Shown in pieces: positions 1 through 64,000 of a DNA stretch of 64,000 bases. Both the position numbers and the translations under genes were made by a program. The stretch is from Hymenobacter yonginensis (lineage in GTDB: Bacteria; Bacteroidota; Bacteroidia; Cytophagales; Hymenobacteraceae). Under the pieces are notes generated by a model that was not told the origin of the DNA, searched no databases, and was given only the letters and a program-made list of their open reading frames with translations. The stretch spans positions 2,728,001 through 2,792,000 of the forward strand of contig NZ_CP115396.1 in the NCBI RefSeq assembly GCF_027625995.1, given 5' to 3'. Numbering within the stretch: position 1 is the stretch's first letter; each line of letters starts with the position of its first letter.

Positions 1-1
1 C

Positions 2-268
2 TCGTTTCTGCTGGCCGTGCCGACTATGGTCGTCATCACGGCCTACCAGCTCTACAAAACCTACAAAGTTGACGCGCCCGGCGTTGAGGACCTCAAGCTG
101 TTGCTGTTCGGCAACGTGGTGGCCTTTATTGTAGGGCTGCTGGCCGTGAAGTCGTTTGTGAATTTCGTGTCGCGCTTCGGCTTCCGGGCGTTCGGCTTCT
201 ACCGCATCATCGTGGGCGTCATCATCTTGGTGATGATTGCGCTGGGCATTCCGATGCAGCTGATTTAA
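2..268 (+). CDS. uppP: Undecaprenyl-diphosphatase, C-terminal part (5' truncated by window)
   Basis: The frame is open from base 2, so only the last 88 residues are in the window. Integral membrane enzyme that removes a phosphate from undecaprenyl diphosphate to recycle the peptidoglycan lipid carrier. The fragment starts SFLLAVPTMVVITAYQLYK and ends with a block around FGFYRIIVGVIIL. These match the two conserved C-terminal parts of the UppP/BacA family: the PT.....Y.L.K segment, and the RxGxxxFxxYRxxxG motif before the last helix. Two hydrophobic stretches agree with the last membrane helices. The catalytic N-terminal motifs lie outside the window. The stop codon is followed at once by a word-repeat island, then truB. 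Confidence 0.88.
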   Translation, partial: SFLLAVPTMVVITAYQLYKTYKVDAPGVEDLKLLLFGNVVAFIVGLLAVKSFVNFVSRFGFRAFGFYRIIVGVIILVMIALGIPMQLI

Positions 269-408
269 CTCAGTATAGAGTAGCAAGTAGTGAGTACTGA
301 GTATTCTGACGCGAGTCGGCAACCCTAAATGCGGTGCTAGCACTCAACACCAACTTTTCAGTACCAGCCACCAAATACCGACTACTCAGTACCAAATACT
401 TAATACTC
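269..408. repeat. Word-repeat island between uppP and truB
   Basis: Starts right after the uppP stop codon. The left half (269-306) is built from AGTA/GAGTA words, including GAGTACTGAGTATT. The right half (361-408) carries the complementary words TACCGACTACTCAGTACC and ACCAAATACTTAATACTC. The halves are imperfect inverted copies. The longest truB frame (from GTG 334) reads through the right half, which argues that this frame start is not the real one. Confidence 0.55.
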
Positions 409-411
409 CCT

Positions 412-1224
412 TTGGAAAATCCCCGCTCATTCGACTTTGAAGCCGGCGAAGTACTGCTGATGGACAAGCCGCTCACCTGGACGTCGTTCGACGTGGTGCG
501 CAAGGTGAAGAACACGCTGCGCATCAAGAAGATCGGGCACGCCGGCACCCTCGACCCGCTGGCCACCGGCCTGCTGATTTTGTGCACTGGCAAGAAAACC
601 AAGGAAATCGACCTGATTCAGGCCCAGGAAAAGGAGTACACCGGGACCTTCCGCCTCGGCCAGACCACACCCAGCTTCGACCTGGAAACGCCCGTGGACT
701 CCGAGCTGTCCTACCAGCACCTTACCGAAGACGAAATCCGGGCGGCCACCGCGCAATTTTTAGGGCTGATTACCCAGACGCCGCCGCTGTTTTCGGCGGT
801 GAAGGTGAACGGCGAACGGGCCTACGAAGTGGCCCGCCGCGGCGGTGAAGCCGAAATCAAGAGCAAGCAGGTCACCATCCGCGAGTTTGAATTCACGCGC
901 ATTGAGCTGCCCGAGGTGGACTTCCGCGTGACCTGCTCCAAAGGCACCTACATCCGCAGCCTAGCCCGCGACTTTGGCCTGGCCCTGGGCTGCGGCGCCC
1001 ACCTCACCAAGCTGGTGCGCACCCGCATCGGTGAGTACCGCGTGCAGGACGCGCTGACCATGGAGGATGTGGAAGCCCTGCGCCCGCCGCGCCCCGAAGG
1101 CGAAACCGAGCGGCCCCGCCGCCAGCGCCAGCCCCGCCCAGAGCGCCGCGCCGGCCTGGAGTTCTTCTCGGCCAACCAAACCGACACCCCGCCACCCGCC
1201 GCCGCCACCGCCGCCACCGAGTAG
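412..1224 (+). CDS. truB: tRNA pseudouridine(55) synthase TruB
   Basis: Makes pseudouridine 55 in the T-loop of tRNAs. The protein has the family signature: LLMDKPLTWTSFDVVRKVK, then GHAGTLDPLATGLL with the catalytic Asp at about residue 48, and later CSKGTYIRSLARDFG. About 50 Pro/Arg/Ala-rich residues follow the catalytic domain (RPRRQRQPRPERRAGLEFF...). I place the start at TTG 412 (LENPRSFDFEAGE). The longer frame from GTG 334 only adds residues translated from an intergenic repeat. The next in-frame ATG, at LLMDKPL, would cut into the fold. Followed by ribF after 93 bases. Confidence 0.93.
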   Translation: MENPRSFDFEAGEVLLMDKPLTWTSFDVVRKVKNTLRIKKIGHAGTLDPLATGLLILCTGKKTKEIDLIQAQEKEYTGTFRLGQTTPSFDLETPVDSELSYQHLTEDEIRAATAQFLGLITQTPPLFSAVKVNGERAYEVARRGGEAEIKSKQVTIREFEFTRIELPEVDFRVTCSKGTYIRSLARDFGLALGCGAHLTKLVRTRIGEYRVQDALTMEDVEALRPPRPEGETERPRRQRQPRPERRAGLEFFSANQTDTPPPAAATAATE

Positions 1225-1317
1225 CTGCGGCGGGCGACGAATGGCAGCCGGCAACCGCGCCGTATTCGCCGTCCGGCAATCAGCGAAACCAATTCCATCA
1301 GCGCAAATCAGCGAGTT

Positions 1318-2265
1318 ATGCACGTCATCCACGATCCGGCGCAATTCCCGCACCTCGGCAATGCCGTCGTGACCAGCGGCACCTTTGACGGCGTGCACAT
1401 CGGGCACCAGCAGATTCTGCGGCGGCTGTGCGAAGTGGCCCGCCACAGCGCCGGCCCGGCCGTGGTTATCACCTACTGGCCCCACCCGCGGCTGGTGCTG
1501 GGGCCGCCCCCCTCCCACCCCGAGCTGCTGGAGCTGCGCCTGCTCAGCACCCTGGAAGAGCGGGCCGCCAAGCTGGCCGAGTTCGGCGTCGACTACCTGC
1601 TGGTGGTGCCCTTCACCCGGGAGTTTGCGCAGTGGACGTCGGAAGAGTACATCCAGAACATTCTGCTGCGCACGGTGGGCACCCGCAAACTGGTCATCGG
1701 CTACGACCACCGTTTCGGCAAAAACCGGGAAGGCGGCTTCGACTACCTCAGCCTACACGCCGACCGATACGGCATGAGCGTGGAGGAAATTCCGCGCGAG
1801 GACGTGGACGCCGTGGGCGTGAGCAGCACCCGCATACGGCGGGCCCTGGAAAGCGGCGACGTGGCCACCGCCAACCGCTACCTTGGCTACCCCTACCCGC
1901 TGACCGGCCTGGTGGTGAAGGGCCGACAGCTGGGCCGCACCATCGGCTGGCCCACGGCTAATATTGTGTGTGAGGAGCCGCTGAAGCTGATTCCGGCGCG
2001 TGGCGTGTACGCCGTGCTGGCCACCACGGCCGCCGGCACCCACCACCCGGCCATGCTCAACATCGGGGTGCGCCCCACCATCGGCGGCGACCTGGCCCAG
2101 ACCGTGGAGGCACACCTGCTGGACTTCGAGGGCGACCTGTATGACCAGCCCCTGACCGTGCAGTTCGTAGCCCGCCTCCGCGACGAGCAGAAGTTCAACG
2201 GCCTCGACGAGCTGAAAACCCAGCTGGCCCTGGACGCCGAAGCAGCGCAGGCGGCGCTTTTGTAG
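1318..2265 (+). CDS. ribF: Bifunctional riboflavin kinase / FAD synthetase
   Basis: Cytosolic enzyme that phosphorylates riboflavin to FMN and adenylates FMN to FAD. The N-terminal nucleotidyltransferase domain (about residues 1-185) shows [13 protein letters not shown] and the later [13 protein letters not shown] motif. The C-terminal riboflavin kinase domain (about 190-310) shows [16 protein letters not shown]. At 315 residues the length is normal for the family. The ATG at 1318 gives a short lead-in ([10 protein letters not shown]) to the first beta strand. The gene lies 93 bases after truB, the usual neighbour in many bacteria. A large perfect palindrome starts 17 bases after its stop. 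Confidence 0.96.
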
Positions 2266-2282
2266 ATTTCTCGCAGTGTCTT

Positions 2283-2354
2283 GCAGTGAAAAAGCGCGGT
2301 GTTGCGCAGTGTTCAGGCGTCAGAACACTGCGCAACACCGCGCTTTTTCACTGC
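2283..2354. repeat. Perfect 32-bp inverted repeat with 8-base loop
   Basis: Arms 2283-2314 and 2323-2354 are exact reverse complements and the loop is 2315-2322. The stem contains AAAAAGCGCGG paired with CCGCGCTTTTT, so it could act as a transcription terminator in either direction. It sits between the ribF stop (2265) and the scoA start (2397). The words GCAGTG and CGCAGTGTT recur within and just before the arm, as in the other word-repeat islands of the window. Confidence 0.85.
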
Positions 2355-2396
2355 GAAACGCTTTACCTTGCCGGCCCAAACCCCACCCAATTCCCC

Positions 2397-3095
2397 ATGA
2401 TCAATAAAGTAGTAAGCGGCCCGCAGGAAGCCCTGCAGGGCCTGACGGACGGCATGACCCTGATGCTGGGCGGCTTCGGCCTGTGCGGCATCCCCGAAAA
2501 CAGCATCGAAGAAATCCTGCGCCTGGGCGTGCGCAACCTCACCTGCATCAGCAACAATGCCGGCGTCGACGACTTCGGCATCGGTCGGCTGCTGCAGACC
2601 AAGCAGGTGCGCAAGATGATTTCCAGCTACGTGGGCGAAAACGCCGAGTTTGAGCGCCAGCTGCTGAGCGGCGAGCTGGAAGTGGAGCTGATTCCGCAGG
2701 GCACGCTGGCCGAGCGCTGCCGGGCCGGCGGCGCGGGCATTCCGGCCTTCTACACCCCGGCCGGCTACGGCACGGAGGTAGGCGAGGGCAAGGAAAGCCG
2801 CGAGTTCAATGGCAAGATGTACCTACTCGAAACCGCCCTGCACGCCGATTATGCCTTCGTGAAAGCCTGGCGCGGCGACACGGCCGGCAACCTTATCTTC
2901 AAAGGCACGGCCCGCAACTTCAACCCCATGATGGCCACGGCCGGCAAAATCACGGTGGCCGAAGTGGAGGAGCTGGTACCCGCAGGCGAGCTGGACCCCA
3001 ACCAGATCCACACGCCCGGCATCTTCGTGCAGCGCATTTTTGAAGGCAAAAACTACGAGAAGCGCATCGAGCAGCGCACGGTTCGGCAGGGGTAA
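2397..3095 (+). CDS. scoA: 3-oxoacid CoA-transferase, subunit A
   Basis: Alpha subunit of a family I CoA transferase (SCOT type) that moves CoA between succinyl-CoA and a 3-oxoacid such as acetoacetate. The family glycine-rich signature [14 protein letters not shown] is at residues 22-35, and conserved blocks such as [19 protein letters not shown] and NFNPMMATA follow. The ATG at 2397 (MINKVVSG) gives the normal 232-residue subunit. A longer frame from 2286 would read through the palindrome and add 37 unrelated residues. The beta subunit follows after 105 bases. The symbol follows common use; atoD/pcaI-type substrates cannot be excluded from sequence alone. Confidence 0.93.
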
Positions 3096-3200
3096 TGAGG
3101 TGATGAAGGGAAACGTAATGAGGTGGCAAAATCCATCCTCAGTTTTCCCGAAACGTCCTTTTCAACCTCATCACTTCATCACCTTTTACCTCATTACCCC
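3089..3200. repeat. Inverted word-repeat island filling the scoA-scoB gap
   Basis: The left arm starts at 3089 (GGGGTAATGAGGTGATGAAG) and contains the scoA stop codon TAA. The right arm ends at 3200 (ACCTCATTACCCC), directly against the scoB ATG. The arms are imperfect reverse complements made of the word ATGAGGTGATG. The island therefore occupies the whole stop-to-start interval of an operon encoding two subunits of one enzyme. Confidence 0.7.
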
Positions 3201-3857
3201 ATGTTAGATAAACACGGCATTGCCCGGCGCATTGCGCAGGAAGTCCAGAACAACTCCTACGTCAACCTCGGCATCGGCATTCCGACACTGGTGGCCAACT
3301 ACATTCCCGAAGGCGTCAATGTAGAGCTGCAGAGCGAGAACGGCCTGCTAGGCATGGGCCCCTTCCCCACCGAAGACCAGGTAGACCCCGACCTCATCAA
3401 CGCCGGCAAGCAGACCGTCACGACGCTACCCGGCTCCAGCATCTTCAGCTCCGCCGACTCGTTCGGCATGATCCGGGGCGAGCATGTGGACCTGACTATC
3501 TTGGGAGCCATGGAGGTTTCCGAGAACGGTGACATTGCCAACTGGAAAATCCCCGGCAAGATGGTGAAAGGCATGGGCGGCGCCATGGACCTGGTGGCCT
3601 CGGCCAAAAACATCATCGTGGCCATGCAGCACGTGGCCCGCGACGGCAGCAGCAAGCTGCTGCCCGCCTGTACGCTGCCCATCACCGGCCTACGCTGCGT
3701 GAAGAAAATCGTGACCGAGCTGGCCGTCATCGACGTGACGCCCGACGGCTTCGTGCTGCGCGAGCGGGCTCCCGGCGTGACCGTGGAGCAGATTCAGGCC
3801 GCCACCGCCGGCAAGCTGGTGGTACGCGGTGAAATCCCGGAAATGACGGGCGTGTGA
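3201..3857 (+). CDS. scoB: 3-oxoacid CoA-transferase, subunit B
   Basis: Beta subunit partner of the preceding gene. It contains the catalytic glutamate motif [12 protein letters not shown], with Glu46 expected to form the CoA thioester intermediate. It also has [19 protein letters not shown] near the N-terminus, typical of the subunit. At 218 residues the length is normal. The ATG at 3201 ([16 protein letters not shown]) is chosen because the longer frame from 3123 is made of repeat sequence. Together with scoA this allows use of acetoacetate or related oxoacids through the TCA cycle. The physiological substrate is inferred. Confidence 0.94.
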
Positions 3858-3862
3858 GTTGG

Positions 3863-4091
3863 GATGAGGTGATGAGGTGATGAGGTGATGAGGTAAGAAC
3901 GTCATTCCGAGCAGCGCGAGGAATCTCGCCCGCGGGCTACTCCCAAAAAACTCTGCCGCCGGAGAAAACACGTCTGGCTCCCCCTCTCCACGGGAGAGGG
4001 GGCCGGGGGGTGAGGCACGCGAGATGCTTCGGCTGCGCCTCTGCATGACGTACCATTCACCTCATCACCCCATCACTTCATCACCTTAAAA
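3863..4091. repeat. Nested (three-level) palindromic element
   Basis: Three inverted pairs sit inside each other. Outermost: ATGAGGTGATGAGG repeats at 3863-3897 against ACCTCATCACCCCATCAC words at 4056-4091. Middle: ACGTCATTCCGAGCAGCGCG... at 3899-3930 against ...GCTGCGCCTCTGCATGACGT at 4012-4050. Innermost: CCCCCTCTCC (3980-3989) and GGAGAGGGGG (3993-4002) with a 3-base loop. It fills the space between the scoB stop (3857) and the stop of the convergent hypothetical gene (4094). Confidence 0.75.
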
Positions 4092-4093
4092 AA

Positions 4094-4570
4094 TCACTTC
4101 AACCGCCGGAAGGCTTGGGCCATGATGCGCTCGGCGGCTTCCGCCGTGAAATGGCCGAAGTAGCGGCGCAGGTGGGCCAGCGCGGCGGCCGGACTGAGGC
4201 CGCCGTTCCGCACGGCGTCGGCGAGGTGGTCGGCCAGCTGGTCGGGGTGGCCGGTGAGGGCCGGAAACTCGTGCTGCAGCTTGTAGCTGGCCAGCACGTT
4301 CACGCGCAGCTCGGGCGAGGCGCCCGGCACTTGGGTGAGTAGACGCTCCATCACCAGCTGCACTTCGTCCATGAACAGGGTGCGCACCAGGCCGGGCGGC
4401 GCGGGCACCAGCTGGCCGGCCGCCGCTACTAGCAGCACGGCCGCGGGCATATCGGGCTGCCAGCGGCTGGCGTCGGGCGGAGCGCACAGCCAGGCCGTGG
4501 GCGGAAACCCGGCGGGCTGAGCAAGCAGACGGCCCAGGGTCTGGAGGCGGCGTTCTTCGGGCGGAAGCAT
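4094..4570 (-). CDS. Hypothetical protein
   Basis: I do not recognise a family. The 158-residue product (start MLPPEERRLQTLGRLLAQ) has no signal peptide and no clear membrane helix. It looks alpha-helical and soluble, with Ala/Leu-rich helices and a C-terminal part LAHLRRYFGHFTAEAAERI. An upstream ATG at 4618 would add 16 residues (MRSSEWHPGAPSYLAG). I prefer the inner ATG because it starts directly with an amphipathic helix. Codon use matches the neighbours. It diverges from the T9SS protein gene at 4655 and converges on scoB. Confidence 0.6.
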   Translation of the reverse strand: MLPPEERRLQTLGRLLAQPAGFPPTAWLCAPPDASRWQPDMPAAVLLVAAAGQLVPAPPGLVRTLFMDEVQLVMERLLTQVPGASPELRVNVLASYKLQHEFPALTGHPDQLADHLADAVRNGGLSPAAALAHLRRYFGHFTAEAAERIMAQAFRRLK

Positions 4571-4654
4571 GCCCGCAAGGTACGACGGCGCGCCCGGATG
4601 CCACTCAGAACTGCGCATGCGCTATATTGAGGTTTCGCCGTATCTCCCGTCGCT

Positions 4655-5773
4655 ATGCGCTACTGCTACCTTCTGTTACTCGCCGTGTCGGCGCTTACCG
4701 CCCAGGCCCAAACCACCACTTCTCCCACGCTCACCCGCGCCGACATGCCGGTGCCTACCGACACGCTGCGCCAGAGCACGGCGGTCGTGCAGCTACCGGC
4801 CAGCGCCCCGCCCCTGAGCCGGCGCGGCCCCAACCAAACCTGGAACTACGGCGGCCTGGTGGCTACGGCCCAGAATGTATCGCGCTTCACCGCGGTGCCC
4901 GCCCAACCGCTGTATTTATTCACGTTCAACTCGCCGCTGAACCTGCCCAACCGCGCTACGGTGGCCTCGCCCCAAAGCGTGCCGCTGCCGCCCGGCTTCA
5001 CGCTGCCCATCACCGACCCGTACCAGTTTTTCAACGCCTCGGCGGCCGACTTTCGCTCGGTAGGCTACGGCGGCACGCTGGCCGGCACGGCCGTGCCCGT
5101 GACGTATGCCAGCCCCGTGCAGCAGGACATCATCTACCGGTTTCCGCTCAGCTACGCCAGCGCCCCTGATTCCAGCAATTCCTTTTTCAGCATCAGCGTG
5201 CCCGGGACCGGCTACCTCAGCCAGAAGCGCAAGCGCGTAAACCGGCCCGACGCCTGGGGCACGCTCACCACGCCTTTCGGCACGTTTGCCACGGTGCGCG
5301 TCGTGACGCGCCTCGAAGACCACGACAGCATATCGGTAGGCACCACCAGCCAGGGGTTTGATTTGCCGGTGCGGCGCGAGTACAAGTGGCTAACTCCCGG
5401 CCAGCACGTGCCGCTGCTCACCATCACCACCACCCAGGTTGGCGCGCAGGAAGTGGTATCGGGCGTGGAATACCGCGACGTGTACCGCCGCATCGTGCTG
5501 AGCACCCGCCCGGCGCTGGCCGCCGCGGCGGTGCAGGTGTACCCCAATCCGGGCACTGCGCAAGGGCCGCTGCAACTAATGCGCACGGAGGCAGGAGCCG
5601 CCACCGTCACGGCCACTGACCTTGCTGGGCGGCAGCTGTTCTGCTATGTGCTGCCCCCGGCGGCGCTGCAAACCGAGCTGCCGGCGGCGCTGTTCGGCGG
5701 CTTTCGGGGCGTGGCGGTGCTGCGGGTGCAAACGGAAGCCGGCGTGGCCGTGCGGCGCGTGGTGCGGGAGTAG
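4655..5773 (+). CDS. Secreted protein with type IX secretion sorting domain
   Basis: Residues 1-19 form a signal peptide (MRYCYLLLLAVSALTAQAQ). The middle has no motif I recognise; it is rich in Thr, Ser, Pro and aromatic residues and is probably all-beta (Trp-Asn-Tyr-Gly near residue 67, many YxxxF strands). The last 80 residues, from VQVYPNPGTAQGPLQL, have the form of a type A T9SS C-terminal domain: YPNP start, a central DLAGRQLF strand, and a final VAVLRVQTE..VRRVVRE strand. Such domains direct export across the outer membrane by the Por/Spr machinery. The function of the cargo part is unknown. Confidence 0.8.
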   Translation: MRYCYLLLLAVSALTAQAQTTTSPTLTRADMPVPTDTLRQSTAVVQLPASAPPLSRRGPNQTWNYGGLVATAQNVSRFTAVPAQPLYLFTFNSPLNLPNRATVASPQSVPLPPGFTLPITDPYQFFNASAADFRSVGYGGTLAGTAVPVTYASPVQQDIIYRFPLSYASAPDSSNSFFSISVPGTGYLSQKRKRVNRPDAWGTLTTPFGTFATVRVVTRLEDHDSISVGTTSQGFDLPVRREYKWLTPGQHVPLLTITTTQVGAQEVVSGVEYRDVYRRIVLSTRPALAAAAVQVYPNPGTAQGPLQLMRTEAGAATVTATDLAGRQLFCYVLPPAALQTELPAALFGGFRGVAVLRVQTEAGVAVRRVVRE

Positions 5774-5874
5774 CGCCCCCGCTCCGGGTGGCCGGGCAAT
5801 ACGTACGACTGAGCTTTTTTGCCCCCGAAGTTGTTGTGCCGCCGTACTAGCAGCAGCCGGTTCGCCGGCGCTGG

Positions 5875-5882
5875 TACCTTTG
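5875..5882 (+). promoter_or_regulatory. -7 box TACCTTTG upstream of the GNAT/nitrilase gene
   Basis: An exact match to the Bacteroidota -7 consensus TAnnTTTG, 34 bases before the ATG at 5917. No clear -33 TTTG is seen at the expected spacing, so this is a moderate call. Confidence 0.45.
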
Positions 5883-5916
5883 CGTTTTCTTCCGACTTTC
5901 ATTTTGCTCAATCCAT

Positions 5917-7611
5917 ATGGCCACGAACTCCACTGGCAAAACGGGCGGTAGCCACGCCAAAAAGGGCGCTGCCGCCGCTACTGAGCGCCTCACGCCCACG
6001 GCCGTACCCGCGCACAAACTGGTGCTACGCACCCTCAAACGCTCTGATTTCAAGGTAGTGCAGGAAATCATGGACAAGGTGTACTCCAACATGGAGGGCG
6101 CCTGGTCGCAGGAAGAGTACAATAACCTGCTCAAGAAATTCCCCGAGGGCCAGATCTGCATCGAGGACAACGGGCAGGTGGTGGCGGCCGCACTGGCTAT
6201 CATTGTGCAGTACTCCGACTTCGGCGACCGGCACACCTACGCCAAAATCACGGGCCACGGCAAGTTCGACACCCACAACGCCGACGGCGACACGCTGTAT
6301 GGCGTGGACGTGTTCGTGGACCCCGAGTACCGCAGCCTGCGTCTGGGTCGCCGCCTCTACGATGCCCGCAAGGAGCTATGCGAAAACCTGAACCTGCGCG
6401 CCATGGTGGCTGGCGGCCGCATTCCCGGCTACAACCAGTATGCCGAGGAAATGACGCCCGCCAAATACGTGGAAATGGTGCGCAACAAGGAACTCACCGA
6501 CCCCATCCTCACCTTCCAGCTTTCCAACGACTTCTACGTCCGCAAAATCATCCGCGGGTACCTGCCCTACGACTCCGAAAGTAAGGCCTACGCCACGCTG
6601 CTGGAGTGGATCAACGTGTACTACGACGAGGAATTCGACAAGCTGATCGGCAACCAGAAGTCGAACGTCCGCATCGGCATTGTGCAGTGGCAGATGCGCG
6701 CCACGAAGAACCTGGAGGACTTTTTCCAGCAGATTGAGTTCTTCGTGGACACCGTCTCGGGCTACAAGGCCGACTGCGTGCTGTTCCCCGAGTTCTTCAA
6801 CGCGCCCATGATGGCCCTCACCAACGAGGAGTCGCCATCGGTGGCTATCCGCTCGATGGCGGCCTTCACCGAGCCCATCAAAACCAAAATGATGGAGCTG
6901 GCCGTTAGCTACAACATCAACGTCATTGCCGGCTCGATGCCGCTCTACGAAGACGGCAAGCTCTACAACGTATCGTACCTCTGCCGCCGCGACGGCACCG
7001 TAGACGAGCAGTACAAGCTGCACGTGACGCCCGACGAGGCCAGCTACTGGGGCATGCGCGGCGGCGACAAGCTGCGCTGCTTCGACACCGATTTCGGCAA
7101 AATCGGCATCCTGATCTGCTACGACGTGGAGTTCCCCGAGCTGAGCCGCATGCTGTCGGATGAGGGCATGAAAATCCTGTTCGTGCCCTTCTGGACCGAC
7201 ACCAAGAACGCCTACCAGCGCGTGCGCCTGTGCGCCCAGGCCCGGGCCATCGAAAACGAGTGCTACGTGGCCATTACCGGCTCGGTGGGCAACCTGCCGC
7301 GCGTCGAGAACATGGACATCCAGTACTCGCAGTCGGCCGTGTTCAGCCCCTCTGACTTCGCATTCCCCCACGACGCCATTGTGGCCGAGGCCACGCCGAA
7401 CACGGAAATGACCCTCATTGCCGACCTCGACCTCGACCTGCTGAAGGACCTGAACACCAGCGGCGCGGTGCGCAACCTCCGCGACCGGCGCAAGGATCTG
7501 TACTCACTGAGCTGGTCGAAGAAAACCGAGCGCGACGACGAGCTGCTGGCCCAGGGCGAGGAGCGCGCCCCCAAAACCGCCAGCAAGCGCAAGGCCGTAT
7601 CGGCGGGGTAA
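5917..7611 (+). CDS. Fusion of GNAT acetyltransferase and carbon-nitrogen hydrolase
   Basis: A two-domain cytosolic enzyme of 564 residues. Residues about 30-215 form a GNAT-like fold; DVFVDPEYRSLRLGRRLYDARKEL matches the acetyl-CoA binding strand-loop-helix. Residues about 245-520 form a nitrilase-superfamily domain with the catalytic triad visible: Glu292 in VLFPEFFNAP, Lys367 in EQYKLHVTP, Cys401 in ILICYDVEFPELSR. Such fusions are known in Bacteroidota and related bacteria. The substrate is not established; an amidase step coupled to N-acylation is an inference. A Lys/Arg-rich tail ends the protein. It appears monocistronic, with its own -7 box and a terminator. Confidence 0.92.
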   Translation: MATNSTGKTGGSHAKKGAAAATERLTPTAVPAHKLVLRTLKRSDFKVVQEIMDKVYSNMEGAWSQEEYNNLLKKFPEGQICIEDNGQVVAAALAIIVQYSDFGDRHTYAKITGHGKFDTHNADGDTLYGVDVFVDPEYRSLRLGRRLYDARKELCENLNLRAMVAGGRIPGYNQYAEEMTPAKYVEMVRNKELTDPILTFQLSNDFYVRKIIRGYLPYDSESKAYATLLEWINVYYDEEFDKLIGNQKSNVRIGIVQWQMRATKNLEDFFQQIEFFVDTVSGYKADCVLFPEFFNAPMMALTNEESPSVAIRSMAAFTEPIKTKMMELAVSYNINVIAGSMPLYEDGKLYNVSYLCRRDGTVDEQYKLHVTPDEASYWGMRGGDKLRCFDTDFGKIGILICYDVEFPELSRMLSDEGMKILFVPFWTDTKNAYQRVRLCAQARAIENECYVAITGSVGNLPRVENMDIQYSQSAVFSPSDFAFPHDAIVAEATPNTEMTLIADLDLDLLKDLNTSGAVRNLRDRRKDLYSLSWSKKTERDDELLAQGEERAPKTASKRKAVSAG

Positions 7612-7633
7612 GCTGTCAAACCATTCTCACTGA

Positions 7634-7671
7634 AGTCTGGCCCGCTAGTTCTAGCGGGCCAGACTATTTTT
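7634..7671 (+). terminator. Intrinsic terminator after the GNAT/nitrilase gene
   Basis: AGTCTGGCCCGCTA pairs with TAGCGGGCCAGACT around a GTTC loop (7634-7665), followed by ATTTTT. Confidence 0.85.
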
Positions 7672-7778
7672 AGGTCTATTGCTTTAGCGGTACGGTTGCA
7701 ATTCCCCGTGATTGGGATAGTGGTAGAAGGACCGGCATCCAGTACATTTACTGCTAACTATTTCTACCGAATTACTCC

Positions 7779-8495
7779 ATGAATTACTGCTTACCGATTG
7801 CTTTGCTGCTGAGCGTTAGTGCCGCCGCACAATCGCAGCCATCCCAAACTGTACGCAATAAGTTTGAGCAAGGCACTTTCCGCAACAACACTCCGGTAGG
7901 AGAATGGAAATACCTCGACAACCAGGGCCAGACGGAGCTGCAGATCAACTACGATTCCGGAAATGTGCAGTACGTCCGCCCCGATTCGTCGATGCACCTG
8001 TTGCGCGTGGGAGAAAGCTGGCAGGTGCTACAGCCTGCGCGAGCCCCAAGGTTGTTGGGCAGCAGCTACAAGTATTTCGCCACAACGGCAAAGAGCCTCC
8101 GATACCCGGTTTTCGCATTGCGCATGCATACACAAGGGTCCGTCCAACTGTCGTTTGTGGTATCCGTCCAACTGTCGTTTGTGGTAACTCACACAGGCGA
8201 AGTTGCGGAGGTGCAGGTAGAGCAAAATCCGGGTCGGGAGCTGACGGAAGAGGTATTGCGGGTACTGAGCCAACACACTGATGCCTGGTTGCCGGCGCTG
8301 CACGATGGCAAAGCCCACGATGCGCGCCTGTCGGTGGTGGTCCATTTCGTCATGCAAGGCACTAACCCCAACGTCGTCAGACGGAACTTCGACCTAGACG
8401 ACATGGGCACAACCACTGTCACGTACCTGGCTGCCGATGCTCTGCGTATGCAGCCTGGCCGGTTTGCCGAGTTTACCGTGACGCACACACCATAG
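7779..8495 (+). CDS. Exported TonB C-terminal-domain-like protein with internal 8-residue duplication
   Basis: A signal peptide (MNYCLPIALLLSVSAAAQSQ) is followed by a region with a MORN-like piece (GTFRNNTPVGEWKYLDNQG). Residues about 110-200 resemble a TonB C-terminal domain: VQLSFVVTHTGEVAEVQVEQ, then LTEEVLRVLSQHTDAWLPALHDGK. The strand SVQLSFVV occurs twice in a row because 24 bases (8139-8162) are exactly repeated at 8163-8186. The family needs one copy. There is no TonB membrane helix or Pro-rich linker, so this is probably a free periplasmic TonB_C protein, not an energy transducer. The gene stands alone. Confidence 0.7.
   Translation: MNYCLPIALLLSVSAAAQSQPSQTVRNKFEQGTFRNNTPVGEWKYLDNQGQTELQINYDSGNVQYVRPDSSMHLLRVGESWQVLQPARAPRLLGSSYKYFATTAKSLRYPVFALRMHTQGSVQLSFVVSVQLSFVVTHTGEVAEVQVEQNPGRELTEEVLRVLSQHTDAWLPALHDGKAHDARLSVVVHFVMQGTNPNVVRRNFDLDDMGTTTVTYLAADALRMQPGRFAEFTVTHTP
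8139..8186 (+). repeat. Exact 24-bp tandem duplication inside a gene
   Basis: Bases 8139-8162 and 8163-8186 are identical, which duplicates eight residues (SVQLSFVV) in frame within the TonB-C-like domain. Confidence 0.95.
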
Positions 8496-8600
8496 AGAAG
8501 TAAGGGGGTGCAGAATTCGGGGTTGGCGTTCGGGCCTGACGGTTTTTCGCTAAACTGCGGGCCCCTCCCCCATAATGTACCCTTTCATTTTTCTCTTCTT

Positions 8601-9320
8601 ATGAAACGCGTCCTCATTACTGGGGCCAACCGCGGCCTGGGCCTGGAGCTCACCCGGCAGGCACTGGAGCGCGGCGACCTGGTATTTGCTACCTGCCGCC
8701 GGCCCGAATCCGCTACCGACCTTCACGCGCTGGCCGGGCATTACCCCGACCGCCTGACGCTCGTCGCCCTCGACGTTACCGACGAAGCCAGCATCCGGGC
8801 CGCCCACGCGGCCGTCAAAGCGGCTACCGGCAGCCTCGACCTGCTCATCAACAACGCCGGCGTGTATCCGGGCGCGGGGCCCGAAGACCCGGAAAACCAG
8901 CGCCTGGGACAGTTCACGGCCGAGGTGGCGCTGCAGGTGCTGCGCGTGAATGCCGTGGGGCCGCTACTGGTGGCGCAGGCGTTTCTGGATTTGCTGCGCG
9001 CTGGCACCAAGCCGCGTATCCTCAGCCTGTCGTCGGGGCAGGGCTCGATTACCTGGAAAGCCGCCGGCGACCCGTACCACTACAGCGCCAGCAAGGCCAC
9101 CCTGAACATGTACATGCGGGCCCTTGCCGCTGAAATCGGGCAGTACGGCGTACTGTCGATGCTGGTGGACCCGGGCTGGGTGCGCACCGGCATGGGTGGC
9201 ACCGCTGCGGCCCAGGATCCGGCCGTGGCGGCCAAAGGCATCCTGCGCCTCGCCGAGCAGCTGCACGACGAGGAAAACGGCAGCTTCGTGACCTGGAAAA
9301 ACGAGTTCGTGCCCTGGTAA
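8601..9320 (+). CDS. Short-chain dehydrogenase/reductase
   Basis: Classical SDR of 239 residues. The NAD(P)-binding motif TGANRGLG is at residues 7-14, NNAG is in the middle, and the catalytic YxxxK is YSASK (Tyr161, Lys165) after the LSLSSGQGS serine segment. An Arg in the glycine motif and another after strand 2 (CRRPES) favour NADPH. The ATG at 8601 (MKRVLITGANRG) is the natural start; the frame extends upstream only through non-coding sequence. The substrate is unknown. It resembles the carbonyl reductase/CsgA-like SDRs. Confidence 0.92.
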   Translation: MKRVLITGANRGLGLELTRQALERGDLVFATCRRPESATDLHALAGHYPDRLTLVALDVTDEASIRAAHAAVKAATGSLDLLINNAGVYPGAGPEDPENQRLGQFTAEVALQVLRVNAVGPLLVAQAFLDLLRAGTKPRILSLSSGQGSITWKAAGDPYHYSASKATLNMYMRALAAEIGQYGVLSMLVDPGWVRTGMGGTAAAQDPAVAAKGILRLAEQLHDEENGSFVTWKNEFVPW

Positions 9321-9348
9321 GCTGCGAGTCGATAAGCACAACCATATC

Positions 9349-9381
9349 AAGGATGGCCTTTGCAAAAAGGTCATCCTTTTT
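9349..9381 (+). terminator. Intrinsic terminator after the SDR gene
   Basis: AAGGATGGCCTTT pairs, with mismatches, with AAAGGTCATCCTT and runs into TTTTTG. Confidence 0.75.
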
Positions 9382-9561
9382 GTTTGGACGGCCCGCTACC
9401 GACACTCTTACCGTAGCCGCAGTGGGCCGGCACCGCGTAGCAAACTCATTAAAAGCACGTTAAAATCAGCCCAGGCAGCTTATCTATTCGTAGGGAAAGA
9501 GAGCAGGTGCCTATCCGCTCCTGTTTTGCTTTCTTCTTTTACCCATTTTCAGTTTTTCGTT

Positions 9562-11541
9562 ATGCGTCAAAAAGCTACTTCGCGCACTTCTTCCTGGCGT
9601 TCCGCCTTTCTGGGTTTAGCCACGCTCGGCCTTTCTGCCGGCGCCGCCCAGGCCCAAACGGCGTATGGTATAACCGCAGACCTGTTAGGGGATTATCGGC
9701 TGGTTACTTTTCAGCTGACGGCCCCCGGCACTTTCACCGCTACGGTACCGATTACTGGTATAACGACCGGCCAGCGGGTGGTGGGCATCGACACGCGCCC
9801 GAACACCGGCCAGCTGTTTGCGCTGGGATACAACGCCGGAGCCACCACCAACAACGCGCAACTCTACACGCTGGCCACCACTGGTGTGCTTACGCCCGTA
9901 GGCAGCCCCGTGACGCTGGCGTTGGGCACTGATTTCACGCGTATTGGCTTCGACTTCAACCCTACTGTGGACCGGATCCGGGTGACGGCCGGCAACCGCG
10001 CCAACTTCCGCCTCAACCCCGTCACGGGCGGAATTGCTGCTACTGATGGCAACCTGACCTACGCCACTGCCGACCCTAACGCAGCCCAGACGCCCGGCGT
10101 CGGCTCGTCGGCCTACACCAACTCCTACATCGGCAGCACCTCGACCACGCTCTACAACCTCGACGAAGCCTTTAGCCGCCTTGTTACTCAGATTCCGCCA
10201 AACGACGGCACGCTCAACACCGTGGGGCCATTAGGAGTGAGCACCAACAGCAACCTGCAGATTGCAGACCTGGACATTTATTCCAACCCAACAAACGGGC
10301 AGAACGTTGCCTACATGTCGCTGTCTACGGCCTCGCCGACTTTCACGGTCAGCAACCAGCTGTATACCATTAACCTGGCTTCCGGCGCGGCTACGGCTGT
10401 CGGTACACTGGGCAGCGCCACCAATGTTACATTTATCGACTTGGCGGTGGGCATTAACCGCCCCGCTTCGCTGCCAGCCATTACGGGCCAGCTGGTGTAC
10501 GGGCTGGGCGGCACCAATCTGCTCACCTTCGACTCGGCCAACCCCAGCCTGATCCGCACGTCGGTGGGCATTACGGGCGTAGATGCCGCCCAGACCCTGG
10601 TGGGCATGGACGTGCGGCCGGCCACCAACTCGCTGTACGCGCTGGGCTACAACGCCACGGCCCAGACGGCTACCGTGTATACCATCAATGCCGCAACGGG
10701 CGCGGCGCGGGCTATCAACGCTACGCCAGTGGCGCTGGCACTGGGCACGGGCAGCATCGGCTTCGACTTCAACCCCACCGTGGACCGCATCCGGGTGGTG
10801 GGTGCTAACCGGGCCAACTTCCGCCTCAACCCCAACGACGGCACTGTAGCCGCCACCGACGGCCAGCTCACTTACGCTGTCGGCGACGCGAATGCCGCCA
10901 ACACGCCCTCCATCGGCGCGGTAGCCTACACCAACAGCGTGGCCGGTGCTACCACCACCCAGCTTTTCGACTACGACGAGGCCCGCAACGTGCTGGCTCT
11001 GCAGAACCCACCGAATGACGGCACATTGAACACAATAGGTGCCACCGGCCTCACCGCCACCGTAGCCCGCGACGTGGACATGGACATCTACAGCGTAGGT
11101 GCCAACAACACGGCTTACTTGGTAGCCAATGCCGCGGCTAACGGCAACAGCACTTTTTATAGCATCAATACCGCCACCGGCGCTACTACTGCCTTGGCCA
11201 TTATTGGCAACGGCAGCGCTATCCGTGACATTGCGGTGGCGGGTGCAGCCGGCGTAACGGGTGTGCGTCGGGCCGAGCTGGCCACCAATCTGGCCCTCTA
11301 CCCCAACCCGGTACGTGGCCAGGCCAGCATCAGCTTTGGGCTGCCCCGCGCCGCCCGCGTCACCATGACCGTGACGGACGCGCTGGGCCGCACCGTAGAC
11401 ACGGTAGACGCAGGCCTGCGGAATGCTGGCCCGCAAGTAGTGAAGTGGGACAGCAAAGGCCGCGCCGCCGGCACCTACTTCCTGAACCTACGCTTCGACA
11501 ACCAGCCCGCCGGCACCCGCCAGGCTGTCGTGACGGAATAG
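9562..11541 (+). CDS. Secreted tandem-DUF4394 protein with T9SS sorting domain
   Basis: A signal peptide (MRQKATSRTSSWRSAFLGLA, ending ...AAQAQ near residue 32) is followed by two copies of a DUF4394-type beta-propeller-like domain. The shared blocks include FDFNPTVDRIRV, NRANFRLNP, DGxLTYA.xDxNA and PPNDGTLNTxG. They recur with a period of about 270 residues, first near residue 130 and again near 400. From about residue 575 (LALYPNPVRGQASISF) a type A T9SS C-terminal domain follows, ending AGTYFLNLRFD...QAVVTE. The function of DUF4394 is unknown. The protein is probably cell-surface or released. The start at ATG 9562 gives a clean signal peptide; the frame from 9526 adds 12 unlikely residues. 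Confidence 0.88.
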   Translation: MRQKATSRTSSWRSAFLGLATLGLSAGAAQAQTAYGITADLLGDYRLVTFQLTAPGTFTATVPITGITTGQRVVGIDTRPNTGQLFALGYNAGATTNNAQLYTLATTGVLTPVGSPVTLALGTDFTRIGFDFNPTVDRIRVTAGNRANFRLNPVTGGIAATDGNLTYATADPNAAQTPGVGSSAYTNSYIGSTSTTLYNLDEAFSRLVTQIPPNDGTLNTVGPLGVSTNSNLQIADLDIYSNPTNGQNVAYMSLSTASPTFTVSNQLYTINLASGAATAVGTLGSATNVTFIDLAVGINRPASLPAITGQLVYGLGGTNLLTFDSANPSLIRTSVGITGVDAAQTLVGMDVRPATNSLYALGYNATAQTATVYTINAATGAARAINATPVALALGTGSIGFDFNPTVDRIRVVGANRANFRLNPNDGTVAATDGQLTYAVGDANAANTPSIGAVAYTNSVAGATTTQLFDYDEARNVLALQNPPNDGTLNTIGATGLTATVARDVDMDIYSVGANNTAYLVANAAANGNSTFYSINTATGATTALAIIGNGSAIRDIAVAGAAGVTGVRRAELATNLALYPNPVRGQASISFGLPRAARVTMTVTDALGRTVDTVDAGLRNAGPQVVKWDSKGRAAGTYFLNLRFDNQPAGTRQAVVTE

Positions 11542-11558
11542 GTTTCGCCTGAAACAAC

Positions 11559-11611
11559 AAGCCTCCGCAACGGGCGTCTCGCAGTGAGATGCCCGTTGCG
11601 GAGGCTTTTTT
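11559..11611. terminator. Bidirectional terminator between convergent genes
   Basis: AAGCCTCCGCAACGGGC..CTC pairs with GAG..GCCCGTTGCGGAGGCTT around a GCAGT loop. It is followed by a T-run on the plus strand and preceded by AACAACAA. It serves the DUF4394 gene and possibly the RDD gene. Confidence 0.85.
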
Positions 11612-11641
11612 GTTTGAACCTGCCGGGTTGACGCCGGACGC

Positions 11642-12361
11642 CTACGCCTGCGCGGCGGCCAGGTGGGCATGGTCGCGCAGGATGGTGCGCAGGAAGGCTT
11701 CGTCGGGCAATTGGGTCTGGATGCCGGTGAGGGCTTTCACTTTGTTGGCGACTTCGTTGAGCAGCTCGTAGTTTTCGTGCTCCAGCCCTTTGTAGAGCAG
11801 CTGCCGGATGGTGGCCACGTCGTGGTCCTGGAGGGCGGCGGCCTGCGGAAACACCACCATGTAGTCGGTATCGGTGAAGGCGGGAGCCAGCGGGCCGCCT
11901 TGCTGCCGGGGGCGGGTGCTCACCACCGAGGTGCCGGCGGCCAGGTCGCCGAGGCGCTGCCCGCGGCCGTTGGCCAGAATCACGACCACCGCAATCAGGC
12001 CGCTCATGATGCCGGTGTCCACGATGCGCAGAATCCAGCGCAGCAGGTAGTCGCCGAAGCCGGGGCGGGTGCCGTCGAGGCGGATGACTTTGATGTGACG
12101 AGCTTTCTTGCCCAGGCTCTGGCCGTTGAAGAACAGCTCGCACAGTAGGTGGTAGAACACAGCCGGCACTCCTGCCACGATAATCAGTATTGCTGCCAGA
12201 ACCTTGTTGGAGCCCAACAAATCGAACAGCAGCAGCCAGAGCACCACCCAGGCCACCAGAATCAGGCCGTCGATGAGGGCGGCTACAATTCGCTCGCCCA
12301 CGCTGGCGACTTCGTATTCGAGGGTGACGTTCTGGGCCGTCTGGACGCGGATGGTACTCAT
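11642..12361 (-). CDS. RDD family membrane protein
   Basis: The RDD family is marked by Arg-Asp-Asp in the first helix. Here VGERIVAALIDGLILVAW gives R and D in place, and the second signature GQSLGKKARHIKVIRLDG follows the second helix. Three hydrophobic segments lie within residues 20-150, and a soluble alpha-helical tail of about 90 residues follows (TIRQLLYKGLEHENYELLNEV). RDD proteins are poorly understood; some act in transport. The gene diverges from the SpoIIM-like gene at 12553, the usual arrangement of the conserved RDD/SpoIIM/DUF4129/MoxR/DUF58 neighbourhood. Confidence 0.88.
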   Translation of the reverse strand: MSTIRVQTAQNVTLEYEVASVGERIVAALIDGLILVAWVVLWLLLFDLLGSNKVLAAILIIVAGVPAVFYHLLCELFFNGQSLGKKARHIKVIRLDGTRPGFGDYLLRWILRIVDTGIMSGLIAVVVILANGRGQRLGDLAAGTSVVSTRPRQQGGPLAPAFTDTDYMVVFPQAAALQDHDVATIRQLLYKGLEHENYELLNEVANKVKALTGIQTQLPDEAFLRTILRDHAHLAAAQA

Positions 12362-12513
12362 GGGGTAGCAGAAACCGGCCGCCGGGCCGGCTGGAATTTA
12401 TAACGCGGAACGAATAGCAGCGGGGTCAAAAAAATTGGCAATCTTCGCCCTGGCTGGAAAGCCGCAAATTACGGGTTCTGCCCACATTACGGCCACTTCC
12501 GCGCGGCTTATTC

Positions 12514-12521
12514 TATCTTGG
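12514..12521 (+). promoter_or_regulatory. Probable -7 box (TATCTTGG) of the SpoIIM-DUF58 gene run
   Basis: One mismatch from TAnnTTTG, 31 bases before the ATG at 12553, in the divergent RDD/SpoIIM gap. Confidence 0.35.
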
Positions 12522-12552
12522 TTGCTGCTTCTTCTTTTCAACAGGTATCCGT

Positions 12553-13506
12553 ATGCGCGAGGCAGTATTTCTGCGGGTGAATGAGGCCAAATGGAAGCAG
12601 TATGAGCTGCAACCGCCCGCCGGGCCCGACGAGTTGGCCGCCCGCTTCGTGGAGCTGACCGACGACCTGGCCTACGCCCAGACCTTCTACCCCACCTCCC
12701 CCACCACCCGCTACCTCAACGACCTGGCCGCCAAGCAGCACCAGGCCATCTACCAGAACAAGCCCGAAACCACCAACCGCTTCGCCCACTTCTGGCGGCA
12801 GGAGCTGCCGCTGCTGGTAGCCCGCCACCACCGCACGCTGCTGGTTTCGCTGGTGCTGTTCACGGTGTTCACACTGCTCGGGGCGCTGTCGGCGGCCTAC
12901 GACGACACGTTTGTGCGCGTGGTACTCGGCGACGCCTACGTCAATAAAACCCTGGAAAACATTGAGCGCGGCGACCCGATGGCCGTGTACAAGGGCATGA
13001 GCGAAACGCCCATGTTTCTGGCCATCACCGCCAACAACATCTACGTGGCCCTCACGGCCTACGCGCTGGGCGCCACGCTGGGGCTGGGCACCGTGTACGC
13101 GCTGTTCCGCAATGGCATGATGCTGGGCTCGTTTCAGTACTTTTTCTATCAGAAAGGCGTGCTGCTGCCCTCGCTGCTCACCATCTGGATCCATGGCACG
13201 CTGGAAATCTCAGCCATTGTGCTGGCCGGCGGCGCGGGCTTCGTGATGGCGCGCGGCCTGCTCTTCCCCGGCACCTACTCCCGCACCGACGCCTTCCGCC
13301 AGGCCGCCCGCGACGGCCTGAAGCTGGCTCTCGGGCTGGTGCCTATCTTCATTGTGGCCGGCTTTCTGGAAGGCTTCGTGACCCGGCACACCGGCATGCC
13401 GCTGTGGCTGAGTCTGGGCATTATCGGCTCGTCGGCCACTTTCATTGTCTGGTACTTCATCCTGTACCCGCTGCGCCTGAAGCGCGCCAGCCAGGTGCCC
13501 GCCTGA
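12553..13506 (+). CDS. SpoIIM-like (DUF95) integral membrane protein
   Basis: 317 residues. A soluble N-terminal helical region (about 1-90: MREAVFLRVNEAKWKQYE..) is followed by about five to six membrane segments. The SpoIIM/DUF95 core features are seen: the NNIYVALTAYALGATLGLGTVYALFRNG block, and HGTLEISAIVLAGGAGFVMARGL with the conserved His-Gly-x-x-E-I. The organism is not a sporulator. In Bacteroidota this family accompanies RDD, DUF4129, MoxR and DUF58 genes, as here. The function is unknown; membrane remodelling or transport is only inferred from the family. Confidence 0.9.
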   Translation: MREAVFLRVNEAKWKQYELQPPAGPDELAARFVELTDDLAYAQTFYPTSPTTRYLNDLAAKQHQAIYQNKPETTNRFAHFWRQELPLLVARHHRTLLVSLVLFTVFTLLGALSAAYDDTFVRVVLGDAYVNKTLENIERGDPMAVYKGMSETPMFLAITANNIYVALTAYALGATLGLGTVYALFRNGMMLGSFQYFFYQKGVLLPSLLTIWIHGTLEISAIVLAGGAGFVMARGLLFPGTYSRTDAFRQAARDGLKLALGLVPIFIVAGFLEGFVTRHTGMPLWLSLGIIGSSATFIVWYFILYPLRLKRASQVPA

Positions 13507-13538
13507 TTTTCCTTCCCTTCGTTATCAATTACCACAGT

Positions 13539-14522
13539 ATGCAAGCAAAATTTACCCGCGAAGCCGATTTCCGCCAAGAGCGGGATTTTGGGGCCAAAAT
13601 CGGGGCCACGTTCGAGTTTCTGGGAGCCCACTGGCGGCCATTGGGCAAGTGCCTGCTCTACTTCGTACTGCCAGTGTCGCTGGTGATGGGCATCGGGCTG
13701 GGGTTGATCATGAACAACATGTTCAACCTGATGGGAAAGGTGCAGTCCAACCCGCAAGCTATGCGCGACCCTTCCGACATGTTCGGTGCCTCCTACTTTT
13801 CCGGCATGGGCCTGGTGATGATCGGCAGCCTGCTCTCCTTTGTAGCCGTGATGAGCACCGTGTACAGCTACGTGCGCCTGCTGCTCACCACCGAGCCACA
13901 GGCGCCGCCGACGCCCGCGCAGGTCTGGCATCTGATGAAGCAGCGTATTGGCCGTATTCTGCTGTCGTTTGCTTTGTTCATGGGGCTGTACCTGGCATTT
14001 ATCGGCGTGTTTGTGGGACTGATAGCGGTGCTGCAAAAAATGTCGTTTGTGCTGATGCTGGTGCTTTTTCCGGCCCTGCTGTACGTGGGCGTGCCGCTGA
14101 TGCTGTATTTCCCGGTGCTGCTGCTGGAGGAAGGCGGCGTGCTGGCAGCGCTGCGGCGCTGCTTCGTGCTGGCCCGCGGCAAGTGGTGGTCGACGCTGGG
14201 GCTGGTGGTCGTGGCCGCCATGATTCAGGGCATGCTCACGATTCTGTTTGCGCTGCCGCAGTACGCCGTGATGTTCGGCAAACTGCTGAAGGTGCCCGTG
14301 CTGGGCTCCGACGTGGTGGGCATGGCCGCGCAGTGCGTGTACGTGGCCGGGGCCATGCTCACGTATCCGGTGCTGCTGCTGGCGCTGGCGTTCCAGTATT
14401 TCAACCTGGTGGAGCGCAAGGAAGGCGTAGGCCTGCGCAACCTAGTTGATAGCCTGGGCGCCGGCCCTGCCCCGGTAGCGTACAGCCACACCTACCGCCC
14501 CGACGACGAAGGCGAGTACTAA
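13539..14522 (+). CDS. Polytopic membrane protein of the MoxR/DUF58 neighbourhood
   Basis: 327 residues with about six membrane helices: segments near LLYFVLPVSLVMGIGLGL, GMGLVMIGSLLSFVAVMS, ILLSFALFMGLYLAFIGVFV, FVLMLVLFPALLYVGVPLML, LGLVVVAAMIQGMLTI, and VAGAMLTYPVLLLALAF. A cytosolic N-terminus is likely (MQAKFTREADFRQERDFGAK). VLAALRRCFVLARGKWWSTL resembles the amphipathic segment in DUF975/GPDPase-type membrane domains. I do not assign a function. The ATG at 13539 is preferred; the frame from 13404 overlaps the SpoIIM gene. The next gene follows closely. Confidence 0.8.
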   Translation: MQAKFTREADFRQERDFGAKIGATFEFLGAHWRPLGKCLLYFVLPVSLVMGIGLGLIMNNMFNLMGKVQSNPQAMRDPSDMFGASYFSGMGLVMIGSLLSFVAVMSTVYSYVRLLLTTEPQAPPTPAQVWHLMKQRIGRILLSFALFMGLYLAFIGVFVGLIAVLQKMSFVLMLVLFPALLYVGVPLMLYFPVLLLEEGGVLAALRRCFVLARGKWWSTLGLVVVAAMIQGMLTILFALPQYAVMFGKLLKVPVLGSDVVGMAAQCVYVAGAMLTYPVLLLALAFQYFNLVERKEGVGLRNLVDSLGAGPAPVAYSHTYRPDDEGEY

Positions 14523-14563
14523 GCCTGCCAACCAACTATCTGCTCCGCTTTTCCATCCCGTTT

Positions 14564-15358
14564 GTGGTTGCTGCCCACTCCTTTTCCTTGCTGATAACAG
14601 GCCGCTGCCGCCGATGGCTGCTGCTGCTGGCGCTGGTGCTGCTTTGGGCCGGCGGGCCCGTTGCGGCCCGCACGCCGGTTCGCAACGAGGCGTCCGTGCG
14701 CCAGCTCCCTCCCGACCGGACAGGTGCGCCCACGCTGCGCCAGCCGGCACCGGCCCGGCTGCGCGACTTCCGCAAGCAGCGCGAGTTTCAGTACGTGGAA
14801 GTGAAAAGCGAGCAAAGCGCCTGGGATTTGTTCTGGGTGCGGTTTTGGCGCTGGCTGGCCGAGCTCCTGGATACCCGCTCCGGGCAGGTGGTCTGGAAAT
14901 ACGGTATCTACGCCGGGCTGGTGGTGGCGCTGGTATTCGTGGTGCTCAAGCTGCTGCAGATTGATTTCACCCGCGCCTTTGGCCGGGCCCCACGCGCGGC
15001 GGTCCTGCCCTACGATGTGGAGAGCGAGGACATCCACGGCCTGCAGTTTGACGAGCTTATCGGGTCCGCCGAAACAGCCGGCAACTACCGCCTGGCCGTG
15101 CGCCTGGGCTACCTGCAGGTGCTCAAGCAGCTCACCGACCAGGGCCTGATCCGGTGGCAGCCCGATAAAACCAACCACGACTACCTATTTGAGCTGCCCC
15201 CGGGCCCGCTGCCCGACGCCTTCCGGGAGCTGACCCGGCAGTTCGACTACGTGTGGTACGGCGAGCAGGACGACCTCACGCCCGGCCACTACGCCCAGGC
15301 CCGCGCTACGCGGCTGGCCTTCCAGCAACTCCTTTCCGACGGCCGCCGCGCCGCCTGA
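14564..15358 (+). CDS. DUF4129 domain-containing membrane protein
   Basis: 264 residues. N-terminal signal or anchor (RRWLLLLALVLLWAGGPVA), an extracytoplasmic stretch, one central membrane helix (YGIYAGLVVALVFVVLKLL), then a C-terminal DUF4129 domain: YRLAVRLGYLQVLKQLTDQG, then FRELTRQFDYVWYGEQDD. DUF4129 is often the C-terminal part of membrane transglutaminase-like proteins; here it stands alone, as in related Bacteroidota clusters. The start is uncertain. GTG 14564 is the longest clear one; other non-ATG codons (CTG, TTG) lie upstream in frame within 40 bases of the previous stop. The DUF4350 gene follows after 14 bases. Confidence 0.85.
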   Translation: MVAAHSFSLLITGRCRRWLLLLALVLLWAGGPVAARTPVRNEASVRQLPPDRTGAPTLRQPAPARLRDFRKQREFQYVEVKSEQSAWDLFWVRFWRWLAELLDTRSGQVVWKYGIYAGLVVALVFVVLKLLQIDFTRAFGRAPRAAVLPYDVESEDIHGLQFDELIGSAETAGNYRLAVRLGYLQVLKQLTDQGLIRWQPDKTNHDYLFELPPGPLPDAFRELTRQFDYVWYGEQDDLTPGHYAQARATRLAFQQLLSDGRRAA

Positions 15359-15372
15359 TTTCCCCCTCGCCC

Positions 15373-16788
15373 ATGACCACTTTCCGCTGGTATCTGCTGG
15401 GGTTGGCGCTGCTCTTCGGGGCCTACGTGGCCGTGGAATACTACCGCCCCAAGCCGCTCGACTGGACGCCCACCTTCCAGAACAAAGACAAGATTCCGTA
15501 CGGCACCTACGTGCTCTACGACGTGCTGCCCGAGGTGATGGGCGTAGCCAAGCGCGAGGTAAAAGCCGTGCGCGTGCCCATCTACAACCAGATTGAGGGC
15601 GAAGACGAGCCCACAATGGCCGCTGAGGACACCACGGCCGAAGCCGCCGACTCCACCGAATCCTTCAGCGCAGCCGATACCATTTCCTCCGAAGATGCTA
15701 CCGCCAGCACCGCCGCCACGCCCGAGCGCAGCACCACCGAAGCCGTGGAAACCAGCGACGCCGACTACATGGCGGGCCTCGCAGAATCCGGCTTCCCCAA
15801 AGCCACCTACGTGTTCGTGGACGACGAATTCACGCTCAGCAGCTCCGACTGCCGCTCCTTGCTGCGCCACGTGGCCCGCGGCAACGACGTGTTCATCGCC
15901 GCCGAGCAGTTCGACCGGCAGTTTGCCGACACGCTGGGTTTTCGCACGGCACCCTTCGTGCAACGCCCGCGCCTGAAGAAGGCCTCCGCCGAGACCCTGC
16001 TCAACGATTCGGTGCAGCTGCAGCTCAGCAACACCGGACTGGCCCGCCAGACCCGCCGCCCCTACTTCCGGCTGCCGGCCCTGGGCGCCTCCTACCGCCT
16101 GCTGCCCGACAGCACCATGCGCGCCACCCAGCTCGCCGCCGACACCGCCGGCCGGGCCGTGCTGGTGCGGGTGCCGCACGGCCGGGGCCACCTCTATCTG
16201 TGCACCGTGCCGCTGGCCTTCACCAACTACTTTGTGCTGCAGCCGGCCACCAGCAACTTCGCGTTTGCGGCGCTGTCGTACCTGCCCACGGGCCGGCCGG
16301 TGTGGTGGGACGAGTACCAGAAGCAGGGCCGGCTAGAAGAACAGTCGTTGTTGCGGGTGCTGCTGGCCCACGATGCCTTGCGCTGGGCTCTGTACCTGAG
16401 CTTGCTGGGCGCCTTGCTGTTTGTGGGCGTGGAAGCCCGGCGTCGGCAGCGCATCATCCCAATTCTGCGGCCCCTACCCAACACCACGCTGCTGTTTACG
16501 CGCACCGTGGCCAGCCTCTACCGCCAGGGCAACAGCCACGCGCCCATTGCCGAGAAAAAGATTCAGCTGTTTCTGGAGCACCTGCGCACCCGCTTCCATG
16601 AGCCCGGCCTCGACCTCAACGACGAAGCCGCCCGCGAGCGGCTGGCCCAGAAAACCGGTATTGCCCGCGCCGAAGTCGACGCGCTGGTGCGCCGCATCAA
16701 TTTCCTGCTGACTGCCCCGCGCGTTTCTGATGCGGAACTGCTGGCCCTCAACAAGGCCCTCAACGAGTTCAGGAAAGCCGCTGCCTAA
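15373..16788 (+). CDS. DUF4350 domain-containing membrane protein
   Basis: 471 residues. An N-terminal helix (WYLLGLALLFGAYVAVEYY) is followed by a periplasmic DUF4350 part with a Rossmann/GATase-like feel (KATYVFVDDEFTLSSSDCRSLL, ARGNDVFIAAEQFD). A second helix lies near residue 340 (LRWALYLSLLGALLFVGVEA). A cytosolic tail (LLFTRTVASLYRQGNSHAPI..., ending in a helical repeat) completes it. Residues about 76-134 are an acidic Glu/Asp/Thr/Ser/Ala-rich insertion that looks disordered. The gene belongs to the same run as DUF4129 and MoxR. The family has no proven activity. Confidence 0.85.
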   Translation: MTTFRWYLLGLALLFGAYVAVEYYRPKPLDWTPTFQNKDKIPYGTYVLYDVLPEVMGVAKREVKAVRVPIYNQIEGEDEPTMAAEDTTAEAADSTESFSAADTISSEDATASTAATPERSTTEAVETSDADYMAGLAESGFPKATYVFVDDEFTLSSSDCRSLLRHVARGNDVFIAAEQFDRQFADTLGFRTAPFVQRPRLKKASAETLLNDSVQLQLSNTGLARQTRRPYFRLPALGASYRLLPDSTMRATQLAADTAGRAVLVRVPHGRGHLYLCTVPLAFTNYFVLQPATSNFAFAALSYLPTGRPVWWDEYQKQGRLEEQSLLRVLLAHDALRWALYLSLLGALLFVGVEARRRQRIIPILRPLPNTTLLFTRTVASLYRQGNSHAPIAEKKIQLFLEHLRTRFHEPGLDLNDEAARERLAQKTGIARAEVDALVRRINFLLTAPRVSDAELLALNKALNEFRKAAA

Positions 16789-16954
16789 AATTGCACTATG
16801 GTCTTTAGTTGCATTTTACCTTTTATAACTATTTCAATATACCTAATATAACGCGCTAAACACGCATTTTCTCTACACATAGAATAAAATCTATGATATT
16901 ATCCCGCTACGCTCCTTTCTCCCAATTCGATTCTTCCTGCTTTTGACTGCCAAG
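16789..16954 (+). other. AT-rich leader before the MoxR gene
   Basis: A 166-base interval clearly richer in A/T than its surroundings, with TACCTTTT (about 16816) resembling a -7 box and a palindrome CATAGA-N6-TCTATG (16878-16895). It probably holds a promoter or control site for moxR-DUF58 inside the gene run. No ORF is evident. Confidence 0.4.
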
Positions 16955-18010
<1,056 letters not shown>

Positions 18011-18061
18011 CCCATTGCCATTGCTACGCTTCTCTCGCAATAGCGGGTCAGAACAGCTTAT

Positions 18062-19417
18062 ATGAAATCCTTCTTTCTCACCCGCCGCTTCTTTCTGCTG
18101 CTCACCGCTCTTATCCTGGGGCTGGTGGTGGCGTTTTTTCTGCCGGGCTGGCTGGCGCTGGTGCAGCTGGCGCTGGGCTTGCTGCTGGTGCTGCTGGCCC
18201 TGGATGTGCTGCTGCTCTACGCCCCGGCCAAAGGCGGCGCCGGCCACCTGTTCGGGCGGCGGGTGCTGGGCGATAAGCTGGCCAACGGCTCCGACAACGA
18301 CATCAGCCTCTACCTCGAAAACCACTACCGCTTCCCGGTCAGCACCAAAACCATCGACGAGATTCCGCACCAGTTTCAGCGCCGCGACGTGCTGTTTTGG
18401 GCCGCTATCCGGCCGGGCGAGACGCAGGTAATCCGGTATCAGCTGCGGCCGGTGAAGCGCGGCGAGTACGAGTTTGGAGCCTTGAACGTGTACGTGGCCT
18501 CGCCGCTGGGGCTGGTGCGGCGGCGCTTCCAGTTTGATGAGAAACGGGTGGTGCCGGTGTATCCGTCGTTTCTACAGATGCGGCAGTACGAGCTGCTGGC
18601 CATCAGCAACCGCCTGACGGAAGTGGGCGTGAAGCGCATCCGGCGGGTCGGGCACAGCATGGAGTTTGAGCAGATCCGGCCCTACGTGCCCGGCGACGAC
18701 CCGCGCTCCATCAACTGGAAAGCCACCGCCCGCCGCACCACCACCGGCCATGCCGCTGACTCCTTGGTGGTGAATCACTTTCAGGACGAGCGTGCCCAGC
18801 AGGTGTACTGCCTGATTGATAAGGGCCGCGTGATGCGCATGCCGTTCGAAGGCTTGAGCCTCCTGGACTACGCCATCAATGCTACGCTGGTGGTCAGCAA
18901 CATTGCCATCCTTAAGCACGACAAGGCCGGCCTGATTACCTTCTCGCACCAGCCCGGCACGGTACTACCCGCCGACCGGCGCGGCGGCCATATGCGCAAG
19001 CTGCTAGAGGTGCTGTACCGGCAGCGCACCAAGTACCTCGAAACCGACTACGAGCGGCTGTACATCAGCGTCAAAAACAACGTCCGGCAGCGCAGCCTGC
19101 TGATTCTGTTCACCAATTTCGAGACGCTGAGCGGCATGCAGCGCCAGCTGCCCTACCTGCGCCGCCTCGCCAAAGACCACCTGCTGCTGGTGGTATTCTT
19201 TGAAAACACCGAACTGCGCGAGTTTCTGGACGCCTCCGCCGCCACGCCCCAGGACGTATACAACCAAACCATTGCCGAGAAATTCGCGCAGGAAAAGCGC
19301 CAGATCGTGCGCGAGCTGAACCGCTACGGCATCCACGCCCTACTCACGGCCCCGCAAAACCTGACGGTGAACACCATCAACAAATACCTGGAGTTCAAGG
19401 CAAGGGGGCTGATATAA
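18062..19417 (+). CDS. DUF58 domain-containing protein
   Basis: 451 residues. Two N-terminal membrane helices (about 10-55) are followed by a beta-rich segment and the DUF58 signature EQIRPYVPGDDPRSINWKAT (about residues 203-222). A VWA-like fold follows: VYCLIDKGRVMRMPFEGLSL has lost the full MIDAS DxSxS, and there are later RSLLILFTNFE and LLLVVFF strands. Partner of the MoxR ATPase. Its TAA stop is the first codon of a large inverted repeat. The function is unknown, but the MoxR-DUF58 pair is widely conserved. Confidence 0.93.
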   Translation: MKSFFLTRRFFLLLTALILGLVVAFFLPGWLALVQLALGLLLVLLALDVLLLYAPAKGGAGHLFGRRVLGDKLANGSDNDISLYLENHYRFPVSTKTIDEIPHQFQRRDVLFWAAIRPGETQVIRYQLRPVKRGEYEFGALNVYVASPLGLVRRRFQFDEKRVVPVYPSFLQMRQYELLAISNRLTEVGVKRIRRVGHSMEFEQIRPYVPGDDPRSINWKATARRTTTGHAADSLVVNHFQDERAQQVYCLIDKGRVMRMPFEGLSLLDYAINATLVVSNIAILKHDKAGLITFSHQPGTVLPADRRGGHMRKLLEVLYRQRTKYLETDYERLYISVKNNVRQRSLLILFTNFETLSGMQRQLPYLRRLAKDHLLLVVFFENTELREFLDASAATPQDVYNQTIAEKFAQEKRQIVRELNRYGIHALLTAPQNLTVNTINKYLEFKARGLI

Positions 19418-19552
19418 TCACGGATTTTTGCGAATTAAACGGATTAGTCGGATTTCGTGGACGGCGCGCCGTGGCAGGGTTCTGCTACCTCTATAGGCGC
19501 TGACGACTACAAAATCCGACCAATCCATTTAATCCGCAAAAATCCGTGATTA
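19415..19552. repeat. Inverted element whose ends are the stop codons of two convergent genes
   Basis: The left arm (19415-19456) begins TAATCACGGATTTTTGCG; the right arm (19511-19552) is its reverse complement with about four mismatches over 42 bases. The first three bases of the left arm are the stop of the DUF58 gene. The last three bases of the right arm are the stop of the minus-strand membrane-protein gene. The centre contains CGTGGACGGCGCG, also found in the related copy at 63176-63237. The paired arms could form a terminator-like hairpin. Confidence 0.9.
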
Positions 19553-21352
19553 GTCGAATGCCTCCAGCCGGGCATTGTCTAGGAGCAGGTTGGCGCTAGT
19601 GCCGTAGTAGAGGAAGGTGATGGAGACGTTGTCAAAATCGGCTTGCGGGGGGCGCATATCGAAGTGCAGCTCGCGGGGCCAGCCGCCTTCCAGGGCCCGC
19701 TGCAGGCGCACAGTGCGCTCCTTCACCACCTCCTGGCCGCGGCGGAAGCGCACCACGTACTGCGTCATGCGGTTCATGTCCCACTCGGTCTGGTCGGCGC
19801 GGGCCTGGGCGGAGGCGCGCACCCAGGTGAACTGGCCGGGCTGGACTGGTACCGTCCATTCGGTGCTGTGCGGGTGCTGGGCGTCGAGGGCCAGGGAGCA
19901 GGCACCTTGCAGGGCCGGTGTGCCGCAGAGGCCCGGCGCGGGCTGCTCGAAATCCTGCTGCCACAGCACGCGGGTGTTGCGGGCTTCGCCCGTGAATTCG
20001 GAGTTGCTGTCGAGCAGCAGACGGGTTTCGGGGGGCACTTCGTAGCGGAACAGGATGTGGCGCAGGTAGGTGCGGTTCATGTCGCCGGCTGCCAGCAGGC
20101 CCTGGCCGCCGGGAATGGCCATCTGCGTCAGCCAGTAGCCGTAAGCGCAGCCCAGCAGCAGCAGCGGCGCAGCGGCCACGGCCCAGCGCGGCCGGGCCAG
20201 CAGCCAGCGCAGGGCAGCGGCCAGCGGCCAGGCCAGCACGGCGTAGCTGTCAATCATGGCGCGCGCACCCAGTCCGCCGCCGTATAGCCATTCGTTCCAG
20301 GCAAACGTGACGTAGGTGAACAGCACCGTGAACACCAGCAGCGGCCAGAACGCCGCCGGCTGCTGCCGCCGCAGCGGCCCGAAGCCCAGCAGCGCCACCA
20401 CCAGCACCGGCGAGTACATCAGCCAGCCCGTCCGGAAGCTGAAGATGCCCTCGAACAGGTGTGGCTTCAGCCAGTTGAAGCCTTGCTCCTGGTAGCTGTA
20501 CACGATCCAGCGGCCAGTAGCATACTGCCAGTACAGCGGCTGCAGACTCAGCAGCACGCCGCCGGCCACCGCCGCCACCAGCAGCAAAAGCCAGTGCTGC
20601 CGCCAGAACGTGAGCCGCTCCCGTAGCGCCACCCGCGTGCCCAGCCCCCACAGCAGCGGCAGCAGCACCGCCAGCAGCGCCGTGGGCCGCGTGAGCGTCA
20701 TCAGCCCGATAATGGCCCCGATACCCGCGGCCCGCACCCAGCCGGGACGCGCGTAGAAGGCGGGCGTGAGCAGCAGCAAGGCGGCGTACCAGGTCAGCAG
20801 CCAGCTGTGCGTCATGCCGGCGTGGCCGGCGCCGCTGTAGGTGAGGTAGTTGGTGCCGAGCAGCAACACCAGCAGCACGCCCGCCGTGGGCCACTCGCCA
20901 AACCGCGGCAGCAGCGCCCGCCGAATCAGCCAGAACCCCAGCACCGACACCAGCAGGCTGCCCAGCTTCACGGCCAGCTGATACGGCGCCGAAAAGCCGT
21001 CGGGCGCGTAGCCGAGCGGGGCCGCCACGGCGTGGGCCGCCAGGAAAAACGGCAGCTCCTGCAAGGCCAGGCCGGCCGGATATTTCAGCACGAAATGGCC
21101 GCTGGCGGAGTCTCGGTAGGCCTGGTAGAAATCGGGCGTGGGCGCGTAGTCGCGCATGTATGTGTCGCGGAAATTCAGCTCGCGCAGGTCGTGGTAGATG
21201 ATGGTGGCCGGCAGGTAGAGGTAGTAGCCGGAAGCATCCCAGTTTATCACCGGCGACTTATTGCCGCTCTGCGGGGCCGGATAATACCACCAGGCCAGCA
21301 CCAGCAGCAGCGCCGTGCAAACCCAGGCCGCCCATCGGGAAGGAGAAGTCAT
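19550..21352 (-). CDS. Polytopic membrane protein, GT-C glycosyltransferase-like
   Basis: 600 residues. The first helix is near residues 8-25 (WVCTALLLVLAWWYYP). A periplasmic loop with an acidic residue (NWDASGYYLYLPATIIYHDL) follows, as in GT-C enzymes, then about ten more helices up to residue 430. A C-terminal periplasmic beta-sandwich-like domain follows (QFTWVRASAQARA, NVSITFLYYGTSANLLLDNARLE). I suspect a lipid-linked-sugar glycosyltransferase, but no diagnostic catalytic motif is certain. The ATG at 21352 is chosen; the longer frame from 21514 runs through the divergent intergenic repeat. The stop codon lies in an inverted element. Confidence 0.7.
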   Translation of the reverse strand: MTSPSRWAAWVCTALLLVLAWWYYPAPQSGNKSPVINWDASGYYLYLPATIIYHDLRELNFRDTYMRDYAPTPDFYQAYRDSASGHFVLKYPAGLALQELPFFLAAHAVAAPLGYAPDGFSAPYQLAVKLGSLLVSVLGFWLIRRALLPRFGEWPTAGVLLVLLLGTNYLTYSGAGHAGMTHSWLLTWYAALLLLTPAFYARPGWVRAAGIGAIIGLMTLTRPTALLAVLLPLLWGLGTRVALRERLTFWRQHWLLLLVAAVAGGVLLSLQPLYWQYATGRWIVYSYQEQGFNWLKPHLFEGIFSFRTGWLMYSPVLVVALLGFGPLRRQQPAAFWPLLVFTVLFTYVTFAWNEWLYGGGLGARAMIDSYAVLAWPLAAALRWLLARPRWAVAAAPLLLLGCAYGYWLTQMAIPGGQGLLAAGDMNRTYLRHILFRYEVPPETRLLLDSNSEFTGEARNTRVLWQQDFEQPAPGLCGTPALQGACSLALDAQHPHSTEWTVPVQPGQFTWVRASAQARADQTEWDMNRMTQYVVRFRRGQEVVKERTVRLQRALEGGWPRELHFDMRPPQADFDNVSITFLYYGTSANLLLDNARLEAFD

Positions 21353-21439
21353 GAATAGGAACAATAGGGATACGCTGCCGCAAATTGCGGAAAAGCTCGC
21401 GCCTTTGCCACACATGAGTTGCGGCCGAGGCCAGACCGC

Positions 21440-21551
21440 TGTAGCGCGAAGCTTTTGCTTCGCGCACCACAGCACGTAGGCGCCGCGCAGAGTGAGTGCG
21501 ACGAATAAGGCCATTTTCCAAGGGTACGCGAAGCAAAGGCTTCGCGCTACA
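21440..21551. repeat. 25-bp inverted repeat in the divergent gap
   Basis: The arms are 21440-21464 (starting TGTAGCGCGAAGCTTTTGC) and 21527-21551 (ending GGCTTCGCGCTACA). They are reverse complements with one mismatch, 62 bases apart. Each arm itself carries the short palindrome GCGAAGC..GCTTCGC. It lies in the 291-base gap between the minus-strand membrane-protein gene (start 21352) and the GH20 gene (start 21644). Nothing else is seen in that gap except the -7 box near 21610. Confidence 0.85.
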
Positions 21552-21609
21552 ATCGTTCAAGCCCGGCACGAATGGTGCATAGCAACACCTGTCGATTCGG
21601 CGGGTGCCG

Positions 21610-21617
21610 TATCTTTC
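21610..21617 (+). promoter_or_regulatory. -7 box (TATCTTTC) upstream of the GH20 gene
   Basis: One mismatch from TAnnTTTG, 26 bases before the ATG at 21644. No -33 box is recognisable. Confidence 0.4.
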
Positions 21618-21643
21618 GCCCCCACCCTGCTCTTTTGCTGCTT

Positions 21644-23713
21644 ATGCTTTTCCGCTTTTTCGCTGTGCTGCTGCTGGCTGCGCTGGTGCCCGCCGGCCCG
21701 CTGCAGGCGCAGGCCGTTGCCCCAGTCGCTACTCGCAATCTGCTGCCGGTGCCTACCTCCGTACGCTGGGGAACGGGCAGTTTGGGTGCCAGACTGGCAC
21801 TGCGGCCCCTGCTTACCGGCCCCGCCGATCCACTGCTGAAGGCCGCCGTTGGGCGTACGCTGGACCGGCTGCGCCGCAACGGCAGCGCCCTGCCCGCCGG
21901 CAGCCCGGCAGCCGCGCCTTTGCAGATTCGCTACGGCCGCGTGGGTTTGCCCGAGCTGCAGGACGAGGAGCGCTACAGCCTCCGCGTGACGCCCACCGGC
22001 GTGCTGATTGACGCGCCCACCACGCTGGGCGTGCTGCGGGCCCTGGCCACACTGGAGCAGCTGCCGCAGCCCGACGGCCGCCGCACGGTGCTGCCCGAAG
22101 TGGACATCCAGGACCAGCCGCGCTTTGTGTGGCGGGGCTTGCTGATTGACGCGGCCCGCCACTTCATGCCGGTGTCGGTCATTAAGCGCAACCTCGACGC
22201 CATGGCCGCGGTGAAGCTGAACGTGCTGCACTGGCACCTCGCCGACGACCAGGGCTTTCGGGTGGAAAGCCGCACGCTGCCGCGCCTGCACGAGGTCAGC
22301 GGGCAGCACTACAGCCAGGCGCAGGTGCGCGAGGTGCTGCGCTACGCCGCCGCCCGCGGCATCCGGGTGCTGCCCGAGTTCGACGTGCCCAGCCACACCA
22401 TTGCCTGGATGGCGGCCTACCCGCAGCTGGCCTCCAACGACTCCATCTACGGCGTGTACCAGAGCTGGCGCACCGCCAACCTCGCCATCGACCCCACCAA
22501 GGAAACCACCTACGCCCTGCTCGACACGCTGTTCCGGGAAATGACGGCGCTGTTTCCGGACCCCTATTTCCACATTGGCGGCGACGAAAACGACGGGCGG
22601 CAGTGGCGCAAGAGTGCGCGCATCATGGAGTTTGCCCGCGTCAACGGCATGCTGAAAGCCGATAAATCCCTCGATAAGCACGCCCTGCAAACCTACTTCA
22701 ACCGCCGGGTGCTGGCCATCGTCACGAAGTACAACAAGAAGATGGTGGGCTGGGACGAAATCCTGGGCCCCGGCCTGCCGCAGAACGCCGTTATCCAAAG
22801 CTGGCGCGGCAAAAAGGGCCTCTACGATGCCGCCAAAGCCGGTAACCCGGCCCTGCTGTCCAGCGGCTACTACCTCGACCTCTACCTGACGGCCGCCAGC
22901 AGCTACACCACCGACCCGCTCCCCGCCGACAACCCGCTCACGCCCGAGCAGCAGGCCCTGATTCTGGGCGGCGAGGCCACGATGTGGAGCGAGTTTGCCG
23001 ACAGCGTGGTTATCGATTCGCGCATCTGGCCCCGCGGCGCGGCCGTGGCCGAGCGGCTGTGGTCGGCGCGCACGGTGCAGGACGTGCCGGATATGTACCG
23101 CCGGCTGGAGTTCGTGGCGGGGCAGCTGGAGAAGCTGGGCTTGCAGCACCGCCGCGCGCCGCTGCAGCTGCTCCGGCAACTCGCCGGCCCCGATCCGGCC
23201 GCGCTGGCGCCGTTGCGCACCTTTGCGGCCGTGCTGGAGCCCGTGAAGGAATACAAGCGCCACTTCCAGGGATTTACCTACACCCCCGGCACGCCCCTCA
23301 CCCGCCTCGTCGATGCCGCACCGGCTGAATCGGACGTGGCGCGGCAGTTCAGCTGGCGCGTGGATTCGCTGCTGGCCCTGCGCCCCGCCAAAACCGCCGC
23401 CCTGCCCCGCACCGCCCCCGCCCGCGACCTGCACAAGCGCCTGCGCACGCAGCTGGAACTCTGGCAAACCAACGACCCGCGCCTGCAGCCGCTGCTGCTC
23501 ACCTCTCCTACCCTCACCGAGTACGCTCCGCTTTCCGGACAGCTGCGCCTGCTGGCCGCGCTGGGCCTGGAGCGCCTCACGCAGCTGGAGCGCGGCACCG
23601 CGCCGTCGGCTGCGTGGCTGGCCGCCGCCCAGAAGCAGCTGGACGCCGCCAAAGCTCCCGCCGGCCAGACGGAGCTGGCGGTAGTGGCCGGGTTCCGGAA
23701 GCTGCTGCTGTAG
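21644..23713 (+). CDS. Beta-N-acetylhexosaminidase (GH20)
   Basis: 689 residues, exported (signal peptide MLFRFFAVLLLAALVPAG.. to about residue 24). The order of domains is a GH20b-like N-terminal domain (about 30-160) and a catalytic TIM barrel. The barrel shows RGLLIDAARHFMPVSVIKRNLD, KLNVLHWHLADDQGFRVE, and the catalytic pair Asp314-Glu315 in HIGGDEN. GGEATMWSEF and RIWPRGAAVAERLWS are also typical. A C-terminal helical region follows. It removes terminal GlcNAc or GalNAc from chitin- or glycan-derived substrates; the exact substrate is not visible. The ATG at 21644 is chosen for the clean signal peptide. Confidence 0.95.
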   Translation: MLFRFFAVLLLAALVPAGPLQAQAVAPVATRNLLPVPTSVRWGTGSLGARLALRPLLTGPADPLLKAAVGRTLDRLRRNGSALPAGSPAAAPLQIRYGRVGLPELQDEERYSLRVTPTGVLIDAPTTLGVLRALATLEQLPQPDGRRTVLPEVDIQDQPRFVWRGLLIDAARHFMPVSVIKRNLDAMAAVKLNVLHWHLADDQGFRVESRTLPRLHEVSGQHYSQAQVREVLRYAAARGIRVLPEFDVPSHTIAWMAAYPQLASNDSIYGVYQSWRTANLAIDPTKETTYALLDTLFREMTALFPDPYFHIGGDENDGRQWRKSARIMEFARVNGMLKADKSLDKHALQTYFNRRVLAIVTKYNKKMVGWDEILGPGLPQNAVIQSWRGKKGLYDAAKAGNPALLSSGYYLDLYLTAASSYTTDPLPADNPLTPEQQALILGGEATMWSEFADSVVIDSRIWPRGAAVAERLWSARTVQDVPDMYRRLEFVAGQLEKLGLQHRRAPLQLLRQLAGPDPAALAPLRTFAAVLEPVKEYKRHFQGFTYTPGTPLTRLVDAAPAESDVARQFSWRVDSLLALRPAKTAALPRTAPARDLHKRLRTQLELWQTNDPRLQPLLLTSPTLTEYAPLSGQLRLLAALGLERLTQLERGTAPSAAWLAAAQKQLDAAKAPAGQTELAVVAGFRKLLL

Positions 23714-23770
23714 CGCACATATTCACTAACTGCAAGCCGGCACACTCCGCAACGCTTCCTCTGTCTTCAT

Positions 23771-24316
23771 CTACAGAATGGTATAGAGATGCGGCCGATG
23801 GTATGTGAAACTTGTTTGGCCGATATGAATGGCCTGAGGCTGATTTTGCAAATCAGTAACATACAGAACGAATGTTCCCGCTAATACTTGCTGCCTCCTC
23901 AGCTTGGCTATTGGGCGCGTTGTGCATTGTACGCGGTACACATCTGGAGAATAGGAACGGATGCCCATGTCGCCGGCCCGGATAACGGCTACCCCAGAAC
24001 CGAGAGGCTGTTGGCCGTTCATCAGCGCATAGCGCACGGAGTCCAGCCGCAGATATTGCCTCGTGCTGGTATGGAAATCAATATCCATAATGCAGCTGTC
24101 GGAGCGGGAGATTTCCCAGGCTGTCAGCGGTAAGGGCAGGAAGCTCGTGGCGTGCAGCAGTTCAATGCGAATGTGCGATTTACCCGTTTGCGTAACTTCC
24201 GGCGGCTGGTGCCACACCCACGATTCCGGCTTGCGCCACGCCACGCAGCCGCCTGCCAAAGCACCGTATAGCAATAGAGCCATTGTCCCCAACTTTCCTG
24301 CTATTCTCCGATTCAT
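23771..24316 (-). CDS. Hypothetical lipoprotein
   Basis: 181 residues. MNRRIAGKLGTMALLLYGAL leads to the lipobox LAGGC (Cys24), so it should be lipid-anchored. The mature part is short and probably beta-rich (IRIELLHATSFLPLPLTAWE, GTFVLYVTDLQNQ). No family is recognised. The ATG at 24316 is preferred; the frame from 24403 adds a hydrophobic but atypical N-terminus. Base composition is less GC-rich than the flanking genes, which may indicate a recent arrival. Converges on the GH20 gene. Confidence 0.65.
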   Translation of the reverse strand: MNRRIAGKLGTMALLLYGALAGGCVAWRKPESWVWHQPPEVTQTGKSHIRIELLHATSFLPLPLTAWEISRSDSCIMDIDFHTSTRQYLRLDSVRYALMNGQQPLGSGVAVIRAGDMGIRSYSPDVYRVQCTTRPIAKLRRQQVLAGTFVLYVTDLQNQPQAIHIGQTSFTYHRPHLYTIL

Positions 24317-24412
24317 ACGCAACGTCAGTATCTGATAAATCACCAAACTTAGGCATGTGCTGAGTATGTCGTTTAAGATACTGATGCACCAGATAGCGCC
24401 CAACTATCCGAC

Positions 24413-27400
24413 CTAAAACAGCACCGACACCTGCATCCGCCCAGTGTGCACGGCGCCTATGCCGTTGGCTTTGCGGCCGTCGTAGGCTAGGCTCAGGTTA
24501 AGGCCGTTGCTGAGGCGCTGCTCGGCGTTCAGGTTCCAGGTGAAGTTGCTGCCGGGGCGCAGGGCGTTCAGGATTTCCAGGCCCACCACCGAGTCCTGGG
24601 AGCCGTCGAAGCTGATACGCACGTAGCGCGTGGTGGCCGTGATGGTGCGCTTGCTGACCTGGCTGATGCGGGTTTCTATACCCAGCTCGTCGAAGACGCC
24701 GCGGGCCTTGTTGGCATCGTTGATGGGCGCGACGTTGTTTTTGTCGGTGCGCAGGTAGGTGCCGGTGAAGCGGAAGGTGCCGTTGGGCTGGTAGCTGATT
24801 TCGGGAGCCACCTCGTAGGCCAGCACCCGGAAATTGCGGGTTTCCAGGTACGTGGAGCTGTTTTGCCGGATGGTGCGGCTCAGGTTCAGGCGGCCCGTAA
24901 ACGACTGCGCCAGCGTGCGGCGCAGCAGCAGGCTTTGGGCCGCCAGGTTGCGGATGTCGGAGCCCTGCGTGAGCAGCACTTTCTGCTGGGTTTGCTGCAC
25001 GGTCATTTCCGCCCCGAAAATGGGATTGGACCGGTTGAAGTACAGCGTATTGCGCAGCAGCTTGTTGAGGCTCAGCAGCAACGAGTCCTCAGTCTGAAAC
25101 GCAAAAGGGTTAAGGCGCGACGACAGGCTGTTATCCGTCGTGCGGCGGTCCAGCGTGACGGTGCTGATGGCCGAGAAGCGGGCCGCGGCGGCGCGCCAGC
25201 CGCCAGCTTCGCGCCAGGCGCGCGGGGCGCTGGTTGTGAGGCGGTAGCTGAAGCGGTTGGTGAAGGCCAGAATGTAGTCGTCGGTGGGCAGGTACACCTT
25301 GATGTGGGTGCGGTAGACGGCGTCCGAGGTCTGGGCTTCCAGGAATTCGTCGCGGTCCTCGGTGTTGTTGCCGTTGGTGTCGCCGCCGTAGTAGTGCGTG
25401 CCCTGGCCGTTGGGCACGGCCACGAAGGCGTAGTCGCGCTTCAGCTCGCGGCCGGTAGCCACCTGGTAGCTCAGCTCGGAGCGAATCTGGTTTTGCAGCA
25501 AGCTGGCGTTCCAGTCGATTTTGGCCAGCACGTTGCGCTGGCGGGCGCTGTCGCGCACGGCCAGGTTGCGGTAGGTGGCCAGGATGGCCAGGTCCTGGCT
25601 TTTGCCGAGGCGCGTGGTCATGGTGCCCTGCCAGGTCTGGGCGGTGCTGCGCGGCTGGATGGCGGTTTGCTCGGGGTTGGGCGTCTGGTCGCGGCGGAAT
25701 GTGTAGTCGGCGCGGAAACGGGTTCGGGCCGAGTCCTGGCTTTGCAGGAACACGTTGTGCTCGTCGAAGTAGTTGGCCGACGTGACGGAGTCGCCGGCGG
25801 GCAGCGCCACCCGGTTTTTGTCGAAGCGGTAGGCGTAGCCGGGCACGATGGGCGCGCCCACGTAGCGCGCCGCCGCCTCTCCCCGCGCCCAGCGCGACTC
25901 CTTGCGCCCCGCCTGCGAGTTCAGCAGAAACAAGCTGCCGCGCAGCTGCACGTCGCCGACCTGGCGGGCGGCATCCAGCCAGTGCTGCAGCCCGCTCACC
26001 TCCCCCGACCGAAACCGGCGGCTGAGGCGGTAGTTGACGGCGTTGTTTTCGTCTTTGGCCGCGCCCACCGCAAAGTTCAGAATGTTGTCGGCGTGGGCCT
26101 CGCGGCGGGTGGCGTTGCCCTGCACGGTGCTGGCGGTGCTCCAGTTGCGGTCAAACTCGATGTCGCGGAACCGGTCCACGGGCGCGAACCGGCTGCTGGT
26201 GTACTCGTAGTCGAGGGCGCTGCGGAAGCGGTAGTCGCGCAGGAAACCCAGGCCGGGCAGGCGGCGGTCCTGCACGGCGTAGCCCACGCGCATGGCCTGG
26301 CCCTTGTCGGAAGCCGGCGAAAAGCGGTTCAGATCCAGCTCCGACACGGCCACATCCACGAACACCGAGGCCGTGGAATCCAACTGAAAGCTGGCCCCGC
26401 CGGACACAATCTGCTTGAGCAGCGGCGCCGGCAGCAGCCGGATGGGCGCGTAGCGGCCCTGCCGCACGCCGGCCACCGGCGCCACAAACTCAAACACCCG
26501 CCCGTTGGCGCCCGGAAAGCGGGTGCTAAGGTTGTAGTCGCCGTTGCCGGGGCCCACCTCCGTGAAGCGTACGTTGTACACGTCGCGCGTGGAGTCGGCC
26601 GGGTACGTGAATACCTCCACGGGCAGGCCGTTGATGGTACGGATTTCGCGGTTGTAGAGCACCTGCGTGCGGGTGTAGGCCACGGGGCTGCCGCCGCCGG
26701 GCGTGCTGGCCTGCGCCACATTGTCGGGCAGCTCGCGCAAGCGGCGGCGGTCCACGCTGTCGAGCTGGAGGTTGGGCGAGTTGTCGGGGTTGTCGGCTTC
26801 GCGGTAGAAGTTGGCGTGCACGTTCAGGCGGCCCGCCTGCTGGTAGTGGCTGGCGTGGTAGAGCGAGCGGGCGTAGTTGAAATCGGAATACTCGAAGTCA
26901 ATCTTGATGCGCGAATTGCGGGTAATCAGGTGCTGGGGCGAGAACGTGACTTCGGCCTGGTTGTAGTCGATGACGTAGTCGTTGTCGAAGCCGCGCGTCA
27001 TCAGGCGCCCGTCCAGATACACCCGCTCGGAGTTGGCCAGCACGATGATGAACTGCTCGCCGTTGGGCCCGCGCAAACGGTACGGGCCCTGCACGTTCTC
27101 AATCGGGGCCACATCAATGCTGGCAAACTTGCCCTTGGCCACGCCGCCCGCCACCGTGGTAGACGACCGAACTGGCCCGAACCGGCCGCGGCTTTCGCCT
27201 GAAACGGTGGTGCCGGCCACCTGCGGCACGCCCAAACCTACCGGCGCCAGCGGGCTGCCGGGCGCGGTGGTGGCGCCCTGCTGCCCGCCGTTGGTGATGG
27301 TGGTGGTCGAGTACGAGCCCGAACCGACGCCCGGATAGCCGCTGAGTGGTGTGAGCTGGGGCGTGCTGAAGCCGCTGAGGCCGCCCGCATTCTGCCCCAA

Positions 27401-28192
27401 GTTCACTTCCAGGGCCGCGCCCTGCACGTTTTTGTAGAAGCGCAGGAAGTAGTCGGGCTTGTTGCGCATCACCACGTCGCCGGCCGTCAGGTTCCAGCGC
27501 GGACTGGTGAGCGTGATGTAGATCCGGTCGAATTCCTGTAGCTGCTGGGTGTTGCCCTCGGGCTGAAAGGGCACGTTCTGGTCGCTGATGGCGGCCGTCA
27601 GGTTGATGTTGTCGGTGAGCTGGCCTTCGAGCTGCAGGTTCAGTGAGGAGTTCACAAACACGTTCTGGGCGTTGCCGAAGCTGATGCCGCGGGCCAGGTT
27701 GCCGGTTTTGTTGATGCCCGGCGTACTCAGAATCTGCTCTTTCACCGTGAAATCTTCCTGCCCGAACGTGCGGCGCGGGAAACTCAGGCTGTCCAGCAAG
27801 CCGCGAGGCCGCCGAAACGCCGGGGCCGCCAGCCGCAGCGGCAGCACCCGGTAGCACACCAGCACCGAATCGAGGCCGGGCACCGCAATATCCGGCTGGC
27901 CGGGCTCGGGGCTGGGCAGGCGGCGGCCGGGCTCCACGTAGCGGTACCGGTCCTGGCGCACGTCGTAGGCCACGGCGCGGCCTTTGATGCTCACGGAAGT
28001 GGGCACTATGGTCAGCGTGTCAGTCAGTGTAAAATCTGTGGTATCCCGGCCGGGCAGCAGGCGCACCCACACGCAGCGGCGCGTGTTGGGCGGGGTTTCG
28101 GGCCGCTGTTGCGCCTTCGCGCCCGCCCACGCCACCACGCACGCCAGCAGCAGGCACAGGCGCAGAAAGTGGGGCGGAAAGCTGCTACTCAT
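24413..28192 (-). CDS. Large outer-membrane beta-barrel-like protein
   Basis: 1259 residues. The signal peptide (MSSSFPPHFLRLCLLLACVV..AGAKAQ) is followed by a long series of alternating-hydrophobicity strands. FGNAQNVFVNSSLNLQLEGQ, DNINLTAAISDQNVPFQPEG, QQLQEFDRIYITLTSPRWNL and NFTWNLNAEQRLSNGLNLSL resemble those of SprA/OMP-type barrels. The protein ends ...MQVSVLF with a terminal Phe, as expected of an outer-membrane barrel. Residues about 350-480 (GPYRLRGPNGEQFIIVLANSE, VTFSPQHLITRNSRIKIDFE) resemble SprA-like segments. It may be an export or surface protein; the function is unknown. It probably has its own transcription start, as a large repeat separates it from the upstream kinase gene. 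Confidence 0.75.
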   Translation of the reverse strand: MSSSFPPHFLRLCLLLACVVAWAGAKAQQRPETPPNTRRCVWVRLLPGRDTTDFTLTDTLTIVPTSVSIKGRAVAYDVRQDRYRYVEPGRRLPSPEPGQPDIAVPGLDSVLVCYRVLPLRLAAPAFRRPRGLLDSLSFPRRTFGQEDFTVKEQILSTPGINKTGNLARGISFGNAQNVFVNSSLNLQLEGQLTDNINLTAAISDQNVPFQPEGNTQQLQEFDRIYITLTSPRWNLTAGDVVMRNKPDYFLRFYKNVQGAALEVNLGQNAGGLSGFSTPQLTPLSGYPGVGSGSYSTTTITNGGQQGATTAPGSPLAPVGLGVPQVAGTTVSGESRGRFGPVRSSTTVAGGVAKGKFASIDVAPIENVQGPYRLRGPNGEQFIIVLANSERVYLDGRLMTRGFDNDYVIDYNQAEVTFSPQHLITRNSRIKIDFEYSDFNYARSLYHASHYQQAGRLNVHANFYREADNPDNSPNLQLDSVDRRRLRELPDNVAQASTPGGGSPVAYTRTQVLYNREIRTINGLPVEVFTYPADSTRDVYNVRFTEVGPGNGDYNLSTRFPGANGRVFEFVAPVAGVRQGRYAPIRLLPAPLLKQIVSGGASFQLDSTASVFVDVAVSELDLNRFSPASDKGQAMRVGYAVQDRRLPGLGFLRDYRFRSALDYEYTSSRFAPVDRFRDIEFDRNWSTASTVQGNATRREAHADNILNFAVGAAKDENNAVNYRLSRRFRSGEVSGLQHWLDAARQVGDVQLRGSLFLLNSQAGRKESRWARGEAAARYVGAPIVPGYAYRFDKNRVALPAGDSVTSANYFDEHNVFLQSQDSARTRFRADYTFRRDQTPNPEQTAIQPRSTAQTWQGTMTTRLGKSQDLAILATYRNLAVRDSARQRNVLAKIDWNASLLQNQIRSELSYQVATGRELKRDYAFVAVPNGQGTHYYGGDTNGNNTEDRDEFLEAQTSDAVYRTHIKVYLPTDDYILAFTNRFSYRLTTSAPRAWREAGGWRAAAARFSAISTVTLDRRTTDNSLSSRLNPFAFQTEDSLLLSLNKLLRNTLYFNRSNPIFGAEMTVQQTQQKVLLTQGSDIRNLAAQSLLLRRTLAQSFTGRLNLSRTIRQNSSTYLETRNFRVLAYEVAPEISYQPNGTFRFTGTYLRTDKNNVAPINDANKARGVFDELGIETRISQVSKRTITATTRYVRISFDGSQDSVVGLEILNALRPGSNFTWNLNAEQRLSNGLNLSLAYDGRKANGIGAVHTGRMQVSVLF

Positions 28193-28263
28193 AGAAAAGA
28201 TATACACGCCGGCAGGCTGCCGGTAGCTCAACGTAAAAATAGCGTGGATTCGTGCCAGCCTTA

Positions 28264-28423
28264 CCCCACCCCAACCCCTCCCCAAAAGGGAGGGGCTTAG
28301 ATTACTACCACAACGACAGGATGACGTGCGCTGCAATGCCTGCGTAAGGCTGCCAATACACGAGTGCATGACGTTGCCAAAGTAACAAAAGCCCCTCCCT
28401 TTTGGGGAGGGGTTGGGGTGGGG
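28264..28423. repeat. Perfect 33-bp inverted repeat, abutting the kinase stop codon
   Basis: Arms 28264-28296 and 28391-28423 are exact reverse complements. Each arm is also a hairpin (CCCCTCCC..GGGAGGGG). The right arm ends at 28423, one base before the histidine-kinase stop codon (28424-28426). The 94-base centre (28297-28390) shows no ORF. Confidence 0.9.
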
Positions 28424-31400
28424 TCAACCCGCCAGCGGCAGTTCGATATAGAACGTGGTGCCGGTACCTTCCTCCGTCTCAAACCAGACGCTGCCGCCGG
28501 CGCTTTCGATGCCGCGGCGTGCCACAGCCAGCCCGATGCCGGAGCCGGTGGCTTTGGTGGTGAAGTTGGGAATGAAGATTTTCTCGCGCACATCGGCCGG
28601 GATGCCGGCGCCGTTGTCCTGGATGCTGATCTGCACCCGCTTGTTGCTCTGCACGCTCAGTTGGGCCGAAACCTGGGCGGCGCGGCCTTCAGGTACGGCT
28701 TGCAGGGCGTTGATGAGCAGGTTATTGAACGTGCGCACCAACAGGTTTTCGTCGGCAAACACGATAGTGGGCGTCTCTTCCTCGGGCAGCTGCAGCTCGA
28801 TGCGGGCGTCAGGGCGGCTGCCCTGGTGCAGCTCCACGCAGCGGCGCAGAATAGGGGCTACGTCGAGGCGCTCGGGGCGCATGGCGGGTAGGTTGGTGAA
28901 GGTGCTGAACGAGGTGGCAATGTCGGTCAGCACGTCAATCTGGGTGATGAGCGTCTGCGACACCTTGGCAATCAGTTCGTCGAGGTTGGGGCGCTGGTCC
29001 TGGATGGCGCGCTGCAGAAACTGCAGGCTCAGCTTCATGGGCGTGAGCGGGTTCTTGATTTCGTGGGCCACCTGCCGGGCCATTTCGCGCCAGGCGGCTT
29101 CCTTTTCCTGGGTGGCCAGCTCCAGCTTGCTTTCCTCCAGCTTGAGCAGCATGGCGTTGTACTCGCGTACCAGCAGCCCAATTTCGTCGTCCGACTGGTA
29201 GTCGAGCGTTTCGTTCTGGCCGGTGAGCGTGGTTTGGCGGAGCTTCTGGGTGAGCAGCTTGAGCGGATTGGTGAGCATGCGCGAGGCCACAAACGTGAGC
29301 ACCAGAAACACAATGAACATGCCCGTGAAGATGTTGAGCAGAGTCGAAATCAGCTCAATCAGCTTGTTGTCCAACTCTTTCTCGGAGTCGAAGAACGGAA
29401 TGCCCACGTAGCCCAGCACCCGCCCGGCCTGCCCGGCCTCAGTTTCGGCGGCCCGCAGCGGCAGATACAGTGAGTTGAACGACAGCGAGCCGGCCCGCTC
29501 CATCAGCAGCACCCGCGGCTGGGCGCGTTCCTTAAGCGCCGCCACGGCCTGCGGGTTCATCAGCGGCCCCAGCAGCCCCGACTCGAACATGATGGGCTGG
29601 CTGCTGACGATGAGCTGGCCGCGGGCGTCGTAGAGATTGAGGTCGGTTTCGGTGAGCGAGGCCACGTTGTCGGCCAGGGCCAGCAACGCGGGGCGGCCGG
29701 CCGAGTCGGTGAGCAGGGCGCGGTTCTGCAGCAGGTTGTCCTGCACGGTGCGGCCGCGCCGCTCGTAGGTGCGGCGCAGGTCGCGCTTATACGACGACGT
29801 CACCTGGCTGGCCGTGGCAATACTCACCAGCACCAACGGCACCAGAATCCCGAAGTTGAGAAACAGCTGAATCTTGGTGCTGAAGTTGGTACGCAGCACG
29901 GCCAAATACTCGCCGCGCACCAACAGGTACAGCGCCATGGCCAGCAGCCAGTAGAAGGTGTGCAGCAGGAATAGGAACGAGAAGTTGGCCAGCCAGTCGG
30001 AGAAGCTGTACGTGGACGTGGTGACGACCACCGTGCGGTGCTGGGTTTCGTCGCGCACGGCCAGGTGATGGAAGCGGCCCACCACCAGCCCCGTGCGGTA
30101 CAGGCGCGGGTCGTTGTACTGCTGGCGGCGCAGGCGGTTCACGTAGTCGAAATCTCCTTCGCTGTACACCAGCCGGTCCTGCTCGTAGCCGGCGTAGCTC
30201 AGCTCGGCCCCTAGCCCGGGCTGAAAGAGCTTCTGGTCGACCAGCAGCTCGGGCACCACGCTGTAGGTGGTCAGCTTCTTGAGGCTAAGCTCCAGTAGCA
30301 CGGTGTTGGTGCCCTGCCCCGCCCCGGGCACGGCCACGAAATCCACGTAGCGCCGGGTGCTGAACGAGTTGTTGCCGCGCACCAGAAACAGGTTGAGCTG
30401 GTCGGTGCGGGTGGAGTTCTGCAGCAGCCGGTACCGCGCCTGCGACAGGGTTTCGGCCCCCTGCCCCGCCCCGATGGGCCGGCCGGCGGCATCAAAAAAC
30501 GATATCGTGACTTCGTATTTGCCGAAGTAGTTGCCGAGATAATGTTTCACAATTTTCTGGCGCACCACTTCCGGGTTGGCAAACGGGCCAGCCAGCACCT
30601 TGCGGATCAGCGGGTCGGCCGCAATTTCGCGGGCCCGCTCCGTAAGCAGAAACTCGCCCTGCAGGTCGTTGTCGGTGAGCAGGTTGCCGGCCAGGTTCTG
30701 CTTGTTCTGCACCAGCTGGCGGTCGAAGTGCTCGAACAGCGCCAACGCGCCCACGGCCGCGCTGACACTAAGCATCAGGAAGATGAACAGATACACCTGA
30801 TAGGTGCCCATGGCCGCCACGCGCCGCAGCCCGGTCAGGCGCAGCAGCAGAAAAATCCAGAGCGTGATGCCCACCAGCATCACCTGCACCTGCCCCAGCG
30901 CCACACCCACCGGCAGAAACAGCAGCGCCCCCAAACCCAGGCCAAACACACCTTCTCGGCCTTTGCCGGTACCCAGCGTGGCACTGAACAGCTGCGCCAC
31001 CAGATAATACCCCACCAGATAGGCCCCGGTGTGCAGAGCAATGGCCAGCGTCAGCAGCAGCTTAAGGCCCGATACCGAGATATCCTGCGTAATGTCAAGT
31101 ATGACCCGCGAGTTGTTGAAGCTGTTGGAATAGAACTGAAACTGCAGCTCCAGCAGCACAAAAAACAGCACCCCGGCCACCACGCCTACCGTCGTGCGGT
31201 CCGAGGTTTTGGTGAGGCGCTCCACCCAGCGGGTGGGATTGTAGTGCCGGAACAGCCGCAGCCCGCAGTAAGCCGCCAGCGCCAGCAGCAGCGCGTTGAT
31301 AAACAGGTCGCCGAGCGAGGGCGACAGCCACGACGCCGCGTACACCCGCGGGTCGAACAGCGGCAGCTCAATAAAGGAAAACGGCAGCCCCAGCGGCAGC

Positions 31401-32173
31401 AGCACGGCCCGCAGCAGGCCCAGCGGCAGCAGCAGCGCCGCGCTGCCAGCCAGCACGCGCCCCGCCCCGAACAGCCGCCGGGCCCACATCAGCCAGCTAG
31501 CCAGGTAGAGCAGCAGCCCCACCACCAGCAGCGTCATCGGGATGTACTTGCCGGTGATGGGGTTGCGCTGCAGGCGCTCCAGCGAGAACAGGTAGCGGCC
31601 TTCATCCGATTCAATAGCTGGCAGCCCAGGCTTCTTATCGGTTACCAGCCGCACGTTCAGCCCACGGAACAGGGCCTTTTCGGAGCCGTCGCGCAGGTAG
31701 CGGTTGCTGATGCCGTAGCGCTTTTCCAGCGGCACATAGGTCAGTACTACGTAGGGGCCCGAAGCCTGCCGTAGCGCCAGGTAGCGCCCAAACTGCATGT
31801 CCACCAGCTTTTCCCGAAAGCTCTGCCCGACGTTTTCGGGCTGGGGCCGCGTGGTGTGGTCGGACCAGTAGCGCAGCTGGCCGTTCTGGTAGATGAAGCT
31901 CGGATAAGTGGTGCGGCCCACCAGCGTGCTAAAGCGCAGCTCGCCCCGCACTGCCTGCTGCAGCACGTCGGTGGCTTCCCGTTCGGCTTTTTGCTCGGCA
32001 TCCCGCACCAGCTTCTGCAGCCGTAGCGCATCGGCGCGCAGCAGCACGTCGGGCGTCTGGCCATAGCGGTTGCTCAGGAAAGCACCCGCAAAACAGAGGA
32101 AAGCGGCCAGCAGCAAGGCTAGCGGTAGGGAACGGGCGAACTTCAACAGGCGCAGGATTGAGCGGCAGCACAC
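28424..32173 (-). CDS. Very large NtrY-like membrane histidine kinase
   Basis: About 1249 residues. N-terminal helix (LALLLAAFLCFAGAFL), periplasmic region, then a block of about eight membrane helices, a second sensory region, and further helices near residues 740-800 and 930-950. HAMP, HisKA with H-box AHEIKNPLTPMKLSLQFLQ (His near residue 1035), and a HATPase domain follow (NNLLINALQAVPEG, DNGAGIPADVREKIF, GSGIGLAVARRGIESAGG). The order HAMP-HisKA-HATPase resembles NtrY. No response regulator gene is adjacent. The start is uncertain: TTG 32212 lies inside the terminator of the upstream gene. GTG 32173 or TTG 32146 (LKFARSLPLALLL) are more credible. Confidence 0.92.
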   Translation of the reverse strand: MCCRSILRLLKFARSLPLALLLAAFLCFAGAFLSNRYGQTPDVLLRADALRLQKLVRDAEQKAEREATDVLQQAVRGELRFSTLVGRTTYPSFIYQNGQLRYWSDHTTRPQPENVGQSFREKLVDMQFGRYLALRQASGPYVVLTYVPLEKRYGISNRYLRDGSEKALFRGLNVRLVTDKKPGLPAIESDEGRYLFSLERLQRNPITGKYIPMTLLVVGLLLYLASWLMWARRLFGAGRVLAGSAALLLPLGLLRAVLLPLGLPFSFIELPLFDPRVYAASWLSPSLGDLFINALLLALAAYCGLRLFRHYNPTRWVERLTKTSDRTTVGVVAGVLFFVLLELQFQFYSNSFNNSRVILDITQDISVSGLKLLLTLAIALHTGAYLVGYYLVAQLFSATLGTGKGREGVFGLGLGALLFLPVGVALGQVQVMLVGITLWIFLLLRLTGLRRVAAMGTYQVYLFIFLMLSVSAAVGALALFEHFDRQLVQNKQNLAGNLLTDNDLQGEFLLTERAREIAADPLIRKVLAGPFANPEVVRQKIVKHYLGNYFGKYEVTISFFDAAGRPIGAGQGAETLSQARYRLLQNSTRTDQLNLFLVRGNNSFSTRRYVDFVAVPGAGQGTNTVLLELSLKKLTTYSVVPELLVDQKLFQPGLGAELSYAGYEQDRLVYSEGDFDYVNRLRRQQYNDPRLYRTGLVVGRFHHLAVRDETQHRTVVVTTSTYSFSDWLANFSFLFLLHTFYWLLAMALYLLVRGEYLAVLRTNFSTKIQLFLNFGILVPLVLVSIATASQVTSSYKRDLRRTYERRGRTVQDNLLQNRALLTDSAGRPALLALADNVASLTETDLNLYDARGQLIVSSQPIMFESGLLGPLMNPQAVAALKERAQPRVLLMERAGSLSFNSLYLPLRAAETEAGQAGRVLGYVGIPFFDSEKELDNKLIELISTLLNIFTGMFIVFLVLTFVASRMLTNPLKLLTQKLRQTTLTGQNETLDYQSDDEIGLLVREYNAMLLKLEESKLELATQEKEAAWREMARQVAHEIKNPLTPMKLSLQFLQRAIQDQRPNLDELIAKVSQTLITQIDVLTDIATSFSTFTNLPAMRPERLDVAPILRRCVELHQGSRPDARIELQLPEEETPTIVFADENLLVRTFNNLLINALQAVPEGRAAQVSAQLSVQSNKRVQISIQDNGAGIPADVREKIFIPNFTTKATGSGIGLAVARRGIESAGGSVWFETEEGTGTTFYIELPLAG

Positions 32174-32200
32174 GGCTACGCAGAAGCCGCTACCAAACAA

Positions 32201-32225
32201 AAATGCCGCCAAATGGCGGCATTTC
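32201..32225 (-). terminator. Terminator of the respiratory gene cluster
   Basis: On the minus strand, AAATGCCGCC pairs with GGCGGCATTT around ATTT and is followed by TTTG. It lies 12-36 bases after the DUF983 stop. Confidence 0.8.
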
Positions 32226-32236
32226 CTAGCTGGCTC

Positions 32237-32650
32237 CTATTCCGCGGGGCGCAGCGGCAAACTTTCAGCGAATCGGGGAGTGTAGTGGATGCCGCCAAAA
32301 AAGTACAACATCACCACGCGAGCGTACCGGAACAGCAATGGCGTCAGGGCAACAACCACTACGGCCACTGCCGTCACGTACACCCATACCGGCGGGTCAT
32401 GGGCCAGGTAAAACAGCAGCACGCCGGTCAACACCACAATCAGGGTAGAGAAGCCGTAGCTGATGTACATGGCTCCCCAGTAGAATCCCACTTCCGGCTC
32501 GTAGTGCTGCCCGCAGACCGCGCAGCTTTCATACATATCGTCGAAGCGGGTGAGGTGCAGCGCCGAGTAGCGAAACAGCGGACCCCGGTGGCAGCGCGGG
32601 CACTTCTGCGCCAGCATGGCCGCCACCGTCGAATCGGCCCGAGGGGCCAC
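32237..32650 (-). CDS. DUF983 membrane protein
   Basis: 137 residues. An N-terminal zinc-ribbon-like pair of Cys motifs (CPRCHRGPLF and CAVCGQHYEPE) is followed by two membrane helices (YGFSTLIVVLTGVLLFYL and VTAVAVVVVALTPLLFRYA). This is the DUF983 pattern, and family members often lie beside cytochrome oxidase genes, as here. A role in oxidase biogenesis is inferred from context. GTG 32650 shares its first base with the stop of the upstream gene; ATG at residue 12 (MLAQKCPRC) is an alternative start. Last gene of the cluster. Confidence 0.88.
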   Translation of the reverse strand: MAPRADSTVAAMLAQKCPRCHRGPLFRYSALHLTRFDDMYESCAVCGQHYEPEVGFYWGAMYISYGFSTLIVVLTGVLLFYLAHDPPVWVYVTAVAVVVVALTPLLFRYARVVMLYFFGGIHYTPRFAESLPLRPAE

Positions 32651-32907
32651 TAGCGGCGCGCCGGCTTCTTGGCTTTGGAATTGCGGTACCAGAAGTAGCC
32701 CACAGCCCCTACCAGCAGGTACGGAATGGCCGCCATGTACAGAATGCCCTTGTTGAGGCCCGAGAAATCATACCCATCCTTTTCCGTCCGGGCCGACTCC
32801 ACCTGCGTTTTGCACATGGTGCACTGTGCCGCCGCCGGGCTTGGGGCCAGGCTGAACAGCACGCCCAGCAGAAGGGCAAATACCGAGGTTACAAACAGCT
32901 TTTTCAT
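32650..32907 (-). CDS. Small CxxC membrane protein of the oxidase cluster
   Basis: 85 residues. A signal peptide (MKKLFVTSVFALLLGVLFSL..PAAAQ) is followed by CTMCKTQVES (CxxC) and a C-terminal membrane helix (ILYMAAIPYLLVGAVGYFWY) with a basic end (KAKKPARR). The Cys pair facing the periplasm could bind copper or take part in thiol exchange during oxidase assembly; this is inferred from position only. The ATG at 32907 is clear; the longer frame to 33036 is an unlikely extension. Overlaps the DUF983 start by one base. Confidence 0.8.
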   Translation of the reverse strand: MKKLFVTSVFALLLGVLFSLAPSPAAAQCTMCKTQVESARTEKDGYDFSGLNKGILYMAAIPYLLVGAVGYFWYRNSKAKKPARR

Positions 32908-33016
32908 ACTCTTACCAACTGCGTTTGTAGGTGGATGGTTTGCCCGGAAAGACAAATGGTACTCCTGCTGACAATGAGGCCAGGCGGCTGCTCTGGCGGC
33001 TGCCCTCCTGCGCACT

Positions 33017-33571
33017 CTATGTGTAGTACGGCGCAATCATGAAGTACACAATCACGCCCGTCACGGACACGTACAGCCAGATCGGGTAGGTCCAGCGCGC
33101 AATGCGGCGGTGCTTCTGAAACTGCTCGGTCAGCGCGAAATACAGCGTGAACAGCACCAGCGCCACCGTAACGGCAGCCAGCAGAATGTGCGAAATCAGA
33201 ATGAAGTAGTACACGCTCCGGATCAGGCCCTGCCCGCCAAACGTGGTGCTGGGCACCTGCGAGTGGTAGGCCACATACGACACCAGAAACAGGGAGCCCA
33301 ACAGAAAGGCCAGTCCCATCATGGCGCGGTGCTTGGCAATGTCCTTGCGCCGGATGAAGTAGTAGCCGGCCATTAGCAGCAGCGCCGTCAGGGAGTTAAG
33401 CACGGCATTTACGGCCGGCAGCATCTTCACTTGCGCGCCTTCGATGCGGAACACGTTGGGGAAGAAGTGCAGCACCGCCACAGCCACCGGAATGACTGCG
33501 CCAAGTACGGCCGCCAGCACCTTGAATTTGGTGTTACCGCCGGCGGAAGCAGAAGGGTTATTCGTGTTCAT
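33017..33571 (-). CDS. DUF420 membrane protein
   Basis: 184 residues with five predicted helices. SYVAYHSQVPSTTFGGQG and YFILISHILLAAVTVALVLF carry the conserved His residues of DUF420, the family of Bacillus YozB/CtaM, which acts in aa3 oxidase assembly. The start overlaps the end of the Sco gene by 14 bases, suggesting coupled translation. A copper or heme insertion role is likely but not shown by the sequence. Confidence 0.9.
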   Translation of the reverse strand: MNTNNPSASAGGNTKFKVLAAVLGAVIPVAVAVLHFFPNVFRIEGAQVKMLPAVNAVLNSLTALLLMAGYYFIRRKDIAKHRAMMGLAFLLGSLFLVSYVAYHSQVPSTTFGGQGLIRSVYYFILISHILLAAVTVALVLFTLYFALTEQFQKHRRIARWTYPIWLYVSVTGVIVYFMIAPYYT

Positions 33572-34223
33572 AGGAGTAGAGCAGCACGTCGATTTCCGTC
33601 ATGAGGCGCTCAACGTCTTTGGTTTTGGTGCCGTCGTAGATGCCGCGCACCCGATGGTCGCGGTCTACGAGGTAGAGTTTCTGGCTGTGCTCGATGCCGG
33701 GCGCCTGGCCCTTGGGAGCTTCCAGCCGAAACTCGTCCGTGATTAACCGGTAAAGCGCCGTTTTGTCTCCGGTCAGGAAAAACCATTTGCCGGCAATGGC
33801 GCCATACTGCTCGGCGTAGCGCTCCAGCACGGCCACCGAATCCTGAGCGGGGTCAACGGTAAACGATACCAGCTTTACGCGCGGATCTTTGCGGTACCGT
33901 TCCTGCACGCGCGCCATCTGGCTGTTCATGCGCGGGCAGGCGCCCGGGCAGGTGGTGTAGAAGAAATTGGCCACATACAGGCCGTTAGCCGCCACCTCGC
34001 GCTGCGTTACCACCCGGCCAGATTGCGACGTAAACCGGAAATCGGCCAACTGGTGGAAAACAGTATCGCGCCGCCACTTCCCTTCCACCAACGTCGAATC
34101 GACGCCCGTGGGCAGGTAAGTGGGCAGCGCGTAACGGTTGGTGCCGAATGTGTACAGAAACACAAAGGCCAGCACCGGGACCAACAGCATGAGGCCCAAC
34201 AACAGGACGTGTTTGGGCCTCAT
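33558..34223 (-). CDS. SCO1/SenC copper chaperone
   Basis: 221 residues. N-terminal membrane anchor (VLLLGLMLLVPVLAFVFLYTFG), then a thioredoxin-fold periplasmic domain. The copper ligands are visible: CPGACP (Cys92, Cys96) and His179 in GIEHSQKLYLVD. It delivers copper to the CuA site of the oxidase subunit II encoded in the same cluster. It overlaps the DUF420 gene, and the gap to the subunit IV gene is four bases. Confidence 0.96.
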   Translation of the reverse strand: MRPKHVLLLGLMLLVPVLAFVFLYTFGTNRYALPTYLPTGVDSTLVEGKWRRDTVFHQLADFRFTSQSGRVVTQREVAANGLYVANFFYTTCPGACPRMNSQMARVQERYRKDPRVKLVSFTVDPAQDSVAVLERYAEQYGAIAGKWFFLTGDKTALYRLITDEFRLEAPKGQAPGIEHSQKLYLVDRDHRVRGIYDGTKTKDVERLMTEIDVLLYSYEHE

Positions 34224-34227
34224 GTAG

Positions 34228-34566
34228 TTAGTTGAATACGTTCCAGAACGAGTTCTGATAGGTTCCTTCCGTCACCAGAGCAATCAGCAGCCAGACGAGC
34301 AGGGCCATCGGAATGAGGATCGTCCAGATCAGCGCTTTCACTTCATGCTTCAAGTGCATGAACTCGGCCACGATGAAGAACGCCTTGAAAATCGTCAGGA
34401 TGATGAAGATGGAGTTGCGGAGCGTGCTGGGCTCCATCAGGAATACGAAGACGAATTCCAGGGCCGTAATACCAACCAGAATGAAGAAAGTCTTCCAGAT
34501 CCAGCCGGTGTTCGGCTTGGCGATTTCGCCGGGAGCAGTGGGCTCAGTGCCTGCGTGATTAGCCAT
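34228..34566 (-). CDS. Cytochrome c oxidase subunit IV-like protein
   Basis: 112 residues with three membrane helices (TFFILVGITALEFVFVFLM, IFIILTIFKAFFIVAEFMH, LIWTILIPMALLVWLLIALV). The sequence matches the COX4/CyoD-like small subunit family, including FMHLKHE after the second helix. It lies between subunit III and Sco in the oxidase operon. The preceding gap is filled by a word-repeat island. Confidence 0.9.
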   Translation of the reverse strand: MANHAGTEPTAPGEIAKPNTGWIWKTFFILVGITALEFVFVFLMEPSTLRNSIFIILTIFKAFFIVAEFMHLKHEVKALIWTILIPMALLVWLLIALVTEGTYQNSFWNVFN

Positions 34567-34665
34567 TTGATTGAATGGTTAAATTGTTGAATTGCTAAAT
34601 AGGCTACGGTGCTACAAGTCAGTCGAAGGATCAACCAGTCAACACTTTAGCCATCGAACAATTTA
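34567..34665. repeat. Word-repeat island filling the gap between subunits III and IV
   Basis: GGTTAAATTGTTGAATTGCT at about 34578 is inverted against TTTAGCCATCGAACAATTTA near 34646, with a few mismatches. The subunit III stop codon (34663-34665) lies inside the right arm, and the island ends at the subunit IV start, so the whole inter-gene gap is repeat sequence. Confidence 0.6.
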
Positions 34666-35439
34666 AACGAGGTAGAAGAAGGTGAAAACGAACACCCACA
34701 CCAGATCTACAAAGTGCCAGTACAGGCCAATCTTCTCGACCATTTCGTAGTGGCCACGCTTTTCGAACGTGCCGTTGGTGGTGGCAATAAACGACCACAC
34801 CAGCAGGCAGACACCCGAGAATACGTGCGTACCGTGGAAACCGGTAATAAAGAAGAACAGGTCAGCAAACAGCACCGGACCGTACTGGTTTACGGCCAGG
34901 TTGGCGCCGTACACTGTGGTACCGTCCAACATTTTGGTGCCGGCATCGGTGCCATGGATGAAGTGGCTCCACTCCCAAGCCTGCGAGCCCAGGAACGTGG
35001 CCCCGAACAGGATAGTCCACAACAGCCACTTCTGCACGTCCTTCTTGTCCATGCGGTGGCCGGCTTCTACGGCCAGTACCATCGTCACGGAGCTGAAGAT
35101 GAGAATCATCGTCATCAGGGCCACAAAGCCCAATGGTACATCCATGCCGTGCAGGCCGGGGAAACCATTGAACACCTTGTCCGGCACCGGCCAGTAGGCG
35201 GTCGAAAACTCGAACGCCTTGCCAGCGGCGGCATCAAATGCCGGATAGCGGTGGCGGATCAGGCCGTAGGTGGTCAGGAACGCGGCGAACGTGAAGGCGT
35301 CCGACAGCAGGAAGAACCACATCATCAGCTTGCCGTAGCTGGCCTTGAAGGGCTCGTTGCCTCCGTCCCAGTTGCCGCTACGCGGCCGGTCGGCGGCGCT
35401 GGCAGTAGAGAGGGGCTGCGTCGTGGAAATCGTGGACAT
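34663..35439 (-). CDS. ctaE: Cytochrome c oxidase subunit III
   Basis: 258 residues, about six to seven helices. Subunit III motifs are seen: KLMMWFFLLSDAFTFAAFLT, TILFGATFLGSQAWEWSHFI, LFFFITGFHGTHVFSGVCLL and the final YWHFVDLVWVFVFTFFYL. It stabilises the catalytic subunits of the aa3-type oxidase. A second, shorter subunit-III paralogue is encoded just upstream on the same strand (gap 21 bases). Confidence 0.96.
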   Translation of the reverse strand: MSTISTTQPLSTASAADRPRSGNWDGGNEPFKASYGKLMMWFFLLSDAFTFAAFLTTYGLIRHRYPAFDAAAGKAFEFSTAYWPVPDKVFNGFPGLHGMDVPLGFVALMTMILIFSSVTMVLAVEAGHRMDKKDVQKWLLWTILFGATFLGSQAWEWSHFIHGTDAGTKMLDGTTVYGANLAVNQYGPVLFADLFFFITGFHGTHVFSGVCLLVWSFIATTNGTFEKRGHYEMVEKIGLYWHFVDLVWVFVFTFFYLV

Positions 35440-35460
35440 ACAGTGCGGGGTAAGACGAAA

Positions 35461-36048
35461 CTAGTGGTTCAAAAGTAGGAACAAATACAGGTACAACCAA
35501 AGCCCGCCCAGGAAGTGCCAATAGATGGTGCAGTTGGCGATGGGCATCATCTGCCGCGAATGCACCTGATAGCGAAGGGTTTTCAGGTAGGTCTTGACCA
35601 GAAAAATCACTCCGGTGATGAGGTGAAATCCATGGACGCCCATCAGTACATACACAAACGAGCCGGAAGGGTTGGCATCTACCCCACCAAAATAGGTGCG
35701 GCCAGCCACCAAATCGCCCCACGAGAACCACTGGCCCACCAAAAAGGCGAAGCCCAGCAGCACGGTCAGGCCCATGGCCAGCTTGGCGCGGCCCAGCTCA
35801 TCGCGCTTGGCCGAGGCGTAAGCCCACTGCATGGTAACGCTGCTCAGCACAATCACAATGGTGTTGTAGAGCAGGCTGATGGGCAGATCAAATTCGCGCC
35901 AGTTGCCTTCTTCGCGGCGCACGATGAAGCCGCTGGTGAAGGCCGCGAACATCATGATGATGCTGATGATCATTAGAATCAGCAGCAGCCGCAGCGGGTG
36001 CAGCCCGGAGCCGGGCTCTTTGGTTTCTAAGGATTCGGTGGTTTGCAT
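35461..36048 (-). CDS. Second cytochrome c oxidase subunit III-type protein
   Basis: 195 residues, about five helices. It shares subunit III family motifs: FVYVLMGVHGFHLITGVIFL and YWHFLGGLWLYLYLFLLL. The first two helices of full-length subunit III are reduced. Bacteroidota oxidase operons often carry two such proteins; whether both enter the same complex is not known from sequence. Confidence 0.92.
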   Translation of the reverse strand: MQTTESLETKEPGSGLHPLRLLLILMIISIIMMFAAFTSGFIVRREEGNWREFDLPISLLYNTIVIVLSSVTMQWAYASAKRDELGRAKLAMGLTVLLGFAFLVGQWFSWGDLVAGRTYFGGVDANPSGSFVYVLMGVHGFHLITGVIFLVKTYLKTLRYQVHSRQMMPIANCTIYWHFLGGLWLYLYLFLLLNH

Positions 36049-36169
36049 GAAGTATGGGGTTTGTTACTCTCTTTCGGCTGCAGTGGTTTCAGCGTATGTC
36101 AGGCATTTCACTACCTCCGGAGCATTAACAATTAACTGCGCAAAAGAGTCAACCAAGCGTTGCGCTTTA

Positions 36170-37033
36170 CTAGAGTTTGTCGAGAACAAGGGCTATCTGC
36201 ACGATGGGCAGATACAGAAACGAGCCGAACATGATGCTCATGGCCGCTTTTTTGGAGCAGGTGCGCATCAGGTAGAAGGTCTGCATCAGAAATAGCACCC
36301 CGCACACCACCGCTACCAGCGCCGATACTTTGCCGCTGATGCCGAACTGCAGCGGCAGCAGGCTCATGGGAATCAGCAGCAGCGTGTAGGTCATGATCTG
36401 GAAGGCCGTGCGCAGGTCTTTGCGGCCCGGCGACGGCAGCATCTTGAATCCTGCAGCCCGGTAGTCTTCATCGAGCACCCAGGCAATAGCCCAGAAGTGC
36501 GGAAACTGCCACATAAACTGAATGCCGAACAGCACCCAGCCGCCAATGCTGGCGGCCCCGGTAATGGCGTTGGTGGCGGCCACCCACCCGATAAACGGCG
36601 GCAGGCCGCCGGGAATGGCGCCCACAAACACACAGATCGGGGAAAGCTGCTTGAGCGGCGTGTAAATGAAGCCGTACAGGATCAGCGAAATCAGGGACAG
36701 CGCCGCCGCCAGCGGATTGAAGCAGTAGGCCAGCAGCCCCAGCCCAAATGCGCCCAGCACAACGGTGAACACCCAAGCCTCTGCCACCGACAGAACCCCG
36801 AGGGGCAGCGGCCGGTTGGCCGTGCGCTTCATCAGCTTGTCGAGGTCTTTTTCGTAGATCTGGTTGATGGTATTGGCCGAGCCGGTGATGGCCAGGCCAC
36901 CCAGCATCACCAGCAGTGCCCGCCCCCAGTCGAAGGCATGAGCCCCCAGCAAAAAGCCTATGGCACTGGAGAAGGCGACCGTCAGGGCCAGCCGAAACTT
37001 AAGCAGTTGAAAATACGCCCTGGCTTTGATCAT
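36170..37033 (-). CDS. ctaB: Heme O synthase (protoheme IX farnesyltransferase)
   Basis: 287 residues of the UbiA superfamily with about eight to nine helices. The prenyl-diphosphate/Mg motif is NTINQIYEKDLDKLMKRTAN followed by RPLP, and a second conserved region is LDEDYRAAGFKMLPS. It farnesylates heme B to heme O, the first step of heme A synthesis for the oxidase in this cluster. It lies 52 bases after ctaA. The 121-base gap to the next gene (36049-36169) shows no convincing signal. Confidence 0.95.
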   Translation of the reverse strand: MIKARAYFQLLKFRLALTVAFSSAIGFLLGAHAFDWGRALLVMLGGLAITGSANTINQIYEKDLDKLMKRTANRPLPLGVLSVAEAWVFTVVLGAFGLGLLAYCFNPLAAALSLISLILYGFIYTPLKQLSPICVFVGAIPGGLPPFIGWVAATNAITGAASIGGWVLFGIQFMWQFPHFWAIAWVLDEDYRAAGFKMLPSPGRKDLRTAFQIMTYTLLLIPMSLLPLQFGISGKVSALVAVVCGVLFLMQTFYLMRTCSKKAAMSIMFGSFLYLPIVQIALVLDKL

Positions 37034-37085
37034 CAGAAGTTAAAACAACACGGGCGGCGGAAGGACTCCAAACCGGGCCGCAAAG

Positions 37086-38177
37086 TTACGCAACAACGCG
37101 CGGAATAGCGGCCTGCCCCTGTGTTTTCGTCTGGCGGCGGTAGCGGATAATCGTCAGAAACTGTGCTCCAAAAAGCACGGTGGCCAGCGTCAGGTGCACG
37201 GGCTGCACGGCGGCCGGCAGCGCGAAGTAGGCCAACGTGACGCCAGCCGCTATTTCCAGACCCAGCAGCACAATCACCACATTGGCTAGGCGCTGCAGGC
37301 GCTGGGAGCGGGTCTGGTACAGGCGGAAGGCTACGTACAGGTTCAGCAGCAGCAGCAGCAGCGAAAACGAGCGGTGTACTTTAAACGTCAGGCCTAGCTG
37401 CTCCACCCAGTTGGCGCGGCTGCCATAGTCGGCGGCCGCGGCTACCACATCTATCTGCTCCCGCACCTGAGTGCCCAGGATAATCTGGCCGAAGGTGGCC
37501 AGCGTAATCACCCACAGCCACAAGCTAAGACCCGCTGACGGCGTCCAGGATAGTTCGGCCTCTTGGCTGTCCTGCCCTACCCGCTGCGAACGGTCAACAG
37601 CGTAAATCAGCAGCGCCACAATCAGCAGCGCGACGGCCATGTGTACCGTTACCATTTCGGGCAGCAGGTTGGTAGACACCACCAAGGAGCCCAGCCAGCC
37701 CTGGAAGCCGGTCAGCAGCAGCGAAACGAAGGCCAACCCGAACACCACCGGGTCACGACGCAGGTACGGCAACGCCAGCAGCACCGTCAGGAAGATAAAA
37801 ACGCCAATCAGGGCCCCCAGCAGCCGGTTTAGGTACTCAATCCAGGTTTTGGTAGCGTTGAAGTCGGTTTCGATGTATTGCGTGGGGTGAGCAAAAATCT
37901 GAGCGGCTACCTGCTTGAATCCCAACTTATCCAGCGTCTTGGCAATGCGCTGGTTTTTGGCTACCCGCTGCTCAGTATAGATTTCTTTGTAGTTGGCTGG
38001 CAGCTGGCCTACCGCCGTAGGCGGCACCCAGGTTCCAAAGCACTTGGGCCAGTCGGGGCAGCCCATACCGGAGCCCGTACTCCGGACGATACCACCGACC
38101 AGAATCAGCAGATACACTGCCACCACCGTCAGAATGCCGAAGAAGCGAAACCGCCTCACAAAAGCAGGTTGATTCAT
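37086..38177 (-). CDS. ctaA: Heme A synthase
   Basis: 363 residues, eight helices, COX15/CtaA family. Signatures: VGGIVRSTGSGMGCPDWPKC in the first periplasmic loop, the conserved His-containing helices (VTVHMAVALLIVALLIYA; KVHRSFSLLLLLLNLY; VQPVHLTLATVLFGAQF), and GFQGWLGSLVVSTNL. It oxidises the C8 methyl of heme O to make heme A. The ATG at 38177 (MNQPAFVRRF) is chosen; the longer frame overlaps the terminator after ctaD. It heads a separate segment, because a terminator lies between it and ctaD. Confidence 0.95.
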   Translation of the reverse strand: MNQPAFVRRFRFFGILTVVAVYLLILVGGIVRSTGSGMGCPDWPKCFGTWVPPTAVGQLPANYKEIYTEQRVAKNQRIAKTLDKLGFKQVAAQIFAHPTQYIETDFNATKTWIEYLNRLLGALIGVFIFLTVLLALPYLRRDPVVFGLAFVSLLLTGFQGWLGSLVVSTNLLPEMVTVHMAVALLIVALLIYAVDRSQRVGQDSQEAELSWTPSAGLSLWLWVITLATFGQIILGTQVREQIDVVAAAADYGSRANWVEQLGLTFKVHRSFSLLLLLLNLYVAFRLYQTRSQRLQRLANVVIVLLGLEIAAGVTLAYFALPAAVQPVHLTLATVLFGAQFLTIIRYRRQTKTQGQAAIPRVVA

Positions 38178-38298
38178 AGAAAAAGGGGCCCAACCTCTCG
38201 TTGTGCCATCAGTCAGAAAAAGGAAGTAGCTACCACTACTGGCGGCACCCGGACCAGCAGTAAAACAGCAATGCAGCAGGCTTAGTTTGCCGTAAAAC

Positions 38299-38332
38299 AA
38301 AACGGGCCGCCGTAAATACAGCGGCCCGTTTC
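38299..38332 (-). terminator. Terminator after ctaD
   Basis: On the minus strand AAACGGGCCGC pairs with GCGGCCCGTTT, followed by TGTTTT. It lies 22 bases after the ctaD stop and separates act-cta from the ctaA segment, perhaps as a partial terminator. Confidence 0.75.
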
Positions 38333-38353
38333 GGGAAGATTGTCAAATGGTGA

Positions 38354-40207
38354 CTATTCCATTTCGCTCTCGTACGGCAGGTTCGAGGACTGGGTCTTCG
38401 AATACGGTACGTTCTGCGGGATGAAATCGTCTTCAGCACCGGGCTTGCTATAGTCATAGGGCCAGCGATACACAGCCGGAATCTCGCCGGGCCAGTTGCC
38501 GTGGCCGGGGTTGACAGGCGTAGTCCACTCCAGCGTAGTCGAACGCCAAGGGTTTTCGCTAGCACGACGGCCGCGGAAGATGCTGTAGAAGAAGTTGAAG
38601 ATGAACACGAACTGGGCGAAGAATGCCAGAATAGCGGCCACCGATATGAACTTGTTCAGGTCAGCAAACTGGCTGAATGAATCGAAGCCCGTCCAAGCGT
38701 AGTAGCGGCGAGGGAAACCGGCGATACCTACGTAGTGCATCGGCAGGAACACCAGATATACACCCACGAAAGTCAACCAGAAGTGGATGTAGCCCAGTTT
38801 CTCGTCCATCATGCGGCCAAACATCTTGGGGAACCAGTGATACACACCGGCAAACAGGCCGAAGAACGCCGAGCTACCCATTACCAGGTGGAAGTGAGCT
38901 ACCACGAAGTAAGTGTTGTGCATCTGGATGTCCAGCGCGGCGTTACCGAGGATGATACCCGTCAGACCGCCCGAGATGAACAGCGACACGAAACCAATCG
39001 AGAACAGCATGGCAGTGGTGAAGCGGATGTTACCGCGCCACAGTGTGGCCAGCCAGTTGAAGGTTTTCACGGCCGATGGTACGGCAATGATCAGCGTCAG
39101 GAACATGAAGACCGATCCGAGGAAGGGGTTCATACCCGTTACGAACATGTGGTGAGCCCACACGACGAACGACAGCAGCGAAATACCCAGCAGCGAACCA
39201 ATCATGGCGCGGTAGCCGAAGATCGGCTTACGAGCGTTGGTAGCGAGGATCTCCGAAACCATACCCATAGCAGGCATGATTACGATATACACCTCGGGGT
39301 GACCCAAGAACCAGAACAAGTGCTGGAACAGCACCGGCGAACCACCGGTGTTATTCAGAGCCTGACCGGCAATGTAGATATCCGACAGAAAGAACGAGGT
39401 GCCGAACGAACGGTCGAAGATCAGCAGCAGAGCAGCCGAGAACAGTACCGGGAACGACAAGAGGCCCAGGATGGCCGTCAGGAAGAACGACCAGATGGTG
39501 AGCGGCAGCTTGCTCATGCTCATGCCGCGGGTACGCAGGTTGATAACCGTAGTGATGTAGTTAACACCACCCAACAGCTGCGACACGATGAACAGCGCCA
39601 TCGACACCAGCCACATCGTCATACCCATGCCGGAACCAGGAATAGCCTGGGGCAGGGCGCTCAGCGGCGGGTAGATTGTCCAGCCGGCCGAGGCAGGACC
39701 GGTTTCGAGGAACATCGAGCTGAACATGATGATACCGGATACAAAGAAGAACCAGTACGAAAGCATGTTCATAAAACCCGAAGCCATGTCGCGGGCACCA
39801 ACCTGCAGAGGAATCAGGAAATTGGAGAACGTACCCGACAGGCCAGCAGTCAGCACGAAGAACACCATGATGGTGCCGTGCATCGTTACAAGAGCCAGAT
39901 AGAACTCCGGATTCAGCTTACCAGCTTCAATCCATTTGCCCAACACGGGCGTCAGCCACTCCAGCGTCGACTCGGGCCAGCCGAGTTGCAGACGGAACAA
40001 GCTGGAGAGAGTACCACCCAGGATAGCCCAGAAGATACCCGTAATCAGAAACTGCTTGGCAATCACCTTATGGTCCGTGCTGAACACGTACTTGAACAGC
40101 CAGTGCTGATCGTGGTGATGGTCGTCGTGCAGGTGCTCATCGTGCAAGATGCCTGGCTCGGTTACCCCGATGCCCCCCTGCACTTGAGTGGGAAGATTAG
40201 CAGCCAT
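38354..40207 (-). CDS. ctaD: Cytochrome c oxidase subunit I
   Basis: 617 residues, about twelve to thirteen helices. The heme and CuB histidine motifs are all present: TMHGTIMVFFVLTAG, FWFLGHPEVYIVIMPAMG (His-Pro-Glu-Val-Tyr with the cross-linked Tyr), VWAHHMFVTGMNPF, and MHNTYFVVAHFHLVMG. A His/Asp-rich stretch (HDEHLHDDHHHDQHW) precedes the first helix. It is the catalytic subunit of an aa3/caa3-type proton-pumping oxidase. Situated 28 bases after ctaC. Confidence 0.98.
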   Translation of the reverse strand: MAANLPTQVQGGIGVTEPGILHDEHLHDDHHHDQHWLFKYVFSTDHKVIAKQFLITGIFWAILGGTLSSLFRLQLGWPESTLEWLTPVLGKWIEAGKLNPEFYLALVTMHGTIMVFFVLTAGLSGTFSNFLIPLQVGARDMASGFMNMLSYWFFFVSGIIMFSSMFLETGPASAGWTIYPPLSALPQAIPGSGMGMTMWLVSMALFIVSQLLGGVNYITTVINLRTRGMSMSKLPLTIWSFFLTAILGLLSFPVLFSAALLLIFDRSFGTSFFLSDIYIAGQALNNTGGSPVLFQHLFWFLGHPEVYIVIMPAMGMVSEILATNARKPIFGYRAMIGSLLGISLLSFVVWAHHMFVTGMNPFLGSVFMFLTLIIAVPSAVKTFNWLATLWRGNIRFTTAMLFSIGFVSLFISGGLTGIILGNAALDIQMHNTYFVVAHFHLVMGSSAFFGLFAGVYHWFPKMFGRMMDEKLGYIHFWLTFVGVYLVFLPMHYVGIAGFPRRYYAWTGFDSFSQFADLNKFISVAAILAFFAQFVFIFNFFYSIFRGRRASENPWRSTTLEWTTPVNPGHGNWPGEIPAVYRWPYDYSKPGAEDDFIPQNVPYSKTQSSNLPYESEME

Positions 40208-40235
40208 AAAAAGCGTACAAATTAACTGCGTTGAA

Positions 40236-41297
40236 CTAGAGTGAAGCGTTGGCAGCAGGCACCGTCACGGCGGCAGCAGCCTCTTTTACAACCAGCTTTT
40301 CCTCTTTCTGTTTGAAAGAAGCCAGCACATCTGGGTTCTGTTCAGAAAAAGATTTTTGCTGACCAAACCAGGCTACGTAGTCGTCTGGCTCGTCTACTAC
40401 GATGTTGAGCTTCATGGCGAAGTGACCACGGCCACAGATCTGGTTGCAGGCCAGTTCATAGTTGAACTTGGGGTTGCCCAGCTCGGCGCGCATCTCGTCG
40501 GTCGTCTTAGTAGGCGTAAACCAGAATTTGGTTGGCATACCAGGCACTGCGTACATCTGCACGCGGAAATGTGGCATGTATACTGCGTGCAGTACGTCAC
40601 GCGAGCGAATCTTCAGCAATACAGGGTGGCCTTTTGGCACGTGAATCTCACCGGCCACGAAGTCATCCAGACCCGTTTTGTCGGTCAGGTCGAAGCCGAA
40701 TTCGTTGGTGGCGTCAATCAGGCGGTAGTTTACTACGCCGAGCTTAAGGTCACGGCCGGGGTAGCGTACAAGCCAGTTGAACTGCTTGCCCATTACTTCC
40801 AGCACAACCGAGTCTTTGGGAGCCGGACCAGTGATACGGGTCCATTCTTTCCAGCCGGCAAACACCAGACCTGCCATCACAATGGCCGGGATTACCGTCC
40901 AGATGATTTCGATCTTGTTGTTGTGGGGGAAGAAGTAAGCCCGACGGCCTTCCTTCTGCTGGTACTTATAGGAGTAGTAAAACAGGGCTACCTGCGTCAG
41001 AACGAACACGATGCCGATGATGATCATCGTGGTCCAGAACATACGCTCAGTTGCCAGGCCGTGAACGGAGGCAATCGGCGGATTCATTTTATTGAAGTTG
41101 TCGCCGAACGACCAAGCGAAGGCCGCACCACCGACTACCATAAAGACGATCATCAGCACCGCGTTGACGCGGTTGCTCATCCCAAATTCGCGGGCCGAGC
41201 TGCCAGAGAAAATCGAGGTCAGAATCTGGAGGCGGAACAGCAGGCCGAATACGACCAGCAGCAACACCAGCACCAGCAGAATACCAAGAGCAGTCAT
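40236..41297 (-). CDS. ctaC: Cytochrome c oxidase subunit II (CuA)
   Basis: 353 residues. It has three hydrophobic segments at the N-terminus (one of them MTALGILLVLVLLLVVFGLL) and a periplasmic cupredoxin domain. The CuA ligands are His237, Cys284, Cys288, His292 and Met295 (CNQICGRGHFAM). There is no C-terminal cytochrome c domain, unlike many caa3 enzymes, so electrons must come from a separate cytochrome, probably ActE or the act complex. The ATG at 41297 is chosen; the frame from 41378 adds 27 residues that read into sequence before the gene. Confidence 0.96.
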   Translation of the reverse strand: MTALGILLVLVLLLVVFGLLFRLQILTSIFSGSSAREFGMSNRVNAVLMIVFMVVGGAAFAWSFGDNFNKMNPPIASVHGLATERMFWTTMIIIGIVFVLTQVALFYYSYKYQQKEGRRAYFFPHNNKIEIIWTVIPAIVMAGLVFAGWKEWTRITGPAPKDSVVLEVMGKQFNWLVRYPGRDLKLGVVNYRLIDATNEFGFDLTDKTGLDDFVAGEIHVPKGHPVLLKIRSRDVLHAVYMPHFRVQMYAVPGMPTKFWFTPTKTTDEMRAELGNPKFNYELACNQICGRGHFAMKLNIVVDEPDDYVAWFGQQKSFSEQNPDVLASFKQKEEKLVVKEAAAAVTVPAANASL

Positions 41298-41384
41298 TGG
41301 GTAAGGAAAGAGGTGAGATTTTCGAGGCTGGCAGGGAGAGAAGCAAAAGGTGTCTGCTCCTCCCCTGCCGGCACTCATGTCTGA

Positions 41385-42704
41385 TTAGGTGGTGTGATGC
41401 ACGCTCTCGTCGAGGAACGGATGGTGCAGCGGCACCAGCGAGGCTTGTGCCAGTCGCTTGGTCATGAGCAGCAGGAAGCTACCCAGGAACACCAACGCAA
41501 CCCCGAACTCAATGATGAACCCGTTATTCTCCTGCATAGTTGCAGGCATGATCATCAAATAGAAGTCAAACCAGTGACCAATCAGAATGGCGATGGTAAC
41601 GATTTTCAGCATGATCATCTGGCGCTTTGCATCCCGTGTCATCAGAACAAGGAAAGGGAAGGCAAAGTTGATGAGCAGGTTGAAAAAGAACAGCCACGTG
41701 TACTGGCCATTGAAGCCGCCCAGACGCTGGTTGAAGTACACAGCTTCCTCAGGAAGGTTGGCGTACCAGATCAGCATGAACTGCGAGAACCATACGTAGG
41801 TCCAGAAGATGCTGAAGCCGAACATGAACTTGCCCAGATCGTGCAGATGGCCTGCTTTAACCCAACGCAGGTAGCCGGCATCCTTCAGCAGAATGGTGCA
41901 AAGCGTAGTGGCAGCAATGCCCGATACCCACCACGAGGCGAATACGTACCAGCCGAACATGGTCGAGAACCAGTGTACGTCAACCGACATCACCCAGTCC
42001 CAGGCCGCAATCGACGAGGAAACGGCGAACAGCACCAGGAACAGGGCCGATACGTTGATGCACTTGTGGAAGTACTCCGTGCCGCCGTTCAGGTCTTCGG
42101 CCAGCGATAGGTCGCGCAGCTTCTTGGTGAAGAAAGCCCAGATGGCAATGAAGACGATCATGCGGCCCAAGTAGAACGGCATGTTCAGGAAGCCCGATTT
42201 GCCAGCAATGATGGCGTCGTAAGTTTCGCTGCCCTTCTCCATAATGCCCGGCACCGTCCAGTGGAAGATGTCGTTGTTGATCAGGCCCAGGCAGAAGATG
42301 ATAACCATCAGCACACCGCCCGGAATTACCCAGGCGCTGAGGGCCTCATATACCCGCTTGATCAGAACTGACCAGCCGGCGTAGGCTACATATTGGATGG
42401 CCATGAACACCGTACCTACCACCGATACCCCGGTGAAGAATACGTTGTTGTGCCAAAGGCTTACAATCAGGCGCTTCAACCAAAGCGGGCTGCCATGGTG
42501 GCCGCCTGCATGGCCGGCAGCAGCACCGTGGGCACCAGCGGCGCCTTCAGCGTGCTCCGCGCCGATGTTGAAGTAAGCGACAATCAGACCCGTCACCAGC
42601 AGCAGAACGCCCGCCAGGATGATCATCATGAATTTCTTGCGAGTACCGGCTGAAATCTCCAGGTATTCCGCCGTAACGCCTTCGTGTTGCGTCAGAGTTG
42701 CCAT
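41385..42704 (-). CDS. actF: Alternative Complex III subunit ActF
   Basis: 439 residues, about ten helices; NrfD-related integral subunit of the quinol:cytochrome c oxidoreductase. Conserved segments include GLINNDIFHWTVPGIMEKGS, FAVSSSIAAWDWVMSVDVHW and FGWYVFASWWVSGIAATTLC. A His/Gly/Ala-rich loop (GAHGAAAGHAGGHHG) lies between the first two helices. It works with ActC to bind quinol. The gap from actE is six bases. Confidence 0.94.
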   Translation of the reverse strand: MATLTQHEGVTAEYLEISAGTRKKFMMIILAGVLLLVTGLIVAYFNIGAEHAEGAAGAHGAAAGHAGGHHGSPLWLKRLIVSLWHNNVFFTGVSVVGTVFMAIQYVAYAGWSVLIKRVYEALSAWVIPGGVLMVIIFCLGLINNDIFHWTVPGIMEKGSETYDAIIAGKSGFLNMPFYLGRMIVFIAIWAFFTKKLRDLSLAEDLNGGTEYFHKCINVSALFLVLFAVSSSIAAWDWVMSVDVHWFSTMFGWYVFASWWVSGIAATTLCTILLKDAGYLRWVKAGHLHDLGKFMFGFSIFWTYVWFSQFMLIWYANLPEEAVYFNQRLGGFNGQYTWLFFFNLLINFAFPFLVLMTRDAKRQMIMLKIVTIAILIGHWFDFYLMIMPATMQENNGFIIEFGVALVFLGSFLLLMTKRLAQASLVPLHHPFLDESVHHTT

Positions 42705-42710
42705 AGTGGA

Positions 42711-43460
42711 TTAGTTTGCGGTGCCGTTACGTGCCTGGTCTCCTTGGCCCGGAGTTTCCGAGCCTTTGTCTGCCTGCGCTTCCTGAACGGGCGCCTGCGT
42801 TTGCGTGTCAGTGGTCTGCGACGAGTCGGACGCGGCTACACCAGCAGCTGAGGCGCCGTTGGCTTTCAGCAGGTCGGCCACGCCATCAGCGCCTTTGCCC
42901 AGTTGCAGCGCGCGAACGTACATGGCGATTTTCCAGCGCTCCTCAGGGTTTACCTGCGAGCCGTGCGGCATCATGCGGTTGCGGCCCCACTGAATGACGT
43001 GGTAAATGTGCCCGTCGTTCATGGTTTTGTAAGCGCCGGCCGAGTAGTTCGGTACACCTTTGAACTTGATGCCTACCGGACCCTGGCCGTCACCCTGCTC
43101 ACCGTGGCAGTGCTGGCAGTTGCGCACGTACAGCGACTTGCCTTCCTCCAGGTTCTCCTTGGTGTAAGAGTAAGGGTTGCGCAGTTTGGTTTCAGCAGTA
43201 GCCACATCGTCTTTGGCGATGTGCGAGTAGTATTCGGCTTTGCCACGGGCCACGGTGCCTACCACAGGGGTGCGCTCGTTGATGCCCATCGGGTTTACCG
43301 TATTGGCATTCACCTGACGCAGGGGGTCGTACGGAATAGATTCGTACATCTCCGGAGCGTACTCAATGCCAGGATCATCGGCGCGGTTGCAGCCGGTGGT
43401 CAGCACCGAGGCAAACAGGATTGCCGACGCTTGCAGACCTAGTTTCAGCGAATGCGTCAT
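42711..43460 (-). CDS. actE: Alternative Complex III subunit ActE, monoheme cytochrome c lipoprotein
   Basis: 249 residues. N-terminal signal with lipobox LTTGC (Cys24), then a class I cytochrome c with heme motif CQHCH (115-119) and a probable Met ligand in RNRMMPHGSQV. A Gln/Ala/Thr-rich disordered tail of about 50 residues follows. It passes electrons from the ActA hemes to the oxidase CuA site. Shares one base with the end of actD. Confidence 0.94.
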   Translation of the reverse strand: MTHSLKLGLQASAILFASVLTTGCNRADDPGIEYAPEMYESIPYDPLRQVNANTVNPMGINERTPVVGTVARGKAEYYSHIAKDDVATAETKLRNPYSYTKENLEEGKSLYVRNCQHCHGEQGDGQGPVGIKFKGVPNYSAGAYKTMNDGHIYHVIQWGRNRMMPHGSQVNPEERWKIAMYVRALQLGKGADGVADLLKANGASAAGVAASDSSQTTDTQTQAPVQEAQADKGSETPGQGDQARNGTAN

Positions 43461-43984
43461 TAGAATTTGGTCATTTCTTTTTCGTTCACCTCTGAGGCGC
43501 CGTTGGCGCGCAGCAGCTGCGTCAGATGGTTCAGGTCGGTCTTCTCGTTCAGCTCGATGGCCATCACAAACTTGTCGTCGGTGGAGCGTACGTCCAGAAC
43601 AGGCGTCTTCCAGCGGGGGTACAACTTGCTGATGGTATAGAAGGTAATCACCATACCGTGGCAGCAGAAGAATACCGTCAATTCGAAGGATACCGGAATG
43701 AAGGCCGGCAGCGCGATGTGGGGCTTACCACCGATGATCATCGGCCAGTCGAAACCGAGCGTGTAGATCTGCAGCCACAGGGCGAAGCACAGACCAACCA
43801 GCCCGTAGAAGAACGCGGCGATGGGCAGCCGCGACCGTTCGATGCCGAGGGCATCGTCGATGCCGTGAATCGGGAACGGGGTGAAGACTTCGTAGATTTT
43901 CACGCCCGCTTCGCGGACGTTTTCAACGGCGTGCAGCAGCACGTCTTCGTCTTCGAAGATGCCGAGGGCGAAGCGCTTAGTCAT
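43460..43984 (-). CDS. actD: Alternative Complex III subunit ActD (DUF3341)
   Basis: 174 residues. A soluble N-terminal part (FALGIFEDEDVLLHAVENVR, YEVFTPFPIHGID) is followed by two helices (LPIAAFFYGLVGLCFALWLQ and FELTVFFCCHGMVITFYTIS) and a soluble tail with VLDVRSTDDKFVMAIEL, the pattern of DUF3341/ActD. It is a peripheral stabilising subunit. It overlaps the end of actC by eight bases. Confidence 0.94.
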   Translation of the reverse strand: MTKRFALGIFEDEDVLLHAVENVREAGVKIYEVFTPFPIHGIDDALGIERSRLPIAAFFYGLVGLCFALWLQIYTLGFDWPMIIGGKPHIALPAFIPVSFELTVFFCCHGMVITFYTISKLYPRWKTPVLDVRSTDDKFVMAIELNEKTDLNHLTQLLRANGASEVNEKEMTKF

Positions 43985-45434
43985 GCTTATCGTAGTTTAT
44001 GGGAGCCGAAGCCGGCACGCCGTGGGTGGCGGGTTGATGAACTGCGTGATGATGCGGGTCGTGGCCGGTGTACGTCGGGCCGTTATCGACCGTGTACTTC
44101 AGTACCGACTTCACTTCTGCCATGTTGATTACCGGGAAGAACTTGGCAAACAGCAGGAACAGCGTGAAGAACAGACCCAGCGTACCAACATAGATACCGA
44201 TGTCGATGATGCTAGGCGAGAACATAGCCCAGCTCGACGGCAGGTAGTCGCGGTGCAGTGAGGTTACGATAATCACGAAACGCTCGAACCACATACCGAT
44301 GTTTACGATGATCGACAGGATGAACGTCAGCGGGATGCTGTAACGTACCCGACGAATCCACACCAACTGAGGCGTAATTACGTTGCAGGTCATCATCGAC
44401 CAGTAAGCCCACCAGTAAGGACCGGTTGCGCGGTTGATGAAGGCGTACTGCTCGAACTCAACACCCGAGTACCAGGCAATGAAGAACTCGGTGATGTAGG
44501 CTACCCCTACGATCGAGCCAGTCACCATCATGATTTTGTTCATGAGGGCAATGTGCTCGATGGTGATATAGTCTTCCAGCTTAAATACTACGCGGGTAAT
44601 GAGCATCAGCGTCAGTACCATGGCGAAACCCGAGAAGATAGCGCCCGCTACGAAGTAGGGAGGGAAGATGGTGGTGTGCCAGCCTGGTACTACCGAGGTG
44701 GCAAAGTCCATCGATACGATGGTGTGTACCGAGAGTACCAGCGGGGTCGAAACACCGGCCAGGATCAGCGACACCGTTTCGTAACGGCTCCAGTGCTTGG
44801 CCGAGCCTTTCCAGCCCATGCTCAGCAGCGAGTAGGCTACTTTGGCAATCGGACCTTTAGCCCGGTCACGGATGGTGGCGAAGTCAGGTACCAGACCCGT
44901 GTACCAGAACACCAGCGACACCGTGAAGTAGGTCGAGATGGCGAATACGTCCCAGAGGAGCGGCGAATTGAAGTTCACCCACAGCGAGCCCAGCGTATTC
45001 TGCAGCGGGAACACATAAAAAGCGAGCCAGGGACGGCCCATGTGCAGTACCGGGAACATGGCCGCGCAGATTACTGCGAAAATGGTCATGGCCTCAGCAG
45101 CCCGGTTAATGGAGGTACGCCACTTCTGGCGGAACAGCAGCAGTACTGCCGAAATCAGGGTACCGGCGTGGCCGATACCTACCCACCATACGAAGTTGGT
45201 GATGTCCCAGGCCCAGCCAACGGTTTTGTTCAGGCCCCATTCGCCGATGCCGTACCACAAGGTGCGATACACGGAGTAGAAGAATACGCCAAGAAAGAAG
45301 AGAGCCACGGCCAAGGCGGCCATCCAACGGACGTTGGGAGCGGCTTCTACCTGGCGGCACACGTCCTGGGTGACGTCGTGGTACGTTTTCCCCCCGGTTA
45401 CGAGCGGCTCCCGTACAGGCGATACGTGCTGCAT
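43977..45434 (-). CDS. actC: Alternative Complex III subunit ActC (NrfD/PsrC-like)
   Basis: 485 residues, about ten helices. NrfD family motifs: FVWWVGIGHAGTLISAVLLL, NFNSPLLWDVFAISTYFTVS, and WHTTIFPPYFVAGAIFSGFA. It is the main membrane subunit for quinol oxidation and possibly proton translocation. A His-rich tail (HDPHHHAVHQP) ends the protein. A word-repeat island fills the gap from actB. Confidence 0.96.
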   Translation of the reverse strand: MQHVSPVREPLVTGGKTYHDVTQDVCRQVEAAPNVRWMAALAVALFFLGVFFYSVYRTLWYGIGEWGLNKTVGWAWDITNFVWWVGIGHAGTLISAVLLLFRQKWRTSINRAAEAMTIFAVICAAMFPVLHMGRPWLAFYVFPLQNTLGSLWVNFNSPLLWDVFAISTYFTVSLVFWYTGLVPDFATIRDRAKGPIAKVAYSLLSMGWKGSAKHWSRYETVSLILAGVSTPLVLSVHTIVSMDFATSVVPGWHTTIFPPYFVAGAIFSGFAMVLTLMLITRVVFKLEDYITIEHIALMNKIMMVTGSIVGVAYITEFFIAWYSGVEFEQYAFINRATGPYWWAYWSMMTCNVITPQLVWIRRVRYSIPLTFILSIIVNIGMWFERFVIIVTSLHRDYLPSSWAMFSPSIIDIGIYVGTLGLFFTLFLLFAKFFPVINMAEVKSVLKYTVDNGPTYTGHDPHHHAVHQPATHGVPASAPINYDKHD

Positions 45435-45540
45435 AGTTTTAGAATTTTGGGTCTTGGGAACTTAGGGGCTCAGCTTTTTGCGGCAGTGGTATCTGGTAAA
45501 ACCAAGACCCCAAACTCCCAAGCCCCCAACTACTGATTTA
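45435..45540. repeat. Word-repeat island filling the actB-actC gap
   Basis: The left part (45435-45474) contains TTTTGGGTCTTGGGAACTTA; the right part (45500-45540) contains ACCAAGACCCCAAACTCCCA. They are inverted variants of one word pattern. The island starts nine bases from the actB stop and runs to the actC start. A related word (GGGGACTTAGGGTCTTG) also lies upstream of actB at 48560-48580. Confidence 0.6.
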
Positions 45541-48500
45541 CGCGTTGCGAACTTCTTCCGTGTTGCGGATTTTCGTCAGATAGGTCATGTTCGGCTGTAC
45601 GTTGATGGCGTCGAGCACGTGGAACGCACGCTCGCCGTCTTCCCGACGCAACAGCTTCGACAGACGCGACTCGGGGTCACGCATATCGCCGAATACGATA
45701 GCCTGCGTGGGGCAGGACTGGGCGCAGGCCGAAACAATCTCGCCATCCTTCGGACGACGCTTTTCCTTTTTAGCTTCGAGCTTGCCGAGCTGGATACGCT
45801 GCACGCAAAGCGAGCATTTCTCCATCACACCACGGGCACGTACCGTTACGTCCGGGTTCAGCACCATGCGGCCGAGGTCGGTGAACATGTGGCCGTTCAC
45901 AGCTTCGAACTTCTCGTTGGAGTAGTACGAGAACCAGTTGAAGCGACGCACCTTGTACGGACAGTTGTTGGCGCAATAGCGGGTACCAACGCAACGGTTG
46001 TAGGTCATCTGGTTGAGACCTTCCGAGCTGTGGGTGGTAGCCAGTACGGGGCACACCGTTTCGCAAGGAGCGTGGTTGCAGTGCTGGCACATCATCGGCT
46101 GGAAGATAACCGAGGGGTTCTCGGAAGGGTCTTCCATAGCGGCGTAGGTCGCCAGCTTGCCTTTGGTTTCGAAGTCCTCCTTGCTGGCGTCGGAGCTGTA
46201 GTAGCGGTCGATGCGCATCCAGTGCATCTCGCGGCGGTTGATAACCTCCTGCTTGCCTACTACGGCCACGTTGTTTTCAGCCTGACACCCTACCACGCAC
46301 GAGCCGCAGCCGATGCAGGAGTTGAGGTCGATGGCCATGCCCCAGTGGTGGTTCTTGTACTCGTAGTCCTGCCACAGCGAAACCTTGTTGGGCTTCACGT
46401 TGCCTTCCGGCGTCGTGAGCAGTTCGTACTCGGTTACTTCTTTCGGGTTTTTGATGTACTGGGCCAGCGTCGACTCCTGCACCACCGGCTTGCGGTCCAT
46501 AATGGTGTGGTGGGTCTGAGTCTGGGCGATAGGCGAGGTAGCACCGGTTTTCTCCAGCGTCACCGAGTTGGCGTACTGAACAGCACCGTTGCGCATCACC
46601 GCCAATGGCAGTACGTTCTCCCCTACTTTATCACCTACTTTGCCAGCTTTGGTGCGGCCGTAGCCGAGGGCAATCGAAACCGAGCCAGCGGCCTGGCCGG
46701 GCTGAATTAGTACGGGCAGCTCAATGGACTTGCCATTGGCAGTTACTTTCAGCACGTCGCCTTGGGCCCAGCCTTTTTCCTCGGCCATCTTGCGTGGCAC
46801 GGCCACGTAGTTGCCCCAGGTGGCTTTCGATACCGGATCAGGCAGTTCCTGCAGCCAGGGGTTGTTGCCTTCCGAGCCATTGCCGACACCTACTTTTTCG
46901 TAGATGAAAAGCTCCGTGCCCGTGAGCTTGGGAGCCGAGTTGATAGCGCTGATGGCTTCGGCGGCACCCATGGCAGCACCTTGTGCAGGAGCAGCTAGCA
47001 GGGCCGAGCCCATGGCTACACCATCGTGTACCGCTTTGTCCCAAGCTTTAGCATCGCCGCCGGTTACGGCCTGCCACTGAGCGCGGAGGTAGTTGTAGTA
47101 GCTGGTTGGGTTACCGGCCCAAGTCAGCAGCGAATCCTGCGCCTGACGCGTGGCAAACAGCGGCGAAATCACCGGCTGGGCCAGACTCAGGTAGCCGCGC
47201 TTCGGCTCGTAGTCGTTCCACGACTCCATCCAGTGGTGGTCGGGAGCAGCGTACGTGCATAGGCTGCCGGTTTCGTCGAGACGGTCGTTCAGCGAAATAG
47301 TGGTTTTCACTTTACCACCTTTCAGCGCTTCGGCCAGCTGAGCACCCATCGGGTGGTCGAACACGGGGTTGGCGTGGTAGAAAATCACCGTGGCAATCTG
47401 GCCACCGATGATATCCTTCACCAACCGGTCCATGCGGGCGTCGTCGCCCTGGCGCACCATCGAGGGCGCGGCTACGTCGACGGCAGCACTGCCGAGGCTT
47501 TGGTTGATGGCGGTAACGAGGGCCTGAACAGCCGGGTCGTTGGAACCCGAAACCACGAGGCCACGGCTGCCAGCTGCTTTCAGGTCGGCAACGGCCTTTT
47601 TCAGCTGTGGGCTGCTAGCAGCAGCGCCGCCAGCAATACCGTTGTAGAGGGCAATGGCGGTAGCGCCCATTTCCGAAGGCTTCACCGGTACCCGTACGTC
47701 GGCGTTAGAGCCGGTCAGGGTCAGGGCGCTTTCGAACTGGTAGTGGCGCGACATGGAGCGCTTGTCGGAGCTAACCTTGCGGTTGGTCACGTACTGGCGC
47801 GCGAATTCCACCGGCGAAATCCAGGTACCGAGGAAGTCGGCACCCAGGCTCACAATGATATCGGCTTTGCTGAAGTCGTAGCTAGGCAGCACACCGCCGT
47901 TTGCGCGGAGCAGGCCCGAAGCCGAATTCACGTCGTACATGACGTGCTCAGTCCCGGCGTAGCGGGTCGCGAATTCAGCAATAACTTTCTTGGTGCTGGG
48001 GCTGATGATGGTCGGCGACACAATGGCGACGCGGCCACCCGCGGCCAGAGCCGTGCGGATTTCCTGGTCAACCTGGTCTTTGTCCTTCTTCGCGCCTTTG
48101 ATGGCGAAGTGCTGCAGACGAGCACCGTCATAGAGGCTCAATACCGAAGCCTGGGCGCGGGCCGACAAGCCACCACGTGTAATTGGCGACTCAGGGTTGC
48201 CTTCCAGCTTGATCGGACGACCCTCGCGGGTCTTCACCAGCACGCTGTTGTAGTCCTGGCCCGTGAAATAAGTGGAGGCGTAGAAGTTGGCGATGCCTGG
48301 ATCTACTTCTTCCGGCTTATTCAGGTAAGGAATAGCCTTTTTGATGGGGGTTTCGCAGCTGGCGAGGGTAGCGGCGGCCAGGCCGAAGCCCATGAGCTTG
48401 AGGAAGTCGCGACGCGGGGCTACCGTAGCGTCGGAAGAGCCATAGGTTTCCTTCACCGGCAGGAAGTCCGCAAACTCGGTGAGTGCATTCTTCATGAACT

Positions 48501-48555
48501 CCGGTGAGTTCTCCAGTTCCTCAATTCCCTTCCAGTACTTGGGCGACTCTTGCAT
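45538..48555 (-). CDS. actB: Alternative Complex III subunit ActB (molybdopterin-type + 4Fe-4S)
   Basis: 1005 residues. An N-terminal Tat-like segment (RRDFLKLMGFGLAAATLASC) includes a lipobox-like Cys. A molybdopterin-oxidoreductase-like domain (about 85-700) follows, which in ACIII lacks the cofactor. A ferredoxin-type domain (about 735-950) completes it, with Cys runs SCIGCGSCVVGCQAENN, MMCQHCNHAPCETVCP, CVGTRYCANNCPYK and CSLCVQRIQLGK / SACAQSCPTQ. These runs imply several Fe-S clusters linking the ActA hemes to ActC. Start at ATG 48555. Second gene of the operon. Confidence 0.96.
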   Translation of the reverse strand: MQESPKYWKGIEELENSPEFMKNALTEFADFLPVKETYGSSDATVAPRRDFLKLMGFGLAAATLASCETPIKKAIPYLNKPEEVDPGIANFYASTYFTGQDYNSVLVKTREGRPIKLEGNPESPITRGGLSARAQASVLSLYDGARLQHFAIKGAKKDKDQVDQEIRTALAAGGRVAIVSPTIISPSTKKVIAEFATRYAGTEHVMYDVNSASGLLRANGGVLPSYDFSKADIIVSLGADFLGTWISPVEFARQYVTNRKVSSDKRSMSRHYQFESALTLTGSNADVRVPVKPSEMGATAIALYNGIAGGAAASSPQLKKAVADLKAAGSRGLVVSGSNDPAVQALVTAINQSLGSAAVDVAAPSMVRQGDDARMDRLVKDIIGGQIATVIFYHANPVFDHPMGAQLAEALKGGKVKTTISLNDRLDETGSLCTYAAPDHHWMESWNDYEPKRGYLSLAQPVISPLFATRQAQDSLLTWAGNPTSYYNYLRAQWQAVTGGDAKAWDKAVHDGVAMGSALLAAPAQGAAMGAAEAISAINSAPKLTGTELFIYEKVGVGNGSEGNNPWLQELPDPVSKATWGNYVAVPRKMAEEKGWAQGDVLKVTANGKSIELPVLIQPGQAAGSVSIALGYGRTKAGKVGDKVGENVLPLAVMRNGAVQYANSVTLEKTGATSPIAQTQTHHTIMDRKPVVQESTLAQYIKNPKEVTEYELLTTPEGNVKPNKVSLWQDYEYKNHHWGMAIDLNSCIGCGSCVVGCQAENNVAVVGKQEVINRREMHWMRIDRYYSSDASKEDFETKGKLATYAAMEDPSENPSVIFQPMMCQHCNHAPCETVCPVLATTHSSEGLNQMTYNRCVGTRYCANNCPYKVRRFNWFSYYSNEKFEAVNGHMFTDLGRMVLNPDVTVRARGVMEKCSLCVQRIQLGKLEAKKEKRRPKDGEIVSACAQSCPTQAIVFGDMRDPESRLSKLLRREDGERAFHVLDAINVQPNMTYLTKIRNTEEVRNA

Positions 48556-48654
48556 TTGTTATGGGGACTTAGGGTCTTGCGGGCGCGGGCCGGGTTTTCT
48601 GAGTCGGCGCCGCCGGCAAGTTGAAGGCTTTTTTTAAAGGCGTTTCGGCGGAGA

Positions 48655-48700
48655 ATCCTGCGCCGCCGGGAAGATAAGCTTTCCGGCGGCGCAGGATTCA
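48655..48700 (-). terminator. Hairpin 13 bases after the actA stop
   Basis: GAATCCTGCGCCGCCGG pairs perfectly (17 bp) with CCGGCGGCGCAGGATTC. There is no T-run directly after it, though AAAAAAAGCCTTC follows further on. It may attenuate or stabilise the act transcript and is not a strong terminator. Confidence 0.6.
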
Positions 48701-48709
48701 GTCAGGCGA

Positions 48710-50056
48710 TTAGTAGTGGCACTTCGAGCACTCCGTGCCGCCGTTCGACGACACCGTGAAAGGAGCGGCACCATTGGCGCTGTCGTGCAGCTTCACCAGG
48801 TTGTTGTAGTAGCCGTTGCCCTTCGTGTTGAGCGGAGTTTCGCGGTGGCAGTTGATGCACCAGCCCATGGTAAGGGCCGAGTACTGGTACACTACTTCCA
48901 TGTTCTGGATTGGACCGTGGCAGGTCTGGCACTCGATGCCGCCCACTTGCGTGTGCTGCGAGTGGTTGAAGTACGCCAGATCGGGCAGGTTGTGCACGCG
49001 CACCCACTGGATAGGCTGCTTGCGCTCAATAGCACGGTAGATCTTCTTGATCTCGGGCGACTCCGTCTTGATCTGCGAGTGGCAGTTCATGCAGATGTTG
49101 GCCGAAGGAATGTTAGCCGACTTGCTCTTGTACACCGAGGTGTGGCAGTAAGCGCAGTTGATCTGGTTTTCACCGGCGTGCAGCTTGTGCGAGAAGGCAA
49201 TTGGCTGGGTAGGCTGGTAGCCCTGGGTCAGGCCCACACCCATAGCACCTTGTACCGAAGTGTAGAGAATAGCCAGTACGAATACTACACCAGCAATGCC
49301 ACGCAGCACCGGCGACTTGTAGAGCTTGCTCCAGTCGGTGCGCTGCTCCAGCACTTCCACGTCGCGACCATCAAGGTCTTTACGGCCGCGGAGCACGTCC
49401 TTCATGATGTTGGCAATGATAACCAGCGTTACCACCAGCACAATCAGCACCACTACCAATACGATGAGCAGGATGTCCATGTACTTACCACCACCATCAG
49501 CTTCACCGTTGGCAGCCGCTGTACCGTCAACAGCAGCTTGGTCACCACTATTTGGCTTGAGCTTAGTATCGGTACCACCCTGACCTTCCTGCGAAGTCAC
49601 GTAAGCAATGATGGAGGTAATCTCCGTGTCGCTCAGCTGGAAGCTGGGCATCTGCTGCTTCTGGTACTGGTTGTAGATTTTCACGGCGTACTCGTCGCCG
49701 CTGGCCACTACTTTGCTGGAGTTCTTGATCCAGGGAATCAGCCAGGAGATGGGGCGGCGCTTGGTGATGCCAGCCAAGGCGGGACCTACCACCACGTCGT
49801 TGACGGCGTGGCACTGGGCGCAGTTGCCTTTAAAGAGGGCATCGCCGGCGGCGATGGCAGCGGCATCGCCACCGCCAGCAGCGGGAGCAGCCGCCGTAGC
49901 GGGAGTGGCGGCAGCCGTAGCGCCGGGTGCCACACCTTCTTTGCTCACGGCCGGAGCCGACCCAACATCCTGCGCCGAAGAGTTACCTACGGCAGCAAAC
50001 GTCAGGAAAAGAGCGAGAAAGAGGCGGGAAAGGGGACGAAGTCGGATGCTATTCAT
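48710..50056 (-). CDS. actA: Alternative Complex III subunit ActA, with fused N-terminal cytochrome c
   Basis: 448 residues. Signal peptide (to about residue 28), Ala/Pro-rich linker, cytochrome c-like domain with heme motif CAQCH (79-83), a linker, membrane helix 193-216 (ILLIVLVVVLIVLVVTLV), a second helix near 251-267, then a pentaheme domain with CAYCH (301-305), CMNCH (322-326), CQTCH (376-380), CINCH (400-404) and CSKCH (443-447), one residue from the C-terminus. It accepts electrons from ActB. The monoheme domain is additional to the family's five-heme core. First gene of the act operon. Confidence 0.94.
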   Translation of the reverse strand: MNSIRLRPLSRLFLALFLTFAAVGNSSAQDVGSAPAVSKEGVAPGATAAATPATAAAPAAGGGDAAAIAAGDALFKGNCAQCHAVNDVVVGPALAGITKRRPISWLIPWIKNSSKVVASGDEYAVKIYNQYQKQQMPSFQLSDTEITSIIAYVTSQEGQGGTDTKLKPNSGDQAAVDGTAAANGEADGGGKYMDILLIVLVVVLIVLVVTLVIIANIMKDVLRGRKDLDGRDVEVLEQRTDWSKLYKSPVLRGIAGVVFVLAILYTSVQGAMGVGLTQGYQPTQPIAFSHKLHAGENQINCAYCHTSVYKSKSANIPSANICMNCHSQIKTESPEIKKIYRAIERKQPIQWVRVHNLPDLAYFNHSQHTQVGGIECQTCHGPIQNMEVVYQYSALTMGWCINCHRETPLNTKGNGYYNNLVKLHDSANGAAPFTVSSNGGTECSKCHY

Positions 50057-50104
50057 AGCACAAATTGACTGGAAAAAAGAAACGCGGGGGGTGCTTCAAG
50101 GCCA

Positions 50105-50135
50105 CAAATGTAGGTCGGGAAACCCAGAGAACAAA
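50105..50135 (-). promoter_or_regulatory. Consensus promoter of the act/cta operon
   Basis: On the minus strand TTTG (50132-50135), a 19-base spacer, then TACATTTG (50105-50112), an exact match to the Bacteroidota -33 TTTG / -7 TAnnTTTG promoter. It ends 48 bases before the actA ATG. Confidence 0.8.
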
Positions 50136-50365
50136 CCCGTTCGGGCTAATTTTCGCCCTGCGAAGCTTGTCTGGAAGCATTCTAAAAGGAATTCTGATTC
50201 CTCTTTATATAGGTGATGCAGGCTTGCTACTCAGGGCTTTCCTTCTCTGCTTTTGTTAACTACTGCCTACGCATAAGGTTTGCCTGCTGATAAATAAGCT
50301 ATTAGGCTTTTCTGGCCCGCTAGGTATATTCTGAAATGACTGTGCTGGTAATAGGATAAAAAGCG

Positions 50366-50373
50366 TATCTTTG
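50366..50373 (+). promoter_or_regulatory. -7 box TATCTTTG of the rpsF operon
   Basis: An exact TAnnTTTG match, 43 bases before the rpsF ATG. Only a weak -33 candidate (TGTG) is seen. Confidence 0.6.
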
Positions 50374-50416
50374 CCGGCTCATTGATTTTTTTCACATCAT
50401 ATTTCACCCCGTCGTA

Positions 50417-50791
50417 ATGGAAGTAAGAAATTACGAGACGGTCTTCATTCTGACTCCCGTTCTGAACGAGAGCCAAGTGCAAGAGACGGTCGAGAAGTTC
50501 TCGCAGGTGCTTAAGGAAAATAGCGCCGACATCATCAACACTGAAGCTTGGGGCCTTAAGAAACTGGCGTACCCAATTCAGAAGAAAAACACCGGCTACT
50601 ACTTCCTCGTGGAGTTCACTGGCTCGGGCAACATTGTGGACACGCTGGAACTCGCGTTCCGTCGTGACGAGCGGATCATCCGCTTCCTCACCACCGTGCT
50701 GGACAAAAACGCAGTAGCCTACGCCGAGCGTCGTCGTAAGGGCGAAATGAACCAGCAGAAAGCTAAACAATCGGAAGCCGTTGCCCAGTAA
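50417..50791 (+). CDS. rpsF: 30S ribosomal protein S6
   Basis: 124 residues. [20 protein letters not shown], then [20 protein letters not shown], match bacterial S6. It pairs with S18, encoded ten bases downstream. The Gln-rich C-terminal tail ([13 protein letters not shown]) is typical of the phylum. Start at ATG 50417. Confidence 0.97.
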
Positions 50792-50801
50792 GCCTAAGAA
50801 G

Positions 50802-51053
50802 ATGAGTCTCGCCAACGAACGTATCCACAAGCAGGATACCCGCAAGAAGTATTGCCGCTTCAAGAAGAACGGCATCAAGTATGTTGATTACAAGGATCCG
50901 AACTTCCTGCTGAAGTTTGTGAACGAGCAGGGCCGCATTCTGCCCCGCCGTATCACGGGCACCAGCCTCAAGTTCCAGCGCAAGGTAGCTCAGGCTGTGG
51001 CCAAGGCTCGCCACCTCGCCCTGATGCCTTACGTAACCGACTCGTTGAAATAA
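50802..51053 (+). CDS. rpsR: 30S ribosomal protein S18
   Basis: 83 residues. RKKYCRFKKNGIKYVDYKDP, GRILPRRITG and QRKVAQAVAKARHLALMPY are S18 signatures. Binds 16S rRNA with S6. ATG 50802 (MSLANERIHK) is the start; the frame from TTG 50781 overlaps the rpsF end. The stop is followed directly by a word-repeat island. Confidence 0.97.
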   Translation: MSLANERIHKQDTRKKYCRFKKNGIKYVDYKDPNFLLKFVNEQGRILPRRITGTSLKFQRKVAQAVAKARHLALMPYVTDSLK

Positions 51054-51137
51054 GTTGTCAGTGTTTAGTTGTCAGTTGTCAGTTAACGGTCTTGTGCCTG
51101 CACAGTGACTAACAACCAGCAACCAGCAACTAACAAC
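51054..51137. repeat. Word-repeat island between rpsR and rplI
   Basis: The left arm, GTTGTCAGTGTTTAGTTGTC and onward (from 51054, directly after the TAA stop), is inverted against ACTAACAACCAGCAACCAGC and onward (ending 51137). It leaves 11 bases before the rplI ATG. The word is AGTTGTCAGTTG. Confidence 0.65.
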
Positions 51138-51148
51138 TCTATAAAGAC

Positions 51149-51592
51149 ATGGAAGTAATTCTGAAAGACGACGTAAAGGGCCTGGGCTACAAGAACGACA
51201 CCGTAACGGTGAAGCCCGGCTTCGGTCGCAACTACCTGCTCCCGCAGGGTCTGGCTATCCTGGCCGACAAGACCAACAAGAAAATCGTTGCTGAAAACAT
51301 CCGTCAGGCTGCTCACAAAGCCGACAAAGTGAAAGGCGACGCTCAGGCTATTGCCGACAAAATCGGTGACGTAGTTCTGGACATCCCAGCCAAAGTAGGT
51401 GAGAGCGGCAAAATCTTCGGCCGCGTAACCACGCTGCAGCTGGCCGACGCCCTGAAGGCTAAAGGTATCGACGTAGAGCGCAAGCGCCTCTCCTTCGACC
51501 AGGAGCCCGGTTCGGTAGGCGAGTACACCGCTACGGTGGACCTGCACCGCGAAGTGAAGCACAAAGTGCGTTTCAACGTGGTAGCTGAATAA
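51149..51592 (+). CDS. rplI: 50S ribosomal protein L9
   Basis: 147 residues. The N-terminal MEVILKDDVKGLGYKNDTVT and GFGRNYLLPQGLAI match the L9 RNA-binding domain; FGRVTTLQLADALKAKG belongs to the C-terminal domain. Third gene of the S6-S18-L9 operon, ending in a terminator. Confidence 0.97.
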   Translation: MEVILKDDVKGLGYKNDTVTVKPGFGRNYLLPQGLAILADKTNKKIVAENIRQAAHKADKVKGDAQAIADKIGDVVLDIPAKVGESGKIFGRVTTLQLADALKAKGIDVERKRLSFDQEPGSVGEYTATVDLHREVKHKVRFNVVAE

Positions 51593-51608
51593 GCTCATTC
51601 TCTTGAAG

Positions 51609-51645
51609 AAAGGCCCGGCTGTTTGCACAGTCGGGCCTTTTTTTT
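51609..51645 (+). terminator. Terminator of the rpsF-rpsR-rplI operon
   Basis: AAAGGCCCGGCTGT pairs with ACAGTCGGGCCTTT around TTGC, followed by a run of eight T. Confidence 0.9.
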
Positions 51646-51758
51646 ACCTGCTTCGGCACTGCCTGCTTTCCCTGCAGGAACATGGCTCCGGGAGCAGCGT
51701 GTTTGGTTGAACGCACGATGTTGAGTAGGTTGCCCGTCCGTTGGCTTGTTTTGGCCGT

Positions 51759-51766
51759 ATCTTTTA
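51759..51766 (+). promoter_or_regulatory. -7 box (TATCTTTT) four bases before the GSCFA start codon
   Basis: One mismatch from TAnnTTTG. Transcription would start at or next to the ATG at 51770, implying a leaderless or nearly leaderless mRNA. Confidence 0.4.
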
Positions 51767-51769
51767 GGA

Positions 51770-54286
51770 ATGTTTCGCACTGAATTACCGCTTACTCCGC
51801 ACCCGCAGCAGCTGCCGCTCTCCGCGCGCGTGCTGACTATCGGCTCCTGCTTTTCCGACAGCATTGGCTCGCGCCTCGCTGCCGACAAGGTGGCGACGCT
51901 GGTTAACCCGTTTGGCACCGTTTTCAATCCGCTGGCCGCCTGCCGCCTGCTGCGCGCCGCCGCGGGCGAAGAGCAGGACTGGCAGCAGCACGTGGTAGAG
52001 GCCCGCGGCCGCTGGCAGAGCCTCGACCTGCACGCCACGCACGGCGCCGACTCGCCGGTGGAGCTGTTGCAGCACACCCAGCAGCTACTGCGCGACACGG
52101 GCGTATTTGTGGCCACCGCCGATGTGGTGGTGCTGACGCTGGGCTCGGCGTGGGTGTACCGCTACAAGGAAACCGGCGAGTTGGTGAGCAACTGCCACAA
52201 GCTGCCCGCCGAGAAGTTTGAGAAAGAGCTTCTGACGCCGGATGAAATCATCAATACGGTAGCGGAAACGCATGCCTACCTGCGGCTGCACAATCCAAAG
52301 CTGTGCTTTGTGCTGACGGTAAGCCCGGTGCGCCACGCCAAGGATACGCTGCCGCTGAACGCCGTAAGTAAATCGGTGCTGCGGGTGGCCTGCCACTACC
52401 TGAGCGAGCTGCTGCCCGACGTATCGTACTTTCCGGCCTATGAGCTGCTGCTGGACGATCTGCGCGACTACCGCTTCTACGCGGAAGACATGCTGCATCC
52501 GTCGAAGGTGGCGGAAGACTACATCTGGGAGCGGTTTGCCCGCACCTACTTTGATGCGGGCTTCGGCCGCTTCCGCAAGGAATGGGAGGCTGTGCGCCAG
52601 GCCCTCAGCCACCGTCCGCTGCACGTGGCCGCGCCGGAGCACCGCCAGTTCCTGGAAAGCACGCTGGCCAAGCTGGAGCGTCTGGCTTCGCAAGCCGACG
52701 TGCGGATGGAACTGCTGGAAGTGCGCCATCAGCTGCAGAATCTGCCTCTGCCCGTGGCCAAGCCCGAGCCGGAGCTGGAAGACGATGGCGAGGAGCGGAT
52801 TGACATTGGCGCCTACGCTGCGCCAGCAAAAGCCCAGCCGTCGGCACCTGCGCCCGCGGTGGCCGAAGAAGTGGAGGAGTTCGAGGAATTCGAGTCTGTT
52901 CGGGGTGACGATACCGCTGCCCCGGATGTGCTGACTGAAGACGACGAGGACGCTGAAGACGACGATGCCGCCACGGCTGAGTCGGATGCTGCCGACGTGC
53001 TGGATGCCCTTGCGCCGAAGAAAAAGCGCCGGAGCCGCGGTGGCGCCAAACGCAACAAGAAGAAGCATGCTGCCCGCCTGGCCGCAGAGCTGGCCGCCGC
53101 CGAAGGCGGTGCGTTACCGGCCGAGCAGGCAGTAGCCCCTACCCCACTTCCCGCGGCCCCCGCAGTATCGGTTATGGCCGACCCGGAAATGGCACCGCAA
53201 ACGGCACTCGAGCGGCGGAAACGCAACTCGCGCCGGGGACGGGGCCGAGGCCAGAATGCCGCGCAGGCCACCGACAATGCCGAGGCCATGGTGACCGTGG
53301 ACGCTCCAGAGGAGTTGCTTCCGGCCGCCGCAAATGAGCCAGCCAGCACTGAGCCAGCCCTTACCAGTGCGGCCCTGCCCCAGGAGCAGCCAGCCATCCA
53401 GCAGCCTGAAGCCACGGCACCCGCTACAGACCAGGAGCCTGAGGAAGCTGATGCCGCGCAACGTCCGGCGCGCACGGGCCGCTCGGCCAGCGAAAAGCGC
53501 GCCGATGCACTGCGCAAGCCACATCGGAGCGGCGCGCATCAGAAGCCACTGTACGCCGGCGAGCCGGCACCGGAAAGCCCGGAGCCTGCTGCATCAGTTC
53601 CTGCGCCAGAAACAGCGCCCAAAGCTGCGCCCGCCATTCCGTTAACGGTCGGCACCGGTGCTTCCGGCCGCCTGACGGAATCCGGCAAGGCGACTCTCAG
53701 TGCCCGCCCTGCTACTGTTCCCACTCCTACCCTCTCACCAACTGTGGCAGCGCCTGTGGCACCAGAAGCACCGGAACCCGTACGGACGCCTGCGCCTGCC
53801 GCAGAAGCAGCCAGCAGCGCTCCTGCAGCCACAACAGCAGTGCCCAAGGCACGCCGGGCGCCAGCTCGCAAAGCCAAAGTCACTCCTGCCGCCGTACCGG
53901 CACCAGACGTTTCGGTCGCAGCCGCAGCTCCTGTTCAGGAAGCTACTGCGGAAGCACCAGCAACCCCGGAACCCGCCGCTCCATCAGCCACTAAGCCCAA
54001 AGCGGTCCGGCCACCACGCAAGGCCAAGCCGGCCCCGGCCGCCCCGCAGGCTCCCGAACCAGTGACGGAAGCAGCCGTGGCGCCAACAGCCCCGGCCCTG
54101 AAGCCAGCTAAACCAGCTCGGCAGGCAGCCGCCAAGAAGCCTACGGCCCCGAAAGCCCCGGCTACGAAGAAGGCTGCCCCAGCGAAGAAAGCAGCCCCGG
54201 CCGCTAAACCGGCACCGGCCGACAAGCCCGCCCGGCCACCGCGTAAGAAGCCTGCCAAACCGGATACTCCGCCGGAAAACGCTTAA
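51770..54286 (+). CDS. GSCFA-domain protein with long basic Ala/Pro/Lys tail
   Basis: 838 residues. Residues 1-310 form a GSCFA domain (SGNH-hydrolase-like): [20 protein letters not shown], then [11 protein letters not shown] and [14 protein letters not shown], and late [17 protein letters not shown]. From about residue 340 to the end, the chain is low-complexity. It first is acidic, then holds a Lys/Arg cluster ([20 protein letters not shown]), then Ala/Pro/Glu, and finally histone H1-like blocks of Pro-Ala-Lys ([20 protein letters not shown]). GSCFA members are small; such a tail is unusual. ATG 51770 is the start. Substrate unknown. Confidence 0.85.
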
Positions 54287-54300
54287 TCCTTTATAATTCG

Positions 54301-54334
54301 AAACCCGGCCCCCAGCGGCCGGGTTTTGTTTTTT
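54301..54334 (+). terminator. Terminator after the GSCFA gene
   Basis: AAACCCGGCC pairs with GGCCGGGTTT around CCCAGC, then TGTTTTTT. Confidence 0.8.
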
Positions 54335-54351
54335 CACCTCCTCTCCTGCTC

Positions 54352-56382
<2,031 letters not shown>

Positions 56383-56417
56383 CGTGAACTTCTGCAGCAC
56401 CGCGCCGGGCCAGCGTG

Positions 56418-56425
56418 TATCTTTA
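56418..56425 (+). promoter_or_regulatory. -7 box (TATCTTTA) of priA
   Basis: One mismatch from TAnnTTTG, 26 bases before the TTG start. An overlapping TACCTTTC lies six bases further on. Confidence 0.45.
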
Positions 56426-56451
56426 CCTTTCGCTTTCTGACTGATTTTCCT

Positions 56452-59001
56452 TTGAGCCTTACGTTCGACTTTGTTCAGCCGCAGCCGGAGCCGGCCGCCG
56501 ACCGGGTTACGCTCTTCGCCGACGTGATTCTGCCGCTGCCGCTGCCCAAGCTCTATACCTACCGCGTGCCCTTCGAGCTGAACGACCAGGTCGTGATTGG
56601 CGGGCGCGTGATTGTGCAGTTTGGGGCCAAGCGCACCCTGAGCTGCATTGTGGCGGCCGTGCACGAAACACCGCCCAAAGACTACCAGGCCAAGTACATC
56701 CTGGAGTTCATCGACGAAACGCCCGTCGTGACCCAGCCGCAGCTCAAGCTGTTCCGCTGGATGGCCGACTACTACCTCTGCACCCTGGGCGAGGTGATAA
56801 ACGCCGCACTGCCGGCCGCCCTCAAGCTCAACTCCGAGAGCCGCGTGCAGCTGCATCCGGTGTGGCTGAACACCGACGAGGCCGACCGCTACCCGCTCAG
56901 TGAGCAGGAGCAGAAAGTGGTGGCAGCCCTGCTGGACGGCGAGGAAGGCAAGTCGATGACCTTTACGGAGGTGGGCGACGTGCTGGGCATTGCGTCCTTC
57001 CACAAGGTTATCAAGAGTCTGATGCACAAGGAAACCATCTTCCTGTTTGAGCATCTGGCCGATAAATACTCGCCGAAAGTGGTGAAGAAGGTGCGGCTGG
57101 CCCACCACTACGTGGCCGAGGCAGCGCTGGAAGGCCTGTTTGCGCAGCTGGCCAGCCGCGCCAAGCAGTTGGATGTACTGATGCGCTACCTGCAGAAGGT
57201 GCCCGTGTATCAGAACGAGCACGCCAACCACAACGGCATCGAGAAGGCCTACCTGTCGTCGGCGCCGCACCTGTCGCCGTCGGCGGTCAATACGCTCATC
57301 AAAAACGGCGTGCTGGAGCAGTTCGACGTCATCGTGTCGCGGTTTCCCTTGGATGATGCCACGGAAGCCAACATGCACTTCCGCCTTAGCGAAACCCAGC
57401 AGGCCGCCCACGACGACATTCTCGACCAGTTCAATACAAAGGACATTGTGCTGCTGCACGGCGTGACGGGCGCGGGCAAAACCGAAATCTACATCGAGCT
57501 GATCCGGCAGGCGCTGGACGGCGGCGGGCAGGTGCTGTACCTACTGCCCGAAATTGCCCTCACGGCCCAGATTGTGACCCGCCTGATGCGCGTGTTCGGC
57601 TCGCGGCTGGGCGTGTACCACTCCAAGTTCTCCGACAACGAGCGGGTGGAAGTGTGGAACGGCGTACTATCGGGCCGCTTCCAGGTGGTGGTGGGCGTGC
57701 GCTCCTCGGTGTTCCTGCCCTTCGACAACCTGGCGCTGCTGATTGTGGACGAGGAGCACGAAAGCAGCTACAAGCAGTACGACCCCGCCCCGCGTTACAA
57801 CGCCCGCGAGGTGGCTTTGATGATGGCCAACTTCCAGGGCGCCAAAACCCTGCTGGGCTCGGCTACGCCGTCGGTGGAAACCTACTACCAGACCCGCACC
57901 GGCCGCTACGGCCTCGTGAGCCTCACCAAGCGCTACGGCGAGGCCGGCCTGCCCGAAATTGAACTGGTAGACACCCGCAAGGCCCGTGAAGCCAAAACCC
58001 TGCTCAACCACTTCACGCCCGAGCTGATGGCGGAAATGGAAAGCAAGCTGGCCCAGAAAGAGCAGGTGATTCTGTTCCAGAACCGCCGCGGCTACGCCCC
58101 TTTCATAAACTGCCTGGACTGCGGTTGGATTCCGAAGTGCACTAACTGCGCCGTGAGCCTCAGCTACCACAAGCAGGCCCACGAGCTGCGCTGCCACTAC
58201 TGCGGCCACCACGACCGAATGCCAGTACAGTGCCCGGCCTGCGGCTCGCGCAACATCAAAACCGTGGGCTTTGGCACCGAGAAGATTGAGGACGACCTGA
58301 AGGTGATGCTGCCCCAGGCCAACGTGCAGCGCATGGACCTCGATACGACACGCGCCAAAAACTCCTACCAGCAGATCATTTCCGACTTCGAGCAGCAGGC
58401 CACCAACGTGCTGGTGGGCACTCAGATGGTCACGAAAGGCCTCGATTTCGCCAACGTGAGCCTAGTGGGCATCATCAACGCCGACAGCATCATTCACTAC
58501 CCCGATTTCCGGGCGCACGAGCGGGCCTTCCAGATGTTTGTGCAGGTGAGCGGGCGCGCCGGCCGCAAGGGCAAAAAGGGCAAGGTCATCATCCAGACCG
58601 CCGACCCGCAGCAGGTGATTTTCGAAAAGGTGATCCGCAACGACTACCTGGAGTTCTACGAGTACGAAATCCTGCAGCGGCGCGAGCATGGCTACCCACC
58701 GTTCATGCGCATCATCCGGCTCACGGTAAAGCACATGGACCAGTTGCTGTGCGAGCGGGCCGCCATCCTGCTCACCGGCGAGTTGGTAGAGCGCCTGGGC
58801 CGCGAGGCCGTGCTGGGGCCCGAGGCACCCTACATCTTCCGCATTCGCAACTTCTACCTGCAGGAAATCACCATCAAGCTCAGCCGCGAACATACCGTGC
58901 TCCGGGCCGCTAAAGCCGACATCCTGGACGCCATCAACCTGATCCGCGACCAGAAGGACTACAAGCAGGCCCGCTTTGTGGCCGACGTAGACCCGATGTA
59001 G
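56452..59001 (+). CDS. priA: Primosomal replication helicase PriA
   Basis: 849 residues. N-terminal DNA-binding domain (RVTLFADVILPLPLPKLYTY), then a helicase core with Walker A GVTGAGKT (about residues 338-345), the DEEH box in LLIVDEEHESSYKQ (about 430), and GSATPSVE. Eight cysteines bind two zincs (CLDCGWIPKCTNC, CHYCGHH, CPACG; about 553-598). VGTQMVTKGLDFANVSLVG and QVSGRAGRKGKKG follow. It reloads the replisome at collapsed forks. The start is TTG 56452 (SLTFDFVQPQ); no ATG lies nearby in frame. It converges on a lipoprotein gene 17 bases away. Confidence 0.97.
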   Translation: MSLTFDFVQPQPEPAADRVTLFADVILPLPLPKLYTYRVPFELNDQVVIGGRVIVQFGAKRTLSCIVAAVHETPPKDYQAKYILEFIDETPVVTQPQLKLFRWMADYYLCTLGEVINAALPAALKLNSESRVQLHPVWLNTDEADRYPLSEQEQKVVAALLDGEEGKSMTFTEVGDVLGIASFHKVIKSLMHKETIFLFEHLADKYSPKVVKKVRLAHHYVAEAALEGLFAQLASRAKQLDVLMRYLQKVPVYQNEHANHNGIEKAYLSSAPHLSPSAVNTLIKNGVLEQFDVIVSRFPLDDATEANMHFRLSETQQAAHDDILDQFNTKDIVLLHGVTGAGKTEIYIELIRQALDGGGQVLYLLPEIALTAQIVTRLMRVFGSRLGVYHSKFSDNERVEVWNGVLSGRFQVVVGVRSSVFLPFDNLALLIVDEEHESSYKQYDPAPRYNAREVALMMANFQGAKTLLGSATPSVETYYQTRTGRYGLVSLTKRYGEAGLPEIELVDTRKAREAKTLLNHFTPELMAEMESKLAQKEQVILFQNRRGYAPFINCLDCGWIPKCTNCAVSLSYHKQAHELRCHYCGHHDRMPVQCPACGSRNIKTVGFGTEKIEDDLKVMLPQANVQRMDLDTTRAKNSYQQIISDFEQQATNVLVGTQMVTKGLDFANVSLVGIINADSIIHYPDFRAHERAFQMFVQVSGRAGRKGKKGKVIIQTADPQQVIFEKVIRNDYLEFYEYEILQRREHGYPPFMRIIRLTVKHMDQLLCERAAILLTGELVERLGREAVLGPEAPYIFRIRNFYLQEITIKLSREHTVLRAAKADILDAINLIRDQKDYKQARFVADVDPM

Positions 59002-59018
59002 CGGGAGCCACTGCGCTT

Positions 59019-59615
59019 TTAGCCGGCCGCAGCTTTGCGGGCAGCGCGGCGCCGTTCCAGCTCCTGCCGGCGTGGGCTATCCTTGCCCCTGAAAAGAAAG
59101 AACGGAATGCTCATTAAGAGCGCAGTACTCCCATACAGCAAAAAGGCAAAAGCGGTCCAGCCAGTTGAAGTAGTGGTAAAGGCAGTGATGAACAGCGCAA
59201 TTGCGGCTAGAAGCACGAGCACACCCACTACCCGCACCAATTTCGTAAACAGGTCAGTTTCTTTGATCTTGCGAAGTGGGATGTCAGCGGCCGGCCGTAT
59301 CAGAGCGGTATCCGGCGCGAGTTGCAGCTTAGCTGGCGTTACGGGTTCGAGCGCCAACGCCGTTGCGGTTGCTTCTGACAGTGGAGTCGGCACCGTGCGA
59401 GCGGGCCTGACTGCGTTGTAGCGGACCGCAGATGTCGGCAATTCGGCCGTCAGCTCCGGCACAACGGCAGACTCCGCCGTCGGTTGCAGCAACTCAGGTT
59501 CAGCGGCGGCTGTATACGTACTTGACGCCGGCCGGAACAGGAAAGCCTGCTGACTCTGGCAACTTCCAAGCAACACTGCGGCACTCAGTAGCGCCATTGA
59601 GATATATCCTTTCAT
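59019..59615 (-). CDS. Lipoprotein with Pro/Ala linker and two C-terminal helices
   Basis: 198 residues. MKGYISMALLSAAVLLGSC is a lipoprotein signal with Cys19. A variable Ala/Pro/Thr-rich region of about 90 residues follows, then LIRPAADIPLRKIKETDLFT and two helices (VVGVLVLLAAIALFITAFTT and FAFLLYGSTALLMSIPFFLF), with a basic end (RRQELERRRAARKAAAG). No family is recognised. The neighbouring gene at 59769 has the same layout. The frame from 59663 adds 16 residues before a clear lipoprotein signal, so ATG 59615 is used. Confidence 0.7.
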   Translation of the reverse strand: MKGYISMALLSAAVLLGSCQSQQAFLFRPASSTYTAAAEPELLQPTAESAVVPELTAELPTSAVRYNAVRPARTVPTPLSEATATALALEPVTPAKLQLAPDTALIRPAADIPLRKIKETDLFTKLVRVVGVLVLLAAIALFITAFTTTSTGWTAFAFLLYGSTALLMSIPFFLFRGKDSPRRQELERRRAARKAAAG

Positions 59616-59711
59616 AACGATTTGATGCAACACGCTGCAAGAAAGCGTTATTTGAGTCTGCAAAGCCAGGTTGCCAGTAATGTTGCAGAAGATGTGCTAC
59701 TCTCTAGACGC

Positions 59712-59749
59712 AAAAAAGCCCTTCCAATACATTGGAAGGGCTTTTTTTT
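59712..59749 (-). terminator. Terminator after the second lipoprotein gene
   Basis: AAAAAAGCCCTTCCAAT pairs with ATTGGAAGGGCTTTTTT on both strands, between the two lipoprotein genes and 20 bases past the stop at 59769. Confidence 0.9.
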
Positions 59750-59768
59750 GTGCATACTGAAGCAAGTA

Positions 59769-60353
59769 TTACGCTTGATCCAACAGCCACAGGATGATGA
59801 AGATCAGACCGATAATGGCGATGATACCGCCAATCAGGCTGAAGATGCTACCAGGCAGAATCGTAATCAAAGCACCTACTATCAGTAGAATCAGACCAGT
59901 GCGCAAGTTGCCGCTGATGGCGTTGGCTTCAGCCGTTTCGCTCTTTTGCTTGAGCTGCAGCTTCGGGGCGTACTTGTCGAGCTTCTTGGCCACTTTGTTG
60001 AGGGCCACACGCTCGGCCAGACGCAGCTTCTGCGGAGCCGCCGTAGTTGGTGCCGCTTTGGCTACCGTAGCAGGCTTCTCGGCAGCTACCGAAGCAGCAG
60101 CGGGAGCTACTACAGCAGCAGTAGCCGTGCTTTTTTCTTCTACTACTGGAGCCGGAGTCTCTGCCTGAGCAGGCGTCTCATCAGCTACAACCACAGCGGG
60201 AGCCGGAGCGGGCTTTGTGGTGCCATGGTAGGTAGCGTGGTACGGCGTGGTCTTCGGCAGCATGGCGTACTCGGCGCGGTTGCAGCTGCTCATACTCAGG
60301 GCAATGGCGGCAACGGCCGCCAGCTTGGGCAGGTGTTGGAAGAGGTGCTTCAT
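59769..60353 (-). CDS. Lipoprotein with Ala/Pro/Val linker and two C-terminal helices
   Basis: 194 residues. MKHLFQHLPKLAAVAAIALS ends in lipobox SMSSC (Cys24). A low-complexity region (PAPAVVVADETPAQAETPAP, then KSTATAAVVAPAAASVAAEK) is followed by KLRLAERVALNKVAKKLDKY and two helices (LILLIVGALITILPGSIF and SLIGGIIAIIGLIFIILWLL). The C-terminal helices resemble small PspC/YqaE-type membrane modules. The function is unknown. ATG 60353 is used; the frame from 60527 is an unlikely extension. The palindrome TTTGTACGGTACAAA lies upstream. Confidence 0.72.
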   Translation of the reverse strand: MKHLFQHLPKLAAVAAIALSMSSCNRAEYAMLPKTTPYHATYHGTTKPAPAPAVVVADETPAQAETPAPVVEEKSTATAAVVAPAAASVAAEKPATVAKAAPTTAAPQKLRLAERVALNKVAKKLDKYAPKLQLKQKSETAEANAISGNLRTGLILLIVGALITILPGSIFSLIGGIIAIIGLIFIILWLLDQA

Positions 60354-60391
60354 AAGAAGTAGGAAGGTTGGTGAAAGTGTTAAGAACGGAC

Positions 60392-60406
60392 TTTGTACGG
60401 TACAAA
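60392..60406. promoter_or_regulatory. Palindrome TTTGTACGGTACAAA upstream of the lipoprotein gene
   Basis: A 7-bp perfect inverted pair around one base, 39 bases before the ATG at 60353. It may be a regulator-binding site; no regulator is encoded nearby. Confidence 0.3.
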
Positions 60407-60548
60407 TCAGAACACGGCGAAAAAAAAGTGCGTTGTATAGCCATTTAAGCCCCGATTTCCGTGTGGTACTTGTTGCATACCAAACGCTGCCGAACGCTTC
60501 CGCCGGCTGGAATGTTGAGCGGAACACAGTTTATTTGCACCTGTGCGT

Positions 60549-61334
60549 ATGACTCCTTACCCCCTGTTCCAGGCAGCTGTGCTGTCTGCCCTTCTGCTGC
60601 CGACCGCCTGCACCCAAACGCCCATGGAAAGCGCTGCCGCTGTAAGCGCCGAGCGCCGGCTGCAGGATAATCCATTGGCTGCCCCCGATACCTCCGGCTA
60701 CCGGGTGGGCGCCCCCCAGGATCCCAACGGCATCGGCAAGTACTACCAGGGCCGCCAGATTGCCCACGTGATGGGCCACGAGGGAGCCGACTGGCTGGAG
60801 CGCAACGATCGGCAGGAAGAGGAAGGCACCGATATTCTGCTGCGCGAGCTGCAGCTCAAGCCCACCGACGTGGTGGCCGACATCGGAGCCGGCACCGGCT
60901 ACTTTTCGTTCCGTATCAGCCCGCTGGTACGCAAGGGCAAGGTGCTGGCCGTGGATATTCAGCCGGAGATGATTGAGTACCTGCGCGACAACAAAGCCCG
61001 CAACAAGGCGCCCAACGTGCAGCCCGTGCTCGGCACCGTGCAAAACCCCAACCTGCCGGCCGCCGGCGTGGATCTGGTGCTGATTGTGGACGCCTACCAC
61101 GAGTTCGACCACCCGCGCGAAATGATGCAGTCGATTTACAAGTCGCTGCGGCCGGGCGGGCGGCTGGCGCTGGTGGAATACCGCGCCGAAGATCCCAACG
61201 TGCCCATCAAGCGCATCCACAAGATGAGCGAGGCCCAGGCGCGTAAGGAAGTGGAGGCCGCCGGCCTGGAGTTTGTGGAAAACCGCCAGACGCTGCCGCA
61301 GCAGCACCTGCTGATTTTCCGGCGCGCCAAGTAA
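60549..61334 (+). CDS. Exported class I SAM-dependent methyltransferase-like lipoprotein
   Basis: 261 residues. MTPYPLFQAAVLSALLLPTAC is a lipoprotein signal (Cys21). The rest is a Rossmann-type methyltransferase: motif I is VADIGAGTGYFSFRI (about 108-122), the acidic residue after strand 2 is in VLAVDIQPEMIEYL, then LVLIVDAYHEFDHPREMMQS and LRPGGRLALVEYR. A GTG at 60543 would add two residues. The methyl donor is not known to be available outside the cytoplasm, so the activity is uncertain. queA follows on the same strand after 51 bases but has its own -7 box. Confidence 0.85.
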   Translation: MTPYPLFQAAVLSALLLPTACTQTPMESAAAVSAERRLQDNPLAAPDTSGYRVGAPQDPNGIGKYYQGRQIAHVMGHEGADWLERNDRQEEEGTDILLRELQLKPTDVVADIGAGTGYFSFRISPLVRKGKVLAVDIQPEMIEYLRDNKARNKAPNVQPVLGTVQNPNLPAAGVDLVLIVDAYHEFDHPREMMQSIYKSLRPGGRLALVEYRAEDPNVPIKRIHKMSEAQARKEVEAAGLEFVENRQTLPQQHLLIFRRAK

Positions 61335-61372
61335 GATCTGGCCGGAATATAGGCGCAATAACGGCCCCGGGC

Positions 61373-61380
61373 TACCTTTG
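61373..61380 (+). promoter_or_regulatory. -7 box TACCTTTG five bases before the queA ATG
   Basis: An exact TAnnTTTG match. Transcription would begin at about the ATG (61386), so queA may be read from a leaderless mRNA. Confidence 0.5.
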
Positions 61381-61385
61381 CGCCC

Positions 61386-62624
61386 ATGTCCAGTTCCCTG
61401 CCCGACCCGCGCCAGCTTTCCATCCACGACTTCACCTACCAGCTCCCGCCCGAGCGTATCGCGCCCGAGCCCCTGGCCCAGCGCGACCAGTCGCGGCTGC
61501 TGCTGAGCCGCCAAGGCGCCATTGAGGACCGCACGTTTCACGAGCTGCCGGCCGTGTTGCCGGCCGATTCGCTGCTGGTTTTCAATGACACTAAAGTGGT
61601 GCGGGCGCGCCTGTTCTGCCACAAGCCCACCGGCGGCCAGATCGAGCTGTTTTGCTTGGAGCCGGTAGCGCCGCACCGGGCTTTGGAGCCGGCCATGCAG
61701 CAAACCGGCAGCTGCGTCTGGAAATGCTTGGTTGGGAATGGCAAGCGCTGGAAAACCGGGCCGGTACTGTTGGACTTTGAGGCGCTGGGCGAGCCCGCCA
61801 CCCTCACGGCCGAGCGGCTGGAAGCCACTGCCGAAGGCTACTCGCTGATCCGTTTTAGCTGGGAGCCGGCCACGCTACCGTTTGCCGAAGTGCTGCGCGG
61901 GGCCGGCCACCTGCCCCTCCCCCCTTACCTCAACCGCGACGATACCGCCGTGGATGCCGTGCGCTACCAGACCGTGTATGCCGCCCACGAAGGCGCCGTA
62001 GCGGCCCCCACGGCCGGCCTGCACTTCTCCGAGGCCGTACTGGCCGAATTGGCCGAACGCGGCCACCAGCAGGCCCGCGTAACGCTGCACGTGGGCGCCG
62101 GCACCTTCCAGCCTGTGAAAGCCGACCGCATGGACGGCCACGCCATGCACGGCGAACCCATCAGCGTGAGCCGGGTGGTGCTGGAGCAGCTGCTGCACCA
62201 CGCCCCGCACCCGATTATTGCCGTGGGCACCACCAGCCTGCGCACGCTGGAAAGCCTATACTGGCTGGGCGTACAGGCCGCGCAGGGCCTGCTCCCGACC
62301 GACAGCACGCCCCACGTAAGCCAGTGGCAGCCCTACGAGCCCGGCTCCGACCTGCCCACGGCCGCCGCCCTGCAGGCCCTGCTGCACCACCTTGACACGC
62401 AGCAGCAGGACGCACTGCACGCCACCACCCAGCTGCTCATCGCGCCCGGCTACCGCTTCCGCCTGATTCAGGGGCTGGTTACCAACTTCCATCAGCCCGA
62501 AAGCACGCTCCTGCTGCTAGTAGCCGCCCTGCTCGGCCCCGACTGGCGCCGCGTCTACGACCACGCGCTGGCCAACGGCTACCGTTTCCTGAGCTACGGC
62601 GACAGTTCGTTGTTGCTGCCGTAG
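61386..62624 (+). CDS. queA: tRNA preQ1(34) S-adenosylmethionine ribosyltransferase-isomerase
   Basis: 412 residues. Family motifs: IHDFTYQLPPERIAPEPLAQ, RDQSRLLL near the N-terminus, LLVFNDTKVVRARLF, then YQTVYAAHEGAVAAPTAGLHF and HVGAGTFQPVKADRMDGHAM. It transfers ribose from SAM to preQ1 in tRNA during queuosine synthesis. ATG 61386 lies next to a consensus -7 box. The C-terminal region with NFHQPESTLLLLVAAL is also typical. Confidence 0.95.
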   Translation: MSSSLPDPRQLSIHDFTYQLPPERIAPEPLAQRDQSRLLLSRQGAIEDRTFHELPAVLPADSLLVFNDTKVVRARLFCHKPTGGQIELFCLEPVAPHRALEPAMQQTGSCVWKCLVGNGKRWKTGPVLLDFEALGEPATLTAERLEATAEGYSLIRFSWEPATLPFAEVLRGAGHLPLPPYLNRDDTAVDAVRYQTVYAAHEGAVAAPTAGLHFSEAVLAELAERGHQQARVTLHVGAGTFQPVKADRMDGHAMHGEPISVSRVVLEQLLHHAPHPIIAVGTTSLRTLESLYWLGVQAAQGLLPTDSTPHVSQWQPYEPGSDLPTAAALQALLHHLDTQQQDALHATTQLLIAPGYRFRLIQGLVTNFHQPESTLLLLVAALLGPDWRRVYDHALANGYRFLSYGDSSLLLP

Positions 62625-62748
62625 CCAAGGGAGGTAATTGTGCTTTTGCCGGGTTGAAAACCGCATTTGTAGCCGCATCAGCAACCTATTTCAGGAGCGC
62701 CGTATAAGGGCTCAGGTTTACCTAAAACCTCTCCTAAAATCAGAAATC

Positions 62749-63066
62749 ATGAAAAAGATGCTCATGCTGCTTGCTGCAGCTACCTTTTCCACTGCCGCTT
62801 TCGCCCAAGGCGACAAAGTAGTTGTGCGTGACGAAGCTACCGGTGCTAAAGCCGAAACCACTGTGCGCGACAACGGTACGGTGAAAACCGAAACCCGCAC
62901 CGGCCGCACGGAAGCTGGCCAGAAGGCCTACAACACTAAAGAAGACGTAAAGTACGCTGGCAAGAAAACCGGCCGTACCGTAGAAAAAGGCGCTAAAAAA
63001 GCCGGCCGTGGCATCAAGAAAGGCGCCAAAGCCGTGAAAAACAAAGCCGAGGATATCGTTGACTAA
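62749..63066 (+). CDS. Small secreted Lys/Gly/Thr-rich protein
   Basis: 105 residues. Signal peptide (MKKMLMLLAAATFSTAAFAQ) followed by a hydrophilic, Lys-rich chain with loose repeats: RTGRTEAGQKAYNTKEDVKY, then KKTGRTVEKGAKKAGRGIKK and GAKAVKNKAEDIVD. The GxKKxGRxxxKG spacing resembles amphipathic histone-like or stress-linked secreted peptides. No family is recognised. ATG 62749 is used; the frame from 62638 lacks a signal. Flanked downstream by two hairpins. Confidence 0.75.
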   Translation: MKKMLMLLAAATFSTAAFAQGDKVVVRDEATGAKAETTVRDNGTVKTETRTGRTEAGQKAYNTKEDVKYAGKKTGRTVEKGAKKAGRGIKKGAKAVKNKAEDIVD

Positions 63067-63078
63067 CTCCCGGATTCA

Positions 63079-63116
63079 GCCGGAAAGCCTGGGCTTTTCC
63101 AGACAATCCGGCTGAG
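63079..63116 (+). terminator. Imperfect hairpin after the small secreted-protein gene
   Basis: AGCCGGA (63079) pairs with TCCGGCT ending at 63116, with a loose central part. A stronger hairpin follows. Confidence 0.4.
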
Positions 63117-63127
63117 GTAGATTACAG

Positions 63128-63159
63128 AAAAAGGGCTTGCCAGATGGCAAGCCCTTTTT
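63128..63159 (+). terminator. Strong terminator between convergent genes
   Basis: AAAAAGGGCTTGCC pairs with GGCAAGCCCTTTTT around AGAT. Symmetric A- and T-tracts suggest it works in both directions. Confidence 0.9.
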
Positions 63160-63175
63160 GTTGTCAAGCGGCAGC

Positions 63176-63237
63176 GAAATTCGCCCGCGCCGTCCACGAA
63201 ATCCGTGAACTCCGACTAATCCGCAAAAATCCGTGAT
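63176..63237. repeat. Half-copy of the 19415-19552 element
   Basis: Reading the minus strand, ATCACGGATTTTTGCGGATT (from 63237) is followed by AGTCGGA and, further on, TTTCGTGGACGGCGCG. This matches the left arm and centre of the 19415 element, but no second inverted arm is present. It lies two bases after the M14-type gene stop. Confidence 0.85.
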
Positions 63238-63238
63238 G

Positions 63239-64000
63239 CTATTGGCCCACGAAGAACAGGGCGTTGCCGAACAGCAGCTTGCCGCCCTGCCAGAAGCCCC
63301 GGAACAGCGGGTTGTCGGCCATGTAGATGACCTGGCCGCGGCCCATGTCCTGGGCGCCGAACACGAACGTATCGGTGAGCTTGCGGCGGGCCTGGCGGCC
63401 GGCGAAACCGGCAGCATAGTTGTCGCGCTTGAGCACGCCCACGTTCCAGCCGCCTTCGCCGAGGAAGCGGTAGTTGAGCGTGTCGCGCACGAGGGCGAAG
63501 TAGGTGTCGCCGTAACCGAAGGCCAGCGGGTGCGTGTTGTCGAGCTGCACGCGGTAGACGCTGCCCTGCACGCGCTGCCCGATCTGCTCACGCTCGGCGT
63601 TAGCGTAGGGCTTGAGCAGGCGGTAGGGATTGGTTTTCTTGGTGGCCGAGCTATCGGCGGGCTTTGTGCGCAGCAGGAAGTCTTTTTTGCCAGCCAGAAA
63701 CGCCGAGGCGCCTTCCATAGCAATGAGGCGGCCACCGCCGCGCACCCACGTTTTGAGGGCTTCCAGCTGCCGCTCGCTGTAGATGTCGGAATAGTCGCCA
63801 TCGGGCAGAATCAGCACGTCGAACTTGGCCAACGGCACCGAGCGCAGATAGTCGGAGCCCAGCACCGTGACGGGGTAGCCAATCTGCTGCTCAAAGAAGT
63901 GCCACACCTCCCCAAACGCCGTCGACGACACGCCTTCGCCGGCCACTACGGCCACGTTGGGCCGCGCCACGTTGCGCACGTAGCCTGAGCCCAGGTCGGC
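63239..64000 (-). CDS. M14-family zinc carboxypeptidase, C-terminal part (5' truncated by window)
   Basis: The frame is open to 64000. The 253 visible residues are a C-terminal GATase-like domain, not the catalytic M14 domain. Visible parts are NVAVVAGEGVSSTAFGEVWH, FDVLILPDGDYSDIYSERQL, WVRGGGRLIAMEGASAFLAG and, at the end, YMADNPLFRGFWQGGKLLFG. This layout, with a glutaminase-like fold after a zinc carboxypeptidase, is common in Bacteroidota M14 proteins of about 850 residues. The zinc ligands should lie outside the window; the M14 part is inferred. Confidence 0.75.
   Translation of the reverse strand, partial: ADLGSGYVRNVARPNVAVVAGEGVSSTAFGEVWHFFEQQIGYPVTVLGSDYLRSVPLAKFDVLILPDGDYSDIYSERQLEALKTWVRGGGRLIAMEGASAFLAGKKDFLLRTKPADSSATKKTNPYRLLKPYANAEREQIGQRVQGSVYRVQLDNTHPLAFGYGDTYFALVRDTLNYRFLGEGGWNVGVLKRDNYAAGFAGRQARRKLTDTFVFGAQDMGRGQVIYMADNPLFRGFWQGGKLLFGNALFFVGQ

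What the first reader, a model, noticed from the sequence alone, without database searches (positions are those of the whole stretch)
269..63237. Gap-filling inverted word-repeat islands anchored on stop codons
At least ten intergenic gaps (269-408, 2283-2354, 3089-3200, 3863-4091, 19415-19552, 21440-21551, 28264-28423, 34567-34665, 45435-45540, 51054-51137) hold inverted repeats built from a different reiterated word in each gap. Most arms begin at, or within about ten bases of, a stop codon, and several fill the entire gap inside an operon. Single word families are known from Bacteroidota intergenic DNA. A shared rule (one word per island, stop-anchored, inverted) across so many gaps suggests a common formation mechanism or RNA-level role.
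Basis: partly seen in the sequence, partly recalled or inferred. Interest (0 to 1): 0.72.

Follow-up and report, generated by a model that had tools for sequence, protein, structure and literature searches.

The report
Word-armed selfish elements behind stop codons
Small DNA islands made of a repeated short word and its mirror copy sit just behind stop codons in this bacterium, and they match the ends of tiny, probably selfish gene-carrying elements found in many kinds of bacteria, which may explain puzzling short repeats noticed for decades.

Summary
The inverted repeats are real and far above chance. Eight of the ten gaps read as arrays of 7-9-nt words; 21440 (divergent gap) and 28263 are REP-like palindromes, and two gaps share a word. 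The islands belong to a size series. In the genus, 51 of 63 tested ORFs of two small protein families (PF05635, the "23S rRNA IVS" four-helix bundle, and GxxExxY, a PD-(D/E)XK fold) lie inside such word arms (0.2 expected from shuffles; control genes 6 of 355), mostly gap-filling, behind a stop codon, along the upstream gene. Each family has its own vocabulary, and ORF-less islands reuse it. The scoA-scoB gap holds ORF-less islands or either ORF in different species. The S18-L9 gap is all-or-none in 121 sequences: 87 islands of 81-125 nt in about ten word classes, 34 empty gaps of 2-21 nt. About half of PF05635 loci sampled from other phyla, cyanobacteria included, show arms. Arm mismatches lack the G-U bias of terminators (151:143 versus 37:12), favouring DNA-level maintenance over an RNA role. 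Best reading: IVS-like selfish elements between protein genes. Mobility and the proteins' roles are inferred; a dosage test was negative.

The parts
269..408 (.). ORF-less word island behind the stop at 266-268; arms 278-306 and 380-408; GAGTAGTGAGTACTGAG-type words (IVP-type vocabulary)
   Evidence: 79% arms; 13 nine-mers shared with IVP-element arms, 0 of 200 shuffles reach this
2275..2362 (.). ORF-less word island; arms 2275-2314 and 2323-2362 (GCAGTG-type words, possibly GxxExxY-type vocabulary)
   Evidence: score 32.5, 9 nt after the stop; G001 has a longer copy, G003 only a short single-arm piece; GxxExxY 5 nine-mers, 7% of shuffles reach it
3089..3200 (.). Gap-filling island between scoA and scoB; GATGAGGT octads; left arm begins 7 nt inside scoA, right arm ends at the scoB ATG
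   Evidence: the same gap in other species holds other words, an IVP ORF or a GxxExxY ORF
3858..4093 (.). Convergent-gap island: outer GATGAGGT octads around an inner REP-like palindrome (GTCATTCCGAGC..) and a GC hairpin
   Evidence: score 23.0; dispersed 77-86% copies of the island in G001 and G003; layered copies
19415..19552 (.). Convergent-gap island; CGGATT-type words; both stop codons lie inside the arms; the loop is inverted relative to G001
   Evidence: 36 nine-mers shared with GxxExxY-element arms (0 of 200 shuffles); loop identity .80 inverted versus .30 direct
34567..34666 (.). Island between COX3-like and COX4-like genes; arms 34579-34599 and 34646-34666; other words in other species
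   Evidence: no nine-mer shared with ORF-element arms
45435..45540 (.). Island between an Fe-S gene and an NrfD-like gene; GGGTCTTGGGA-type words (IVP-type vocabulary)
   Evidence: score 11.0; 7 nine-mers shared with IVP arms, 0.5% of shuffles reach it; pfam
51054..51148 (.). Island between rpsR (S18) and rplI (L9); GTTGTCA heptads; over 120 genomes and the window an island in 87 and an empty gap in 34
   Evidence: no nine-mer of the window's island shared with the genus's ORF-element arms
50802..51053 (+). rpsR (ribosomal protein S18), upstream neighbour used for the orthology test
   Evidence: PF01084
51149..51592 (+). rplI (ribosomal protein L9), downstream neighbour
   Evidence: PF03948/PF01281
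2397..3095 (+). CoA transferase subunit A (scoA), upstream neighbour of the 3089 island
3201..3857 (+). CoA transferase subunit B (scoB)
21440..21551 (.). REP-like inverted palindrome (GCGAAGC..GCTTCGC) in a divergent gap; judged not a member
   Evidence: 138 and 92 nt from the called genes; similar palindromes at other G001 sites in the list
28263..28424 (.). CCCCTCCC..GGGAGGGG palindrome; judged REP-like, not a word island; a different IR stands in this gap in G001

Best explanation
The word islands are members, mostly ORF-less, of a family of small selfish hairpin elements related in plan to the 23S rRNA intervening sequences (IVS), but living in gaps between protein genes. An element is two inverted arms of a reiterated 7-9-nt word around either a short spacer (whole element about 95-140 nt) or a roughly 350-450-nt ORF. 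The ORF is an IVP/S23 four-helix-bundle protein (mostly heptad or octad arms) or a GxxExxY PD-(D/E)XK protein (mostly nonad-like arms). The element sits at or just behind the stop codon of a gene, often inside an operon. It carries its ORF along the direction of the host transcript, so read-through can express it (inferred), and it is lost or replaced by another element of the family. SHOWN: anatomy, position, co-orientation, family-specific vocabulary, replacement and emptiness at orthologous gaps, spread over phyla. INFERRED: that the two proteins bind or cut the arms and drive copying; that ORF-less copies are mobilised in trans or are remnants; that arms are kept alike by a DNA-level process (hairpin-templated copying or conversion) rather than by selection on RNA folding.
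For: Arms flank 24 of 32 IVP and 27 of 31 GxxExxY ORFs tested in the genus (score 14 or more; shuffles 0.08 and 0.10) against 2 of 117 and 4 of 238 control genes. ORF along the upstream gene: tandem gaps 29 versus 2 (binomial). Outside the genus, score 13 or more: IVP 45 of 79 loci (0.38 expected), GxxExxY 19 of 29 (0.30 expected), named plasmid loci 9 of 19. Vocabulary: between-family arm pairs share a 9-mer in 0.46% of 648, within-family pairs in 16.4% of 627; 68 of 87 S18-L9 islands share 3 or more 9-mers with IVP arms (6.5 expected), 7 of 87 with GxxExxY arms (7.85 expected). Size: IVP gap minus ORF median 98 nt, ORF-less S18-L9 islands 96 nt. scoA-scoB gap, 27 sequences: word islands in 7, IVP ORF in 2, GxxExxY ORF in 2. 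S18-L9: gap lengths 2-21 nt (34) or 81-125 nt (87), nothing between; 31 word changes among islands and 9 island/empty changes on the coding tree. Dispersed copies of the 3858 island. No G-U bias.
Against: No new insertion, target-site duplication or excision product was seen. The number of IVP matches per genome does not correlate with the number of TAGTATTGAG-word sites (Spearman 0.07, p 0.57, 61 genomes). The nearest genome, G001, has no IVP match yet carries word islands. No arms at score 13: 8 of 32 and 4 of 31 in the genus, 34 of 79 IVP loci, 10 of 29 GxxExxY loci, 10 of 19 plasmid loci; two plasmid loci with arms (L238, L239) read against both neighbours. Words in two window islands (34567, 51054) are not found in the genus's ORF-element arms. 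Co-orientation may reflect need for expression rather than the insertion mechanism. Sense folding is slightly the more stable in 62 of 87 islands.
Confidence: 0.7

Rival explanations
1. RNA-level elements: the islands are intercistronic or 3'-end hairpins selected as RNA (termination, RNase III processing, differential stability of operon segments).
For: Stop-anchored, scarcer in divergent gaps; strong hairpins (mean -32.5 versus -15.7 kcal/mol shuffled in 65 islands) and the sense strand folds better in 62 of 87; the IVS of 23S rRNA is cut by RNase III (PMC4990558, abstract).
Against: Arm mismatches show no G-U preference (151:143) while terminators of the same genomes do (37:12, Fisher p 0.002); the S18-L9 island is absent in 34 of 121 sequences; words are replaced wholesale; ORFs of two unrelated families sit in the loop.
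Confidence: 0.15
2. Neutral local growth: tandem slippage plus template switching turns any gap sequence into inverted word arrays; IVP and GxxExxY genes merely land in such spots.
For: Word copy number varies between close genomes; one loop is inverted relative to its flanks; arms are alike within an element and differ between elements.
Against: The same words recur at unrelated loci; vocabulary is tied to the enclosed protein family; S18-L9 gaps are all-or-none in length; wholesale word change between genomes with nearly identical coding flanks; fixed polarity in 21 of 21 word pairs picked from one listing.
Confidence: 0.1
3. Ordinary REP/BIME-like or MITE families moved by a transposase coded elsewhere in the genome, with the word arms as unusually variable ends and the IVP and GxxExxY ORFs as passengers.
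For: REP-like palindromes occupy the same gaps and even the loops of word islands; dispersed near-full copies of one island.
Against: Words, not a fixed end sequence, define the arms; two protein families with two vocabularies; no target-site duplication seen. A transposase elsewhere in the genomes was not searched for.
Confidence: 0.15

Closest known systems
23S rRNA intervening sequences (IVS) with the S23/IVP ORF (PMC4990558, abstract seen; PMC11270868, passages seen)
   Same: Hairpin element with an optional PF05635 ORF; ORF-bearing size similar (428 nt in that paper; median IVP-bearing gap here 485 nt); described there as a selfish, horizontally acquired element
   Different: Here between protein genes, not in rRNA (0 of 40 loci examined); arms built of reiterated words; a second ORF family (GxxExxY); RNase III cutting untested
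Heptad repeats GGGAATC of Xanthomonas and GGGGA(T/C)T of Nostoc (PMC4692102, passages seen)
   Same: Intergenic heptads close to stop codons on the sense strand, few between divergent genes (7-9%); 70 and 75 convergent +/- pairs in two Xanthomonas genomes
   Different: One word type per genome group; studied there as G-quadruplex repeats and generally not found with mobile elements; no link to IVP or GxxExxY in the passages seen; few pairs in Nostoc
TAACTGA intergenic repeats of Beggiatoaceae, cyanobacteria and Bacteroidetes (PMC4679880, abstract and passages seen)
   Same: Heptads, intergenic, also inside ribosomal protein operons, sporadic across phyla; a mobile element or a mobile binding protein is considered there
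   Different: Direct repeats with one indirect repeat in the main genome; mostly just upstream of start codons; 'S23' and 'four helix' do not occur in its text
Nostoc tRNA-Leu intron P6b heptad hairpins, classes TDNGATT and NNTGAGT (PMC4476775, abstract and passages seen)
   Same: A hairpin stem made of one of two 7-nt words, with repeated replacement of one class by the other at a fixed site
   Different: Inside a group I intron; no ORF in the passages seen; two classes only
Cyanobacterial STRR (Mazel 1990) and small dispersed repeats (recalled, not read)
   Same: Heptad tandem repeats, intergenic
   Different: No described link to IVP elements, as far as recalled

Membership tests
23S rRNA intervening sequence (IVS) | Lies within a 23S rRNA gene | tested here: not met
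   0 of 40 IVP loci examined (of 80 held) and none of the window give an rRNA match; annotated neighbours are protein genes
23S rRNA intervening sequence (IVS) | Long complementary ends forming a hairpin | tested here: met
23S rRNA intervening sequence (IVS) | Optional S23/IVP (PF05635) ORF in the loop | tested here: met
   the window's own islands are ORF-less
23S rRNA intervening sequence (IVS) | Excised from the transcript by RNase III without ligation | not testable with these tools
   needs RNA data
MITE or insertion sequence | Terminal inverted repeats | tested here: met
   but the arms are word arrays that differ from copy to copy
MITE or insertion sequence | Target-site duplication | tested here: inconclusive
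   empty S18-L9 gaps show no obvious duplication by eye; flanks too short and diverged
MITE or insertion sequence | Known transposase in full-length copies | tested here: not met
   the carried ORFs are PF05635 or TIGR04256/PF13366; neither is a transposase family by name
REP / BIME | 20-40-nt palindrome with GTAG or CGTC tag (PMC3733652, start of abstract in the listing) | not tested
   tags were not sought; islands at 21440 and 28263 are filed as REP-like by look only
Intrinsic terminator | Short GC hairpin with small loop | tested here: not met
   16 tandem word islands have loops of 18.5-64.5 nt (10-90%) and arm mismatches without wobble bias, unlike 56 short-spacer hairpins
Heptad/STRR-type intergenic repeats | Tandem 7-nt units in intergenic DNA | tested here: met
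   S18-L9 islands: lag-7 identity .58 left and .55 right against .21-.34 at lags that are no multiple of 7

The most novel reading that the evidence does not exclude
PF05635 (IVP/S23) and GxxExxY are the drivers of two sister classes of transcript-riding selfish hairpin elements that use stop codons as landing sites across bacterial phyla. Their arms are the origin of the heptad-type intergenic repeats described piecemeal as STRR, GGGAATC, TAACTGA and P6b repeats, and the rRNA IVS is one special case of the family.
Probability: 0.42. Interest if true: 0.9.

Novelty: new variant of a known kind. Interest (0 to 1): 0.8.

Why it matters
It would give two widespread gene families without known function a home and a testable job. 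It would also tie several unexplained short-repeat families to one class of element and suggest that IVS-like elements live mainly between protein genes rather than in rRNA. It would further explain how operon gaps, even S18-L9 and CRISPR operons, change wholesale between sister species. The searches made found no paper that links these proteins to word arms (open-access library only, listings and some passages seen; two searches returned nothing).

Tried and rejected
Rejected: an RNA-structure origin as main cause (mismatch test). Rejected: simple dosage, that more IVP genes give more islands of one word (no correlation). Rejected as members: the palindromes at 21440 and 28263.

Errors of mine and their correction: searches did not turn loci of minus-strand matches, so their ORF contexts and arm counts are superseded; the control-gene counts stand. 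The mispair control was spoilt by related loci and was dropped. One search used the first protein in a wrong frame, so its gap lengths are wrong; one search replaces it. One search took 32 sequences: the window, the 30 best-scoring loci and L071, which I added because one search showed a GxxExxY ORF there; 5 of 32 were incomplete. My first S18-L9 sample (71 sequences) held 65 islands and 6 empty gaps and was skewed, because it left out most genomes with empty gaps; I then fetched the other 50 and the counts here are of all 120 genomes and the window. One search stopped with a script error after printing the within/between-family counts; one search did the rest. Word classes are hand-made patterns (2 of 121 unclassed); the short coding tree is weak (18 of 116 inner branches starred). 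The word-arm mismatch counts include near-copies; the pooled 151:143 leaves out the 24:18, which overlaps the S18-L9 set. Gene calls are by a home-made caller. Plasmid loci: 14 of 25 IVP records and 5 of 8 GxxExxY records went into. Nine-mers at 3089 matched GxxExxY arms although the word looks different; I give this no weight.

Led nowhere: plasmid search with window DNA, Rfam, solved structure of GxxExxY (none).


Full report
WHAT IS THERE. The window is from a Bacteroidota chromosome close to G001, the nearest held genome (37% shared 31-mers; 95% DNA identity over the scoAB region). The tools did not name the genus. I take it to be Hymenobacter because the printed arms of a named Hymenobacter aerophilus locus (L211) are the same as those of L048 of this genus. 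The repeat finder lists inverted repeats at seven of the ten named gaps among its 25 longest pairs. With gene calls and an ungapped inverted-repeat score, 7 of the 10 gaps reach 12 (not the same seven). The gap at 269 has 79% arms. Those at 45435 and 51054 score 11.0 and 9.5, but orthologues of the latter score up to 34. In 400 kb of G001, gaps with score 12 or more are 43 of 50 convergent, 78 of 187 tandem and 9 of 53 divergent (shuffles 0.4, 0.7, 0.5). Of these 130, 57 are short-loop, terminator-like and 73 have spacers of 12 nt or more. The long ones include two kinds: word arrays (the finding) and REP-like palindromes such as GTCATTCCGAGC.. and TGTAGAGACGC...

STOP ANCHORING. For long-spacer IRs in tandem gaps of G001, the stop side is nearer in 39 of 49, and 30 of 49 lie within 12 nt of the stop against 17.3 expected by uniform placement; over nine sequences (orthologues included) 69 of 89 and 55 of 89 against 35.4. 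Long-spacer IRs occur in 49 of 187 tandem, 17 of 50 convergent and 7 of 53 divergent gaps (Fisher p 0.034). Tandem islands with a C-poor arm (n = 16) span from -5..+9.5 nt of the stop to 4.5..16 nt before the next start (10-90%): they fill the gap. In the convergent island at 19415-19552 both stop codons are inside the arms. Of the window's ten gaps, 21440 is the clear exception: a divergent gap.

WHAT THE SAME GAPS HOLD IN RELATIVES. scoA-scoB gap (3096-3200), 27 sequences with both gene ends (5 of 32 incomplete): word islands without ORF in 7 (window and G001 GATGAGGT; G049, G017, G028, G046 and G032 other words); an ORF between word arms in 4 (IVP in G003 and G042; GxxExxY in G027 and, frame-broken, G061); REP-like palindromes or their pieces in 9 (G002, G005, G007, G014, G018, G031, G009, G036, G056); longer inserts without such arms in 6; one short gap of 33 nt. 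These classes are by reading the listing. S18-L9 gap (51054-51148), all 120 genomes and the window: 87 islands of 81-125 nt and 34 gaps of 2-21 nt, with nothing between. The gap is thus all-or-none. IR score 12 or more in 54 and 10 or more in 65 of the 87. The islands have a clean 7-nt period (lag 7 identity .58 left and .55 right; lag 14 .56 and .52; lag 21 .48 and .44; other lags .21-.34). I sorted the words into ten hand-made classes, with 2 unclassed. On a tree of the flanking coding DNA all labels need 39 changes (shuffled mean 78.9, least possible 11), words among islands 31, and island versus empty 9: partly inherited, often replaced. Genomes with nearly identical coding flanks (for example G005, G092, G101, G028, G031) carry different words. 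In the 19415 island the loop of the window is inverted relative to G001 (identity .80 inverted.30 direct). The 3858 island has dispersed copies, arms and loop together, at 77-86% identity in G001 and G003. Its word occurs in 4 of 61 genomes (46 sites at up to one mismatch, 30 of them in G001), and many of its copies are layered: octads outside, GTGACAG heptads next, a REP-like palindrome inside.

THE ORF-BEARING FORM. The two ORFs found in the scoA-scoB gap are PF05635/TIGR02436 (23S rRNA IVP, four-helix bundle; also a weak DGR-Avd match below its cut-off) and PF13366/TIGR04256 (GxxExxY, PD-(D/E)XK superfamily). They occur in 49 and 41 of 61 genomes of the genus. I tested 32 IVP and 31 GxxExxY loci (those the tool laid out, the best-scoring ones) for inverted arms in 250-nt flanks. 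At score 14, 24 of 32 and 27 of 31 pass; shuffles expect 0.08 and 0.10. Control genes of G001 and the window pass in 2 of 117 (250-700 nt) and 4 of 238 (longer); one of these is scoB itself, which has GATGAGGT islands on both sides. Of the 51 arm-flanked ORFs, 29 lie in +[+]+, 18 in +[+]-, 2 in -[+]-, 1 in -[+]+ and 1 with unknown upstream gene: in tandem gaps 29 to 2 along the host gene. Outer arm ends mostly lie within about 20 nt of the neighbouring genes. The GxxExxY nuclease motif RxD..ExK is matched in 29 of 31 by pattern and is visible in the two others. Some copies are broken: several matches have internal stops or are split.

VOCABULARY AND SIZE. Arms of different elements share a 9-mer in 16.4% of 627 within-family pairs but 0.46% of 648 between-family pairs; shuffled arms share one in 1.2-5.0%. 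IVP arms are mostly heptads or octads, GxxExxY arms mostly CGCAGAGG- and CGGATT-type words of about nine. Of the 87 S18-L9 islands, 68 share three or more 9-mers with IVP arms (6.5 expected) and 7 with GxxExxY arms (7.85 expected). In the window, 269-408 and 45435 match IVP words, 19415 matches GxxExxY words, 2275 does so weakly, and 34567 and 51054 match neither. IVP gaps minus the ORF measure 98 nt (median of 21), ORF-less S18-L9 islands 96 nt. The TAGTATTGAG word occurs in 22 of 61 genomes. From that listing I picked the pairs on opposite strands within 200 nt by eye: 21 pairs, all plus-then-minus, median span 99 nt.

BEYOND THE GENUS. A scan of genome contigs (84,980 species) with an IVP alignment kept the best 80 of 589 relatives, from many bacterial phyla and one archaeal bin. 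45 of 79 testable loci have arms at score 13 (0.38 expected); of 43 with score 13.5 or more, 31 are +[+]+, 4 +[+]-, 5 -[+]+, 1 -[+]-, 2 unknown. GxxExxY in other Bacteroidota genera: 19 of 29 tested (0.30 expected), 15 of the 19 in +[+]+. Named plasmid loci with deposited annotation: 9 of 19 have arms at score 13 inside the gap, 7 of 14 cyanobacterial IVP loci among them (Pseudanabaena, Nostoc three times, Geminocystis, Stanieria, Picosynechococcus) and 2 of 5 GxxExxY loci (Bacteroides finegoldii, Bernardetia); 15 of 19 are +[+]+, but two with arms read against both neighbours. None of 40 IVP loci examined lies in rRNA.

DNA OR RNA. In RNA hairpins under selection, a changed pair should more often be G-U than A-C on the transcribed strand. 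Short-spacer hairpins of tandem gaps show it (37:12). Word arms do not: ORF-element arms 87:85, S18-L9 arms 64:58, together 151:143, Fisher p 0.002 against the short-spacer hairpins; the 16 tandem islands give 24:18 and partly overlap. The other long-spacer repeats are between (56:37). Against this stands a slightly better sense fold in 62 of 87 S18-L9 islands, which are not independent.

HOW IT MOST LIKELY WORKS. Shown: one architecture, two ORF families with their own words, stop-anchored and gap-filling, co-directional with the host gene, replaced or absent at orthologous gaps, widespread. Inferred: the element is selfish, is expressed by read-through of host transcripts, and its protein (IVP matches 2gsc and 2rld by sequence, five chains per entry; GxxExxY a likely nuclease) acts on the arms to copy or install elements; ORF-less forms are remnants or are helped in trans. 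Negative for the trans idea: the IVP match number does not predict the number of one IVP-type word (rho 0.07), and G001 has no IVP match.

KNOWN AND NEW. IVS with S23/IVP are known in rRNA (PMC4990558 abstract; PMC11270868 passages). Stop-near heptads with convergent pairs are known for single words in Xanthomonas (PMC4692102 passages). TAACTGA repeats with a suspected mobile agent are known (PMC4679880 passages). Heptad hairpins with word replacement are known in a Nostoc intron (PMC4476775 passages). The link between these repeats, the two protein families and stop-anchored gaps was not found in the searches made. I file it as a new variant of a known kind (IVS-like), not as an IVS, since the rRNA location was tested and not met.

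Noticed in passing
L236 and L321 (plasmids of Pseudanabaena galeata and Anabaena sp. 90): An IVP gene sits between cas6 and cas4 in both; in L322 (Picosynechococcus) one sits between cas10 and a cmr3-family gene.
   Followed up: partly
G146:C9:91044-91385, G174:C1:72354-72692, G158:C22:338277-338615: A GxxExxY match lies inside an open frame of 883 codons in three genomes, perhaps a fusion protein.
   Followed up: no
window 19415-19552: The loop of a convergent word island is inverted relative to the sister genome G001 while the flanks are collinear.
   Followed up: yes
window 3858-4093 and L136-L155: Many GATGAGGT islands are layered: octads outside, GTGACAG heptads, then a REP-like palindrome in the middle.
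   Followed up: partly
window 34180-34232: An inverted repeat overlaps the end of one gene and the start region of the next; it scores 12 in G001 and G008 and 10.5 in G003.
   Followed up: no
window 21440-21551 and 28263-28424; G001 sites: Dispersed REP-like palindromes of several families also sit close to stop codons and stand in place of word islands at orthologous gaps.
   Followed up: partly
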